This document shows positions 1 through 64,000 of a stretch of DNA of 64,000 nt, piece after piece. The notes beneath the pieces were generated by a model. That model worked only from the letters and a program-made list of their open reading frames with translations, had not been told where the DNA came from and made no database searches. The translations under genes and the position numbers were made by a program. Every line of letters begins with the position of its first letter. Within the stretch, counting starts at the first letter, position 1. The stretch comes from Asterias amurensis (taxonomy: Eukaryota; Echinodermata; Asteroidea; Forcipulatida; Asteriidae), in NCBI RefSeq assembly GCF_032118995.1, contig NC_092656.1:9925761-9989760 (forward strand), in the 5' to 3' direction.

Positions 1-645
1 AACTCAATAAACGGTCTCCGCTCCTTCAGTTTCCAAGTATGTAATACACCTAGATTAGCAATCAAAAGCCATCACTTTCTTCGAAGGTACCCATTCACCC
101 CTGGTTTAAGAAGAGAACGGAGAAGCAATTCATTGTCTCATCAGGACTATGAGGTCAATGGTGCAGTTTGTATGGACTTTATTCAAACAGTTTTGCTTAT
201 TTTGGAGCTCCTGCGATTTTATTTAAGAGTGGTCTTCAAAGTAGTTAATTCCCAGAAGAGAAAGACTCATTTACTAAGTAAAACAATTATTTGTAGAGTT
301 TTTTGTTGTTAAGACCAAATGCATTTTTCATTTAAAAGACCCTTTGATCTTTGGATGGACATGAAAACGAAAACAACAACCATAAACATTAGCACTGAGC
401 TGACGATTTGTAATCAAGCGTCTTGCTGAAGACCAAAAGTGTCATGACTTGGATTCCAAGAATGCCTCAGCAACCAGAACCTTCAGTCTAGTGTACAACA
501 CCACTCGACCATGACACTGCAAATCAGGACCGATACTTCACCCTCCAAAGCCTCAAGATATTTATTTCAAAATCGTTGAAGACCGTAAAAAGTATTTCTT
601 CACAGAGTCTTATACACACAAGTATTTTGTTGATTACTTTTTTCA
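1..645 (-). other. 3' untranslated region of the coiled-coil gene plus downstream DNA
   Basis: This stretch lies downstream of the stop codon of the minus-strand coiled-coil gene. A minus-strand AATAAA-like signal is visible near 558-568 and another near 178-185; either could serve polyadenylation. Positions about 405-515 resemble the head of the tRNA-derived SINE described at 4608, in reverse orientation. No further coding exon is supported here. Confidence 0.4.
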
Positions 646-2832
646 TCAACTGTTTCCAATGATGTCTTCCATCATTTGGTCTAATTCGCTGTATTTGGAT
701 TTGTCATTAGCGACCCCAATCCCAGAGTCTCTGCCCTCTACTCTGACATCAGAGTAATGTTTACTCGACGCAGCCAACGAGTCAGTATTCTCCGTTGACA
801 CTTCCCTAGATAGCTGTTTGCGAATCCTTCGTCTCTGTCGACTGGAGCCGGCGGACGACACCTTGGTACTGCCCGAATCACTATGGTCCGATATTGCCGA
901 GTCTAAACTACTAGCGGACTGTTGTCTGACTTTACCACTCGAAGAGCTCCCAGCAGATCTGACTGTTCTTGTACCTTGACTCGACGAAGACAGTCCTTCA
1001 TCATCATTGCAAGTGAGTTCATCAGGAATCGATCTATGCTTCCCTGAAGATCCGGTTCTCTCTCTGGCTGATCCAGAAGAGCTACGATGACTTTCTCTAC
1101 CCTTGGAAGACGAAGCAGAGGACTGCCGCTCTCTCCGTGACGAAGACGCCTCATTCTCACCATCCACAGATTCAACCACTGTCCTCCTCCCAGCACTCTC
1201 TGATTTTCCTCGGGATCCACTGGGAGGTCTTGCACTTCCCTTTCTCTGAAGAGCACTTATCATTTTATCCTTCTCCTTTATCGCTTCTTCAAGTTCACAG
1301 ATTCTTTGGTCCTGGGCACTGAGTTGACTCGACAGCTCCAAGATGACTTTGGTTCGACCATCTTCCCATTCCTCTTCGTCATCCTCAGCAGCTTCCTTCG
1401 GCGTCTCCACGATGATGTGATTTCTGGCAGCGGCAGCACTATTCTGCCGGCTTTGGGCGCCAGACACTGCATGTGCTCTGTCAAGACGCTCTGCAAAAGA
1501 TAAAGAATCAATATTGACTGGTTCTTTACAGGACTGGTAAGGATGAAAAACATTATTGGTTAACTTTAGCCTAAAAGTGAAAGCTTAAAGAATAAGAAGT
1601 TCCTACTAGAACCGCTTTGTTCTGTGAAATATCTCTCTCTGAAATGAGGTCAAATTGAAGACTCAGTATCTGAAACCCTAAAAAATGCAACAGCTAATGT
1701 CAGTTGTTACAACCAAAATTAAGGACTGAAAACATGCTACATGCTGAAAAGTGTGCATGGTTTGTCACTCTTTTCTCCCGACTCACTCAATGGACTGAGC
1801 CAAGATCTTTGCAGGCTTGTTATTTCATGTAATTATGGTTGATCACACAAAACAATAACAAGTTGTTGAACCAGAGGGGGTGCTGTTGCATATATAATTA
1901 AACTCTTAGCAATTTTAAACCTGTTGGTTACGGAAAATGCATTAGTAGTGGCTCTACAGGAAAGTTGAGGGAAGTACACTGCAAAGGATCATCTGCTTTA
2001 AATTACAAGCAGGGTGTCGCATAAACAAAAATTCCCTCCTGCTCAACCCATCTAATACCCTGATCTTACCAACGAGTTTAGCATTCTCTTCCTGCAGTTT
2101 CCCGATTTCATCTTTGAGACTGTACATCTTTAGTCCCGCCTCTTGTCTCGCTTCCGCCAACTCCGTCTGTGCACTACGGAGCCTCTTCTTCAGTTTTATA
2201 CGCTTGGGTAAACAAAAAATCACATAAAAAATCTAATTAAATTTTCAACACTTCTACCTGTAAATTTATAGTAAATTTATAGCAAACTGGAGGTCAGGCC
2301 TGGTAATTTGTTCTTGTAACATGTGTAAGGGCAGATGGTTTTGCCCAATTTAAGAACATCTGTATTAATGGGGAATTATAACTTTCTCTTGTACAAATAG
2401 TGTCAAATAAAGGGGCACCAAGGCAATAATAAGGGGTATGCAGGCTATTGCCTCCATGAAGTTTCAGAGGCCAAGGAGTTGAATAGCACATTTAATCCAG
2501 GGCATTATAGTGAAATGGTACTTGTGTTTTATTGAACCTTTTCAAAGATAAGATGTGCAGCTTTTGTTCAGAAGAACATTAAATCATTTTTCATTATTAT
2601 ATTGTTTTACTCCATGCTGATTTAAAACATCCCTAATGATGTGACTTTCAATAGTTTTCATAATAAATAGAATTTTGCATTATTTGTATTCTTGTGCTAG
2701 AAAAAAATATATGTATTGGACTCTCTTACCATTTTCGCAAGATCTTCTACCAGACTCCTAATCTGCTGTTCATGTTTTTCAATGGTCTGTAAATATAAAC
2801 AAATTAATAATAGCTTAGGCAATCATAATATT

Positions 2833-2871
<39 letters not shown>

Positions 2872-5800
2872 TGTATTTATAGAGCGCCTTTTCCAAACGA
2901 TACAAAGCGCTAGGGATAGTGCAATCAAAAACCAAAAAGAGAACAATGAATAATGAGCAAAAATACATTAAGTGACAGAATCAAAAACACATTACCGGTT
3001 AAACAGAAATTGCGTAGTTTTCTTTTAACTTTGCGAACTACCACGGTCGGCCATTTACGGGAGTCACAAATTTGACTCCCATAAATGGCCTACCGTGTTA
3101 GTCGACAAGGTAAAAGGAAAACCATGCAATTTTGAGGCATGTCTGTGTGGATCATTGTATACAGTATTCTGCTTTTACAACATCTTTCTACCCATCTGCA
3201 TTTTATAACGGTTAAAAACGCTTTTCAAATACCAACTCGACCAATCCAAGGCAACGTGTTCCTTTAAACCCAGCCACCAGGGTGTAGTCATAAAGGTACT
3301 TGGTATGAGTGCTTGTAATCGCGTTTCATAAACAAACAAGTTTTTTAAAAAGTCATGATTTCTCACTTGATTTTGGTCGTCGACTGTCTCAGAATACTCC
3401 CTCTCGGCCTCAGGTGAAGTCTGGTCTTTCATTTCTTCAATTTGTTGCTCAAGCCCCGATACCCGATCAAGGAGGTCAAAGTTGGCACCCTCCACCTCCG
3501 CCATCTTAAAAACAAAAATAAACAATAATCATGAATAACTAAACAAGTCTGTGAAAAGAGTTTACAAAGAACTTTGCAATTCTATGTATACATACAACTT
3601 TATTAATCATTTAGAACAAAATTAACATAAATGAAACTTGGTAGCACACAAAACTTTGTACTTTCTTTGTTTTTTTCAATGGAACTTCAAATAAAGACCC
3701 AGGAGGAAATCTTCTATTCAGCAGAAAAGTTCATGGCCTTCACTCTGATTCAGACAGTACACTCCTGGCAGTTCCGAAGGTGCATTCTGACGCTGACGAT
3801 TGTGTGTTTTAAGCACAATGTCCCACGCGTTTTGAACTGTCTCCCTCATTAAATCAGTCCTGCTGTGTCACCGAAATTTTTCAAGAAAATCTGAAAACTT
3901 TCCTATTCAATGGTTGTTTGCTCAGGACCCAGGCCTGATACTTCATGGGGGGCAAGGAAGGTGATTGCCTTCATGCCCCCGGGTCATTGCCTTGGTGCCC
4001 TTGAAATGCTCCAGTAGAAAGTTACAATTTCCTCATACATGTAGGGTGCCCTTTACCGAGGAAAAATGCCTTGGTGCCCTTCACCTTTTTAAAATGAAGC
4101 ATACATGCCTGTTTGCACCAAAATGTACAAGTACCCAACGTAAAGGCCCGGTCCCACTGCAGCGATAACGATAATGATAACGACGCAAAGAGAACGCATT
4201 CCATTGGTTATTCTGCGTGGAGCAATTCGACCAATCGAATGCTTTCTCTTTGCGACGTTGTCGTTATCGTTATCGCTGCAGTTGGACCGGGCCTTTAGAG
4301 TGCCTGTTATTGTTAATATTTATAATTATTATTGACTGTCTGTACCTGCTGCTCCAGCAGCTTGGCTTGGGCCTCGGCAGTTTCAGCTTTCTGTTCAGCA
4401 TGGTGGAAGAGTTCCTTGTACTCATCAACTTGCTGCTCTAGAAGTTCAGCCTAGTTATCAAAAAAAAAGAAAACATACCATAATAGATAATATTATTTTT
4501 ATACCCTTACGCTGTATGATCAGTGCTTCCAGAGTACTATGGAGAGGGAAACCACACACGAAAACAAAGCAATTGAACATAGAAATTCTAATAGCCCCTT
4601 TTCTGGCTTGTCATGGCCGAGCGATCTAGTTCACCGCACCCAAGCTCTGGCGTTGTAAGCAGCAGGTGGTGGGTTCGAATCCAAGTCATGACACTTGTAC
4701 CCTTGACTTGAGCAAGGCACTGTAGCAAAGTTGATTTAAAAAAAAGTTGGAAAGGTAGTGCAAGCTGCTCTACCAACCAGGCTCCTAGTGGATGATACCC
4801 ATGCCTACATCCTTACGAACTGTGAAGGGGGTAAACCAGTCTCAACCCGATGAGTAGGTTGTACCGAGCCCCTGGTGACAGTTGATTTGGGTTGATAGCA
4901 CAAATCAGTGAATGTAGCTCTCACCTTGAAGTGGCTGTCTGGCTTTGTGAGATGGGCAATACCTCATAACCCCCCCACCCCCTCCCCCCGCAAAAAAAAA
5001 AAAAAACAGATTTACAAAATCTTAACCTTCTTCCTGATATGGTCATAGAGGATGGAGACCAGATGTTTACAATTATCGCAACAAAGGGTACAGCCTGAAA
5101 AAAATTGTTTTTCTGCAAAACTCAACTTTGAAGGAGTACTGCTACTGGTGGTGGTAGGCCTACCTTTGTTTTACTTGTGTTTAGATTCTCAACGATGCAC
5201 CCATCAGAATTAGACCTTGTCCAACTGTGGAGGTGAAAGAGTTTATTTTGAATGTTAGCACAAAACTTCAAAAATCAAACTAAAAAGCAATTGTTTTGCT
5301 AATGCCAAATACATCTTTACGACTTTAGCAGTTTCAAATTAATATCACCACACTGACAAAAAGAGGCTTGCATCAAAGAATTAAATTAAAAGACTTAGTT
5401 AGAAACATTTAATTAATTTAGAGCGCTAAATAAAATTAAACAAAACAATTGTTTTGCATTCGGATTTTAAATTTGTATACAATACAATCCATGATTTCCC
5501 ACAGCCAACATTCTAGTAGTAGTAACTCTGTCATGTCCTGTTTACGAAATACAACATCTTTCTATTATTATATACAAAATTTAAATTACTATTCTTTCTA
5601 TTTATTAACGTGGTGAATATTTTTGTGTTAATTAAAATTAAATAAATAGGCCCTAGTTAATACTGATGATACTGAAAAATACTGATTATTAATTATTATT
5701 AATATTAAAATGCATATAATATAAATCAGAAGAGGATGCTCAAAGTTCACTGCTTACCCGAGGTTGGTTGGTAAAGATTCCCCGGGCCTCTCGCCGGCCC

Positions 5801-5924
5801 GTGCTGGTTCCTCTGAATTCCTGGCCCGATTCTTTTTCTTGCCACTCGGCGGTCTATCGTTGATGCCCTGACCTGCCTGATTTATCGTTAGTTTTTTCAC
5901 GTTCGTGCTCGCTCCATGCCCCAT
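646..5924 (-). CDS. Unrecognised coiled-coil protein with Ser-rich C-terminus, multi-exon
   Basis: I do not recognise this gene. Exons (minus strand, in order) with phases that join: 5094-5027, 4450-4346, 3504-3367, 2786-2730, 2202-2070, 1490-646 (stop). The first coding exon is probably 5924-5758; its product begins MGHGAS, which fits an N-myristoylation pattern (MGxxxS), followed by a basic stretch. A candidate exon at 5224-5164 has good splice sites, but its phase does not join to 5094, so the 5' structure is unsettled. The 5094-5027 exon encodes a Cys-rich segment (CTLCCDNC) that could bind zinc. The next four exons encode heptad-rich coiled coil (for example AELLEQQVDEYKEL). The 282-codon last exon is acidic, then very rich in Ser, Arg and Gly, and ends MMEDIIGNS. 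A cytoskeletal or scaffold role is only a guess. Introns carry a B-family MITE (3010-3267) and a SINE (4608-4960). Confidence 0.7.
2830..2925 (+). repeat. (AAT)n microsatellite attached to a SINE-like tail
   Basis: An (AAT)n run at about 2836-2870 is followed by a segment containing TAGAGCGCC and AAAGCGCTAGG. This resembles the 3' tail common in invertebrate SINE-like repeats; similar tails occur at 16500-16560 and 60765-60840. It sits in an intron of the coiled-coil gene. Confidence 0.5.
3010..3267 (-). mobile_element. B-family TTAA palindromic MITE, truncated copy
   Basis: This copy holds the central palindrome and one full arm, ending GGCAACGTGTTCCTTTAA. The other end is missing. See 53404-53794 for the family description. 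Confidence 0.75.
3931..4090 (+). repeat. Dispersed repeat J, copy 1
   Basis: About 160 bp are shared with 35370-35520 and 47050-47214, recognised by TGCCTTGGTGCCCTTGAAAT and a second GGTGCCCT block. This copy carries TACATGTA at 4036-4043, where the 35.4-kb copy has a plain TA. Confidence 0.6.
4143..4296. mobile_element. Short palindromic element, family C, copy 1
   Basis: An inverted repeat beginning AAAGGCCCGGTCCCACTGCA and ending with its near reverse complement, flanked by TA. The arms include the CGATAACG motif. It lies in an intron of the coiled-coil gene and is a non-autonomous DNA transposon by structure. Confidence 0.7.
4608..4960 (+). mobile_element. tRNA-derived SINE (family 1)
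   Basis: The head has a tRNA-like A box (TGGCCGAGCGATCTAG) and a perfect B box (GGTTCGAATCC) about 45 bp later, followed by a non-tRNA body of about 270 bp. Related minus-strand copies or fragments occur at 405-515, 9536-9740, 18885-19205, 25866-26700 (interrupted) and 27340-27473. It is a pol III-derived retroposon, not a tRNA gene. Confidence 0.75.
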
Positions 5925-6667
5925 TTGAGCCCTAATCAATGCTGTGCATATATTGTGCATATATCACAGTATATATTTGTTATCTAAAAACTCAATTACA
6001 AACACATGGGGTGATTTTAACAGTAATTTCATTGAAATAACACATTTTAGTACGAAAGTTAGCGGTTTAGCGGTCAAAAAAGTTAAATGGCGGCCCCCAT
6101 CGTTTCTTTGACAACCTGGCTCGTCCGTAGTAGTGGTTAAATTGATTGTTTCAATCAACGCATATAAATAAAAAAGTAAAGTAAATTGTTTCAAAATTAA
6201 TAAATATATTCTATACTTTTGTAATTAGCGATTAAATTTACTTTAAAAATTTGTAAGTACAAAAAATTGTATCCACTGAGTAACAAGTTCATTTTTGTAC
6301 GACCTTTGAAGGTCGTACAAGTTAAAATTTGTCGACGGCTGTTTACCGTACAAATTCTTTGCGTGCATAAAGGAAGCACACATCCCCTGTGCCACGTTGT
6401 TATTTGCTTTTCATTAAAAATGCATTTAAAAGTCGTAGTGTCATTTTGTAAACAACTCATCCTCCGGACAAAAGTGACAACAACTGTCTTCTTGAGTCGT
6501 TGGTGGTCGAGTCGAGGTCATCTTTAATATTGCTCCATGGTTTCAGTGAACAAAAAAGAAAAGAAGAAGTCTGGCTGATCTTACCCCAAATATTGTTTAC
6601 TACAGAGATTCGAGATTGTAAACTTTACAGTAAAGTTTCTGCCTGTGGGCCGGGTGGAAAGAGAGTC
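5925..6667. promoter_or_regulatory. Bidirectional promoter interval between the coiled-coil gene and FBXO22
   Basis: The two start codons diverge and are 743 bp apart, so both promoters must lie here. No clear TATA box was found on either side. A 26-bp palindrome with 12-bp perfect arms (TTGTACGACCTT, 2-nt centre) lies at 6295-6320 and is the most obvious candidate for a protein-binding site. Shared regulation is inference from the geometry. Confidence 0.55.
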
Positions 6668-9600
6668 ATGGCAGCTGATCCCGACCAAGTCCAAGTAGAG
6701 AGCCCGATGCCAGCGGGAGAGGGGGAGGAAGGCATTCCGCCCGGGTGCTGGATTCTGACTGAGAGCCGGGAGTTTATCGGAAGGGTTTTTTCATTTTTAC
6801 CGGCTAAAACATTAAACACTTGCTCAAGGTACGCTTAACGAACGGTTAGCAATTTTTTGTGACAACTATAATTTTATAAAACAGGAACATTTGCTTAATG
6901 ACGAAGCATATTTGACAGGTTAGCAAGTAAAATTATGCGTTCTACTTGTGAATTCATCTTGGGTTGTTATTGTTTGTTTTTCCTCAACTCTTTCTTCAGC
7001 TGTATATCTTTTCAGACAAAACTATAATGAATGTATTTTGGCAGACGCTGAATTAGAAAATTTACATGGCAATGCCATCTCTTCCATCTCTTCCAAAAGT
7101 AAGCTTAGACTCAAATCAAAGAGTGTCGCAGGAGTTAGGATGATAACATTGTTGATTAAACCAGTATTTTAATTATTTGCAGGGTTTGTCAAGTTTGGCG
7201 TCTTGAGGCAGACCGTGTGCTGAGTCGACGTAAAGATATTGGATGGGTTACGCTTGGGAGGAAAGAGGCAGAAGAGTATGTGGACAAACCCAGCTCTCCT
7301 GGTGTTGACGATGAGCTAGGACCCTTTGGGGTCCACCTGAATACTTGCTTGAATGTAAGTCCAGTGGTTAGACTGCAGGACTTGTAATCACCAGGTTATG
7401 GGTTCGAATCCCGTAAGCTAACTGTTGTTTTCACAATGACTAGAATACTTGAAATGACAGCTAGTTACTGAATCACAATTTCTTGATTTGTGCAATTCAT
7501 AATCATAGACTTTAAACCAATGTTTGCATGAGAGACCTTGGCTGTTACTAGCTTGGCGTTTATACCATATTCTGGGAGTTTGTCAAGTTCTCTTGACTGG
7601 AAGATCATCTGAACAAACAAACAAAGTCAGTGGGAGACCTGTGGATTCTAGGGGGGGGGGATTGGATGTTGTTACAGTGTACCAAGTAAATATCCATGGT
7701 TTATAATGAGCAAAGAGTTGCCCCATCTACAGTTTGGAGCAGTTCCAACCAACTCTAGTGAATACATTGGGGACGTCCCAACTATAGCTGAGATCAAAAG
7801 CTGCCAAAGAGAACACTTCTAACAGTTTAAGGTTGATTTTCCAACAGCAGAAACATTGTTAACATTGTAAAAGATATCTTCCCATAGTACACTGTGTGGA
7901 AAGCGCCCTCTCTTCAGCAATCTTCTTCAGCCCAAACCTACAGCTCAGCATCTGTAACCCTTGTTTTTTGTCTTCTTTACAGTCGATTGGGAGTATACCC
8001 CGTTTAGCCATTGTTTTCTCAGAATGTCAATACCCAAGTGAGTTTCAAACCTTACAATGTGACTATGAAAGAACATCCGGACACAGTAGAAAAAAGACAA
8101 TAAAGATGATCCATTCCAGGCTACCTACAGACTGTCAGATTGTTGGTTTACGAGTAAACGGCACAATAGGTAAGCATTCCAGACTCAAATTGTACACTGG
8201 ACTACTGGCCTGAGGCCAGTGATTTCAGTGTCAGGCCAGTAAACTCAAGACAGGAGAAGTCCTGGTGGTCTTGTTTTTTCTTCTTTCAGCATCTTTGTCA
8301 TAAAAAAAAATAATGTTCAAATTTTAAGTCCGAGTCTCACAAATATCTTTCAATTCTGTCGAGTATCACCAATAAAACAGAAGAGATAAATCTCTCTTAT
8401 TGTTTGTTTAAATGAAACAGTTTACATGATAAAACGATGTTCTTATTTTGATTCTAGCCTCTTCTCATTTTGATTTTGGTCTTATAAATGAAATCCCAGT
8501 CCAGTAAAGATTCTGAACGGTCTTGGGGATTTCCTCCCCCCCCCAAATTTGTATTGCATTCACATTCGCAGGAAGTACATTATGAACTGGGCTTGGATGA
8601 TTTAGGATGAATTAGCCTCCTAAAATATAAACATATAACCCACAGATCATCATTTGGAGCTTTTATTTGTATTTCTCATATTCATATTTCTCATACTGAA
8701 ACCATGGATGCTTTGTCACAGTTTGAAAAAAAAAAACCAGTTGTCTCTCTAAATTCCTGTTGCTTGCAGGATGCCAACGCGACTTGAGTCCAGCTGGAGA
8801 GAGTGAGGGTCAGATGGGATCAGCCTGTGTCTTGCTTCCCGAGATCAACTTCAGAAGGACGTGCCACACTGATGGTCCCAGACCCGATCCCGTTTATCGG
8901 CCGGACACAAAGTGTTTTCTAGTGTTCAGCCCCGGTGGCCTCCACAACACATCAGCTAGGATGATCAAACAGTTACAGCAACACATGTACACTGAGCACG
9001 GTTGCCTGCCGGTGATAGCTGGAGGGATTGTGAAGCAAGTTTGGATTGAACCATTTCCTTCTTCAAGGTGGGTTTTGGGAAGGGTGCTCGAAGATGGAGG
9101 GACAATCTGCTTAGGTCAAAATACTCATCTACATGTACTTGCTTACCAAAATAATGCTTGGTTCTTAAAATAGCAGTCCTAGAACTTAATGGAGGCCTTT
9201 GTTGCCCCTGGTCTTGGCCTACCGTAAGTGCCCCATCAAATGTTTCTCATAGACTTGACGATTTTGCAATAAAAGTGCCTTTTGTAATCTTTTTTTTAAA
9301 TGACCTCGCCTTCTCGAAGACTAAGTTTCAAGCATTTATAATACAGGCATCTTATTTAATTAAGCCTTCAAACTGCCTTGAGAGAACACAGCAGTCACCA
9401 ACAGAGAGAAAGCAATTGTCTACATTGTCTCTAAACTTGTACTTTTTTTCTGATGATGCACAGAGTTTTGGAAGCCTCCTGAATTGTAACATCAGAGAGG
9501 TTAAAGGTCTCAAATAAGAAGGACCCAGACCCCAATCAACCCAAAATTAGCTCTAAGGGGGTTAATCCAGGGCAATACTGTCCCAGCCCTCTTGGGTTCT

Positions 9601-10262
9601 CATTCATACAATGTACACCTGGGTGAAGAGAAGTATTTATGGTTAAGTGCCTTGCTCGAAGACAGAAGTTTAATGACCCACACTCTGATGATTTAGCTTT
9701 CAGAACTTGAGTCCAATACACTAGGCCACAGCATGCCACAAATTGAATTCAAACAAAGTGCATCATGATTAATGATTTTACTCATTCCATTCCATCCGTT
9801 CCCTTCCCAACTTCAAGAGTGACATTGTATCATAAATGCTTCAGTTCCAACAGGTACAAGAAGGCCGAATGCAGCATATTGTCATTCTACGGACCCAACG
9901 TCAACGCTGCGTCTGTTCTACTCGGAAGGTCCATCACCACCAGGGACGCTGCACGCAGGAAAATGCTCGAACTTAAGAAGGCCGGACTGTCGGAAAAACG
10001 CAGCCTCGCGTTCATGTTCAGCTGTATAGGACGGGGGAGGGAGTTTTACAACGAGCCTGATGTAGAGAGTGAAGTGTTTCACGAGCTCTTCCCGAAAACG
10101 CCCCTGATCGGGTTCTTTGGAGGCGGGGAATACGGATGCGACAATTTGACCTGCGGGAAGGTCATCAAGGACACGGACGATGGGATCAGAAACAACGGGG
10201 GCCATCAGAAGGGACTCTCACAATCACTGACTTGTGTCATCTGTTTACTTTCATTTGGATGA
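6668..10262 (+). CDS. FBXO22: F-box only protein 22 (F-box plus FIST domains)
   Basis: Substrate-recognition subunit of an SCF (SKP1-CUL1-F-box) E3 ubiquitin ligase; the vertebrate protein targets KDM4A and BACH1 among others. Exons 6668-6828, 7183-7354, 7983-8169, 8770-9067 and 9854-10262 have consensus GT-AG sites and compatible phases, giving 408 residues against 403 in human. The F-box lies near residues 28-70 (EFIGRVFSFLPAKTLNTCSR, then VCQVWRL). The rest is FIST-N/FIST-C, with strong matches such as FSCIGRGREFY and PLIGFFGGGEYGCD. The Cys in FSCIGRG aligns with human Cys326. The C-terminus GLSQSLTCVICLLSFG aligns with human LFHSYTTIMALIHLG, so the stop at 10260-10262 looks genuine. The start has a G at +4 and gives the family-length N-terminus. 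The stop-codon region seeds a tandem array downstream. Confidence 0.95.
7355..7425 (+). repeat. tRNA-like SINE head just inside FBXO22 intron 2
   Basis: Immediately after the exon 2 donor comes an A-box-like GTGGTTAGACTGC and a perfect B box GGTTCGAATCC. The acceptor and anticodon stems do not pair properly, so this reads as a tRNA-derived relic and not a tRNA gene. Confidence 0.5.
9536..9740 (-). mobile_element. SINE family 1 fragment
   Basis: A reverse-oriented copy in FBXO22 intron 4, just before exon 5. Its tRNA-like head, read on the minus strand as TGTGGCCTAGTGTATTGGAC, is near 9740. It is diverged. Confidence 0.6.
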
Positions 10263-10800
10263 CTGGTTGTCAAAACAAATACACAAGCTGCTCTATAACT
10301 CGCAAGATCGAGGTTCAAAACCCATCTACATGTACGTAAGTGTCGCAGAAAATATGGGGTCCTCAAAGGACTCGCACAATCACCGACTTTCTTCACCTGT
10401 TAACTTGCATTTGGATGAACGGTTGTAATTTTTTGCGTCAAAAAAACCAAAACGACAACCTGCTTGAAATTGTGGAAGATCGAGGGTTCAAAACCCACTG
10501 TAGGTGTTCATGAAAATGTGGGGTCCTACAAGAACTAACACAATCACCGACTTTCGTCATCTGTTTACTTTCATTTGGGTGAACGGTTCAAAATAATTTC
10601 TTTGTCAAAACAAGTAAAATACAACTTTCTCTTTTATGTGGAAGATCAAGGGTTTAAAACCAATCAAGAAAATATGGAGTCTTCATCTCTTTATTTTTTT
10701 TGGAATGAAAGGTTGTAATTGTTTTGTCAAAACAAATAAACAATCTGCTCTATATTGTGGAAGATCCAGGGTTCAAAACCCACCCAAGATGTTCATTGAA
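10204..10800 (+). repeat. Tandem array derived from the FBXO22 terminal coding segment and 3' UTR
   Basis: About four degenerate copies of a roughly 160-bp unit begin near 10208, 10368, 10532 and 10683. Copy 1 is the last 17 codons and stop of FBXO22 plus the start of its 3' UTR. Copy 2 has the same reading (GLAQSPTFFTC) with an internal stop. Copy 3 still reads TQSPTFVICLLSFG and then stop. Copy 4 keeps only the non-coding part. Each unit also carries AGATCGAGGGTTCAAAACCC or a variant. AATAAA signals follow at about 10735 and 10853. Confidence 0.8.
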
Positions 10801-10999
10801 ATAATCCCCCATTCTTCACACATTGGTATAAGGTTGAACCTAAAGATCACGAAAATAAATTACGGTAGAAAAAGGTTATTATTTTTGTTTAGAAAAAAAG
10901 ATTGATGAGTTATAGTGTATGAGTTAGATGACCCAACCACCATGCTAGAAGTGAATAGCCTCAACTCTTTTTTACTATATAAAATGTTGATTACAGACA

Positions 11000-11372
11000 G
11001 GGTGTACTTTTGGTAATTCCTCCAGGTGGTAAGGACTATTAATTTTACTTGGTAAAGAGCACTGGAGAGCTGCTGATATAATTGTTAGAAGCCATATCTT
11101 TTGAAGTAATGTAGTTTTTGAGGGAGAGGTAAATTTTTACCACAAAATTTGAATCTAAAGAAAGGCTTCAGGCATGAAGCCATTGTCAGGAAACTGACAG
11201 AACACATTCTAAGGTGTCTAACAACATGTTTTTTTTTCTTCTTTCTGTACTTCATTGCAACTTCAATGCCAAATTGGACTCAAATTTTCACAGGTCCACT
11301 ATTCTATGCATAGTGTTGGGTAACACAAAGTGAGGATACTGGTCTATAATAATTACCAACGGTATACCCTGC
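11000..11372 (+). mobile_element. A-family MITE, old degenerate copy
   Basis: Conserved blocks TTACTTGGTAAAGAGCA, AAATTTTCACAGG and AATTACCAACGGT occur in family order, but the ends are eroded. See 58549-58917 for the family. Confidence 0.55.
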
Positions 11373-12582
11373 CTGTAAGCTGGTTATTTTTGACATAATT
11401 TGATGAGCCAATGATTAAGACACATGTTGATTTGTAACACAGTTTTTTATTGCACTTTCGGATGCTTTTTATTAAACAAAGACTCACATTTTAAATGGTT
11501 CTGAGAACTGTAATATAATATCTAGCAGAAAAAAGAAATTCTTTAGACTAAAAAGTAAAAGTAAAAGAAAAACCCAAACAACTAATTGCTTTAAATATGA
11601 GGATGAACATATTGATTTCACCTAAATAATATATATTTTAACTAGGAAACAAATAAAATAAACATTCTAATAAAGCATATGCCCCAACACAGGATAGCAT
11701 AATTCTGATTGTTTCAAATTGATTTTGTTTTGGTGAGTAGTGGTGTGGAGTTTCTTAAGACAACAGACATTTCCTATAAATGTAAATAGCACATAACATG
11801 TTCGCACTAACATTTGGTTGTCAAAATGAGGGACCATCGCGCTATTTGGTATGTGGTTAGAAGCAGCATGATGCAGTGCACAACTCAATGGTGTTTTTCA
11901 ACCGATAGGGTCTGTACACATGCGGAAATGTATTTAGCATACTGTACATATTCATTGGAAGGGTCTATTGGGCAGTTTTTCCTTAAAGGGTTTTCTGTGT
12001 ACATGTTGTACCACCAGAGCGGAATTCTTCAGGAGCAAACTAGAGTGAAAATGGCAAGACCCGACCAACTGCATCTGTAAGATAGTGTGAGTTTGTAGTG
12101 ATCATGGTGATAATCAAACTGAGAACTTGCAACAAAAAGGACAACAGGTCCATGATTGCTTTCACAAAGGAAACGGTAGTTTCTACCGCAAAATAAGGGT
12201 ACTATAGATGACAATATTAATGTTAACGGAATGTCACATCTTTTACCAACAAATACACGATATTTTATGTGGAGTATAAAGGGTAACCGATGTACAAATA
12301 GTTGCATATGAAAGAGTGACTATCAAAAGGTGTAAATATTACAAGTTTATGAACGGTTTAAGGTTGTTAGAAGCAGATGACACACACTAGGGTACAACCA
12401 CTTCATCTGAAATGTATAAATTTTGGTTATGTGGCACGATTTACAAAATCATCTCTTCGATTCAAGCTCCCTAACTATATAATTTTCACTATCTGAACCT
12501 GAGAAATTATTTTGGTTATTACAACATGTCAAGGCTCTGAGCACTCTTACACAGCTAAAATAGAACTCTGTAGCTAAGCGAG

Positions 12583-12985
12583 TAACACCCGTTTCAGACA
12601 GGCGCAGGTTTCAGAAACAATTAGGAGCGATTGAACATTCTAGGAGTCAACAAATCGATTGTTGCAGTTGTTCAGAACGACTCTGGAGGGCCTTGGTTAA
12701 AGACGTCAATCTTGTCATGAACCAAGCCAATGTAAAAGTTCTATTAAGTTCGCCTGTCTGAAACCAAAATTTATTTGGGTTGACCTAGAGTTTTAATTTT
12801 GGTTTTTACCCATACACCGATGTGTGTTAGCACTGTATACTCGGTACTTTCCCGAGTCCTGTGAAAAAATATCACAGGCATGTTCTTTATCCCTGATGCA
12901 AATTTAACATCTATTATGACCTAGAGTTGCTTCTTATCTATTTGGCTCAACGTGTCTGTTGCATGCATGTCTGAAACGGGTTTTA
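12583..12985. mobile_element. Palindromic element H interrupted by a SINE
   Basis: The termini TAACACCCGTTTCAGA and TCTGAAACGGGTTTTA are inverted repeats; a second copy is at 29181-29495. A family 2 SINE fragment occupies 12793-12917 and is bounded by an 11-bp direct repeat, GACCTAGAGTT, at 12782-12792 and 12918-12928. The SINE is therefore younger than the element. Confidence 0.75.
12793..12917 (-). mobile_element. SINE family 2 fragment with intact target duplication
   Basis: A reverse-oriented 3' part of the family described at 26940-27152, including the stem made by TCCTGTGAAA and its partner TATCACAGG. The 11-bp flanking duplications mark it as a retroposition event. Confidence 0.75.
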
Positions 12986-14069
12986 GCTGTGATGGTAAAG
13001 GACGCCCGAATTTGCGTCAAGTATTCTATGTTGGTCTCAACACCAAAGGATTGAAACCTCAAGTTTCTAACAATTGCTAGAGCTCTACTCGATAGCATGA
13101 CACCTCTATAAAAGATTAATACATGAACCTGCTGGATAATTAATTCTTCAAAAATATTATACTTCTCTTGAATGTAAAGTTTCATTATCTACTTCAAATT
13201 ATAAGACTAAAGTATTTATAACTTTTACAGTTACATGTATTATTAAAATCAAATAATAAACCCACAATAAATTTTTATTAAAATACAATTTTTCCTTTGA
13301 GCAAACTTTTATTTATTGTTTTTTTTTGTTTTTATTCAGCCAATGAGACCATGTTTCTGTGTGAGGTTTGGCAGTTATTTTTAAGGTTTTGGACACAGAT
13401 TTTAACAGTGAGATTTTGGTATAACTTAAACCTGATGGACCCTGTTGGTAATCCTAGTATCCCCTCTTTAAAGACAAAGTATATATATATGGTTTTTTTT
13501 TAACCGTTCAATTGTTTGAATCCTATAGATAAGTTGCAATGGACGCTAATCTTTACGGGCAAATTGCATTTTGACTTGCAAGCGCGTCAAGCGCTCAGTT
13601 TATTTACGCACCCATGCTGTTTACTAACCAATCAGGCAGCGAGTTTTGTGAACTGTGCGCTTGCTGCACGCCATTCTCATGCAAAACGCAAGGCTGTGTT
13701 CCAAATTGCCCGTAAAGATGGCCGATTTATGTTATGCAGGAACTATCTATTGAATATTGACCTTTGAGTGAGTAGAAGGACCTCTTTCCACATAGTCAAA
13801 GGAGGATAGATGTTCTCTAGAGCCCTATTGCGACAGTCTGTATACATAATTATTTCCGACAATGCTCTAAACCTAGAAATCTAGCAACTGCATACACAGA
13901 ATCTCACTCATGATTATTCATCAACATTATAACATTAACTTACATGTCCTTGAAAAAATAAACTAATTACATTTGATTGTTGATAAGACATTCAAGATAA
14001 AGACAAGCATACACCTCTCGTTAATATTCATGCATAACGTCACAATTCTAACCCAAAATGAGGCCACTG

Positions 14070-14300
14070 GCGCACGTCACGCCACTTGGTGTTTCTGATC
14101 AGCAGAGTGTGGGTTCGAATCCCTAGATGTGACACTTCGGATGGGACCTTCGGATGGGACATAAAGCCATTGGTCCCATGTGTTGTATAACGCATGTAGA
14201 AGAACCCAGAACACTTATGGAACAGAGAAGGGGTTCGCCCTGGTGTTCCTCGCTGTGGCTGCTGTAGGACCTTTTAAACCCTTATAAAGTGCTATACATA
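14070..14300 (+). mobile_element. tRNA-derived SINE (family 3)
   Basis: A B box (GGTTCGAATCC) is followed by a body with AGAAGAACCCAGAACACTTA and GGGGTTCGCCCTGG. The minus-strand copy at 27485-27775 is the best partner. The tail near 14380-14410 has a TGCGCTATATAAG block. Confidence 0.65.
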
Positions 14301-14478
14301 ATTGGGTTTCAGAATTCATCACTGTAATAACCTATCTTTCTGAAAAATTGTATATACTCAGCGCCTAGAGTACCTTGTTTCTTAGATATGTGCGCTATAT
14401 AAGACTTCGATATCATTATCAAAGTGGCTCTGATGATGGCCTTGTTTTGGGTAAGAATGGTGACATCATGCATGAACA

Positions 14479-14860
14479 TTAAAGGAACACGTTGCCTTGG
14501 ATCGGTCGAGTTGGTCTTTGAAAAGCGTTTGTAACCGTTTGTTATAAAATGTATATGCTTAGAGAGATATTTTATAAGTAGAATATAATGATCAATGCCA
14601 GCATCACTCGAGGTTGCATGGTTTTCCTTTTACCTCGTAGATTAACATGGTCAGCAATTTATGGGAGTCAAAATTTTATAACTGGCTGACCGTGTTAGTT
14701 TGCTTAGCAAAAGGAAAACAACGCAATTTCGAGGCAAATTTGTGTGGATTTTTGTATTCTACTTTAAAAATGCCTTTCTAACCATATGCATAAACCACAA
14801 ACAATTTCAAACGCTTTTCAAAGACCAACTCGTCCGATCCAAGGCACTGTGTTCCTTTAA
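14479..14860 (+). mobile_element. B-family TTAA palindromic MITE, full-length copy
   Basis: Both ends are present and both are flanked by TTAA (14479-14482 and 14857-14860). Confidence 0.85.
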
Positions 14861-16314
14861 GAGAGGGATATTATCCAGATACTGCAGAAAGTTGCACTCT
14901 GCTAATATAAAGAAGAAAAAAACCATGCAAACATACACCTCTATATACATAATTAAAACCTTGAAACAATAAGAAATAAAGAAAAAAAGTATCAAAATAA
15001 ATTTGTTTGGAGGGCAAACACACCACAAGTTTGAGTCCTCCCCAGATCGCACTGCACGCACATTTTGTAGACAATATTTAGTGGTTTCTTCACTGCCTTT
15101 CACCTCTGTGGACCAAGATCTGAGGTATTAGGAATTTCCAGTCACTTCCTGGGACTAATTGGGTTTTTCCCCCATTTGCTTATTTTTTATTTTATTTGTA
15201 TTGACTCATTTTTTGAGAGGGGTTGTTTTCCTGCCACATCTAAAACTGGCATTTCTTAATCATCGGCTTTCTGCACAGGTACAATTATCTGAAGGTGCTA
15301 CAGTGCTTGGTCCAAAAGCAGCAGGACCCATATGCTGCGAGTCTATACCCTGTGTGAGCACATGCAGTTCTTTTGTTACTGAATCTAGTCAACACGTTTT
15401 TCCAACTCATGATACAAAGCTCTAGTTTTTCGAAATAAAGGGCGGCAACAAGATTTTTTTCAAGTGAGAAGTGATTTTAAATGAAGTCGGTTTATTGTGG
15501 AGCCTGCACAAGCCACACATATTTCAGTTGTGGGCTAAGAAAGGCTTTGCCTATAAACATCTTTTGATTTATACCAACAGTACACTCAGACGGCCCTTTT
15601 AAAACCTGCAGTGTGAGAACTTTAGCTTCATTTTCCAAAGTTGACTGCAGTGAAGCGGCGAAGTTCATTTATGTACCACTTGAATTTATGTACCACTTGA
15701 ATTGTAAGAGCAATTTGCATGCTCATGCATAATGCATTATTTATGCAAAACAAAGCCTAATCAATGGACATTATTAAAGACTGAAAACACTAGCTGTATT
15801 GTTCCAGCCATTTTTAAAGAGACGTAAAATTAAACAGTAACAAAAATAGTGATTAGAAAAGCTAAATCATTTAAAGCACTATGCATTATTAAAGAAAAGA
15901 AGAGACTACACATATCGCTTAGTCTCTGTCTGCTGTTCAATATTACATGACGATTTTAACCTGGTATATTATTTATTTTTCTAAATACCCTCTCAATTAA
16001 ACCCTGAACAATTCATTATTATGCAAAACTAGGGTCGATTAACCACCTACACTGGCTAGTATTTTAAAAAATCAATTCATAAAAACGGTCGAGAGGGCGT
16101 CACGTGGGGTGTTTAAACGGATAATATAAACAAAGTAAAAAGTGTTTAAACATAGGCGTGATGCGGGAGCTTCTCGCTTGGTGTTATTTTATGCGTAACG
16201 CATTCAGTACGCCGGGATGGCCAGCTCTCAATGTAAAATAAAAAACTATTAGCAACTGTTTAGCGTCAACACAATTTTGACCATTCGTGAAACCTTCGAT
16301 TGAGGTGTGACTCC

Positions 16315-19300
16315 CTATGAATAATGCGTGAGGACACTAGTCTGGTTGCCTCTCAGTAGTAGTATTGGTGGCATGTCTTTGGAGAGAGTCTCGAGCCAGC
16401 TCATGTACATGTAGGCTGAACATGTCTTCTTCCTTGGAATAGGTAGACTCCTGCAACACAAGAAAACACAAGAAAAAGATTTGTGACTCGGGTACATATC
16501 CTCATTTTCTTTTTATATAGCGCAAAATGAATGCTTAATAAAGTCTCAAAGCGCTCTTGGAAAGTGAAAGAGTGAAACCAGGACTACTGAATACCAACAC
16601 TGGAGTACTATGTAGAGAACTTAACCAATTAAAGGAACATTACAGATATGGTTTTTGCTATTAACAAAACAGTTGCTGAAAATGTAAGCACCTTATGTAA
16701 TCCACTATACTAGCTGACAAACCTGTAGAAGTTTGAGATCGAACGGTCATGTACAGTACATGTAGGTCACAAGGAAATAGTGAACAACCAAATTCTGTAA
16801 TTTTCCTTTAAGGACACAAGAGTAAAGTCCGGGACTCAAATGAATACTCTATTCATCAGAAACACCAGACTTTGAGTCCAGTGTGTTTGACGGCTCAGCC
16901 AAGTCACGCCATAGTTTGTGCGACATACATTTATATTATCTTACTTAGTACGAAAAGGGTATTATTGTGGCCCTGTTTGCTGTACTTACATGACAATAAG
17001 CTGTGCATCACTGGAATGTTCACGAAGCAGTTCTCGTATCCTGATTTGCCTGTTTGTCTAAAAAGTCAAACAAATGTCAGAACCACTTTTAAAAACAGAA
17101 GGGTATCAGGGTTGAGATGATAAAGTTATTTTTGGAAATATAATAAGAATAATTATTCTTATATTATTGAGGGAGCAGGGGCCGATTTCACAAAGAGCTA
17201 AGATTTATTGTTATTGCAAATCAATCGTAGTTGCTAAGTTAATTACGATGTCACAATACAAATCAATTATGGCCATGGTAATACTATCAATTGTCTGGCG
17301 ATAAATGTTATTGCTTTGTGAAATCGAGCCCAGTATAGACGTTATGCACATGATGTCATATCAGTAGGGCGCCCTCGCCTAGAGGTAAAAAAACAGCCAT
17401 TCTAAACCTGTGTGCCGCGTGTACTAATCTGTGCGTTTGTATTGTTTTGTCTTGGTTTTACCCTAAGATGGAAGCTGGATGACATCAATACATAAGGTCT
17501 ACCCAAAGGTCTTAAACTCCTATTTTTGGGGGGTTTCTTTTGAGGGGGGGGGGGGGGGTTCACAAAATCCCCAAGAGCCACACCTTCTCCCAGAGTGTCT
17601 CGATCTCGTCCGGCGTGATCTTCCAGGGGAACTTCTCCGCGGTCTCTCCCGCCTCCACGTTGAGCTTCCACGGCTTGATCAAGTCTTCAAAGCGTTGCAG
17701 GTTCTCCTTCTTGGGCTTCTGGTCGAAGTCCGGGATGATCTCCAGATCGGAGAAGTCGATTCTGAACTTGCTGAGCATGTTGGCCATGCCCATCTTCTCT
17801 CTGTTGATCTCCTCTTTCTTGCCTTTGGCGAAGACGCGCAGCCGGCACTTGTCCCAGTTGGACTTCATTGAAATGAGATGGGGGATGAGAAGCGTCAGAC
17901 CTTTAAGCAGTTGGAGAAAAAAAAGTAATTTGAGAGGTCTCACAAGACTACAGATATACGGATACGAACACTTCAACACTTTGTGTGTTCACGTAACGCG
18001 TCACCGCAACTTCCTTGTTTTGCAAGCACGCTGAGAACACATATGGGAGCCGCACACATATTTTTATACATTAAAAAAGGATACTGTTTTGCTGATTATA
18101 GTTGACTTTAATTCTTAAATTTACTGATTTAAGTTGATTTTAAAGGCCTCGAAATTGAGTGGTTTACCTTTAACTTTGCAAACTAACACGGTCGGCCATT
18201 TTGGCGTGGTGTGTTTGTTTACGACGCATAAGGAAAATGGAGCAATTTCGTTAAGATTTGTGTTACGTTATATTCTACTTTTAAAACATCTTTTTAACCA
18301 TATATGCATTTTATAAAAGACGGTTTCAAACGCTTTTCACAGACCAACTTGCCCGATCCAAGGCAACGTGTCCCTTTAACACTGGTCTTCATTGGCCGAG
18401 GTAATGATGACATCAAGTTAAAACTGAATATTATGACGTACCTCCATCATCCACCAACCACCAGACGTCGATGTTTCCCTTTGGCATCTTGCCCTGGAAC
18501 TTTTGCATAGATTTAATGACGTCATCGATGGGTTTGCCCTTAATGAGGGCGGTGCTGTCGATCATAGCGACCTTTGACTCCCTTGCCGTGTCCGACGAGA
18601 TGGACGGCGCCAGGGCACCTTTCTCCGATTTAATCGATGATGTCTCAACTCTAATTTCAGGCACTTTTTCTGTGAAGAGATGAGGTTAACAAATTACAGG
18701 AGGAGAACTAACAAAACTGAAACACGGAGATGAGCAGAGTATACTGTTTGAAACGTCCAGACCACATCAGCTCTTCTCAGAGCCAACACTCCCAAAAGAG
18801 AGACTTACACCCGCAAGTTTACTATTTATTTATAGTTTCGTCCTGTGAATCATGGATGTAGATAATATGCCTTTGAAATAATTATTTTGTAAGAGATTGC
18901 CTAACATCACAAGGCCGGACGGCCACTTCAAGGTGATGCTTCATTTGACTGATTTAGGCTGTCGACCCAAATCAACTGCCACCAGGGGCATGTTGCCACC
19001 TTCATGTACTCCTGGGGCTGAAAACAGGGTTAGTCCTGTCACAGTTCACAAGGAGGCAGGCATGGTTTTCATCAATTAGGAGCCTGGCTAGCAGAGCAGA
19101 ATGAACTACCTTCCAAACTTTTCATGAAGCAATTATTTGCTCAAACCCGCACTCTGCTGCTGACAACCAGAGCTTTGGTCCAGTGAACTAGACCATGACA
19201 TACCACGTTGTGAAACAAGTATGCCATGCTGTTTATTAAAATGTTGCATCATAATGAACACTTAAACAAATGAACAACAAGACAACATTATCATAGCTTG

Positions 19301-22300
19301 CAAAATAATATTATAAGACTACAAAAGATAGCTTCAGATAAAAGTGGAAATAGGATGAAAAAGAGGTAACAAAGTTGCTTACTTTAAATACTTTACAAAG
19401 GTAAGCAAATAAATAACAAAGTAAAATAAAAATACTTCAAAATGTCTCACAAACAACACTTTCAGCATTCAGCTGCCAGGGACAAACATTTAAAGGATCT
19501 GCATCAGCAAACAAATTCGTTCAACAGGTTTTCTGCTACAGCCATACACATAAAGTTTGTCTGACATACAACGCTTAAGGCAAAGTCACACAGGCCCCAT
19601 AAAGAGAACGAAAACGAGAACGATAAAAATGCACGCCCTCGATTGGTTGAAATGCTCCACTCAGAATATGCCCACGCTTATTCAACCAATCGAGGGCGTG
19701 CATTTGTATTGTTATCGTTTTCGTTCTTGTTATCGGGGCCTGTGTGACTTGCCCTTTACTCAAAAGAACTGACTAGTCCTACACATTGGTGTTGCCATTT
19801 GCCATTGACAAACTTTACAACAATCTCTACTAAACACTGCATGCTGAAAAGTAAATAAAATACAACAGTTTACAGTGTATGACTCTTGACAAAAACACAA
19901 GAGGTTATTTCTGCCCATGCTCGACCAAATAAATACAATTATTGTACCAAACATTGGGTAACTATATCAAGCAACATAATGTTGGTCGCATTTAAGACCG
20001 CCTTTGAAGTTATAGTGAATGAAATTGAATGGTCAGACAGTAGGAGGGTTAACTGTGTACTGTTTGCAGGTTGGCATACATGTAGTTAACATATCATTCA
20101 AAACCACAGCTATAGGATGAATGGTATTGAATGGACAGACAGTAGGAGGGTTAACTGTGTACTGTTTAGATGTATTCATCCCATGATACCGTAATTGCAG
20201 GTTGGCATAGTTAATCTATCATTCAAAACCACAGCTAGGATGATTGGTATTGAATGGACAGACAGTAGGAGGGTTAACTGTGTACTGTTTAGATGAACTT
20301 ACCACACAGTACCATATTACTAACTGGCATAGCTTATATATCATTTAAGACCACAGGGGATGATACTGAATGGTCAGACAGTAGGAGGGTCGACTGTTAT
20401 CTATGCAGATGTGTTCACGAAATGATAATATACTACTGGGTAACATACAGTTTACATGTATCTATAATTCAAAACCACAGTGGATGATGTTGAGGGTCAG
20501 ACAGTAAGAGGGTTAATGTCCAATCCCTAAGAAACATAACAATTTAAAAATAAAGTACAACACTGAGGAACAAACACATGCGATTATCCATCTTGAGGAA
20601 ACACACAGTCTGAACGCCTCCTTACCAATCTTAAACCTCACATGTTCCTGGGTCGAGCAGCTCGGCTGATGGAGGACTGAGTTACGACAATTAAAGGCAG
20701 CAGTAGTGGGAAAATATCACATTATATTATAAGTTATTAGGTGAGGTTGGGTGTGATGTGGATCATATCTACATGTAGTTGAAGAACTGGATACAGACTC
20801 GGAGACTAGATGTAATCCATATCACACCCTAAACCGAACTTAATAACAGTTTTATCATACCTTGAAACAGGAACCCACTTGTTTACCAGACACTGAATCA
20901 CCTTGTTAGTAAATACAACTTACAAAGTTGCCATGTACTATTGTGCATGTGCACAATGCATAAAGGCCGAGTCACACTGCAGCGATATCAAAAACGATAA
21001 CGAGCGACGACGCAAAGAGAACGCATTGTATTGGTTGAATTGCTCCACGCAGAATACGCACAAGCTCATTCAACCGATAGAATGCGTTCTCATTGCGTCG
21101 TTATCGTTATTGTTCTCGTTATCGCTGCAGTGGGACCGGGCCTTAAGGGTATGATATGGTTTTAGGGGGATGTTACAGGATTTATCAGGTCAGTGATTAG
21201 CCATTCAACATTGCGGATTTTACTCTGGGGTGTGATAAACCAATATACCGTTAATTTTGCCTCAATCATCAATGTGAATTTTTTACCACCTCGCTCAATT
21301 CATGAATGCTTACACATTTTTTCCTAGAAATCAAAAAGAGCGCTTTTAAAAAAAATTCTGTGCAAAAGCCTTGTACATGTTTCAGGGCCTGTTTTGTGTG
21401 TACATCAAATGAATACATGTACAACATTTGGCCAATTACAAACCTGTGCCTAACAATCGCTATGGCAGTAGAAAATTGTTTTTCCACTGTCACGATGATA
21501 AATTACTGTTTACTGAAAAGAGTTCAACTCAGATTTCCTATCCCTCCTACCTTTGGTTTAAAAGCTGCGTAAAAGCATGGCCAAGGAATTTTGAAAACAA
21601 AATAAAATATTTTAATTTCATCTTTGTGTTACAAATATGCCTCATGAACGGGGTAGATAGTCAGCACCCACAGCTTACCTTCTTCAACGTATTCTGTAAA
21701 GCCAGGGGTGTTCAGGGCACTAGACACGTCAAATGACTCCTTGATGCGTAGTAAACCAACACCAAAGGCCAGGTCAAATGCATCACTGAAGATAGAGGAA
21801 AAAGTGGAAAAGAAAATTATATAAAGATGGTAATGACGATGTCAAAGTTGTGTCAATCTGTTAAGGGCACAGCAGTCGATTTCACAAAACGCTAGGATCA
21901 ATCCTATCTCGAGTTAGGATGAGTAACCCGTCCTAACTTAGGATGAGTTCAATGCATCCTACGTACTTTGATAGGGAACTGAACCCGTCCTAAGTCCTAA
22001 GATTAACCCTAGGTCATAAGTTAGGAAGAGTTTGGTCAAATCGACGGCTGGACACGTTTGGTAATTAATTGTCAAAGACCAGTATTCTCACTTGGTGTAT
22101 CCCAACATATGCATAAAATAACAAACTTGTGAAAATTTGGGCCCAATTGGTCATCGGAGTTGAAAGAAAATGATGAAAGAAAAAACACCATTGCTGTACA
22201 AATTTGTGACTTTCAGATAGAAAGTCTTTAAATATTTGACAAATGTTTGAGTTTGAAAATACTTCCCTCTCAAAACGGCATTACTTCAGAGGGAAATGTA

Positions 22301-25300
22301 TTACACTATCAACAGCTCTGTGTTGCTCGTTACCAAGTGAGTTTTTATGATACATGTAATATATATTTTGAGTAATTACCAAATACATGTATGTTAAGTG
22401 GCAACAATAAAGTGTGTTGGCTAGTTGACGGCCGGGTCCCCAGATATAATATGGCACATTGTCTAGGGCTCACCACAGTCAAAATTGACATATTTTCGAA
22501 GGTAACAAACTTACTGGATAATTCCAACGTAATCCATAACATTCTGTGGCTTCTCCGTCTTCCACTTGCCCAAGAAACCCATGATGAGGGTGTTGGGTTT
22601 AATCTTGCCGAGACCTCCAATCTGAAACACAGAGAGAATAATTAAGGGTTTGGGTACTTTTTGTACGACACAAAACACAAATGTCCTTGATTTACATTAA
22701 ACGATTAACATTAAACTTACATAGTTTAAAGTTTAGAGGCGCTGTAGTTTTTGAGAAATGAGTACAAAACAATGTACCCACTGCAAAAACATAGGTACCG
22801 GCCAATCTCGGTAATCTAGTTGGTAAGACACTGCTCTAATATTGCAAGGGTCGTGGGTTCGAATCCCACCCAAGTAATATGCCTTTGATATTTTTTTCAC
22901 AGAACTCGAGAAAGTGCTGAGTATACAGTGCTGACACACATCAGTGTATTGGTAAAAACCAAAACTAATAGAACAATGTCATAAAAAAAAAAAAATTGTC
23001 GGAGTGAGACAAAAATTTGTTTAGCATACACGCTAAACTAATTTTTGTCTCACTGAGACACAAGCGACTCTCCAGAGAAACTTGCTTTGTGATTTTCACC
23101 TTTTTTGTCAAACTCTTACCTGCATAAGTGACTGTGCCCCTTGCCTTAGGGTAGGGCTTGCTACTATAGCGGGGAATGCCTTAATCTTATGGTATTCCAA
23201 CCATTTCTCGTGTGATTCCGTTAATAACTCCACTAAGTTATTGCTCTGGTCTCCCTGCACAAAAAAAAATAAAAAAATGTAAAAACAACTTTTTAAAAGT
23301 TCATACATGTACATGTAACATTATACAATTGTTGCACGCTGTGACGGGGTCCATGGCGTTTTGTACACCCGAAGGGGGAAAATGGAACCCGAGGCGAAGC
23401 CGAGGGTGCCATCTCCCCCGAGGGTGTATACAAACCCCTGTCACAGCGTGCATGTTTGTTACGCGTCACATGATTGGTTCTCGACCAATCAAAATTCACA
23501 GTTACAGAGGTTAACAACATTGTTTGTGTGGTTATACATGTATCTCCCATAACTTGGGCCAAAAACCGCTAATACCCCGTTCACACAGCTCTGTGACCAT
23601 ATGAAGACCATGCTGATTACCCCGTTCTCAAAAGTCGGGTACTAATGTATCACTGTCTAAATCCAGCAACTTGGCAAATTATAAAGACTACATTACAACT
23701 ATTCGTTGCTGCCTTGCTGGCAAAATGATTACAACTAAAACAATGTCGACCAAGTGGTTGTTTCTAATGTACTTAAAACATTTGTCAAAATAGTTGCCAA
23801 ATGTGCTGCGTTTTTTATTACGACCACTGAGACTTCACCGAGATGCTTCCATGCTGCTTGTACAATAATAATATTAATAACCGGCATTTACACTATGTTC
23901 TTTGTTGACAAACTTAGTAACAAGCAACAAAGAGCTGTTGAAAATATAAAACATTGTGAGAAACGGCTCCCTCTGAATCAAACGTACATAAGAGGTAAAT
24001 CCCGACCCAAATAATAAAAAAATTCAGCTAAGCCTTTTATTATTCTTAAAAATGTTACATGAGTTGCGTTCAACTGAAATTGACGCGATGGTCAACTTAC
24101 CGGTAAGACGGTTCCACACACCATGAGGCTGTTGCTCTTAGTGATGTGAGAAACAAAATGCACCAGAGCAGGTCTGCAGTCTGGTACACCAGTCAGAACA
24201 AGAACTTGTGGCCTACAAATCAAGGAAACAAACCAAAAAAATATTAATTTTTGGTTTTTACCCATATACACCGATGTGTGTAGCACTGTATACTCAGTAC
24301 TTTCCCGAGTCCTGTGAAAAAAATCACAGGCATTTTACTCGGGTGGGATTCGAACCCACGACCTTTGCAATTCTAGAGCAGTGACAAAAAAAACCAAAAA
24401 AACAAAAAATCTTGATACAAATTCCATTCTAAATAGAATTGTTTCATTTCTACAGCTCTCATTACACACATGTACATACACACACAGTCAAGCAATTTAC
24501 GCCAGCAGCACAGACTGAATATTTACACAATAATTTGTTTTGAACTTTGTAAATTTTTAAGAATCACCCTCAAGAAAAAATCACTTATAATTTTTTCAAA
24601 GTTTTCATTGCATCAAGCTGTTGATGAAAGTGTAACTATTTTTTTTGAAAATATATTTTTACCAGCAAATTGGTAAAAAAAAAAAAAAAAATGCAGATGA
24701 CTGTTAAAAAATATATAGAGTTTCACGACCTTAAAAAACATGACACATCAGAAATAAAGTCAAATTTATTTGGAATTGAGCAAATTGTTATATTGTAAAC
24801 AAGAAAAGAAAACAATAAGAAATAAAACCCCACTCTACCTGAAAGTCTTGACGTGTGCAGGGATGTTATTGAGTTTGAGGGTGTTGGTCAGAGCTTGAGT
24901 GTAGATGAAGGCTTGATTCGATGAACCCCAGTTAATCTCTGAAATGACATCGATAGCAAAGATATGAGTCACCATGGTACAAGTTCAAAAACAAAAAGTT
25001 AATGGTCTGAGGTTTTTGACTCTAGCAGAGTCTCTTTCATATAGGCTTAAAAAACAAAAGCAAAAAAAAAAAAAAAAATTGAGTTCAGAATCAAATTTGT
25101 TTAGTCCTACTTGTATTGTCCTTAGTGGTCGCAAATGGCTCGTACCGAAATGCCCGGAAATGTTGTAATATTTGACAAACTTTTGCTCAAACAAGAGGGT
25201 CAAAGAAAAAGTAAGGGACCCATTTGACATTGTCCAATGTTTTCCAAGCAAACATAGAATCTACAACTGTATATGTATAACAAAACCATGTACTTCTATT

Positions 25301-28300
25301 CCTTATTAGCTCTGACATTTTCTTAAACAAAAAACGGTGCAAAAAAATAACAAGATGAGCAAAGTCTGGGTGTACATGTATGGTGACGATCATACAGAAA
25401 TGAATGGTCTAAAGTGTATAAACACATCTCAGAGCTAAAGATTAAATGTAGGTAGGGACATTATTAGTTTTTGTCACAGTAATGTTGATTTTTGGGCAAA
25501 GCTATATACAGGCATGCAACAGCACGTTGAAAAAAAAAGAGGACAATTTTCGAAGGCACAACGCAAGTGCGGAGCGAGGCAGCCGATAGCCACGGGACAT
25601 GGGACCCACAATGGTACCCTAGAAAATATTGAGGTTTATCATGCTCTAAGGTGCATTGTTAGCATGTACATGTACAAGGCTTATTTTACATTATTGTAGT
25701 TGTACATTGTTGTTGCCAGGCATATACTATGCTAAAAAAAAAAAAAAATTATTATTTAAGCACCGATCTTTTTTTTTTAAATGCGGAATTTCGCAGAAAC
25801 GCGTACAATCGCGTACAAAAATCGAAGGCACTTGTGAAAATTTAAGCTTGTAAACTTTTTTGTGTGAGGGATTGCCGTGCTCACGAGGCCAGGTGGCCAC
25901 TTCAAGGTGAGGGCTACATTTAACTGATTTGGGCTGTCGTTCAAATTAACGGTCGCATGCGGACACCTGTACATGTACTCATGTGGCTGAAACAGGGTTA
26001 CATGTACCCCTCTACAGTCCTGATCTGGGCTGTCGACCGAATTAACTGTCACATGTTGCCACCTGTACTCATGTGGCTGAAACATGGTTATCCCTCTACA
26101 GTCCTGATGGATGTACGTGTAGGCATGGGTATCAGCCACAAGGAGCTTGGTTTGGTACAGCAGAATGCAGAAATCTTCCCATTGTTTTAAAGCAATTATG
26201 GTTAAAGGCAGTGGCATGGACACTATTGGTAATTACTCAAAATAATTTTTGGCATAAAACCTTTCTTGGTGACAAGTAATGGGGAGAGGTTGATGGTATA
26301 AAACATTGTGAGAAACGGCTCCCTCTGAAGTGCCATAGTTTTCGAGAACGAAGTAATTTTCCATGAATTTGATTTTGAGACCTCAGATTTAGAACTTGAG
26401 GTCTCAAAATCAACCATCTAGACGCACACAACTTCGTGTGACAAGGGTTATTTTTCTTTCATTATTATCTTGCAAGTTCGATGACCGATTGAGCTCAAAT
26501 TTTCACAGGTTTGTTATTTTATGCATGTTGAGATACACCAACTGTGAAGGCTAGTCTTTGACAATTACCAATAGTGTCCACTTCCTTAATGTGTCTTGCT
26601 CAAGGGAACAAGTGTTATGGTCAGGATTCAAACCAACACTCTGTTGCTGACAACACCAGAGCTTGGGTCTGGTGAACTATAGACCGCTCAGCCACGACAC
26701 ACTCTGAATATAGCCTCTACTTACCTGGTTTTGTGTAGTGCACGTACATGTACAGCGCTGCAACTAAAGCAATGGTGATGAGAGCAGCATACCAGTTAAT
26801 CAAAAACATGACCGCCATACATATAGCTGCAGCCACTAGAGCCACCCACATGTTGTAATAGCGGAATGCTGGTCGCCAACCTAAAACGAAAATCACACAA
26901 AACACTTAATAATAGTAATAGTAGTAATAGCAACTAGTTTTTATTTATCCCCGATGCAAATTTAACACCTCTTATATCGTTGCGGTACCTGCTGCCAAAA
27001 CATAGGATTCAAACTGCCTCTAGCTGCCGCGCAACCTCGGTAGTCTAGTTGGTAAGACACTGCTCTAGAATTGCAAGGGTCGTGGGTTCGAATCCCACCC
27101 GAGTAACATGCCTGTGAAATTTTTTTCACAGGAGTCGGGAAAGTACAAGTTTTCATGTAGCACAGTTCACAAAAACGTCTCAATGCACTTTACATTAGTG
27201 CCCTGGTCCTTGGGCTAACAACATCCCTGTAATATTTCTCAGCTCCCACGGGAGTACATGTATACAGCCCTGAGCTGCTGTGGCTTTTTATAAACAATAT
27301 CAACCTCTACCCTCGCATGTACACATGTACCTATTTATACGCATGGGCTAAGAAAAGCAATTTTAGTAAAGCATCTTGCTAAAGAACACAAGTGTCATGA
27401 CCAGGAATCATTAGCCACCAGAGATTTGATTTGATGCTCTGATGAACCATTCGGACTTGACACCAGGCCATGATTTTTTTTTTTAACAGGAAATCTTAAC
27501 CTTAAAACACCATGTAATGGTGTATAAATTTATGTATCCAATATGCTGCCGATCACACCAGGAACACCGGGGCGAACCCCTTTTCTCTTCAATATTGCAC
27601 TGGGTTCTTTTACATGTGTGACACAACACACGGGACCAATGACTTAATGTCCCATATGAAGGACAAAGCATCATGGTTGAGGGTCTTGCTGGGACTCAAA
27701 GCCTCAATCTGCTGGTCAGAAAAAAACAGCGCTTGAGTCCAATGCTCTTAACCGCTAGGCCACAAACAAAGACAATAGACCTTATGCACATGACATCATT
27801 TCAGTAGGGCGCCCTCACCTAGAGGTCAAAAGGAGGTTGTTCATTGGCCAATACTGTGTGCGCGCGTACAAATCTGTGCGTCTCGATTGTTTCGTCACCG
27901 TTTCTCCTCTAAGATGGCGGCTGGATGACGTCAATGCATAAGGTCTATGGAAGTTATCTTACCTGGTGACTTGGCTAACGAGGCAGAGAAACACGAGAAG
28001 TTGATGAGTGCATAGGACATCAGGAAGAAGTTGGAAATGATGGGAGCAATGGCATTCAGCTCACCTAAAAAGGTATAAACATCAACAAATTAGTCAACAA
28101 ACAGGGTTTACGTTCAAAGTATGAGCTCTGTTGTAAACTTGTGGTGTCATAGATTATCTTTTCAGTTTTTTTGTTAAATCTCCGGCCAATGACAAGATAC
28201 TTATAAACATTTAAAATTAACCAGGTTAAGAACAAACTTTTGTAGTAGCAGTGTCAAGCTTGACAAAACCTTTACTATCAGGCATTCAGGAAAAAAACAG

Positions 28301-31300
28301 ATCCTTCATATCCTAAACTTAAAATTAAATATAATAACATGTAACTCTAAATTATAAAAAAACAACTAAAACAAGAAACAAACACATGTAATGGAAAATG
28401 AGTGTATCACATAACCGATTTTGACCTTGGAGCTCCATACAACTTTGACCTAATCTATGTCTAGACTCCTAGGGGCATTTCACAAACAGAGCTTAGTTGG
28501 TTCATGACAAAATTACCAGATAAAATTATAGAGGCTCCAGGCCTCCTTTTATGTTGGAAACACTTGAGAAAATGTGCACTTCTCAAAAAAAAGATGATGG
28601 TGTCCAAGCCGGTAGAGTCAATGCTCAAGCTGAGGCTCGGGAAAAAGCCCTCTATACATGTTATCGAAGCTATGTTTTGTTTTTGTAATGGCTTACCAAT
28701 AGCAATAAAAGCAACAGCTAAAAAGAAATTGTAAAAAAAAACATTCAAACTAGAAACAAACACAAAAAATGGAGCAAAGTCTGCAAAGCTAACCAAAGAA
28801 TCGAGGGAAGCAGTTTGTTACAAAATGAACAGATAAAAAATAGAGGCTCCAGGTCAAGGCTTTGTTTATGTTGGAAACACTTGTGCACTTGTCCAACATA
28901 GATGGTGGAGGACAAGCTGGTAGAGACAGAGCCAAAGCCAAGGGTTTTGGGAAAAGGCCCTCCTTTTGTTTGTAATAACCTACCTATAGCAATAAAAGAA
29001 GCAGCTATAAAGAAGGCTAGGATGTACGCCCTGCGTGGTTCATCTCCTGGCCCACTACCCACGGCAAACACCTCAATCTTGGGGAAAATCCTGTCCTTAC
29101 ACAAAGCCTGTAAGAATAAAATAAAGTGAAACAATGTGTCAATCGAGGTTAAGAAATCACGCTCATCACCCACGATTAACTAACACCCGTTTCAGATAAG
29201 CGCTCCGGAGTCGCGCCGAATCAAATTCTGAATTAAGTACATGAAAAGTTTGACAGATGAAACAGTTCAGAGCAACTGGACGCCCTAGAAGGCGAAAGAT
29301 CGACTGTTTCAGTCGGTCAGAATGACCATGGAGCGCCTTGGTTTCAGAAGTCGATCTTGTCATGAGACGAACGTAATGTAAATGTTATGTTAAGTTCACC
29401 TGTCTAAAATCAAAATTTAATTGGGTCGACCCAGAGTAGCTCCTTATCTATTTGGTTCGGCGCGACTCTGGAGCGCCAGTCTGAACAGGGTGTTATGTGA
29501 TGAATCAAGTTCTCCAAAGACCCACCAATGTGTTTCGCAAACAAATTAACCTGTGACAAATGTTACCTCATCACACAACGCCCCAAATCAAATAATAGTT
29601 TTTTTTTATCACACATACAGGTTTAGAAGACTTTGGAATTTTTTTTCTAAGTGGAATTTTGTGGAACCTTTGTGAAAAGTATAATACAGCAATAGAATGC
29701 ATACATGCACAGAATGTGGGGAATTTGGTAAAAAACACATAACGGGGTTGCTTGATGGGGGTTTTACCTGGAATACTTTAGGTGCGCTGACGAGACTGGC
29801 AAGTGCGGACGATAGCGTGGCAGCGAACACACCAGCCAGAACCAGGGGAGCCCAGCCTGATATTAAGCTGGCCACCTACAAGGAAAAGCAGAAAGTAATA
29901 GTCAAGTTATTTCAGAATCAACTAGCTACATGTATGGCCGAGGCTAGATCAATATCAAGTACATTCTTGAATGGTGCAGTTCGACCCTTCCATGGCAAAA
30001 CAGCCTAACTAAACAAAAATAGATCTTAGAATAAAACCTTACTTGGTAAAGAGTAATGGAGAGCTGTTGGTAGTATAAAACGATGTGAGAAATGGCTCCC
30101 TCTGAGGTAATGTAGTTTTGGGAAGAAGTAATTTTCCACGAACTTGATTTTGAGAACTCAGAATTAGATTTTCAGGTCTCGAAATCAAGCATCTGATCTG
30201 AAAGCTCACAACTTCATGTGACAAGGGTGTTTTTTCTTTCATTATTATCTCGCAACTTCATTGACCAACTGAGCTCAAATTTTCACAGGTTTGTTATTTT
30301 ATGCATATGTTGAGATACACCAAGTGAGAAGACTGACAGTCACCAATAGTGTCCACTGTCTTTAAAAAAATGGACTACATGTAGGAGGCTGAGATAGGAG
30401 AAGTCATATTCAACTCCATTCATAGCATGCTTTAAAAACTTTGAATTTGAAAAAAAACCGACCCTCAATTTACCAAGAAAAGGTTTAATTTAAAAAAAAA
30501 AAAAAAACATTTTTGAGTTGGGGCTGTTTTGCCATTGACAAAGATTGAAGGGCTGAGTTGTAGTTGTCATGTTCCAATTTGGAAGGAAATTGTGTCTAAA
30601 AAAGAAAAAACATTGCATAACAACTATAAAATAATTTATACAATATTTAGCCAGCCAGTTTTCCCTTGTGGTTCATTATTTGATTTTTTCAAATGAAAGG
30701 TTTAACCCCTAAAGGTAATCCTTCTGCTGCGTTTCCCATTACAGGCTATATTTTCTCTGACTGGCACCCCAAATTACAAAATAGAGAGACCGCCAACATA
30801 GCTGGATCAAGCTCAATTGGTAACCATCAATGTAAACCAATGTTTGTATATTAGAGATCAGCTGTTGCCAGCTTGGTGTTTATACGCCCCCTGTGGGAGT
30901 TTGCAGAGTTCCCTTGAAGGGAAGATCATACAAACAACTAAAGCAATCAAGTAAGAAGTTTAAACAAATTTTAAAAAAATATCTTACCGAGAAGTCATTT
31001 AGCAGTCCGTATTTACATTCTACCCCCTCCAAACAAGCTGAAGTAAAGTTACCAGCAACAAGATCCGCGATTGAACCCGTGGCCTCCCGAGACATGACCG
31101 TCCCGAGAAGAATGGCCAGTCCGGCGTAACTGACCGAGGTCATCGCTATGGCGATCAGTGTTCCCTTCGGAATGGCCATCTGTGCATCCTGTTGTGTAAA
31201 GTTACAGAAACATTTGCTGGAGTTAGTGCAGCTTGAAGGCATTTGGACACTAATGGTTTTGCCTGGTGGTATGCACGCAAATTATGTTATGGTTTTCAAG

Positions 31301-34300
31301 TGACGTCAAATGTCACATCGTCTACAGACTGTGGAATTCCTGCGTTTCTTGGAATGAGAAAACATGTTTAAAGCTATTGGACCTTTTGTGTTTTGATTGG
31401 TCTGAGGTGATGTTGGTGCATAGAGCTATATAAACATGTAAGAACTAGAGGACGCACTGGCCTATACGCGCCCCGGCATGCCTGCAGGCGGCCATTTTCT
31501 AAGTTGACAAAACAGCCATCTCACAGCGTGTGTTTGTGTGGCCATTTTGCAAGTTGAACAGCATCGCGTGAGCGTTCACTAAAAAAACTCAAACGTGTAT
31601 TTCATATTCAACGCGCGTACAGTATGGTGCGCTTGTCATCTTGCAGTCACGTCGCGTTTGTGCAAGCAGCATCACCAGTGCGCCCTCTAGTTCTTATATA
31701 AACAACTCTATGTATTGGTGCAGCTGACAAACAACTTAATGTACATGTACATTGTAGGTAAACAGTGAAAGGTGATTATGGACAAGGATTGACCTAGGCT
31801 AGAGGCCACTCTCTGGCATTGCTCACAAGCCTCGAAGTGTGACGTCAGATGTTCAGTCTACATGTACATGTATCTACACAGGACTCACCTTGAGATCGCC
31901 AGAGATGTTAGCACCGGCTAAGATTCCAGTCGCTGCCGGGAAAAAGATGGAGAAGACAGAGAAGAAGCTCTCCGTCCCCTGAAAATCTGGCCCAATATTC
32001 TCAAAAAACAGCTCTCCTGGAAGATGACAAACAACATCAAAATTGTAATTATTTATTTTATTCATTGATATTAAAAACAATTTAATGGAGCATATTTTTG
32101 TTTTACATTTAAGCACAACAAAAAGATGCATACCAGATCAAGATTGTCAGCCAAAATACCGTTTCAACTCAAATGTAACATCTGCGACTGGTACTGCTCC
32201 AATCTGATAAGCACAAAAAAGAATAAGCTATGCATACCGAAAATTTGCTGAGCAGAATAAAATTCCCGGCCAAAACACGTTGTCAAATGTACCATCTGTG
32301 ACTGGGGTCTTTCTTATACCTTCTAAGCATGTAATTGTTAACCAAAGTTTTATGGTTAACAAAAGCAGCTATGGAATTGGGCCCAGCAAACTGTATCACA
32401 TGTATTATAAAAATATATATATAAAAAACACAAAGACAAGAATTAGCTATTCTGTTTGATGGGTGATACTCATCAGCAGAATTGAAATATATTCGTGAAC
32501 AAGATCATACATGTACAGATGTATGACTTGCTCTGTATTGAGCTTACTGGCCCGGCACTGAAACCACTGGCCAGATGGCCTCGGGCCGGTGATGGTCTAG
32601 TGAAAAATTCAAGCCCTGATACCCAATGGAAAGAAGCATAATTTAGTTGTACTTAGGCAGCTCTGTGAACGCGTACCATGTCACTCTAAAGTTGATACCC
32701 TTTATCTCCTTAACACAGTGTTACAAAGTCGATTTTGTTGGGATCTGGAGTACTCCGTATTGACTTTTAAATTATTTAGACTTTGGCCTAATGTTCCTAA
32801 ACAATACATCTTTTGTACCCTCAAAACAAAATCAACAACAAAAACACTCACTCATTATTTACAGCGTTTAATCGAAGTTGAGGTCAAAAGGAGCGTGAGT
32901 AGAGAATGAAGTCAATCAAGCAACGATAACATCCTCAAATTGTTGCAAAATGAAATCCACATTATTGATAGCATCATGAAGGTTCAGTGAAGGGTCACAC
33001 GTCGTACAACAGCGGTACAGATTTACGAAACGACAATCCCAAATCACGACAATCCCAAATCCTCTATAACCCCCACCAGAAAGTTGTCTAACTTTGTAAG
33101 GTTTAAGATCTTGCAACTGCTTACTGGAGGCAGTTGCAGGAGAATGAGATGGCACAAACCTCTTTTCAAGAGCTGTTCATGCACTACAACATTTGTAATT
33201 AGTTTAAGTGGACACTATTGGTAATTGCCAAAGATCAGTATTCTCACTTAGTGCATCTCAACATATGCATAAAATACAAACATGTGAAAATTTGAGCTCA
33301 ATCGGTCATCAAAGTTGTGAGATACATGTAAGACTGGAAGAAAAAATAACCCTTGTCACACGGAGTTGTGTGCATTTAGATGGTTGATTTCATGACCCAA
33401 GTTCTAAATCTGAGGTCTCGAAATCAAATTCGTGGAAAATTACTTACATGTATTTCTTAAAAACTATGGCTCTTCAGAGGGAGCCGTTTCTCACAATATT
33501 TTATACCATCAACCTCTCCCAATTACTCTTCACCAAGAAAGGTTTTATGCCAATTATTTTGAGTAATTACCAAATAGTGTCCACTGCCTTTAAAGTACAT
33601 GTAGTTTATACAAAAATCATTAATTCGTCTCTAGAAATACAACCAGCCAAACATATGGTCACCATTCTGCAGAGTCAAACATTTGGTTCCACAAAATAGC
33701 TTTAGTGGATAGAAGGGGACTTCCATTTGTAAACTTCACTATAAAACCTTATATTTGGTAATGTATTATGGAGAGCTGTTGGTACAACGTAGTATAAAAC
33801 ATTTTGCAGAAACGGCTCCCTCTGAAGAAACATAGTTTTTGAGAAAGAAGTAATATTCTACGAATTTGATTTCGAGACCTAAGATTTAGAATTTGAGGTC
33901 TCAAAATCAAGTATCTCATAGCACACAACTTGGTGTGACAAGGATTTTTTTCTTTCATTATTATCTGGCCACTTTGATGACCAATTGACCTCAAATTTTC
34001 AAAGACTTGTTATTTAATGCATACTTATGTTGAGATACACCAAATGAAAAGATTGGTCTTTGACAATTACCATTAGCGTCCAGTGTCTTTAAAGGAACAC
34101 GTTGCCTTGGATCAGTCGAGTTGGTCTTTGAACATCGTTCTGTAACCCTTTGTTGTAAAATGTATATGGTTAGAAAGGTATTGTAAAAGAAGAATACAAT
34201 GATCTACACAAATATGCCTCGAAATTGCGTGGTTTTCTTTTTACCCTGTTGACTAACACGGTCGGTCATTTATGGTAGTCAAAATTTGTACTCCCATAAA

Positions 34301-37300
34301 TGGCCGACCGTGATAGTTCGCGATGTAAAAGGAAAACCGTGCAGTTTCGAGTGATACTTGTGTGGATTATTATATTCTACTTTTAAATCATCTTTCTAAC
34401 CATATGCATTTCATAAGAAACAGTTTCAAACGCTTTTAATAGACCAACTCGTCTGATCCAAGGCAACGTGTTACTTTAATTGGTCTCATTATTTTGACTA
34501 GCTTGATCTAGTCATCGTCTGGATGTTCAAAGTACCTTTGTAATTCTGGAATCCCCTGGCTCTCTCATCGTCTGGTGCTGGAATGAAGGTTCCCACTACC
34601 ATATTGACCATAGCAATCACTAACAGGAGCAGAAGGAATATCTGAGCCTGAAAAACACAGAACGAACAGATGAGACATAAAAATTATAAACCGTCTCTCA
34701 TCTGGCTGCAAAGTTTGCATCTTTTAGGAGCACAGCCACAATCATGGGTCCATGATGCTTGAAAAACACTATCTAGCAGGTAACAGTGTTATTTAAAATA
34801 TCAACTAAGAATCTTCATGTAAGTGATGAATATCTGAGCCTGAAACAATGAACAGATGAAACATCAAAAGTACATACACTACATGTACACTGTCTCTCAT
34901 CTGGCCTGAAACTTAGCACAAGTGCACAGTCAAAACACTCCTGGGGATAGATACATGTATTGTATTTCTTTCCATTTTATGAACAGTTTGAAAACCACTG
35001 ATGCCACAGCAGTTATCTCAATGTTTGTTATCAATTAACAACCCTGTGTCACTGATGAATAAAAAGTTCTTGAGTTTGTGAAATACAAGATCTGCCAAGA
35101 GTTACTCATATGTTGTCCATTTGGTGGCTTTGCACAAAGGCAACATTTTTAATGTGACCTCCATGCCGCTGGCAATGAAACCAAGGATGCCTCATGTTAA
35201 TGAATTGAAACCTGGTTCATACATCGTAAGATTGCGAATGCGGTAAAAAAAACAAAAACAAAAAAAGCACAAGAGCTGTTTCACTGCGCTACGCTACGAA
35301 ACAGCTAATTAACAAGGCTTGTCCCTAACAGTGCAAGTCCTTGAGGAAGTCAATGAAAATACAATGCAGGCCTGATACTTCACGGAGACAATGGAGGTGA
35401 TTGCCTCTGTTGCCCCTTGCCATTGCCTTGGTGCCCTTGAAATGCTCCAGTAAAAATTTACAATTTCCTCATAGGATGCCCTTTACCATTTACCAAAGAG
35501 AAATGCCTTTGTGCCCTGACAATGTATCCTTTGATGTCACCGCAAAACCAAAGAGCAAAATGTTCTTTATTTTATGAAACCAAGCGAATTAAATCAATGT
35601 AGCTCATAAGCCTGAGGAAACTTGTAATCTGCTGAAAGGGCTGCTGAATCAACAGGGTTACAATGTATGAGGTTGTTCACACGCCGTACTAAAGTTGGTC
35701 TAAGTCCATTTAGATCCGGTTCGGGTTCAACTTTTGTGTATCTAAACGCAAAAAAAAGTAAGACCGGATCGGGTTTAACCCCCAAAACTTAAACCGTCCA
35801 GCGAGGCGGTCTAAGTCTAAATCAGTTCGGGTTTATCTGTGTGGACAGAATGACATCCGGTTTTAACTCGCAACGGACGACCCATTGTGTGGTTCGTTCA
35901 ATGCACACGCCCAGGACCCGGCGTGCTTGTATATGTTTTTTGTTGCCGAAAAGCACCGAGTATCTTGCCGCTTACCGAGTTGGCGAAACCCTCTTAAAGC
36001 CTTAAAGCCGTTATACACTTTCGGTACAGAAAAGAAGAAAAAAAGTTCACAAACTTACAATTAACTTACATGGTTTACAGAAATACATGTAATGGTGAAA
36101 GACTTCTCTTGAAACACTATTCCATGAAATGCTTTACTTTTTGAGAAAACATTAAAACAACATCAATTCTCGGCAGCGAGAATTACGGATTAATTTTAAA
36201 CACATGTCATGACACGGCGAAACATGTGGAAACAAGAGTGGGTTTTTCCCTATTTTTTTTTCCCGACTCCGATGGCCGATTGAGCCTAAATTTTCACAGG
36301 TTTGTTATTTTATACATAAGTTGTGAAACCCGAAGTGTGGGACTTGGACAATACTGTTTACCGAAAGTGCATAATGGCTTTAACTCTGATTCAATTTAGT
36401 TCATTTTCTGTGATTTGGGGTACTGCATCTTGTCTGTTGAAAATCTTTTCCGCAGGAAATTTCAATACATGTACACATAATAAGTTGTGCCGAACAGATA
36501 CTGTTCAAGACACACTAACTTCGGTTCACTGTTTTGTTTCGCCAGCTGTTTACAAATGGTCAAGATTGTTCTGTGTTTATTTAGAGACTATTCACAGCTC
36601 AGTCATGTCAGTAACCAGGTAACTACAGGTTTTATAGGGTGCGTTCGTTTAGATTCCCTGGGTCGACTCCGGTCTGCATAGCTTTGACGTCATTCCAGGG
36701 GCTCACCCAGGCCAGCCCCCAGTTCCCTGCTTGTGGAGTGGGTCACTTGGGGGCTGGCCCCAGGTGCATGACGTCAATACGGGAGCGATGAGTGATCGTT
36801 TGTTTAGCTCTTGTCAGGGGCTCACCCGAGTGAGCACCGCGGGGTAGACCCAGGGAAGATATTCGAACGCACCCATAGTTGGGGGGGGGGGGGGTAAAAC
36901 ACTGTGCAATAAAATGTGTGGGGGTGATACTTGGCAATAACGTGTTCTGTATTTACCAAGAGACTTTTCACAGCTCGTTAATAGTTTTATGGTGGGGGGG
37001 GGGGGGATAACACATGGTGTCATAAGTTGTGCTGAATAGATACTTTTCACATCGCACTTACTTCAGCTCAAGGGCATTGGGGCCTGGGGAAACTACAATA
37101 ATTATAATTTCTTTGCCCTTCAGATCGGATGATACATAGATGTTAGTCATTGTTAGTCAATGATCAACAGTGGGCATTTAAAAACTTACCTCAAGTTTGA
37201 CTGTTCATACAATGTATTTTTTATGTTCTACATGTACTGTCTACTGATAAAAACGTTTAAACTAAAAGGCAGTGGACACTATTGGTAATTACTCAAAATA

Positions 37301-40300
37301 ATTATTAGCATAAAACCTTACTTGGTAATGAGTAATGGGGAGAGGTTGATAGTATAAAACATTGTGAGAAACGGTTCCCTCTGAACCGAAGCAATGGAGT
37401 TTTTGGAAAGAGTTATTTTCTAACTCAAATATTAAAAGACTTCAAACCTGAAGACACAAAGTGTGCAACAAGGGTAATATTTTTTTAGTTTGTTATTTTA
37501 TGCATTTATGATGAGAAGTACACAAAGTGAAGACACTGCCATTGTTTTAACCAAACTCTTTCTAACTTAGGATTAATCTTAAAACTAAGCTAGGACGGGT
37601 TTCTCTTCTTAACTCGTGAAAGGATTAATTTTCGTGAAATCCACTCCAGTCATGCCAGTACCTTTAAGTTAGTCTATAGCGGGAGCCTGACATGGTCCAG
37701 ACGGCAGTGTGAGTGATACACCCCTTGCAAGTGACTTGTGGTTACCTGGAACCTACTTGCGCCCATCCTGTCTGCCATTTTAGGAGTCAAAATGTGCACA
37801 AAGGAATTTACTCCTCAAAAAGGCAGAAATGGTTGCATTGTTTGGAAGTGCATTCCGGGTTGTGCAAGGGATCTGTATAGAACCATTACCATTCTGTCAC
37901 TGTCTGTGCTTGGTTCTTTATCCTCAACAACAGTAGTAAATGCCCATCTTCACAATAGCAGGACTTGATATAAAAATAATCCACACAGTCTGACAGTAAA
38001 GGGTCATTCAGAATTGGAATTGCTCTATGGCAACATCCCTCCACTAATTAAAAAAACAATTGTGGAAATTGTGGGTGGGGGTCAAAATAAATAACTTAAA
38101 ATCCCAAATCAGTTCTTATTTCAAAAACAGTATGTTTATGAAAGAATATTTTTAAAAAGAAAAGAAAAAAATATATCCAGCTGGCCAAGATCATCAAGAT
38201 TGCCAAAATAAAATGAACTAAGAATTTTGTTTTAAACATGTTAAATATCTTACCCTAGCCTCCCATGCCATTCCAATCATCGTTATAGCCAGCAAGAAAA
38301 GTAATGTTACCTCACCGATGATCCGAACATCGTTAGCAGGGTCAATGATTGTCAGTCCAGCTACCTGTTTAGTTTTATAGAAACAAAAGGGGAGAAAGCT
38401 ATGAGAACAACAAAAATATTAAGAATACAAAAACAGTTATGCTTAACCAGAGATGGCACTTTAGCAGTTGTGCTTTGATTTTTTGAATAGAAGAAATGCA
38501 TCTTCGTTGGGACAAATGGTCTGCAAGACAGCTTGGGGGCAGTCTATTAATTTTTGAGGGTATGGTTTTATACATGGGTGCAACAAAAATTAATGTTTTT
38601 TATCCCTGATGAAAATGTCAATCTATTAAATTGGTGGCAGCTCTATGGCAACATCCCTCCACTCAGTGAGAAAGTAAAGGAACGTCTGTTGCGCCTTGCT
38701 GGTCACTACCAGCCAATAAAGTCATTGTGTTGGAGGCCACCCACGACAGGCACAGTCCTGGAAGACCCTGTGCTCAAGACCCTGATCGAGGATGCAGGAG
38801 TAAACAAGGAGCTACATGTAATCAGTTGTATGCAGGATAGAGTTGTGTGGCGCGTCAGACATTGAGCCCCACTTGTCTTCACATCCATAATTAATACATG
38901 AATTGACACATCCGAGAACAGTCAGGTTGTGATACATGTACCATCCAACTCACAAGCAGCAGCACTGGAAAGACGGGCTGTGGTGGGAGCACCAGTAATT
39001 CAAGCCGGTACAGTTGGAGTAGGAGACCACAGACAAATGCCTATTGTGTATACTGATTGCTACACTTACACAAGATACATTACTGAAAACATGTCTTTTT
39101 GTAAGGATTTCCTTCTTTTAATCGATTCAAAAACAAATTGAAAAGCACTGAAAAGCACTCTGACAGTGCATACACAAATTTGCGCATGGGCTCCACGTCA
39201 TTCATGTCATAAGGCAGGAAATATGCTGATCTTTTTATAAGAAAGTTCCACAACAACAATTTGTTTCCTTCTGAACTTACCACTAGCAGATCTCGCACCA
39301 CTTCGGCAAAACCGACCACGTACATCGCCACGGCTACAGCATTAGCAACAGAGAATATGAGACCGATGGATCCCCCAAACTCCGGTCCCAGACTACGAGA
39401 TATCATGTAGTATGCTCCACCTACATCAAGAACAACAAAAACAACAATATTAAGCCCGGTTCATCATGTACGGTCTGCAAATAATTTGAAACTGAATGGG
39501 CATACATGTACATGTTCACAATTTTTATGCCACACAAACTGCGAACAGAAACCGGCGGATAGTAGGCATGCCATTTGATTTGCTGATGGTTAAGCAGTGA
39601 TTATGACATAAACATTCTGCTTACCGGTTTTTGAAGCTGGCAATAATTGCATCTTGCAATCAGGGAGACTTGTTAAAGGCAATGGACACTATTGGTAATT
39701 GTCAAAGACCAGTCTTCTCAACATTTAATGCATAATATACAAACCTTTGAAATTTTTAGGTTAATTGGTCATCAAACTTGCGAGATAAATTGAAAGAAAA
39801 AACACCCTTGTCACACGAAGTTGTGTGTGTTAAGATGGTTGATTTCGAGACCTCAAGTTTTAAATCTAAGGTCTCAAAATCAAACTCATCGACGTTACTT
39901 CTTTCTAAAAAACTATGGCACTTCAGAGGGAGCCGTTTCTCACAATGTTTTGTACCGTCACCCTTTCCCCATTACTTGTCACCAAGAACGGTTTAATGCT
40001 AATAACTATTTTGAGTAATTACCAATAGTGTCCACTGTCTCTAACAACAGGGAGATAATGTATACACATGTATACTCAACTTATAGGGAAAAAGTTACCA
40101 CAATGATGGAAATCGCCACAAACCATGAACAGATTGGTTTATATGCAGAGGACTTTCTGCATAACCAGGGAGATTTGGCAGCTCTGGGCTTTGTGAAACT
40201 CAATAGGCACAATGTAATCTAGCCTAGGCACAATGTCATTTAGCCTTGGCCCAAGATGTCAGCGGTTGATGGTGGATAGTGTATGCTCTGTTGAAAATCA

Positions 40301-42046
40301 CTACAGCACACCCCCTTAAGGTATTACCTTAACCAACTTGATGGGCCAGTCAAGTTGATTTAAAATCATGCCATAAAAGGGCGTGCTGTAGCGAATTACA
40401 ACCGAGCGCAGTACAATACATCAACTATCTGATGTCTCGGGTCAAAACCACCAGCCTAACATTGCTAGCTGGAGAGCAACCATTCTATCTTTCCACTACG
40501 ATCACTGACATCTTGGGCTAAGACTAAAACTTATCAGCCTTAAAGTGCTAGCAGGAGAGCAACCCATTCTATCTTTCAACTTCGATCACTGACGTCTTGG
40601 TCCAAGACTACCACTTATCAGCCTGAAAGTGCTACAAAGAGAGCGCAACCATTCCATCTTTCTACTTCGATCGCTGACGTCTCGGGCCAAGACTAAAACT
40701 TATCAGAGTGAGAGTGCTACATGTAACAGTCTAGATGCAGGAAAACAACGTCTCTCCACTTATCTTAAATATTGATAATAACGGTAAACAGGATATGTGA
40801 GTCAATGCACAAATAATTCACATAACTCAGACATCTTACACACGACCGTAACAGTGACAAGGGGCTGCCAACTGAGCATGGCAGTGACCTCGTTGCTATG
40901 GCTACCTACCTCCTTTAACCTCTCCATTGGTGCAGATGGCTGACATGGACAGGGTTGTGAGTACAGTCACCACTGTTGCCATCAAAACAATCAGAATGGA
41001 GAATCCTAAAGAAGGGGGGAAAAACAAATTATTATAATTTATTTTGGATTTATTCTTTATCCTCGATGCAAATTTAACACATCCTTGTGGTACCCATCTG
41101 CCAAAACATAGGATTCGAACTGCCTCTAGCTATGGGCAATCTCAGTAGTCTAGTTGGTACATGTATGACATTGCTCTAGAATTGCACCAGAGTAATGCCT
41201 GTGATATTTTGTTCACAGGACTCGGGGAAAGTATACAGTGATAACACACATCGGTGTATGGGTAAATCAATTCTTTATCCCCGATGCATTTTTAACATCT
41301 ATTTAATAATTACAACATGAACATCTCCAGAATAAAGCCCAGTTCATAATAATTTTGGTGACATAACAATCACTACGTACGTGTTCCCCTTCCAATTGTG
41401 ATGCAAGAAAATTTGTTCTGCACAAAGCTTTCACGGAAAGTATGAACCGGGCTTTACTTATCATCTCATTTAATTTTTCTGACTATAAAAGTTTTTTTAA
41501 TTTAGGTTTTTATGCAGTTTGAGGATTGATGAATGTGACAACCTTTTAAGAAAAGCGGTATTCTTGAAACAAAAAAAACATCTTATTTTGAGAATATATT
41601 TCTTGTGTCAGTCCCTCGAATATTTCAAGAATACCATTTTTAGCAGTGTGTGTGTGTGTGTGTGTGGGTAGGTATCCACATTCAAATCAGGGACCATAAC
41701 AGAAGGGAAAATAGGTCCACGGTTGCTACATGTATCACAAAGGAAATCATTGTGGTCCCTGGTTGCTATCACAAAGAGTTGAACAAAGGAGGGTCCCCGA
41801 TTGCAGGTGTTTACACACTTGCGTGTGTGTGTGTGTGTGTGTAGGGGGGGGGGGGCTGGGTTTTCTCTCGTTTTGGCACCTGGAACCTCCTAGACATTAT
41901 CATTCCAGAGATTTACAGACTCTGTGCACCACCAAAAATACAGAGTTTTTCAGGTTTTGACACGATGATCTAGGGTTCTATTGGTGACTGCTATATTTTT
42001 CGAGAAAAAACAAGAACATTTGAATACTCAAGGAGATCCTGAACTC

Positions 42047-42077
<31 letters not shown>

Positions 42078-45000
42078 GGTGGAAGTTGACAGGGAATGTA
42101 CATTACCTATTCCAGCTTGCCCAACAATCCATGACATTCGAAGGAACAACATCACACCCCAGATGTTCAGGAGACATCGTACCTGAAGAAAGAAGGAGTT
42201 ATAATCAATAACTTATTTCTTGACAAACATGTACAAAAATGTCAAATAATCTTTGTCACCTTTAGCAAAAGGAACCTGAAAAATTTGGATGTACAATGTA
42301 CAATCCGATGTATCTTAACATTTAACGAGTTGAGGTATAAATAACGGAATAAAAGGGTAGCGATGAGTTCTTACACTGCTGTTTAAAGCCGGCAGGGTCG
42401 AATTGCCATGTGATAAAGGCCCGAGCCGAAGACGAGGGCCTTTAGCGCACAGCAACGACCATGCAAGGTTTTAAACGGACGTTAAAGAAAGAGTCACTAT
42501 TCTTTTATTCCCATCATACATGCCCTTTTGTTAAAAAACGTTAACAAATACAATTACAGTTGAAAACATTACTTTAACAGTTGAAAATTTGAGGTTTGAA
42601 ATGTTTTTTTTCAATAACTTTGTGAAGAGTCTGTTGGGCGTAGGTTGTGTGTACGTGCGCGCGCTTAGAAAAAGATTACGCGCGCGCTTAGAAGTACAGT
42701 AGATTACGCGCTGTTACTAATCGCTATGAATTGTGTTCAGCGTGATAATCTTGCACGCCTGACACGCGGAAACCAGCCGGTTGTAAACACTGGTCATTAT
42801 CAACCATTCAAACACCCCCACGTGATGCGCTCTCCACCAATAGGAGTAGAGAAACTGTCAGGGGTATATGAATATATAATCAGTTTTGGGTTACACCATC
42901 CACTTTTAGGTAGATTCTTCTTAAGAACTTTTCTTGCTATTATTGCAGTGGAGCAGACTTTTAATAGGACGACTACGCACTTAGTCATGTTAGTTTTTAA
43001 AACGTTAGATTACATGTAAGTACGTACATGTTGTACATGTACAACTGTACATGTTACTTGTACACTACTTAGGGAGATGTATCATGTAGGAAATCCGCTG
43101 GGACTTCTGTAATGTACTTTTGCTGAGTGGATGAAGGGGACTTCTCATTAACTTCAAAGACTTCCTGTATTCTTATGACAGGCTCATTAGGGTAGCCAAA
43201 CGTTAAAACAAATTATTATCTCTCTTCAATCTCCAAGGCAGTGAGTTTAATAATGAGAAGTCCCCTTGAACTGATTCACTCAGCCAAAGATGTACAGTTG
43301 TCCCTAGCAATGTACTTTAAAACCAGGAAAGTTAGTTTTTCTTCAGAACTGTTTGTCAATGTTTGTACAGTGTGGTGTAGTGGCCTACATAACATGTGTA
43401 TATCTCCAAAATTCTAATATCTGCTACACGTCATGCATACTACAGTATGTTAAAATGAAAAGCAAGACAGTTCTCAAAAACAACAACATAAATTAATTAT
43501 GGTGTAACCATGGTTACTGCAACCTAGACATTCTTAGCTGACATTTTTATGTTGTACAAAATATATGTTGTACTGTACACTACAGTAAACACTAAATGTA
43601 CATGTACCTGTATTACAATTTAATGTACAATGTAAATACTAGAGAAAGAATGTTTACAAGTTAATAAAAGGTTTCACACAGGCATACATTTGTACATTAG
43701 GGAGGCTTTGTTGGCATACACACTGGTCAGCACCTGGTCACAGAAAAAATACATACCTTTAAAAGAGAGGGGAGCAAGCTAGGATTCCAAAGGTCATGAA
43801 ACTGATCTACGGTCTGCAATCTGGGCAGTGAAATGTAGTATTGGCTTTATAGACATGTTATGTTCGAGGTGAAGGTACATGTATTGCTTTACAGACGATA
43901 TTTTCATGATTGTGTTTTTACGTGTGCCCTGAAATGGTTTATTGCTTGTTATACTTTTTTTCTTGGAAATAATACATGGCCTCTCTAAAAAACCACTAAC
44001 GTATTGCACAAGTTTTAAATTACAAACTGTGAGTTTCGTCAATGTAGTGTAGGAAAATTCTATGGCAAATCTGTTTTTGTCAACATGATAAAAAGTAGGT
44101 TAAACCCACTTTTGTAAATTATGCCACCCCAACCCCTCCCCTCCAATAGATAAACAAATAAATAAAAAAACAAAAAACAAAAAACAAGCAAAACAAATGA
44201 TAACAAGGAAAAAGTTGCTATTATCTGATTATTGTTTTTTTTTATAGTTTGTTATTACATACGGTACCATTTTTTTAATAAATCTATTTTTAATATTTGT
44301 GATTAAACACCAGATTTACAAAAATACACGTACATGTAACACACACTGGATAGATGTGGTAGATGAATCACAGTACACCTACATATTTGTATTTTACACC
44401 ACGTGTGTCGTTTACGTGTTTGAATAATTTTTTACTTTGCCAGTCTGGGCTTTGAACTTCAGGGGGTTATTTATCGTTTCTTAGTTGTGGCAGGTATTTT
44501 TTGTAGACTACATACGTACATGTCACTTAAATTAAAACAAACATGTGAGGGATATATGGTTAGGCCTAATGGAGCCCGGATCACGCTTCCAGGGAATGTG
44601 GATAAGATCCAAATAATGACATCACGACTCTGTTTTCACGCTGTGAGTAATTCACAAGAGTTGAGCTCAACGGCACTGCGATTTATTCAGAGCAAATTTG
44701 TGACGTCAATGTTCCCTTCCCTTTCACACTCGCAGGAAGCATGGAACAGGCTTTACTCCAAAAGTCAATGACCTTTAAGGCAGTGGACCCTATTGGTAGT
44801 TACTCAAAATAATTATTAGCATATAAACCTTACTTGGTGACGAGTAATGGGGAGAAGTTGATGGTCTAAAACATTGTGAGAAATGGCTCTCTCTGAAGTG
44901 CCATACGTACATGTAGTTCTCGAGAAAGAAGCAATTTTCCATTTCGAGACCTCAGATTTAGAATTTGAAGTCTCGAAATCAACCATAACGCACACAAGCT

Positions 45001-48000
45001 TTGTGTGACAAGGATGTTTTTCCTTTCATTATTATCTCGCACAACTTCGACGACCAATGGAGCTAAAATTTTCCAAGGTTTGTTATTTCATGCATGTACA
45101 CGTTGAGATACACTAAGTGAGAACACTAGTCTTTGACAATTACCAGTAGTGTCAAGGGTCTTTAAAAACTTTGAGGCAAGAAGCACTTCGGCTGTTGATA
45201 TTGCATTTTGAGAATTGATTCCCTTCAAAGAAATGTGGTTTAGACAGTAGGGAGAGGGATTACCAAAAGAATTTAAATGTGAGAAATACAATGTACATGA
45301 TGATGTAAATTGCACAAAACGTTTGATCAGTAGTGCATCCAATCGCGTAATTTTCTTCCTGCGTGGAAATTATTGGGCACCAGATTTGCGGCAGTTCTTA
45401 TTTCAAAATCCCAGCCACCTTTTGGAATGAAATCTCCAAAAGTTAATTGCATTATATTTTAGGATAAAAAGATACCAAAGGTACATTCCCTTTAAGAATT
45501 AAATAGAAAACATCATCATACAATAGCGCTTTTTCTAAGGTTGCAAAGTGCCCTGTTTTTGCTGTGAACAATTCGCAAGAGTTGAGCACAGCTTAAACTT
45601 AAAGGATTTGGGTACTTTTTCAAAATGTCCATAGATTTACATTAAACTTTACAGGGTTTGAAGATAATGATACATGTAGTGGAAAGCTTCCTTTCAAATA
45701 TTACTAACTGAGGTGCTGTAGTTTTGTGACAAATGAGTAAAACAATGCAATGAAAATACGTTTGTAAATGCTTAAAATAAATTTGGTTGCATGAGACATA
45801 AATTATTTCATTACATTTTTTTACGCATCACACAAAAACTACAGCACCTCAGCACGTAATATTTTCAGGGAAGCTTTCTACTATCACTGTGTAAGTTAAG
45901 TGTAAATCTGTGAACATTGTGTTGTTGTCCTACAAAAAGTACGTATAAAGCCACACACCCTTTAAAGGGACACAATTTGAAGGGGCACAGGAGTCAAGAC
46001 CTGGGCCCAATTTCATAGAGCTCAGTAAAATCAGACAACCGGCCAAGACTCCACTCAATTGTTATGCCAAGTAAACAACAGCTAAATACCAGTCACAAGC
46101 AATGTATGTATGGCATGACATTTTTGCCAGTAACATGTGAAAAATAAGCGAGCTATTTTCATGCTTAAGCAATTTATGAAATTGGCCCCAGAAAACCATT
46201 CAACACAACTTTACATTCTGAATGAGTTCAATTATTATGCTCAGCTAATTCTTACCAGAACTCCTTTGATCCATCCGAATTTAAGAGCATCACTGCCTCC
46301 TGCTGCAGCCATTTCTCCTTCCTCCATATTAATCGAGTCCATGGGTGTATCTGCAGACTGGGCCGCCTTGGTCTGTGAAGGGCATGCATCAAAACGAATT
46401 ATAAAAACCATTGTAAAACTTACAAAAAATACTGACTCAGTGTGGTTCAGATTCATTTTTGGCTTTCAATAAATTGCCATGCTTTGACATTTTACAATGT
46501 ACGATACAGTCTCGGCTCTTATTTAAACAGGCCCAATATTAAACTTTTAAGTTTAAAAACAACTGATTTTAACTAAATCGATTATTGTACAATTATTGTG
46601 TAAAAAAAAATAAAAATACAAATAAAACTAAGTACGTAAGAATTTTGCCAAGTTCCCTGTAAAGTGAAAGGCGCTTCATGGCAAATTAGAGCAATTTTGG
46701 TTTGTTTTCCTGACCATACGCATTGATGGATTCAGACAAGTTTGCCATCATTGTACACACTCAAATTTCACAAAAAATGCCTCGCAATTGCATCATCACA
46801 TTACATAGTAGGCCTTCATGAATATCCGAAAGCGACAGTTCTGTTTAATTTGATTACGAGACCAGAACAAAAATTAATCAATCAGCATTTTCTTGAACTC
46901 AATGATGCAAATTTCATCAGGAAAAGCAGATTAACAATAAATTCCAGAGTTTCCCTTGGTGTAATATGAGTAGGCTGACTTTGCCTTCGGAAAAGTCAAC
47001 TTCCATTACATTCTGGGAGCTAACCTTGACTGTCCGCCAGTAAACAACGGGCCCTGATACTTCATGGAGGTAATGAAGGCGACTGCCTCAATGCCCCCTT
47101 GTCATTGGCGTGTGGTGCCCTTGAAATGCTGTGAACATTTTTTGCAATTTCCTCATCTATTGTACATGTACCTGGTTCCCTTTACCACGGAGAAAATGCC
47201 TTAGTGACCTTGCCCTTGTATACTTTTTGTAGGGAAAAAAACAGTGTCCACAGTTTTACACTAAACTGACACAGTTGGAAGATAATGACAGTAGAAAGCT
47301 TCCCTGAAAATATTACGTACTGAGGTGCTGTAGTTTTGGGGAAATGAGTAAAACGAAAATAATTTTCGTCTCATGAGACAAAAATTATTTCAAGGATAAT
47401 ACAAACATATTTTCATGACATTGTTTTACTAATTTCTCAAAAACTACAGCACCCCAGTAAGTAATTTGAAGGGAAACTTTCCACTCCCATTACCTTCAAA
47501 CCCTGTAAGTTTAATGTAAATTCATGGACATTTTGAAAAAGTAGCCAAATCCTTTAAAGGCAGTGGACACTATTGGTAATTACTCAAAACAATTATTAGC
47601 ATAAATATAACTTTACTTGGTAAGGAGTAATAGGGAGAGGTTGATAGTATAAAACATTGTGAGAAACAGCTCCCTCTGAAGTGACATAGTTTTCGAGAAA
47701 GAAGTATTTTTCCACATGTTTGATTTTGAGACCTCAAGTTTAGAATTTGAGGTCTCGAAATCAACCATCTAAAAGCACACAACTTTGTGTGACCAGGGTG
47801 TTTTCTTTCAATATCTCGCAACTTCGACCACCGATTGAGCTCAAATTTTCACAGGTTTGTTATTTTAATCATGTTGAGATACACCAAGTGAGAAGACTGG
47901 TCTTTGAAAATTACCAATAGTGTCCACTGTCTTTAAGAAAGAAAGAAGCATGGAGACCTGAAACAATGATATAGGGATTGCAAAGAGCATAGTGCTTTTA

Positions 48001-48637
48001 AAAATAAAAACATGCATGTTGAGCTGTTCTGGTATTGTTATCATATTTCTCGGCCTGTAAACTATTTTTCAACAAGCCCTTTGTCCTGTCATTGTCAAAT
48101 TGTGTTTTTTTCTTTTTAAATTCGAGCCCTGTACATGTCAGGTTGTAGTATGGTGGGCAGAAGCCTTAAAGTTTAAATTGTAAACATGTTTACCTTCGGT
48201 TCATGAAGCTCATAAAGCGTTGGACGCGTCTTCCCCGTTGCCATCAAAGAAAACCGATTTCTGTAATGATCCAGATTGGGTACCGCCTCAATGGTGTGTC
48301 CAAAAGAGTTAGCGGCCGTCACATGATCCAAAGTTTCGTCCGTACTATCCTGTCGGCCGGGACTCAGCGATTCTCTACCCTTCTCCCCATTTCGCTTCCC
48401 CGGTTCCTTCTCAGTGATGAGCTTGACATGGAAGCGTCCATGTTTTTTCTTGGCCGGGGACTGCTTAAAGGATCCTTTTCTAGGGCCCCGGCCGTCCTCC
48501 ATGAGAGATTTATCCATGTTCTTGGAGTTGTTTACTTCAGCAGCGTTCGGCAAGGCACTGACAGCTTCACTCTCTGGGCCCATAAGGGGACTGCTGACCA
48601 CCTGTGCCCCATCATCACACGACTCTGAGTCACTCAT
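16315..48637 (-). CDS. SLC12A2: Na-K-2Cl cotransporter of the SLC12A1/2/3 group
   Basis: Electroneutral cation-chloride cotransporter of the plasma membrane. Exons: 48637-48194, 46372-46256, 42182-42107, 41005-40910, 39420-39281, 38364-38254, 34647-34536, 32016-31889, 31188-30988, 29875-29768, 29107-28984, 28064-27963, 26880-26725, 24938-24839, 24212-24101, 23254-23120, 22621-22515, 21785-21679, (cassette 20676-20626), 18669-18442, 17900-17584, 17057-16990, 16450-16315. Phases join throughout: 1,074 residues, or 1,091 with the cassette. The N-terminus has a SPAK/OSR1 docking motif (GRFHVKLI, 67-74) and a conserved phospho-acceptor region ([10 protein letters not shown], 111-120). The 12-helix core is complete. 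Tyr278 (AVAMYVVGF) is the K+-site Tyr of NKCCs, which is His in NCC; Ser497-Ser498 ([10 protein letters not shown]) fit the Na+ site. NFT at about 455 is a likely glycosylation site in the TM7-8 loop. The C-terminus ends [15 protein letters not shown], close to human. The symbol stands for the invertebrate NKCC clade, not a strict orthologue. Confidence 0.95.
17336..17506. mobile_element. Short palindromic element I, copy 1
   Basis: About 170 bp, beginning near AGACGTTATGCACATGATG and ending near CATCAATACATAAGGTCT. The partner copy at 27776-27949 has better-preserved termini. Just upstream, 17171-17330 is another inverted repeat, starting GGGGCCGATTTCACAAAG and ending in its near complement. 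Confidence 0.6.
17544..17558 (+). repeat. Poly-G run (poly-C in the SLC12A transcript)
   Basis: Fifteen G on the plus strand. In the sense of the SLC12A gene this is a C tract 26-40 nt downstream of the exon 17900-17584 donor. Confidence 0.9.
18145..18379 (+). mobile_element. B-family MITE, truncated copy in an SLC12A intron
   Basis: Retains the centre and the right arm ending in TTAA at 18376-18379. The left arm is mostly gone. Confidence 0.7.
18885..19205 (-). mobile_element. SINE family 1, reverse copy
   Basis: The body matches the 25866-26700 copy closely (GGCCACTTCAAGGTGATGCT and following). The tRNA-like head is at about 19150-19205. It lies in an SLC12A intron. Confidence 0.7.
19574..19756. 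mobile_element. Short palindromic element, family C, copy 2
   Basis: The arms carry AAGTCACACAGGCCCC and the complement GGGGCCTGTGTGACTT. The interior includes GCACGCCCTCGATTGGTTGA in inverted repeat. Confidence 0.75.
19985..20515 (-). repeat. Intronic tandem repeat, units of about 100-125 bp
   Basis: A block containing GACAGTAGGAGGGTTAACTG recurs near 20041, 20143, 20267, 20381 and 20504, each with a CATTCAAAACCACAG-type block. Five irregular copies lie about 110 bp downstream, in the transcript sense, of the cassette exon. Copies differ by TACATGTA gains (20077-20084 against plain TA at 20208-20209). Confidence 0.75.
20626..20676 (-). CDS. SLC12A2: Candidate 51-nt cassette exon of the SLC12A gene
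   Basis: A pyrimidine-rich acceptor ending AACTCAG and a donor reading ATTG|GTAAGG bound a 51-nt open segment. It enters and leaves in the same phase as its neighbours, so it can be included or skipped. It would add [17 protein letters not shown] to the C-terminal cytoplasmic domain. Joined to the next exon it makes VRFKIEKV, which fits the SPAK/OSR1 docking consensus [SGV]RFx[VI]xx[VITS]. In vertebrate NKCC1 a 16-residue exon at about this place in the protein is alternatively spliced. Use of this exon is inferred from phase and splice signals only. Confidence 0.6.
20961..21146. mobile_element. Short palindromic element, family C, copy 3
   Basis: Begins AAAGGCCGAGTCACACTGCA and ends near CTGCAGTGGGACCGGGCCTT. 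The interior has ACGACGCAAAGAGAACGC in inverted repeat. Confidence 0.75.
22049..22380 (-). mobile_element. A-family MITE, reverse diverged copy
   Basis: Family blocks run in reverse order from GGTAATTAATTGTCAAAGAC to GAGTAATTACC. The centre is diverged. Just before it, 21888-22040 is another repeat with TCGATTTCACAAAACG and TTAGGATGAG blocks. Confidence 0.65.
22640..22790 (+). mobile_element. F-family TTAA MITE fragment
   Basis: Matches the 45599-45967 copy over GGGTTTGGGTACTTTTT and GCGCTGTAGTTTTTGAGAAA. Only one arm is present, next to a family 2 SINE. Confidence 0.55.
22790..22970 (+). mobile_element. SINE family 2, tRNA-like head present
   Basis: Contains GGTAATCTAGTTGGTAAGAC and a perfect B box (GGTTCGAATCCCAC), followed by the family 3' part with TTTTTTTCACAGAACTCGAG. 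Confidence 0.7.
23334..23452. mobile_element. Small palindromic element with 17-bp arms
   Basis: Termini GCACGCTGTGACGGGG and CCCCTGTCACAGCGTGC are inverted repeats. The GC-rich interior includes GAGGCGAAGCCGAGGGT. Intronic in SLC12A. Confidence 0.65.
24238..24385 (-). mobile_element. SINE family 2, reverse copy
   Basis: On the minus strand it carries the B box GGTTCGAATCCCACC and the following CACAGGACTCGGGAAAGT block. The A-box side is missing beyond about 24385. Confidence 0.65.
25866..26700 (-). mobile_element. SINE family 1 split by an A-family MITE
   Basis: The SINE body runs 25866-26201 and resumes at 26590-26700 with its tRNA-like head. The A-family MITE fills the gap exactly, with TTAA at both junctions. 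Two sub-blocks near 25960 and 26050 are internal repeats of each other. Confidence 0.75.
26202..26589 (+). mobile_element. A-family MITE inserted in a SINE
   Basis: Full-length, with TTAA at 26202-26205 and 26586-26589. The SINE sequence continues on both sides, so the MITE is the younger insertion. Confidence 0.85.
26940..27152 (+). mobile_element. tRNA-derived SINE (family 2), best copy
   Basis: The core is GGTAGTCTAGTTGGTAAGAC followed by GTCGTGGGTTCGAATCCCAC, that is, A-like and perfect B boxes at tRNA spacing. It is preceded by a CCCCGATGCAAATTTAACAC block and followed by the CACAGG...AAAGTAC tail. Other copies: 12793, 22790, 24238, 41045, 53990. Confidence 0.75.
27485..27775 (-). mobile_element. 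SINE family 3, reverse copy
   Basis: The tRNA-like head, minus strand GTGGCCTAGCGGTTAAGAGC, lies at 27756-27775. The body has AGAAGGGGTTCGCCCCGG-like and ACATTAAGTCATTGGTCCCG-like blocks shared with 14070-14300. It abuts element I. Confidence 0.7.
27776..27949. mobile_element. Short palindromic element I, copy 2
   Basis: Termini AGACCTTATGCACATGACAT and ATGACGTCAATGCATAAGGT plus CT are inverted repeats. The interior contains CAGTAGGGCGCCCTCACCTA, as in copy 1. Confidence 0.7.
28485..29020 (-). repeat. Tandem duplication of the 3' end of an SLC12A exon with flanking intron
   Basis: The segment 28805-29020 holds the end of the exon 29107-28984 (reading [11 protein letters not shown] at the donor) and about 180 bp of intron. 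A diverged copy at 28485-28735 repeats it, including a pseudo-exon end reading [11 protein letters not shown] with a GT at the matching donor position, and intron blocks TATGTTGGAAACACTTG and ATAGAGGCTCCAG. The copy has no acceptor side, so it is probably not used. Confidence 0.8.
29181..29495. mobile_element. Palindromic element H, uninterrupted copy
   Basis: Termini TAACACCCGTTTCAGA and TCTGAACAGGGTGTTA. Interior blocks GGAGCGCCTTGGTTTCAGAA and ATTTAATTGGGTCGACC match 12583-12985. Confidence 0.7.
30028..30365 (+). mobile_element. A-family MITE lacking its left end
   Basis: Starts inside the family at AATAAAACCTTACTTGG and runs to the right TTTAA end. Confidence 0.75.
31439..31703. mobile_element. 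Palindromic element with AGAACTAGAG termini
   Basis: Ends AGAACTAGAGGACGCACTGG and CCAGTGCGCCCTCTAGTTCT are near-perfect inverted repeats, with TATATAAA just outside each end. The GC-rich interior has two GGCCATTTT blocks. Intronic in SLC12A. Confidence 0.65.
33202..33593 (-). mobile_element. A-family MITE, reverse copy
   Basis: Full-length, ending in TTAA at about 33590-33593. It carries two TACATGTA gains relative to other copies, at 33323-33330 and 33445-33452. Confidence 0.8.
33740..34092 (+). mobile_element. A-family MITE abutting a B-family MITE
   Basis: The left end is truncated. The right end terminates at TTAA 34089-34092, which is also the first TTAA of the B-family element that follows. 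Confidence 0.8.
34089..34479 (+). mobile_element. B-family MITE sharing a TTAA with an A-family MITE
   Basis: Full palindrome from TTAA 34089-34092 to TTAA 34476-34479. It ends 57 bp downstream (transcript sense) of the SLC12A exon 34647-34536. Confidence 0.85.
35370..35520 (+). repeat. Dispersed repeat J, copy 2
   Basis: Matches 3931-4090, but has CTCATAGGATGCCC where that copy has a TACATGTA. Confidence 0.6.
36003..36385 (-). mobile_element. G-family palindromic MITE, copy 1
   Basis: Runs from TTAAAGCC near 36000 to ATGGCTTTA near 36385. A reverse copy occurs at 63443-63810. Internal blocks (GCTCAAATTTTCACAGG-like) suggest distant kinship with family A. TACATGTA at 36084-36091 is absent from the other copy. 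Confidence 0.65.
36637..36873. mobile_element. Palindromic element E, short copy
   Basis: Termini GGGTGCGTTCG and CGAACGCACCC, with ATA on both outer sides. The GC-rich interior has GGGGGCTGGCCCC and CAGGGGCTCACCC in inverted pairs. Poly-G runs follow at about 36883 and 36997. Confidence 0.7.
37263..37540 (+). mobile_element. A-family MITE, diverged right half
   Basis: A clear left end (AAAGGCAGTGGACACTATTG) and GAGAAACGGTTCCCTCTGAA; the right half is eroded. Another repeat with CTTAGGATTAATC follows at about 37555-37650. Confidence 0.7.
38633..38865 (+). mobile_element. LINE ORF2 C-terminal remnant
   Basis: The frame reads [23 protein letters not shown], then a diverged stretch and [11 protein letters not shown] before a stop. 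This resembles the tail of non-LTR retrotransposon reverse-transcriptase ORFs (R-LRxAGH ... MxDRxxWRxR). It is a 5'-truncated fragment in an SLC12A intron, antisense to the gene. A 24-bp identical piece of the start recurs at 38022-38045. Confidence 0.65.
39673..40044 (-). mobile_element. A-family MITE, reverse copy
   Basis: TTAA at 39673-39676; the far end GTGTCCACTGTCTCTAA has lost one TTAA base pattern. The central palindrome (GAGACCTCAAGTTTTAAATC) is intact. Confidence 0.8.
40428..40735 (-). repeat. Intronic minisatellite, about 85-bp unit, 3-4 copies
   Basis: CTGACGTCTTGGGCCAAGAC or a variant recurs near 40430, 40505, 40589 and 40674, each followed by ACTTATCAGCCT and a GAGAGCAACCATTC block. 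It ends about 175 bp before SLC12A exon 41005-40910. Confidence 0.75.
41045..41305 (+). mobile_element. SINE family 2 with inserted TACATGTA
   Basis: The family sequence CTAGTTGGTAAGACA is changed to CTAGTTGGTACATGTATGACA here (41158-41165). The block TTATCCCCGATGCA occurs at both ends, as if a partial second unit follows. Confidence 0.65.
41647..41853 (+). repeat. Two (GT)n runs with a G run
   Basis: (TG)n at about 41647-41667 and 41822-41842, the second followed by a run of about ten G. Between them is a short duplicated block (GGTTGCTA...ATCACAAAG). Confidence 0.75.
42047..42075 (+). repeat. Poly-G run of 29 (poly-C in the SLC12A transcript)
   Basis: An uninterrupted run of 29 G, lying 32-60 nt downstream of the donor of SLC12A exon 42182-42107 in the transcript sense. 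Its length is likely to vary between individuals or assemblies. Confidence 0.9.
44775..45165 (+). mobile_element. A-family MITE
   Basis: TTAA at 44775-44778 and 45162-45165. It carries TACGTACATGTA (ending 44915) where other copies have a plain TA before the GTTTTCGAG block. Confidence 0.8.
45599..45967 (+). mobile_element. F-family TTAA palindromic MITE, best copy
   Basis: Begins TTAAAGGATTTGGGTACTTT and ends near CCCTTTAAA. The arms contain GAGGTGCTGTAGTTTTGTGA and its inverted partner ACTACAGCACCTC. Related copies: 22640-22790, 47222-47557, 59571-59835. Confidence 0.75.
47050..47214 (+). repeat. Dispersed repeat J, copy 3
   Basis: Matches 3931-4090. It has TACATGTA at 47163-47170 in the same variable spot between CTCAT and TTCCCTTTACC. 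Confidence 0.6.
47222..47557 (+). mobile_element. F-family MITE abutting an A-family MITE
   Basis: The right end AAATCCTTTAA finishes on TTAA 47554-47557, which also begins the A-family copy. The central palindrome is ATTTTCGTCTCATGAGACAA. Confidence 0.75.
47554..47936 (+). mobile_element. A-family MITE sharing a TTAA with an F-family MITE
   Basis: Full-length, TTAA 47554-47557 to TTAA 47933-47936, lying about 260 bp downstream (transcript sense) of the first coding exon of SLC12A. Confidence 0.85.
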
Positions 48638-49107
48638 GCTCGTATATGTTCGTGTGACGTAGCCTTGCGCAAATGCAACTTCCTGTCACTGTTTCAGAGA
48701 TAAACATTAAGTTGCTATAGGAATGGATACAATCAGTGTAGACTCGGTTTTAGTAGACTCTAAATCCAATTCGGTTCACCGAGGGTGAACAAAATTATTT
48801 ATGATTTAGAATGTCAGATGTGGGGCCATCAAAGTGCAATCTGGGGGAAGTCTGAGCTGGGCAGCGAATTTTGCTAGTCCTAGGCGGGCTTGCCCATCAG
48901 GGCTTCGCCCATCTTGGCTACAACAATGGATACAATAGCCTACTGTTTGACGAGTCATCACTTTTAGGAAACTTCTGATAACTGAGGATGGCTTTTTTCA
49001 TGGGGGGGGGGGGTTATGATGAAACTCAGTTCAGATGCTCAGATGGAATCAAAAGTAACTAATTATGTTTTGTTTTTTACAAACTGTTATATATGACGAC
49101 TCTTAAA

Positions 49108-49282
49108 TTGCCACAACTTCGTATGACAACGGGGTGGGTTTTTTCTGTCATTATTATCTCGCAAGTTCGATGACCAATTGAGCTCAAATTTTCACAGGTT
49201 TGTTATTTTATGCATTATGTTGAGATACACCAACTGTGAAGGCTAGTCTTTGACAATTACCAACAGTGTCCACTGCCTTTAA
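49108..49282 (+). mobile_element. A-family MITE, right half only
   Basis: From ACAACTTCGTATGACAACGG to the TTAA end at 49279-49282. Confidence 0.7.
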
Positions 49283-49599
49283 AAAACATGGTTTATAAAC
49301 CATGATACTTGAGGCATCTCTTAAAAACAAATCATCTTACAATGGGAAACAGTTCCATAGCGGCAATAAATATTACATTGTAAGTAAATGGAATTCCGGC
49401 TTTCTTTTCCTTATGAAAATCAATGGGGAACATTGACATAGCGGCAAGGGAACATTCGCATAGCGGCAACAAATAGACCTATTAAGTAAGATGGAATTCT
49501 GAATTGCTTTCCCTTTTTAAAAATATTGTGCATGAGGAAAATGTTCAAAAATTGCAAAAAATATGAATGAGATCGAGTTTAAACTTTCTTTCCTTTTAA

Positions 49600-50973
49600 A
49601 TGGGTGAGTTCGATTAGCTTCCCTGGGTTGATCCCGGTGTGCTCATCCAAGTGGCGATTTTTTTTTTTTTTTTTTCCAGGACGAACGTGGGCACTGATAA
49701 TTACACCACGTTCGTACTGGAAAAGTCGCCTATTTTTTTTTCAGGATCAACATGTTCTGAAAAAAAAAATATGCATCATGACGTGACCCTTTTCGTGGTG
49801 ACATAAGAGAACCTTGGGCCAGGCCCAAGTGACCCTAACCACAAGCCTACTTCTAGAAACTATACATGTAAGGCTCCCACGTGAACCTTATTACGGGTCT
49901 AATATTTTGGACCTCCTTAACGCTGAATACGTTTTTAAAATCGAAGTTGATAGGTGAAAGTTTAAAGTCACCTGGAAATAGAATTTTTTTTCTTTTAAAC
50001 ATAAGAGTATATGCTTACGACCAATAAAACAATTTTTTTAGTAATTGTTTGTCACGATTTATATGTTAAAAAAATTAATAAAGTTGTTTGGGGGCTGACT
50101 CCGCCTACCCCTTTTTTGACGTCATTCAAGGCAGACTTTGCCTGCAATGCGTATAGTAAACACAAGTGCAAAGTACATGTACGTCCAAGTCGTGAGTTGG
50201 TACATTTCAAAAAGTGTTTTTCTGCATTCAGCAGCAATACACCTCAGGTCAGCATTGCCGGAAAAGACAAAACAAATTTTTTTGTAACGTACAAACTCAC
50301 GACTTGGTCCGTACATGTACTTTGCAATTGTGTTTACTATACGCATTACAGGCAAAGTCTGCCTCGATTGACGTCACGAACAGCGCCCTCTCGGGTCGGG
50401 GTCTACTCTTAAATTTGTAAATAACATAAGAACTGATTTTTTAAAACCTTAGTTAACTGTTTATTCACATTCAACTCATCAAAACACATATATTAGTGAC
50501 AAAAGTTTGTTTTTGAAAAAATACCACTTCCAGGTGACTTTAACAACCGTTCGCCATCAATAACTAAAATTTCCTTTGTACTACACACCCAAAACTTTCC
50601 CATCACACTCTATGTAATGTACTCATAATGCTTGTATGGCCTTATTGTTTGTTGAGTTAAATTAAAAAACATCTTCAAAAATTATCTGCTCGGTACTCAC
50701 TGTTGTTTTTTCTGCCGCATCCCATATTTTTTGACCTCTCAATATAAGCGCAACGCTTTATTTTTTAGTCATTTGGTCACCAAGCTCTGTACACACGGAC
50801 ACCAGCCTACTTGTTTACCGAACTGCCGAGCCACCACCGAGTTGGAGTAAAAAGGATGTTACGCCGCGCGTGGGCATCGTGAGCAGACAGCGCTCCCGCG
50901 CAACACCCCTTCTACAAAATGGGGAGCCTTATAGAAGTAGGTCGACCCAGGGAAGCTAAACGAACGCACCCTA
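49600..50973. mobile_element. Composite palindromic element E
   Basis: The left terminus GGGTGAGTTCGATTAGCTTC and the right terminus GAAGCTAAACGAACGCACCC are inverted repeats, followed inward on both sides by a CCCTGGGT/ACCCAGGG pair. The body contains a complete TA-flanked palindrome (49965-50540). Another E starts 17 bp after its end. Confidence 0.6.
49965..50540. mobile_element. TA-flanked foldback element, about 576 bp
   Basis: Termini AAGTCACCTGGAA and TTCCAGGTGACTT are perfect inverted repeats, with TA on each outer side (49963-49964 and 50541-50542). Long inner arms pair 50118-50210 with 50283-50388 (for example GGCAGACTTTGCCTGCAATG and TACATGTACGTCCAAGTCGT). TA target and TIR suggest a Tc1/mariner-type non-autonomous element. 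Confidence 0.8.
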
Positions 50974-50989
50974 TGTCTATGAGATATTG

Positions 50990-51247
50990 GGTGCGTTCCC
51001 TCCTGTACTGGGTCTACCCAGCAGTGCTCACTCGGGTGAGCTCCTGACAAGAACTAAACAAACGACCACTCATCGCTCTCGTAGTGACGTCGCTTACCTG
51101 GGGCCAGCCCCCAAGTGGCCCACTCCACAAGCAGGGCACTGGGGGCTGACCTGGGTGGTGAGCCCTTGGAAGTGGAAGGACATCATCATCTATTCGAACG
51201 CCTCGGCAGACCGGGGATGACCCAGGGAAGCTAAATGAACGCACCCA
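50990..51247. mobile_element. Palindromic element E, short copy 2
   Basis: Termini GGGTGCGTTCC and GAACGCACCC. The interior matches 36637-36873 in reverse (GGGGCCAGCCCCCAAGTGGC). Confidence 0.7.
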
Positions 51248-51840
51248 AGAGTTCGCTAGACTAATGCTATGAGTCAAAGGTCATTTCGCTAGACTAAAGC
51301 TATGGTGAGTCAATTGGTCATGGTAGGCACAAAAGCTAGAGCTGTACTATATATAATACAGCATACTGGGACAACTATTTATACTGCATGTAGGCCTACT
51401 ACTGGGATAAAACAACCAGAGCGCCGGGCGATCATCAAACCGTTGAAACGGGTCAACTCGTACACAAGTCAACTCGTACCCAAGTCAACTCGTATCCAAA
51501 ATATTGTACCCAAGTCAACTCGTACCGTATAACGTACGTTGTATGGGAAGTTAATATAAGGGAACTGCTCCCAACCAAGTAAAAAAAACCAAAAACAAAC
51601 ATTTAAGGCCTTTTGCGTTTAATTGGCTTATTCTGTTCGTTACCTGCAACATCAAAAAAAAAAAAACGAAATCATTACAATAGCCTATAAAAAAGCCCTA
51701 ATTATTAATATTTTACTACAACAATTTTTACAATTACATATTAAATAAATTAATTAAACCACAATATTTATCAGTATGAGTTAAAAATCCCAAATTGGGT
51801 AAACATTTATTTGGGTACGAGTTGACTTGGGTACGAGTTG

Positions 51841-52112
51841 GGAAAAGTTTCCGTATGGCGCCACCACTTTTTCATTAGATATGAAATAATAGTATATATC
51901 TAAGGCCGTGTCCAAAACGGCGACTTCGGCTACAGCTACGGCTAGATCGCGCGTGTCTGCCTATTCTTCAACACTGGTGGTAGACGCGCTGTTCTAGGCG
52001 TAGCTGTAGCCGAAGTCGTCGTTTCGGACACGGCCTAATTAATTAACCTCAATGAGATATCCCTTTTGTAAAAATGAGTGAAAAAGTGGTGGCGCCATAC
52101 GGAAAGTTACCC
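51841..52112. mobile_element. Palindromic element D with 8-bp flanking duplication
   Basis: Termini GGAAAAGTTTCCGTATGGCG and CGCCATACGGAAAGTTACCC. Flanked by ACGAGTTG at 51833-51840 and 52113-52120, an 8-bp duplication of the hAT type. A copy without the central insertion is at 54861-54997. Confidence 0.75.
51902..52038. mobile_element. Palindrome inserted in the centre of element D
   Basis: Ends GGCCGTGTCC and GGACACGGCC with TAA on both sides. Inner arms pair CGACTTCGGCTACAGCTACG with its complement. The copy of D at 54861 shows the empty site. Confidence 0.8.
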
Positions 52113-52300
52113 ACGAGTTGACTTAGGTACGAGTTGACTCGGGTACGAGTTGACTTGAGTACGATTTCATTTGACTTGGGGACGAGTTGACTTGGGTGAC
52201 CCGAATTCCAAACCGTCTGCAATTAATTGTGCCTTTATTCATAAATAATAATGAGCAAAAACGTGTCATAAGACAAGCTTATCGACCACTACATACTTAC

Positions 52301-52490
52301 AGTTTTCCTCACTGTGTTGACAATATTGAGCAATTTACCGGTCAGTAAACAAGTGAAATCATGATGGTATCTCTCACTAGCTCCTGTGGGTTTGCTCCTT
52401 CGTCTGTCGATGCTCGACGATCGACCGGGCACACGGACGTCCGGTGGGTGATTATGTGTCATGGGTCATGCAAGGGCTTTTTATACAGCG
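52301..52490 (-). promoter_or_regulatory. Candidate TATA promoter and 5' untranslated exon of SLC12A
   Basis: On the minus strand a TATAAAAA box lies at 52485-52478, placing a start site near 52455. About 150 bp downstream is a strong donor, AAAACT|GTAAGTATG, ending an exon at 52301. The next acceptor-like sites in this direction (CTGAAACAG and GTGACAG) occur near 48685, just before the SLC12A initiator at 48637. The exon contains only short upstream ORFs. The linkage is inferred from signals and order. Confidence 0.4.
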
Positions 52491-53403
52491 GTGGATCATG
52501 ATGCACACACAGGCATGCATCATACCCGTTAACAATCTAGTGGTGCCGGGAATAGCGCCCTCTATCTTGGTTAGTGACAAGGATTTTGATCCATCAAACG
52601 CCAATAAATTATTACTTCTACCACTTTTATAAAGCCCATGCTTTTCACGAAGAGTCCCAAGAAATCGTTTCTTGATGAATACAATAACATTCTTCACCTT
52701 ACCCCGCCATTTAGAAAAACACAAACTTACCCGAAAATAATTATTTTTACACATTTCTGATATTTTTTTCCTGAAAAATTCGGTGGAGGTCACAGATCCC
52801 TCCCTCTTCAACACAGCAAAGAATGCCTTTTAGGGATTCAACGGTTGAGTGTGTGGTAATACTCGGCAAATTTGTGAACTTATCTTTCTGTTGTATGTTT
52901 TTTTCTTTTACTCCGACACAATTAATGATCAAAATCAAAAGTGATGTGTATGTTCTGCTTTATTTATATACATGGATAATTAACAACATTATTTTCAACA
53001 AGAGAGGAAAGGATAATAAATATTAATTTTAGATTAACAAATTCTTCTAATTACATCCATAAACCACATACATGTAGGTTAAAATTCAGTTTTAAGATAA
53101 GTTCCATAAGTGTTTCTTGTTTGCTCTAAAAGATCAGTGTGAATTTTCTTCAAGTCGTCAAGCTGTACAGTTCAAAATTATCTTTTTTTTTTCAAATGAA
53201 ATAATATGGCTGTTTATTGGAGTTTGTGACTCTGGCTACAACTGTTGCTACAACTGTTGCTAAGGATGCTGCCAGGGATACTCGTCTATCAATGCATGAA
53301 GATGGGGGCAATCCAGTCAAAGTCATAGCCGCAAATTTGGACATGGCCTATGGATTGGTAAATAATAATCTTGCAGTCTAGTGAAAGTGAACATTCTGAT
53401 TGT

Positions 53404-53794
53404 TTAAAGGAACACGTTGCCTTGGATCGGACGAGTTGGCCTATTAAAAGCGTTTGAAACCGTTTCTTATGAAATGTATATGGTTAGAAAGATGTTTTAA
53501 AAGTAGAATATAATGATCCACACAGGTATCTCTCAAAATTGCACCGTTTTCTTTTTACGTCGCGAACTATCACGGTCGGCCATTTATGGGAGTCAAAATT
53601 TTGACTCCCATAAATGGCCGACCGTATTATTTGACGAGGTAAAAAGAAAACCATGCAATTTCGAGGCATCTTTGTGTAGATCATTGTATTCTACTTTTAC
53701 ATCATCTTTCTAACCATATGCATTTTATAACAAACGGTCACAAAACACTTTTCAAAGACCAACTCGACCGATCCAAGGCAACATGTTCCTTTAA
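53404..53794 (+). mobile_element. B-family TTAA palindromic MITE, reference copy
   Basis: The element is almost a complete palindrome. TTAA is followed by AGGAACACGTTGCCTTGGAT; the other end is its complement followed by TTAA. The arms are about 190 bp and the centre reads GGGAGTCAAAATTTTGACTC. There is no coding capacity. TTAA flanks suggest mobilisation by a piggyBac-like transposase (inference). Copies: 3010, 14479, 18145, 34089, 60200. Confidence 0.85.
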
Positions 53795-53989
53795 TGAAAA
53801 CGCTGGAGCAAACAATGAATGGTCTAACCATAGAGCTAACCATAGAGTTAGGGTCCTAGCTTATATGGTCTGACGCCTTGCTGACCTGCTGGACAAGGGT
53901 ATTCAAAATTATTGTGTTTTTACATGACTAAAATCTATTTATAGCTATACTACTCGATTTCCATACTGATTGAAAACATTTTAAATGAA

Positions 53990-54165
53990 ATTAATTTTGG
54001 TTTTTAACCAAACACAGATGTGTGCTAGCACTCACTGTATACTGCGTACTTTCCCGAGTCATGTGAAAACAATTATCACAGGCATGTGACTTGGGTGGGA
54101 TTTTGGATAAAAAAACACAATTAATAATTATCCCCAATGCAAATTTAACATCTCTTATCATGAAT
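53990..54165 (-). mobile_element. SINE family 2 fragment, reverse
   Basis: Has the minus-strand CACAGGCATG...CTTTCCCGAGTC block and the CCCCAATGCAAATTTAACAT end block. Confidence 0.6.
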
Positions 54166-54328
54166 GAAATTCAGCAAAGTTCACGACTTGACTTTTTCGT
54201 TCAAGCAGGTCTTTAAGTTTGCTATTGAATATCACGTAAGCTGGATTCCATCCTCATAACTTGTTGAAAATCAGTTTTACTGACTGCTCGACTGTCTTGT
54301 AAATGAGTATGGAGGCCTCGAAGGACCA

Positions 54329-55240
54329 TCAGCTTAACTGCACTCTCAGCATATCCACTTGTTCCGACACCGACTTCCCAAGTTCTTGCAGTTCATTACA
54401 CTGATCCGCTAATCGTTCCTGAGAGTCTTTTAAATAGTGGTTCATCTCGATGAACTTGAGCGTCTGGCTGTAGCATTTGTTAAGGTCGGCGCTGTGTTTC
54501 TTCGAGGAGTGAGAGGTTGCAGAAGATGAGGACAACGACTCTGCAGCTGCTGAATGGACTGGGGTTTTTAAGGCGTCACTGTTGTTGTCTAAATCTGTAA
54601 AACGAAGAGGAGGGGAAAAACACCACTATTTATTGAAGCTGTACAACAAGCATCTCCCCTGCTTCAACCATTACAAACATCATGTCCCAGATTAGTCTTT
54701 GTCTAGATAGATACAGTGACAATAAGACTGAAATGTGGGTACATGCTCATGCTAGGATAAGCTTTGGATCCGAACGCCACTTTGAATTCTATGCTGTCCC
54801 GACAAGTAAACAGAATGTACGGAATACAGCAAGTTGTTGCACGATACAGGTTATGATGGAGGAAAAGTTTCCGTATGGCGCCACCACTCTTTCATTCGAT
54901 ATGAAATAAATAGTATATATTCTAATTTACCTCAATGAGATAATCCCTTTTTGTGAAAATGAGTGAAAAAGTGGTGGCGAGGTGCGGAAAGTTATCCGCT
55001 CTGAGCCCTGTTTCATAGTTTATTAACTATTTTTCTGTGTTTATTAATTATTCCTTTTTTTGTACCTGCAACCACTCGTTCAGACTCCGTCGAGGAGGGT
55101 GAATCCGCATCGTTGGAAGCGACATTGAAAAACGTGAACGCCACGTCATCCCGAGGTGCATTTTCAAGATCTTTTCGGATGCTTTCGAGGTCGGGTGGCA
55201 CCGGTCGTGGCTGGATCATCTTCTTCTTCTTGGAATTCAT
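54329..55240 (-). CDS. C19orf25: UPF0449 family protein (C19orf25 homologue)
   Basis: Two exons, 55240-55066 and 54594-54329, with GT-AG sites and matching phase, give 146 residues (human 118). The N-terminus MNSKKKKMIQPRPVPPDLES followed by IRKDLENAPRDDVAFTFF matches the human pattern of a basic start, RPAPPT, EDVRGAP and DPVFTIL. The middle is Ser-rich and low in conservation. The C-terminal 65 residues (from NKCYSQTLKFIEMNHYLKD) are a predicted coiled coil ending VDMLRVQLS, like the family. Function is unknown in any species as far as I know. The start has A at -3. The next gene, the lectin, is divergent and 2 kb away. Confidence 0.85.
54861..54997. mobile_element. Palindromic element D, copy without inner insertion
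   Basis: Same termini as 51841-52112 (GGAAAAGTTTCCGTATGGCG at left, CGGAAAGTTATCC at right). The centre reads straight through TATATATTCTAATTTACCTC. It lies in the intron of the UPF0449 gene. Confidence 0.75.
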
Positions 55241-55855
55241 GTTATTTTGAAGTAAGCTAGATAAAAAAACCCGAAGAAATAACCATCTACTGGTGGAGTC
55301 GAGTTCTTGGATTGGATTGGAAGTGCTGATGTAGCAAAGTTTACGTCCAAGTGTTTTCAAAGGGCGCCCTCAATTGATCTTTATTTCTCGGATAAAACTA
55401 GACTGGTCACCTGTCCTTCCGCAAGGATAAGGATAATTGTTTTTAAGTGACGATTTTAACAGCGAATCCCTGCCAGGGGAAGGCATGTTAAGTGCTGAGT
55501 AGGCTCAACGGCAGATCTCTGGCGTAATTCACAAGCCCCCGAAGTGTAACGTCAGACAATACAGATAATGTTGAATTGGTTTTGACAACAGAACCATTTC
55601 ATTGGATGAGTGGATAAAAGTGCATTACGTGAGCTTTCCATGGCCCGAATTGACGTTGCACTTTCGATCGTCTGCATAACTTATGCAGCTGCAGTGTTTA
55701 CTTTTGCTTACATCATGTAGGGCCTAGGCTAACGGATATCAACTGCACATCTCCATGTGAAATTAATGTGAGGTCAAAATTGAATATATGACTAAAAATA
55801 ATCTAAACTTTCAACAATAGAGTGACGTCACAGAAATAGTTTATAAACGGTATAA

Positions 55856-55856
<1 letters not shown>

Positions 55857-55937
<81 letters not shown>

Positions 55938-56030
55938 GAGCAAGCAAGCGAGCGAGCGAGTGAGCGAGCAAGCAAGCAAGCAAGCAAGCAAGCAGGCAGG
56001 CAAGCAAGCAAGCAAGCAAGCAAACAAACA
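55857..56030 (+). repeat. (CAAG)n microsatellite
   Basis: About 43 tetranucleotides, mostly CAAG, with CGAG/TGAG variants near 55936-55965 and CAGG near 55994-56000. Long open frames of Leu-Ala-Cys on the minus strand here are a by-product of the repeat. Confidence 0.95.
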
Positions 56031-56107
56031 ACAAAAATGAAATAATGCGCTAAAAATAATAAACTAATAAATTCCGAGTGTCACAAGTTTACAGTTAATG
56101 TTTCAAG

Positions 56108-56550
56108 GAAGGGCAAAATCATTGATAACTAAGTCATACCGGTGGACACAGTTAGAGAAGGGCAAAATCATTGATAACTAAAGTCATACCGGTGTACACA
56201 GTTCGAGAAGGGCAAAATCATTGATAACCAAAGTCATACCGGTGTACACAGTTCGAGAAGGGCAAAATCATTGATAACCAAAGTCATACCGGTGGACACA
56301 GTTAGAGAAGGGCAAAATCATTGATAACCAAAGTCATACCGGTGGACACAGTTCGAGAAGGGCAAAATCATTGATAACCAAAGTCATACCGGTGGACACA
56401 GTTCGAGAAGGGCAAAATCATTGATAACCAAAGTCATACCGGTGTACACAGTTCGAGAAGGGCAAAATCATTGATAACCAAAGTCATACCGGTGGACACA
56501 GTTAGAGAAGGGCAAAATCATTGATAACCAAAGTCACACCGGTCTACACG
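56108..56550 (+). repeat. 50-bp minisatellite, about nine copies
   Basis: The unit contains GAAGGGCAAAATCATTGATA and AAGTCATACCGGTGGACACA. Copies start about every 50 bp from 56108 to 56508 with few differences (TGGACA against TGTACA; GTTAGA against GTTCGA). There are no unique spacers, so it is not a CRISPR array. Confidence 0.9.
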
Positions 56551-57277
56551 GCCTTATTACGCTTTGAGAAAGATGGTTTCCTTGCCTCTCTTCACCCAGA
56601 TAAATGGGTCTGAGCGCCACGACATAATGTTTTTGTATTATTTTTGGTTTAGCCGGCTAACAGCCGAAGACACATGGGTTATTCTGAACTAAGTTCGGTT
56701 TACGTGCCTTCTTAATTCCCACGGAATCTCAGCCCAATTTAGATTAATAGAGACCAAAAATAAAGAAACCCTGTACTCACGACTGCATTATTAGATATTC
56801 CTATACACTGTACCATGTGATTCTAATGACAATAATTTAGAGCGTACTTTAACTCATTAATATATATATTGAAATTGTGGATGTTACCAATGCCTAATCT
56901 CATATTACGCAGTTTTAACTTGCTTATAACCCAATTCTGCATTACAAGTTTCTGTGACCGACCGACTAATATTGTGATTTTGATAGTTAGCTTTTCTTAC
57001 AAAATATTGCAATGACGTTTGCCTTTGGAAAATTGGTCACACGATCCGAAAGCAGATTTCCTGCGACTTTCACTGGCTTCCGTTTATATAGACAATGGCT
57101 CGTGTACAAAACTCTTAACCCATAGCTATGACTGCGCACACACCGACTCTACTAGCAAGAGCTTATTCACTAATATGCCGATCCTAGAAATCTGTTTGAC
57201 GTCATTACTCTATAAGCTTCTTGCTAAAGGAATACGCCACTTTAGGATCGAGCTGTGGTACCAATTTGATTGCCAAG

Positions 57278-60200
57278 ATGGCTCACTGCGCGGGAATGTT
57301 GCTGGAGATAAACCTGTTGATATTTGTCGTTGGAGTCCTCGTGTGGTTTTGCCCGCTCTACTGCTGGTGCCTTAATCTCACAGGTAAGGAGGGTATAATA
57401 ATATACTTGATTTGAACAATACAAACTTCTGTATAGAAGAAGCGAGTTAATTGAGATTTACTTACTCACTGGTTTAAAATTCGCAAAAAAATCCTACATG
57501 TCAGGCTGATTACCAAAAAAGACAAAACTCTAATTTGACTTCTCTGTTTAAATTGGTTTTCCCCGGCATGAGTGGGTAAATAATTGAAAATTGAAAATTA
57601 TTTAACTCATATTTTCTTACAACAAGATGATTTGGGTGCACAAACTTAGCAAGAAGGAGGAGGGATAGATTTGTTTATCCTTTGCTGCTCAAATCAAGCT
57701 GAAAAGAGGAGGGGCAGATTTGTTTATCCTTTGCTGCTCAAAACCAAACAAAAAGAGGAGGGCAGATTTGTTTACCCCTTGCAACTTAAACACGGCAAAA
57801 TGTGCGATATTTGTAACAAATAAGTGGAATTTGTCTATTTTTATAGCAAAATTAGATTGATTCGTAAAATCTACATCATGTTTTTCATGATTTGGGGGAT
57901 AAAATGGTAAAACTAAAACTTATTGCTTTAAAATCCTGTTTCGAGAGCAATTCTCAGACCATAATGAAAATTTTAAGATATGAACTTGAAAAATAACCAA
58001 AAATAAACAGTTTCACAATTTAATAAGCAATTTTTAATTTTGTACTGTTTTTGGTAATATATAGCAACTTTTCTTTAAGATGTTTGCAAAATACTAAAGT
58101 TATACTGTTTTTCTCCATAAAATACCTTTGGGAGAACAAAGTCAATTTTGGGTGCACAAACTTAGCCAACAAGAGGAGGGGATAGATTTGTTTACCCTTT
58201 GGTGCTCAAATAAAGCTGAAAAGTTTAAGGGATAGATTTGTTTATCCTTTGCTGCTCAAAACCAACCGAAAAAGAGGAAGGGATAGAAAATAATAAAACA
58301 AAAATTTGTTGCTTTAAAATCCTGTTTCGAGAACAATTTACAGACCATAATGACAATTTTAAGCTGAAAATTTGACAAAAATGCAGTTAAATGTGAAACT
58401 GTTAGAAACCTCTCTTAATAATAAGTATGCGTGATGTCACAATTCGAACCTTAAACGAGGCCACATATGCAACCACTGCAAGTGGCTGGTATTGGTGGTG
58501 GCGTGACGTGCACCAATGGCCTCATTTTGGGTAAGTTAAGCATGTGTATTAAAGGCAGTGGACACTATTGGTAATTACTCAAAATAGTTATTAGCATTAA
58601 ACCTCACTTGGTAAAGAGTAATGGGGAGAGGTTGGCAGTATAAAACATTGTGAGAAACGGCTCCCTCTGAAGTGAAGTAATTTTCCACGAATTTGATTTC
58701 GAGACCTCAAGTTTAGAACTTGAGGTCTCGAAATCAACCATCTAAACGCACACAACTTCGTGTGACTAGGGTGTTTTCTTCTTTCAGTATTATCTCGCAA
58801 CTTTGATGACCGATTGAGCTCAAATTTGCACAGGTTAGTTATTTTATGCATATGTTGAGATGCACCAACTGTGAAGGCTAGTCTTTGACAATTACCAATA
58901 GTGTCCACTGCCTTTAAAAGAGGCCTAATCCAACAAATAATTTGAAACACGATCGCGTCCAGCTATCAATCGCGCGCTTTCCCACAAGGACGATGCAACC
59001 ACAAAATTACCATCTTATTTAGTTTGAGCAACATATCTTTTCTTCGCTTGTAATACCTAAATACAACATTTTTGCAAGTGTTAACAAAAACGTACCTGCA
59101 TTTTGTCTCTGGTTAATTTTGTTTGACCTGCTATTGTTTTATTTCGAGTGTTTTCGGACTGTGTTTCGTAGTAATCGCCAGGTCATTAAAGGCATTGGAC
59201 ACTATTGGTAATTACTCAAAATAATTATTGGCATAAAACCTTACTTGTTAACGAGTAATGGGGAGAGGTTGATAGTATAAAACATTGTGAGAAACAGCTC
59301 CGTCTGAAGTGACGTAGTTTTCGTGAAAGAAGTAATTTTCCACGAATTTGATTTCGAGACCTCAAGTTTAGAATTAGAGGTCCCGAAATCAAGCATCTGA
59401 AAGCACACAACTTCGTGTGTGACCAGGGTGTTTCTTCTTTCATTATTATCTCGCAACTTCGATGACTAATTGAGCTCAAATTTTCAAAGGTTTGTTGTTT
59501 TATGCATAATTTTGAGATACACCAAGTGAGAAGACTGGTCTTTGACAATTACCCACAGTGTCTATTGTCTTTAAAGGGTCTGAGTGCTTTTTCTAACACA
59601 AATCACAATGTACACATAATGATGGTAGAAAGCCTCCTTTGAAATATTACTTGCTGTAGTGCTGTAGTTTTTCAGAAATGAGTAAAACAAATGCTTTCGT
59701 CTCAGTTTTAACGTATTTACCGGTTTTGGTATAATTGCCATAACTGGTTAAAACGTTCAACATTGCTAAGATAATTGTAATTACACTGAGACGATCTTCT
59801 TTTCGTGAGTTGTTTTTACTAGTTTCTCAAAAGTTATTTCCAAGAATTTAGAAAAAGGAGGTCCACGAAATCGGGACCCACTTAAGTAGGTCATCCACCA
59901 AATAGGTGACCCACGAAAAAATGAACCATACAACAATATATATATTTAGCCAAGTGAGAGTTTTACCTTACTGATAGTTTTGACGTCTAAAAAGAAGCAA
60001 ATCACCGACAACCGGTTATATCTTTGGCTTTTGAAACTTTTTGGTTTCACACTTTCAGTTTTGAATCTTCAGGGAATGCAAGCCTCCCAGGTCTCAACTT
60101 ACCGATTAAAAGAAGTTGATCTCAAAGCAGAACTAGCGATAGATGGTGATCTAAGAACAAATGCATTGCAATTTCATTGCTCTCACACCTGTAAGTATAT

Positions 60201-63103
60201 TAAAGGAACACGTTGCCTTGGATCGGACGAGTTGGTCTATAAAAAGCGCTTGTAACCGTTTTTTATAAAATGCATATGGTTGGAAAGATATTTTAAAAGT
60301 AGAATACAATGATCCACACAAGTTTGCTTCGAAATTGCATGATTTTCCTTTTACTGTGCGAACTAACACGGACGGCCATTAATTTTATGGGAGTCAAAAA
60401 TTTGACTCCCATAAATGGCCGACCGTGTTAGTCGACGAGGTAAAAGGAAAACCGTGCAATTTCGAGGCATGTTTGTGTGGATCATTGTATTTACAACATC
60501 TTTCCTACCATATGAATTTTATAAAAACGGTTTCAAACGCTTTTCAAAGACCAACTCGACCGATCCAAGGCAACGTGTTCCTTTAATCAAATGAGTTGCC
60601 AGTGTGTTGGCAGCCTCAAATAGTTGAATAGTATTATTGCCTCGACTGTTTGACTATGAATTTGTATGTTTAAAGACAATGGAAACTATTGGTAGTTACT
60701 AAAAATGTACATTTATTAGCATAAAACCTCACTTGGTAACCAGTAATGTGGGGAGGATGTTAAAAATAATAATGAACCATTTTTGTAGAGCGCATATATG
60801 ACAATCACTGAGAAGTCCCTATACGCTTTGAGATGAAAACAAAACAGAAGTAAAAGTTAATAGAGTTGTTAGTATAAAACATTGTGAGAAACGGCTCCCT
60901 CTGAATGAAACATAGTTTCGAGAAAGAAGTAATTTCAAACATCTGAAAGCACACAACTTCATGTAACAAGGCTGTTTTTCCCCATTATTATCTCACAACT
61001 TCGACGTCGAGCAATGAGCTCTTGATCTTAAAAGGTTTGTTATTTTATGCATAATTGTATCGAGATACACCAAGTCAGAAGATTGGTCTTTAACAATAGT
61101 GTCAAGTGTCCGTGAACTGCGCAAGTTCCTGCATGTTCGACCATCGGGACCCGTTTCTCGCTATAAAGCAGTCTACCTGGTGGGACCTAAGCACCCCAGC
61201 CGTCAAACAAAGTTTGAAACGCTCGAGACTTTTTTGTTTGTTATGCAAGTCGCCACAAACACAAGGCAAGACGGCTACTGCCATGTGTGGGCTACAATGA
61301 ACCATTTTTTTTTTCCAGGGGCCGTTGCCGCCTACTCATGGAGCTTTTACCCCCTTGACAGTACATACGCGTCTGCTGTCTTACTGACTCCCGCATCACC
61401 CCCTTCTCCAAAACCTATACCCCCTCATGGTCCAGGATCGTTTTGGACAATTCTCCTCAAACCTCCGAATTAAATTTGGGGTAGGGGCTAAAGCGAAAAG
61501 AGTTAACCACACAAATATTAGTTTGGAAGTTGTTTCCTGCATGGTATAACATGTAAAATCGTGTTTAAGATTTCGGTTTGTAAATCCAAAAAGACAATTA
61601 ATTTTTATAAATGAAAACAAAACCTGATTAAGTTGACAGCAATAGCAACTTAAAGAATGTTATCAAATAAACCTGATAAATAAAGTTCACGTTGAAGTGT
61701 ATATTGCTTCGATTTTCTTCTTGATCTGGCCACTTCTCAATGCAGCCATTTTGTTTAAAACTGTCAAATATTGAGGTATAGTATAATGACAATAAATGGA
61801 GTAGGCCTTATTGTTTGTTTTTAATTCATGTTTTTTTGTTTATTTTTTTTTTTACTTTTCCAGCAAACGAGCCGCATGCCTGGTGGAAGCTGGACCTGGG
61901 AGCAAACCACTGCCTCGGCCGTATCACCCTTGTCAACAGAGATGATTGCTGTAGTAAGTAAAGTTGTTGTTGAACAGTGAGTAAAGCGCACCCAATGTAA
62001 CCCCTTAAACTTTAAAAAATTCAACAATAGTTCCATACTGATAAAGGTCCAAAATATACAAGTTTGCAATTTGTTACAGTTCTAGCATTTAAAAAAAAAG
62101 CCAGGAAATAATAGCAAAAGTTTTGAATACAAAAAAATCGAAAAAACACTAATGCTCTATGTTGCTTGGGTTCACGCTGAGAACTTGGTGAAATGAATAA
62201 CTGTGCAAAGTTTCATAAATAACGACCGAGCACTTTATAACCCAAAGTACAGTCTTGCTTTTTAGTTAATGTATGTGTAAATCTTCTAAATCTGACAGGT
62301 TACCGTCTGTCTGGCGCTATCGTAAGAGCAGGCACGGAGACGGACATTTTCAATAACGCCGTGTGTGGGTTACCACTGACATCAGACCAAGCATCGATCC
62401 CTGGGGCACACATACAACTTTTATGTAGCCCGCCTGTGACTGCCCGGTACGTCAGTGTGGAGACCGCCAACACTGAACTAACACTGTGTGAAGTAATGGT
62501 TGAAGAGTACCCCACGGAAGAATGTCCTCAAACAACAAGTAAGAAATTTTTAGCAAAAGGGTTTTTATGTGTTTTTTTGTACCTTTCATTTACTGAATAT
62601 TAAAAAAACAGTAAACACCCCATCATATTGTTCAAAATTTGTTCTTGTGAACTATTTCACACCAGTCACGACTATACGGAATTAAAATGGCTCGCATACT
62701 GTTACATAAACAAAGCATTTTTGAAGATGTGTGAAGACAACAATTACAAAATGTACAAGAACCATTTTACTTTTTGTTTTGCTTGCATTGTAATTTTATC
62801 TTGGGTTTTCAAATTAGGTCTTTCTCTTGATCATTGTCTACAGCTCCGACGACTATCGCTGGCACGATCTTATCCTCATTGTTTTCCGAAGGGAAATGCA
62901 TTGTCAACCCACGCCCTCTGTCGGTCGTTCACACGAAGTCACCAATGCAGTGTTTCCTGAGGTGTAAGATGTTTAGCGAGTGTTTGTCTTTTGAGTACGT
63001 CATGATGACTACTGGTAAGTGCAGGCTTTATGATGTAAAGGCTGGGGACTTGAACACAGATGATGAGCTAGGCTGCTTGGTGTATGCAGTAGTCCGTGGC
63101 TAG
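57278..63103 (+). CDS. Secreted or anchored F-type lectin (fucolectin) with PAN/Apple-like domain
   Basis: Exons 57278-57383, 60059-60190, 61864-61953, 62299-62538 and 62844-63103 join in phase to give 275 residues. The start ATG has a good context (AAGATGG). Residues 7-30 are very hydrophobic (INLLIFVVGVLVWF), a signal peptide or anchor. Residues about 38-180 form an F-type lectin/discoidin-like fold (QASQVSTYRLK, HAWWKLDLG, RITLVNRDDCC). The fucose-contact set is present: His in CSHT and the RxDx4R motif in NRDDCCSYR. Residues about 195-275 hold a Cys-rich PAN/Apple-like domain (MQCFLRCKMFSECLSFEYV ... GKCRLYD). F-type lectins in invertebrates bind fucosylated glycans, often in immunity; that role is inference here. 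AATAAA lies at about 63274. Confidence 0.85.
58549..58917 (+). mobile_element. A-family TTAA palindromic MITE, reference copy
   Basis: TTAA (58549-58552), then AGGCAGTGGACACTATTGGT; the far end is the complement of this followed by TTAA (58914-58917). The centre is a palindrome around GACCTCAAGTTTAGAACTTG. About 370 bp, non-coding. Copies: 11000, 22049, 26202, 30028, 33202, 33740, 37263, 39673, 44775, 47554, 49108, 59185, 60670, 63158. A piggyBac-like origin is inferred from the TTAA flanks. Confidence 0.85.
59185..59574 (+). mobile_element. A-family MITE abutting an F-family copy
   Basis: TTAA 59185-59188 to TTAA 59571-59574; the second TTAA also opens an F-family element. Confidence 0.85.
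59571..59835 (+). mobile_element. F-family MITE, diverged right arm
   Basis: Begins TTAAAGGGTCTGAGTGCTTT and contains AGTGCTGTAGTTTTTCAGAA and the paired CGTCTCAG/CTGAGACG. The right end fades near 59835. Confidence 0.65.
60200..60586 (+). mobile_element. B-family MITE starting 10 bp after a lectin exon donor
   Basis: TTAA 60200-60203 to TTAA 60583-60586. The donor of lectin exon 60059-60190 is at 60191, so the insertion left only GTAAGTATA of the original intron start. Confidence 0.85.
60670..61111 (+). mobile_element. A-family MITE interrupted by a SINE-like tail
   Basis: Left end TTAAAGACAATGGAAACTAT. Family sequence is broken at about 60762-60850 by a segment with GTAGAGCGCATATATGACAA and ATACGCTTTGAGATG, then resumes at TAGTATAAAACATTGTGAG. 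Confidence 0.7.
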
Positions 63104-64000
63104 ACAGTAAACAGAACTAAACAAAGCCACAGTTGCAACTGTTTTAAGATTTGTTTAAAGGCACTGGACCTCAAACGAACTGTTAGCATAAATACGTATT
63201 TTGCAGCAAGCCTCCTCCAAAGAAACATAGTTTCGTTTATTAGAAAGACTCGAGGCATTTTCTCACCCAGACAATAAAATACTTCAGCTGAATTAACAGG
63301 TTTTATCATGTACGCATATATGTTGGGATACATCAAGTGAGAAAACTGGTCTTTTACAACAAAATAATGTGTTAAAGAATTATCAAAAAACAACAACAAC
63401 AACAACAAATCAATAACTGACACACATAGTTTAATAATTATTAAGGCCATTGGACCCTTTCGGTAAAAAGTATTGTCCAAGGCCCACACTTCGTGTATCA
63501 CAACTTCTATATAAAATAACAACCTGTGGAATTTAAGCTCAATCGGTCATCGGAGTCGGGATAAAATAACGGGAAAACCCACCCTTGTATCCGCACGTTT
63601 CGCCATGACATGTGTTTAAAATAAATCCGTAATTCTCGATATTGAGAGTTGATACTGTTTTACTGTATTCCCAAAAAGTAAAGCATTTCATGGAATAATG
63701 TTTCAAGAGAATTCTTTCACCGCTACCTTTTGTAAACCCTGTAAGTTTGTAATTCTGTGAACTTTTATTTTTTGTTCTGTACCGAAAAGGTCCAATAATT
63801 TATGGCTTTAATCTCCAATAACTACACCAGTTTATACAAAAACCCACAAGAAAACAACAAAACTGCAATAATCACTAGTATCAGACCATTAATCAATAAG
63901 GAAAATTGATGATTACATTGTGCTATACAGTTCGTTCAGATAATAATTGAACGCACAGGCCACTAAACAAAATATGTGGCGCAATAGAATAAGTATTAGC
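63104..64000. other. 3' flank of the lectin gene with MITE remnants
   Basis: The lectin 3' UTR is followed by a partial A-family copy (about 63158-63390) and a G-family copy (63443-63810). The last 190 bp show nothing I can name. Confidence 0.6.
63443..63810 (+). mobile_element. G-family palindromic MITE, copy 2
   Basis: Begins TTAAGGCCATTGGACCCTTT and ends GGTCCAATAATTTATGGCTT plus TAA. It is the reverse of 36003-36385 and lacks that copy's TACATGTA, having GGTAGCGGTG at the spot. Confidence 0.65.

Follow-up and report, generated by a model that had tools for sequence, protein, structure and literature searches.

An eight-base word often gained at TA dinucleotides, a probable excision scar of Tc1/mariner-like elements, is concentrated within an SLC12/NKCC-like gene of Asterias amurensis

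Why is the eight-base word TACATGTA so frequent in one stretch of the Asterias amurensis genome? The window, i.e. the whole 64 kb of DNA that was analysed, contains 53 exact copies, against a mean of 1.33 and a maximum of 4 in 100 dinucleotide shuffles. An earlier note had estimated about 50 copies, far beyond chance, with none in the first 4 kb or past about 53.1 kb, and our scan of the window confirmed this (first copy at 4036, last at 53,076). Among the 8-mers of the window, the word ranks third, behind poly-A and poly-G. The whole genome (491.5 Mb) holds 96,940 copies, or 12.6 per 64 kb. Hence, the window is about 4 times as rich as the genome, and the genome about 9 times as rich as the dinucleotide expectation taken from the window. 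In the 100 kb flanking the window on each side the density is low.

Individual sites were aligned to related sequences, and bit scores were compared between alignments with the six bases removed and with the six bases present (given below in this order). In total, 10 of the 12 non-coding window sites with a clean alignment to a relative were +6 gains at a TA, and two were ancestral. The following sites could be judged; no strand is assigned unless given.

4036-4043: TACATGTA, +6 gain at TA (6-base gap against 35.47 kb; 146 vs 122 bits)
20077-20084: TACATGTA, +6 gain at TA in one of the locally duplicated units (6-base gap against ~20.2 kb)
20453-20460: TACATGTA, +6 gain (66.2 vs 50.4 bits)
22351-22358: TACATGTA, +6 gain at TA in a repeat (88.2 vs 64.6 bits; TGCTAATA in 19 of 53 relatives)
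25970-25977: TACATGTA, likely gain, weakly supported (6-base gap against the neighbouring block)
25999-26006: TACATGTA, +6 gain at TA (6-base gap against ~26.06 kb)
33323-33330: TACATGTA, +6 gain at TA in a MITE (184 vs 160 bits; empty form spanned by 59 relatives)
33445-33452: TACATGTA, +6 gain in the same MITE as 33323 (198 vs 174 bits)
36084-36091: TACATGTA, probable gain, alignment not clean (180 vs 169 bits)
41158-41165: TACATGTA, +6 gain at TA (103 vs 80.3 bits; 4 relatives)
44908-44915: TACATGTA, +6 gain at TA in a MITE (147 vs 129 bits; ACGTAGTT, the same as the empty form, in 14 of 55 relatives)
45671-45678: TACATGTA, +6 gain in a MITE (188 vs 165 bits; 23 relatives, with TA or TG)
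50174-50319: two copies of TACATGTA (50174, 50312), not scars, ancestral in a repeat family
16406-16413, minus strand: TACATGTA, exonic and coding, not a scar (exon map; aligns to NKCC without a gap there)
26745-26752, minus strand: TACATGTA, exonic and coding, not a scar (exon map; aligns to NKCC without a gap there)

Direct tests reproduced the 6-base gaps at TA previously reported at 4036, 20077 and 25999, and the gains proposed at 33323, 33445, 41158 and 44908 were supported against other relatives. At 25970 the proposed gap was found in one alignment, the other relatives being uninformative. At 36084 the gain is still probable, but against the 63.7-kb copy it is a 5-base gap with changed bases instead of an exact +6. 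The gains lie at a TA and end in a duplicated TA, with relatives that lack this TA at 33445 and 20453 and in part at 45671. For 33445, most relatives have TC, not TA, and 27 of 46 carry ACTTCTTT, in contrast to the ACTTATTT expected of this copy when empty; for 20453, the single relative is 71% alike and carries AA in place of the empty-site TA. The ancestral copies at 50174 and 50312 and the coding copies at 16406 and 26745 rule out that all 53 sites are scars. We infer the origin of most other window sites, since they have no informative relative; the relatives of 27255, 33596, 22384, 16757, 34880, 10327, 37229 and 47163 are too poor for a verdict by eye, with raw scores that leaned towards a gain at some and against it at others.

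The same gain recurs at conserved TAs of repeats across the genome. The repeat TA ATGTTGAGATA/CACCAAGTG has 10,863 empty copies genome-wide, and the complete list of its 62 NNNNTA inserts comprises CATG (45), GGCC (7) and ten others, of which eight are one base and two are two bases off CATG. Its 13 NNNTA inserts are CAT/ATG (5), CTG (4), GGC/GCC (3) and TAA (1), and the second series, GGCC, behaves like the CATG series. At GTGGACACTA/TTGGTAATT, CATG makes up 11 of 28 NNNNTA inserts, followed by TTGG (4), a tandem duplication, while CATGTA accounts for 8 of the 9 six-base inserts at AAAGTAGAATA/CAATGATC. CATGTA thus recurs in three conserved repeat stretches, at one TA in each, and is accompanied by shorter and doubled forms; the same word is found at many TAs together with trimmed variants. 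Non-TA control positions 3 bases up- and downstream in one repeat carried 10 and 9 six-base inserts, none of them containing ACATGT; four and three of these inserts were copies already on the TA list. Recurrent +6 gains at TA, with none at the two non-TA positions, fit excision scars of a TA-inserting element. We consider it probable that the gained copies of TACATGTA are cut-and-paste excision scars of one or more TA-inserting, Tc1/mariner-like elements.

A (TACATG)n microsatellite that slipped or expanded would offer another source of the word, and the rotations of this unit are raised in the window: GTACATGT 27, ACATGTAC 25, CATGTACA 19, TGTACATG 16 and ATGTACAT 12. The last of these, which is also TACATGTA reversed, occurs 41,404 times genome-wide. 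All remain below the 53 copies of TACATGTA. Doubled forms, expected from slippage as well, number 4,458 genome-wide, and the word scan placed two in the window, one as previously described and one starting at 23304 instead of 23303.

23304-23317: doubled form TACATGTACATGTA, no strand assigned
31859-31872: doubled form TACATGTACATGTA, no strand assigned

However, slippage cannot start from a lone TA, and a lone TA, with no pre-existing unit to copy, is what the empty relatives have. Moreover, the six-base inserts at shifted positions differ in kind. We regard slippage as extremely improbable.

Most copies in the window lie in one dense stretch, which sits inside a single ion-transporter gene.

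20000-46000, no strand assigned: dense TACATGTA stretch with 41 sites, coding 26745 excluded (1.58/kb; gain status known for the sites listed above only)
16318-48690, minus strand: SLC12/NKCC-like cation-chloride cotransporter gene (tblastn, exon map and by-eye reading)

The gene comprises 21 exon stretches between 16318 and 46370, the last extended by eye, and a probable N-terminal exon with an RFHV motif at 48284-48643, also read by eye. With an NKCC2 sequence as the query, tblastn gave 21 matches with 39-89% identity and E values of 2e-20 to 0.41. The location of the cluster within one gene had been missed by the earlier note.

For tests of density and shape, 9 of 77 sites were left out as non-scar sites (50174, 50312, 64867, 105561, 130492, 142804, -26677, 16406 and 26745). 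Density was then 1.58/kb at 20-46 kb versus 0.09/kb outside 4-54 kb, with 0.33, 0.27 and 0.37-0.38/kb in the intervals 4-16.3, 16.3-20 and 46-54 kb, respectively, and 0.125 and 0.055/kb further out. Repeats hold 15 of 44 sites and make up 35% of the stretch. Among 1,290 words of the form TA-N(1-6)-TA, CATG stood alone in the dense stretch (42 vs 3.0 flank-scaled, p = 5e-33), the runners-up being ATG (17 vs 7.0, p = 0.001) and CAATG (6 vs 1.2, p = 0.002). Neither TAGGCCTA (1 vs 1.4) nor TACTGTA plus TACAGTA (5 vs 4.6) was raised there.

The concentration of TACATGTA in the introns of one gene might reflect selection for an intronic protein- or RNA-binding motif. The checked sites, however, go back to a fixed 6-base insertion and not to a point change, both within repeats and in unique sequence, which makes such selection very improbable. 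A transposon-free mutational process that inserts CATGTA at TA and depends on the transcription or the chromatin openness of certain genes would agree with the confinement of the dense stretch to one gene, with mapped coding exons in which no gain was found, and with a 264-kb scan in which no donor was tied to the scar. Against it, the other scar words at the same TA resemble a set of element-specific footprints. The final 3.7 kb of the gene is poor in sites (1 vs ~5 expected, P = 0.04) and the 4-16.3 kb region outside the gene is raised (P = 0.03). Gains also occur away from dense clusters: two genome sites carrying a gain have 0 and 1 further TACATGTA within 4 kb. These two sites, however, also count against the excision reading, and so does a further cluster, C1: of its three sites with any relative, one scored as a gain and two scored only with the bases present. 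All in all, we find a transposon-free process improbable. Cluster shape fails to separate gene-limited insertion from local hopping, the log-likelihood being -800.1 for a gene box, -798.1 for a Gaussian, which has two extra parameters, and -795.8 for a free box.

We return to the excision reading. The +6 gains at TA, their recurrence at the same TA genome-wide, the TA dependence at the tested repeat and the local density are observations, from which we infer the agency of an element. Its insertion would duplicate the TA; on excision, bases of the element ends would remain, giving the joint TA-CATG-TA. The joint chemistry that we hold most likely, albeit tentatively, invokes a self-annealing overhang of CAT (3 nt, as in mariner and Sleeping Beauty) or CATG (4 nt, Minos-like). 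The 3' end of such an overhang is self-complementary, and two identical overhangs would anneal and be filled in. Self-annealing would yield one dominant product, with TACATTA and TAATGTA as minor ones, and the same rule would cover the second series, TAGGCCTA with TAGGCTA and TAGCCTA.

In the version of the earlier note, elements with CA...TG ends leave 2-nt overhangs that are both kept, and TA duplication plus CA plus TG indeed spells TACATGTA. Several CA-ended families would then leave the same word, since only the first two bases matter. One-ended forms also occur, with 11 CA and 2 TG at ATGTTGAGATA/CACCAAGTG and one TG at each of the other two TA sites. However, the typical Tc1 scar is +4 (78%, excerpt of PMC13148408), whereas +6 predominates here, with 64 of 84 CATG-type scars at the three TA sites versus 15 of 84 for +4. 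The ratios of +6:+5:+4 are 45:5:13 at ATGTTGAGATA/CACCAAGTG, 8:0:1 at AAAGTAGAATA/CAATGATC and 11:0:1 at GTGGACACTA/TTGGTAATT, and 11 of the 15 +4 scars are possibly TACA tandem duplications. By this yardstick the scars are unlike Tc1 footprints, and the claim that Tc1 with a 2-nt stagger yields TACATGTA is less well supported. The +4 words were not enriched in the dense stretch either (TACATA 12 vs 8.4 and TATGTA 4 vs 9.1, flank-scaled) and showed no gain at 4-53 kb, with six weak gains outside. The +5 words were raised in the dense stretch, yet seven of eight judged cases at 4-53 kb were ancestral; with p = 0.001 among 1,290 words, their enrichment is too weak as proof of a 3-nt overhang.

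A terminal-repeat scan of 264 kb found 17 pairs of CA...TG ends flanked by TA. Ten of these were re-inspected, and four remain as CA-ended, TA-flanked inverted-repeat candidates in which pairing stops near the TA.

92604-92944: candidate with CAC ends (42 of 50 bases pair inside the TA, 12 of 40 outside)
104245-104396: candidate with CAT/CAC ends
-28585 to -28336: candidate with CAA ends
10992-11377: candidate with CAG ends

The complete lack of a CA-ended, TA-target family, which the earlier note had listed as evidence against itself, is thus not what we find. Because these candidates exist, we raised our estimate for the version with both ends kept, which we nevertheless judge unlikely; as it is a form of the excision reading, its probability overlaps with that of our preferred explanation. 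None of the candidates in the 264 kb has a matched CAT or CATG end pair, and none is tied to the scar. The large-scale hopping of a CA...TG Tc1-like element that had been proposed is thus supported in part, by the recurring +6 gains at TA. Other pairs were rejected. Those at -49273, 125557, 96382, 114141 and -40839 either continue to pair past the TA or form part of a longer repeat, and the ends of 60305-60489 recur in the repeat at -49273. Within the cluster, 45840-47332 spans an SLC12 exon, and a longer repeat encloses 105551-108491. The ends of the Tc1-like family of L031/L032, which starts about TATAAACTGCTCACAAAAAGTAAGG, do not give CATG, and the high-copy MITEs, judged by eye in a terminal-repeat search with any ends, are apparently flanked by TTAA instead of TA. 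In favour of the excision reading, the genome does contain Tc1-type transposases (46 DDE_3 matches), none of which was tied to the scar.

Since none of the other scar words is raised there, the pile-up in the SLC12 gene may tentatively reflect one element lineage that made short hops repeatedly. It is conceivable, though somewhat doubtful, that one lineage hopped many times over tens of kb and left an identical self-annealed scar at every departure. Clusters like the present one, with some 40 scars in 26 kb, would then be fossil trails of individual elements, and the scar word would tell the overhang (CAT to CATG, GGC to GGCC, CAG to C(A/T)G). We rate this no higher because the CA-ended candidates differ in their third bases.

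Reporter assays, the usual way to follow excision, cover few generations. A uniform, recognisable scar in many thousands of copies would allow germline excisions to be counted over evolutionary time, which would show where and how often excision occurred and how it was repaired. If the clusters are trails of local hopping, hop lengths could be read directly, and the overhang rule would provide a simple, testable tie between element ends and scar.

In titles and abstract openings on genome-wide or clustered excision footprints and on echinoderm footprints, no such tracks were described, and a search on the word itself gave Phytophthora titles only, none describing them. Stowaway/mariner MITEs are not known to leave dense local tracks of a single, identical scar. 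Minos leaves its own terminal bases, CGAG or CTCG, in contrast to the CATG found here. Tc1 of C. elegans shares the TA target duplication and a footprint with our scars, but differs in its typical +4 length (excerpt of PMC13148408). Sleeping Beauty and Frog Prince likewise target TA and leave an overhang-derived footprint, C(A/T)GTA, with local hopping in Sleeping Beauty (excerpt of PMC3878927); CATGTA does not match this footprint, and the CTG/CAG word is a separate, rarer type here. Similar to the scars described here, footprints of Stowaway/mariner MITEs consist of a small duplication plus a few terminal bases (excerpt of PMC4561436). Minos, also a Tc1/mariner element, resembles the present case in both its TA target and its 6-bp gain on excision (excerpt of PMC10992017).

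The word TACATGTA occurs 53 times in the window against 1.33 expected, which bears out the estimate in the earlier note that some 50 copies in 64 kb lie far above chance. The source assembly comprises 491.5 Mb in 23 contigs (the window is C9:9925761-9989760), and the genome-wide count is 96,940. Its repeat sequences suggest that the source animal is a sea star. Across 264 kb including the window, the sites crowd at 20-46 kb. A second crowding was found on contig C1 at ~590-655 kb, among the 100 matches listed, which span its first 673 kb. The dense stretch in the window falls within an NKCC-like gene:

46,370 to 16,318, minus strand, 21 NKCC-matching stretches, from sequence matches (the two weakest with E 0.07 and 0.41)
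48,284-48,643, minus-strand gene, probable first coding exon, read by eye

Two sites lie in coding exons, both as ordinary codons. One site falls in the end portion of the gene (16.3-20 kb), and four fall beyond the gene at 4-16.3 kb. A CAAG microsatellite (55857-56031) adjoins a tandem array with a 50-base unit repeated 8.7 times (56108-56543). By eye, the right flank at ~84-160 kb shows several reading frames similar to GABA-B receptors, which may form a gene cluster; in the left flank, frames at ~-82 kb and ~-25 kb look like a sodium/calcium exchanger and a protein with leucine-rich repeats.

We scored each site with and without the six bases on all repeat relatives available; repeat pairs quoted in the earlier note were aligned directly, and doubtful alignments were inspected by eye. 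Status was judged where relatives were informative, the other window sites having no informative relative. Clean gains at non-coding window sites were found at 4036, 20077, 25999, 33323, 33445, 41158 and 44908, all quoted earlier as gains, and at 20453 (one relative), 22351 and 45671; the quoted gains at 36084 and 25970 were weakly supported. The relatives' own reading is not TA at 20453, at 33445 and, in part of the relatives, at 45671. At 50174 and 50312 the word is ancestral. Scored in the same way, flank sites yielded no clean gains: at 64867, 105561, 130492 and 142804 the word is common to site and relatives, although at the last three one relative each aligns to the empty form. In the C1 cluster, bit scores favour a gain at site 7449 of one locus (103 vs 82); two other sites score only with the six bases present. 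Elsewhere, one locus scored as a gain (182 vs 160); another scored higher with the six bases (91 vs 68), perhaps reflecting a best relative that is itself an inserted copy. In two flank repeats, at -67938 and -39413, CATG was inserted as four bases where there is no TA. A repeat in the left flank (~-15029) holds a GGCCTA gain, with 25 alignments lacking it.

Inserts of 1-30 bases were sought genome-wide at one conserved TA in each of three repeat stretches; the tallies for the first and third stretches, and those from the TA-duplication lists of the second, were made by eye. The first stretch had 407 inserted copies; CATGTA made up 4 of 10 six-base inserts among the 100 matches listed, and CATG 11 of 28 four-base inserts in the complete list with TA duplication. 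The second stretch had 235 inserted copies, with CATGTA in 17 of 23 six-base inserts among the 100 matches listed. Its complete list of four-base inserts with TA duplication numbered 62 (CATG 45, GGCC 7, others 10) against 10,863 empty copies, or 0.41%. All 33 inserted copies of the third stretch included nine six-base inserts, eight of them CATGTA. At non-TA positions three bases to either side in the second repeat, six-base inserts numbered 10 and 9; ACATGT occurred in none of them, and 4 and 3 respectively were copies from the TA list read differently. TA duplications (TATA) were frequent at the TTGGTAATT site.

With CATG scored as +6, CAT/ATG as +5 and CA/TG as +4, the ratio +6:+5:+4 was 45:5:13 in the second stretch, 8:0:1 in the third and 11:0:1 in the first, in sum 64:5:15, with 11 of the 15 +4 forms at positions where tandem duplication of TACA yields the identical word. 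The doubled insert CATGTACATGTA occurred twice among the 100 matches listed at the second stretch. There, eight inserts differ from CATG by one base beside 45 exact ones, which suggests, by our estimate, a change per base of a few per cent since the gains.

We propose, by inference, that a self-annealing overhang rule may have produced the scars. Overhangs of CAT (3 nt) or CATG (4 nt) on both sides would pair via AT or CATG, and fill-in would give TACATGTA; joining without pairing would give TACATTA or TAATGTA. For GGC overhangs the prediction is GGCC, with GGC/GCC as minor products. This matches the second series where ATGTTGAGATA meets CACCAAGTG, consisting of TAGGCCTA with TAGGCTA, TAGCCTA and TAGGGCCTA (GGCC 7, GGC/GCC 3, GG 1). 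A less likely rival is that CA and TG ends were both kept in the joint. CA-ended, TA-flanked candidates are present in the 264 kb scanned, and their differing third bases would mean that several families could leave one word; the scarcity of +4 products speaks against this rival. One such candidate is:

92604-92944, right flank, TA-flanked inverted-repeat candidate of 337 bases with CA...TG ends, pairing 42/50 inside the TA and 12/40 outside

Genome-wide, DDE_3 gave 46 matches. Of three loci read among them, two fall in one Tc1-like family whose ends are different, and terminal repeats were not observed at the remaining locus. Long inverted repeats beginning TATAAACTGC were seen at 125525-126681 (right flank) and at loci L031 and L032, both of which contain Tc1-like transposase reading frames.

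In the dense stretch, sites are placed irrespective of repeats, and base preference round the TA is mild (T before it rarer, G commoner). We lean towards repeated short hops of one lineage, because an open stretch should gather all scar types, yet only the CATG word rises strongly; the GGCC and C(A/T)G words show no rise. Cluster shape does not separate short hops from the gene acting as a unit, and two gains elsewhere in the genome lie outside dense clusters.

Among known systems, the typical Tc1 scar is +4 (PMC13148408), and 6 bp are left behind by Minos (PMC10992017). The CTG inserts at the second stretch (four, the TACTGTA series, at the same TA as CATG and GGCC) and the single CAG at the third resemble the Sleeping Beauty scar as tabulated in PMC3878927.
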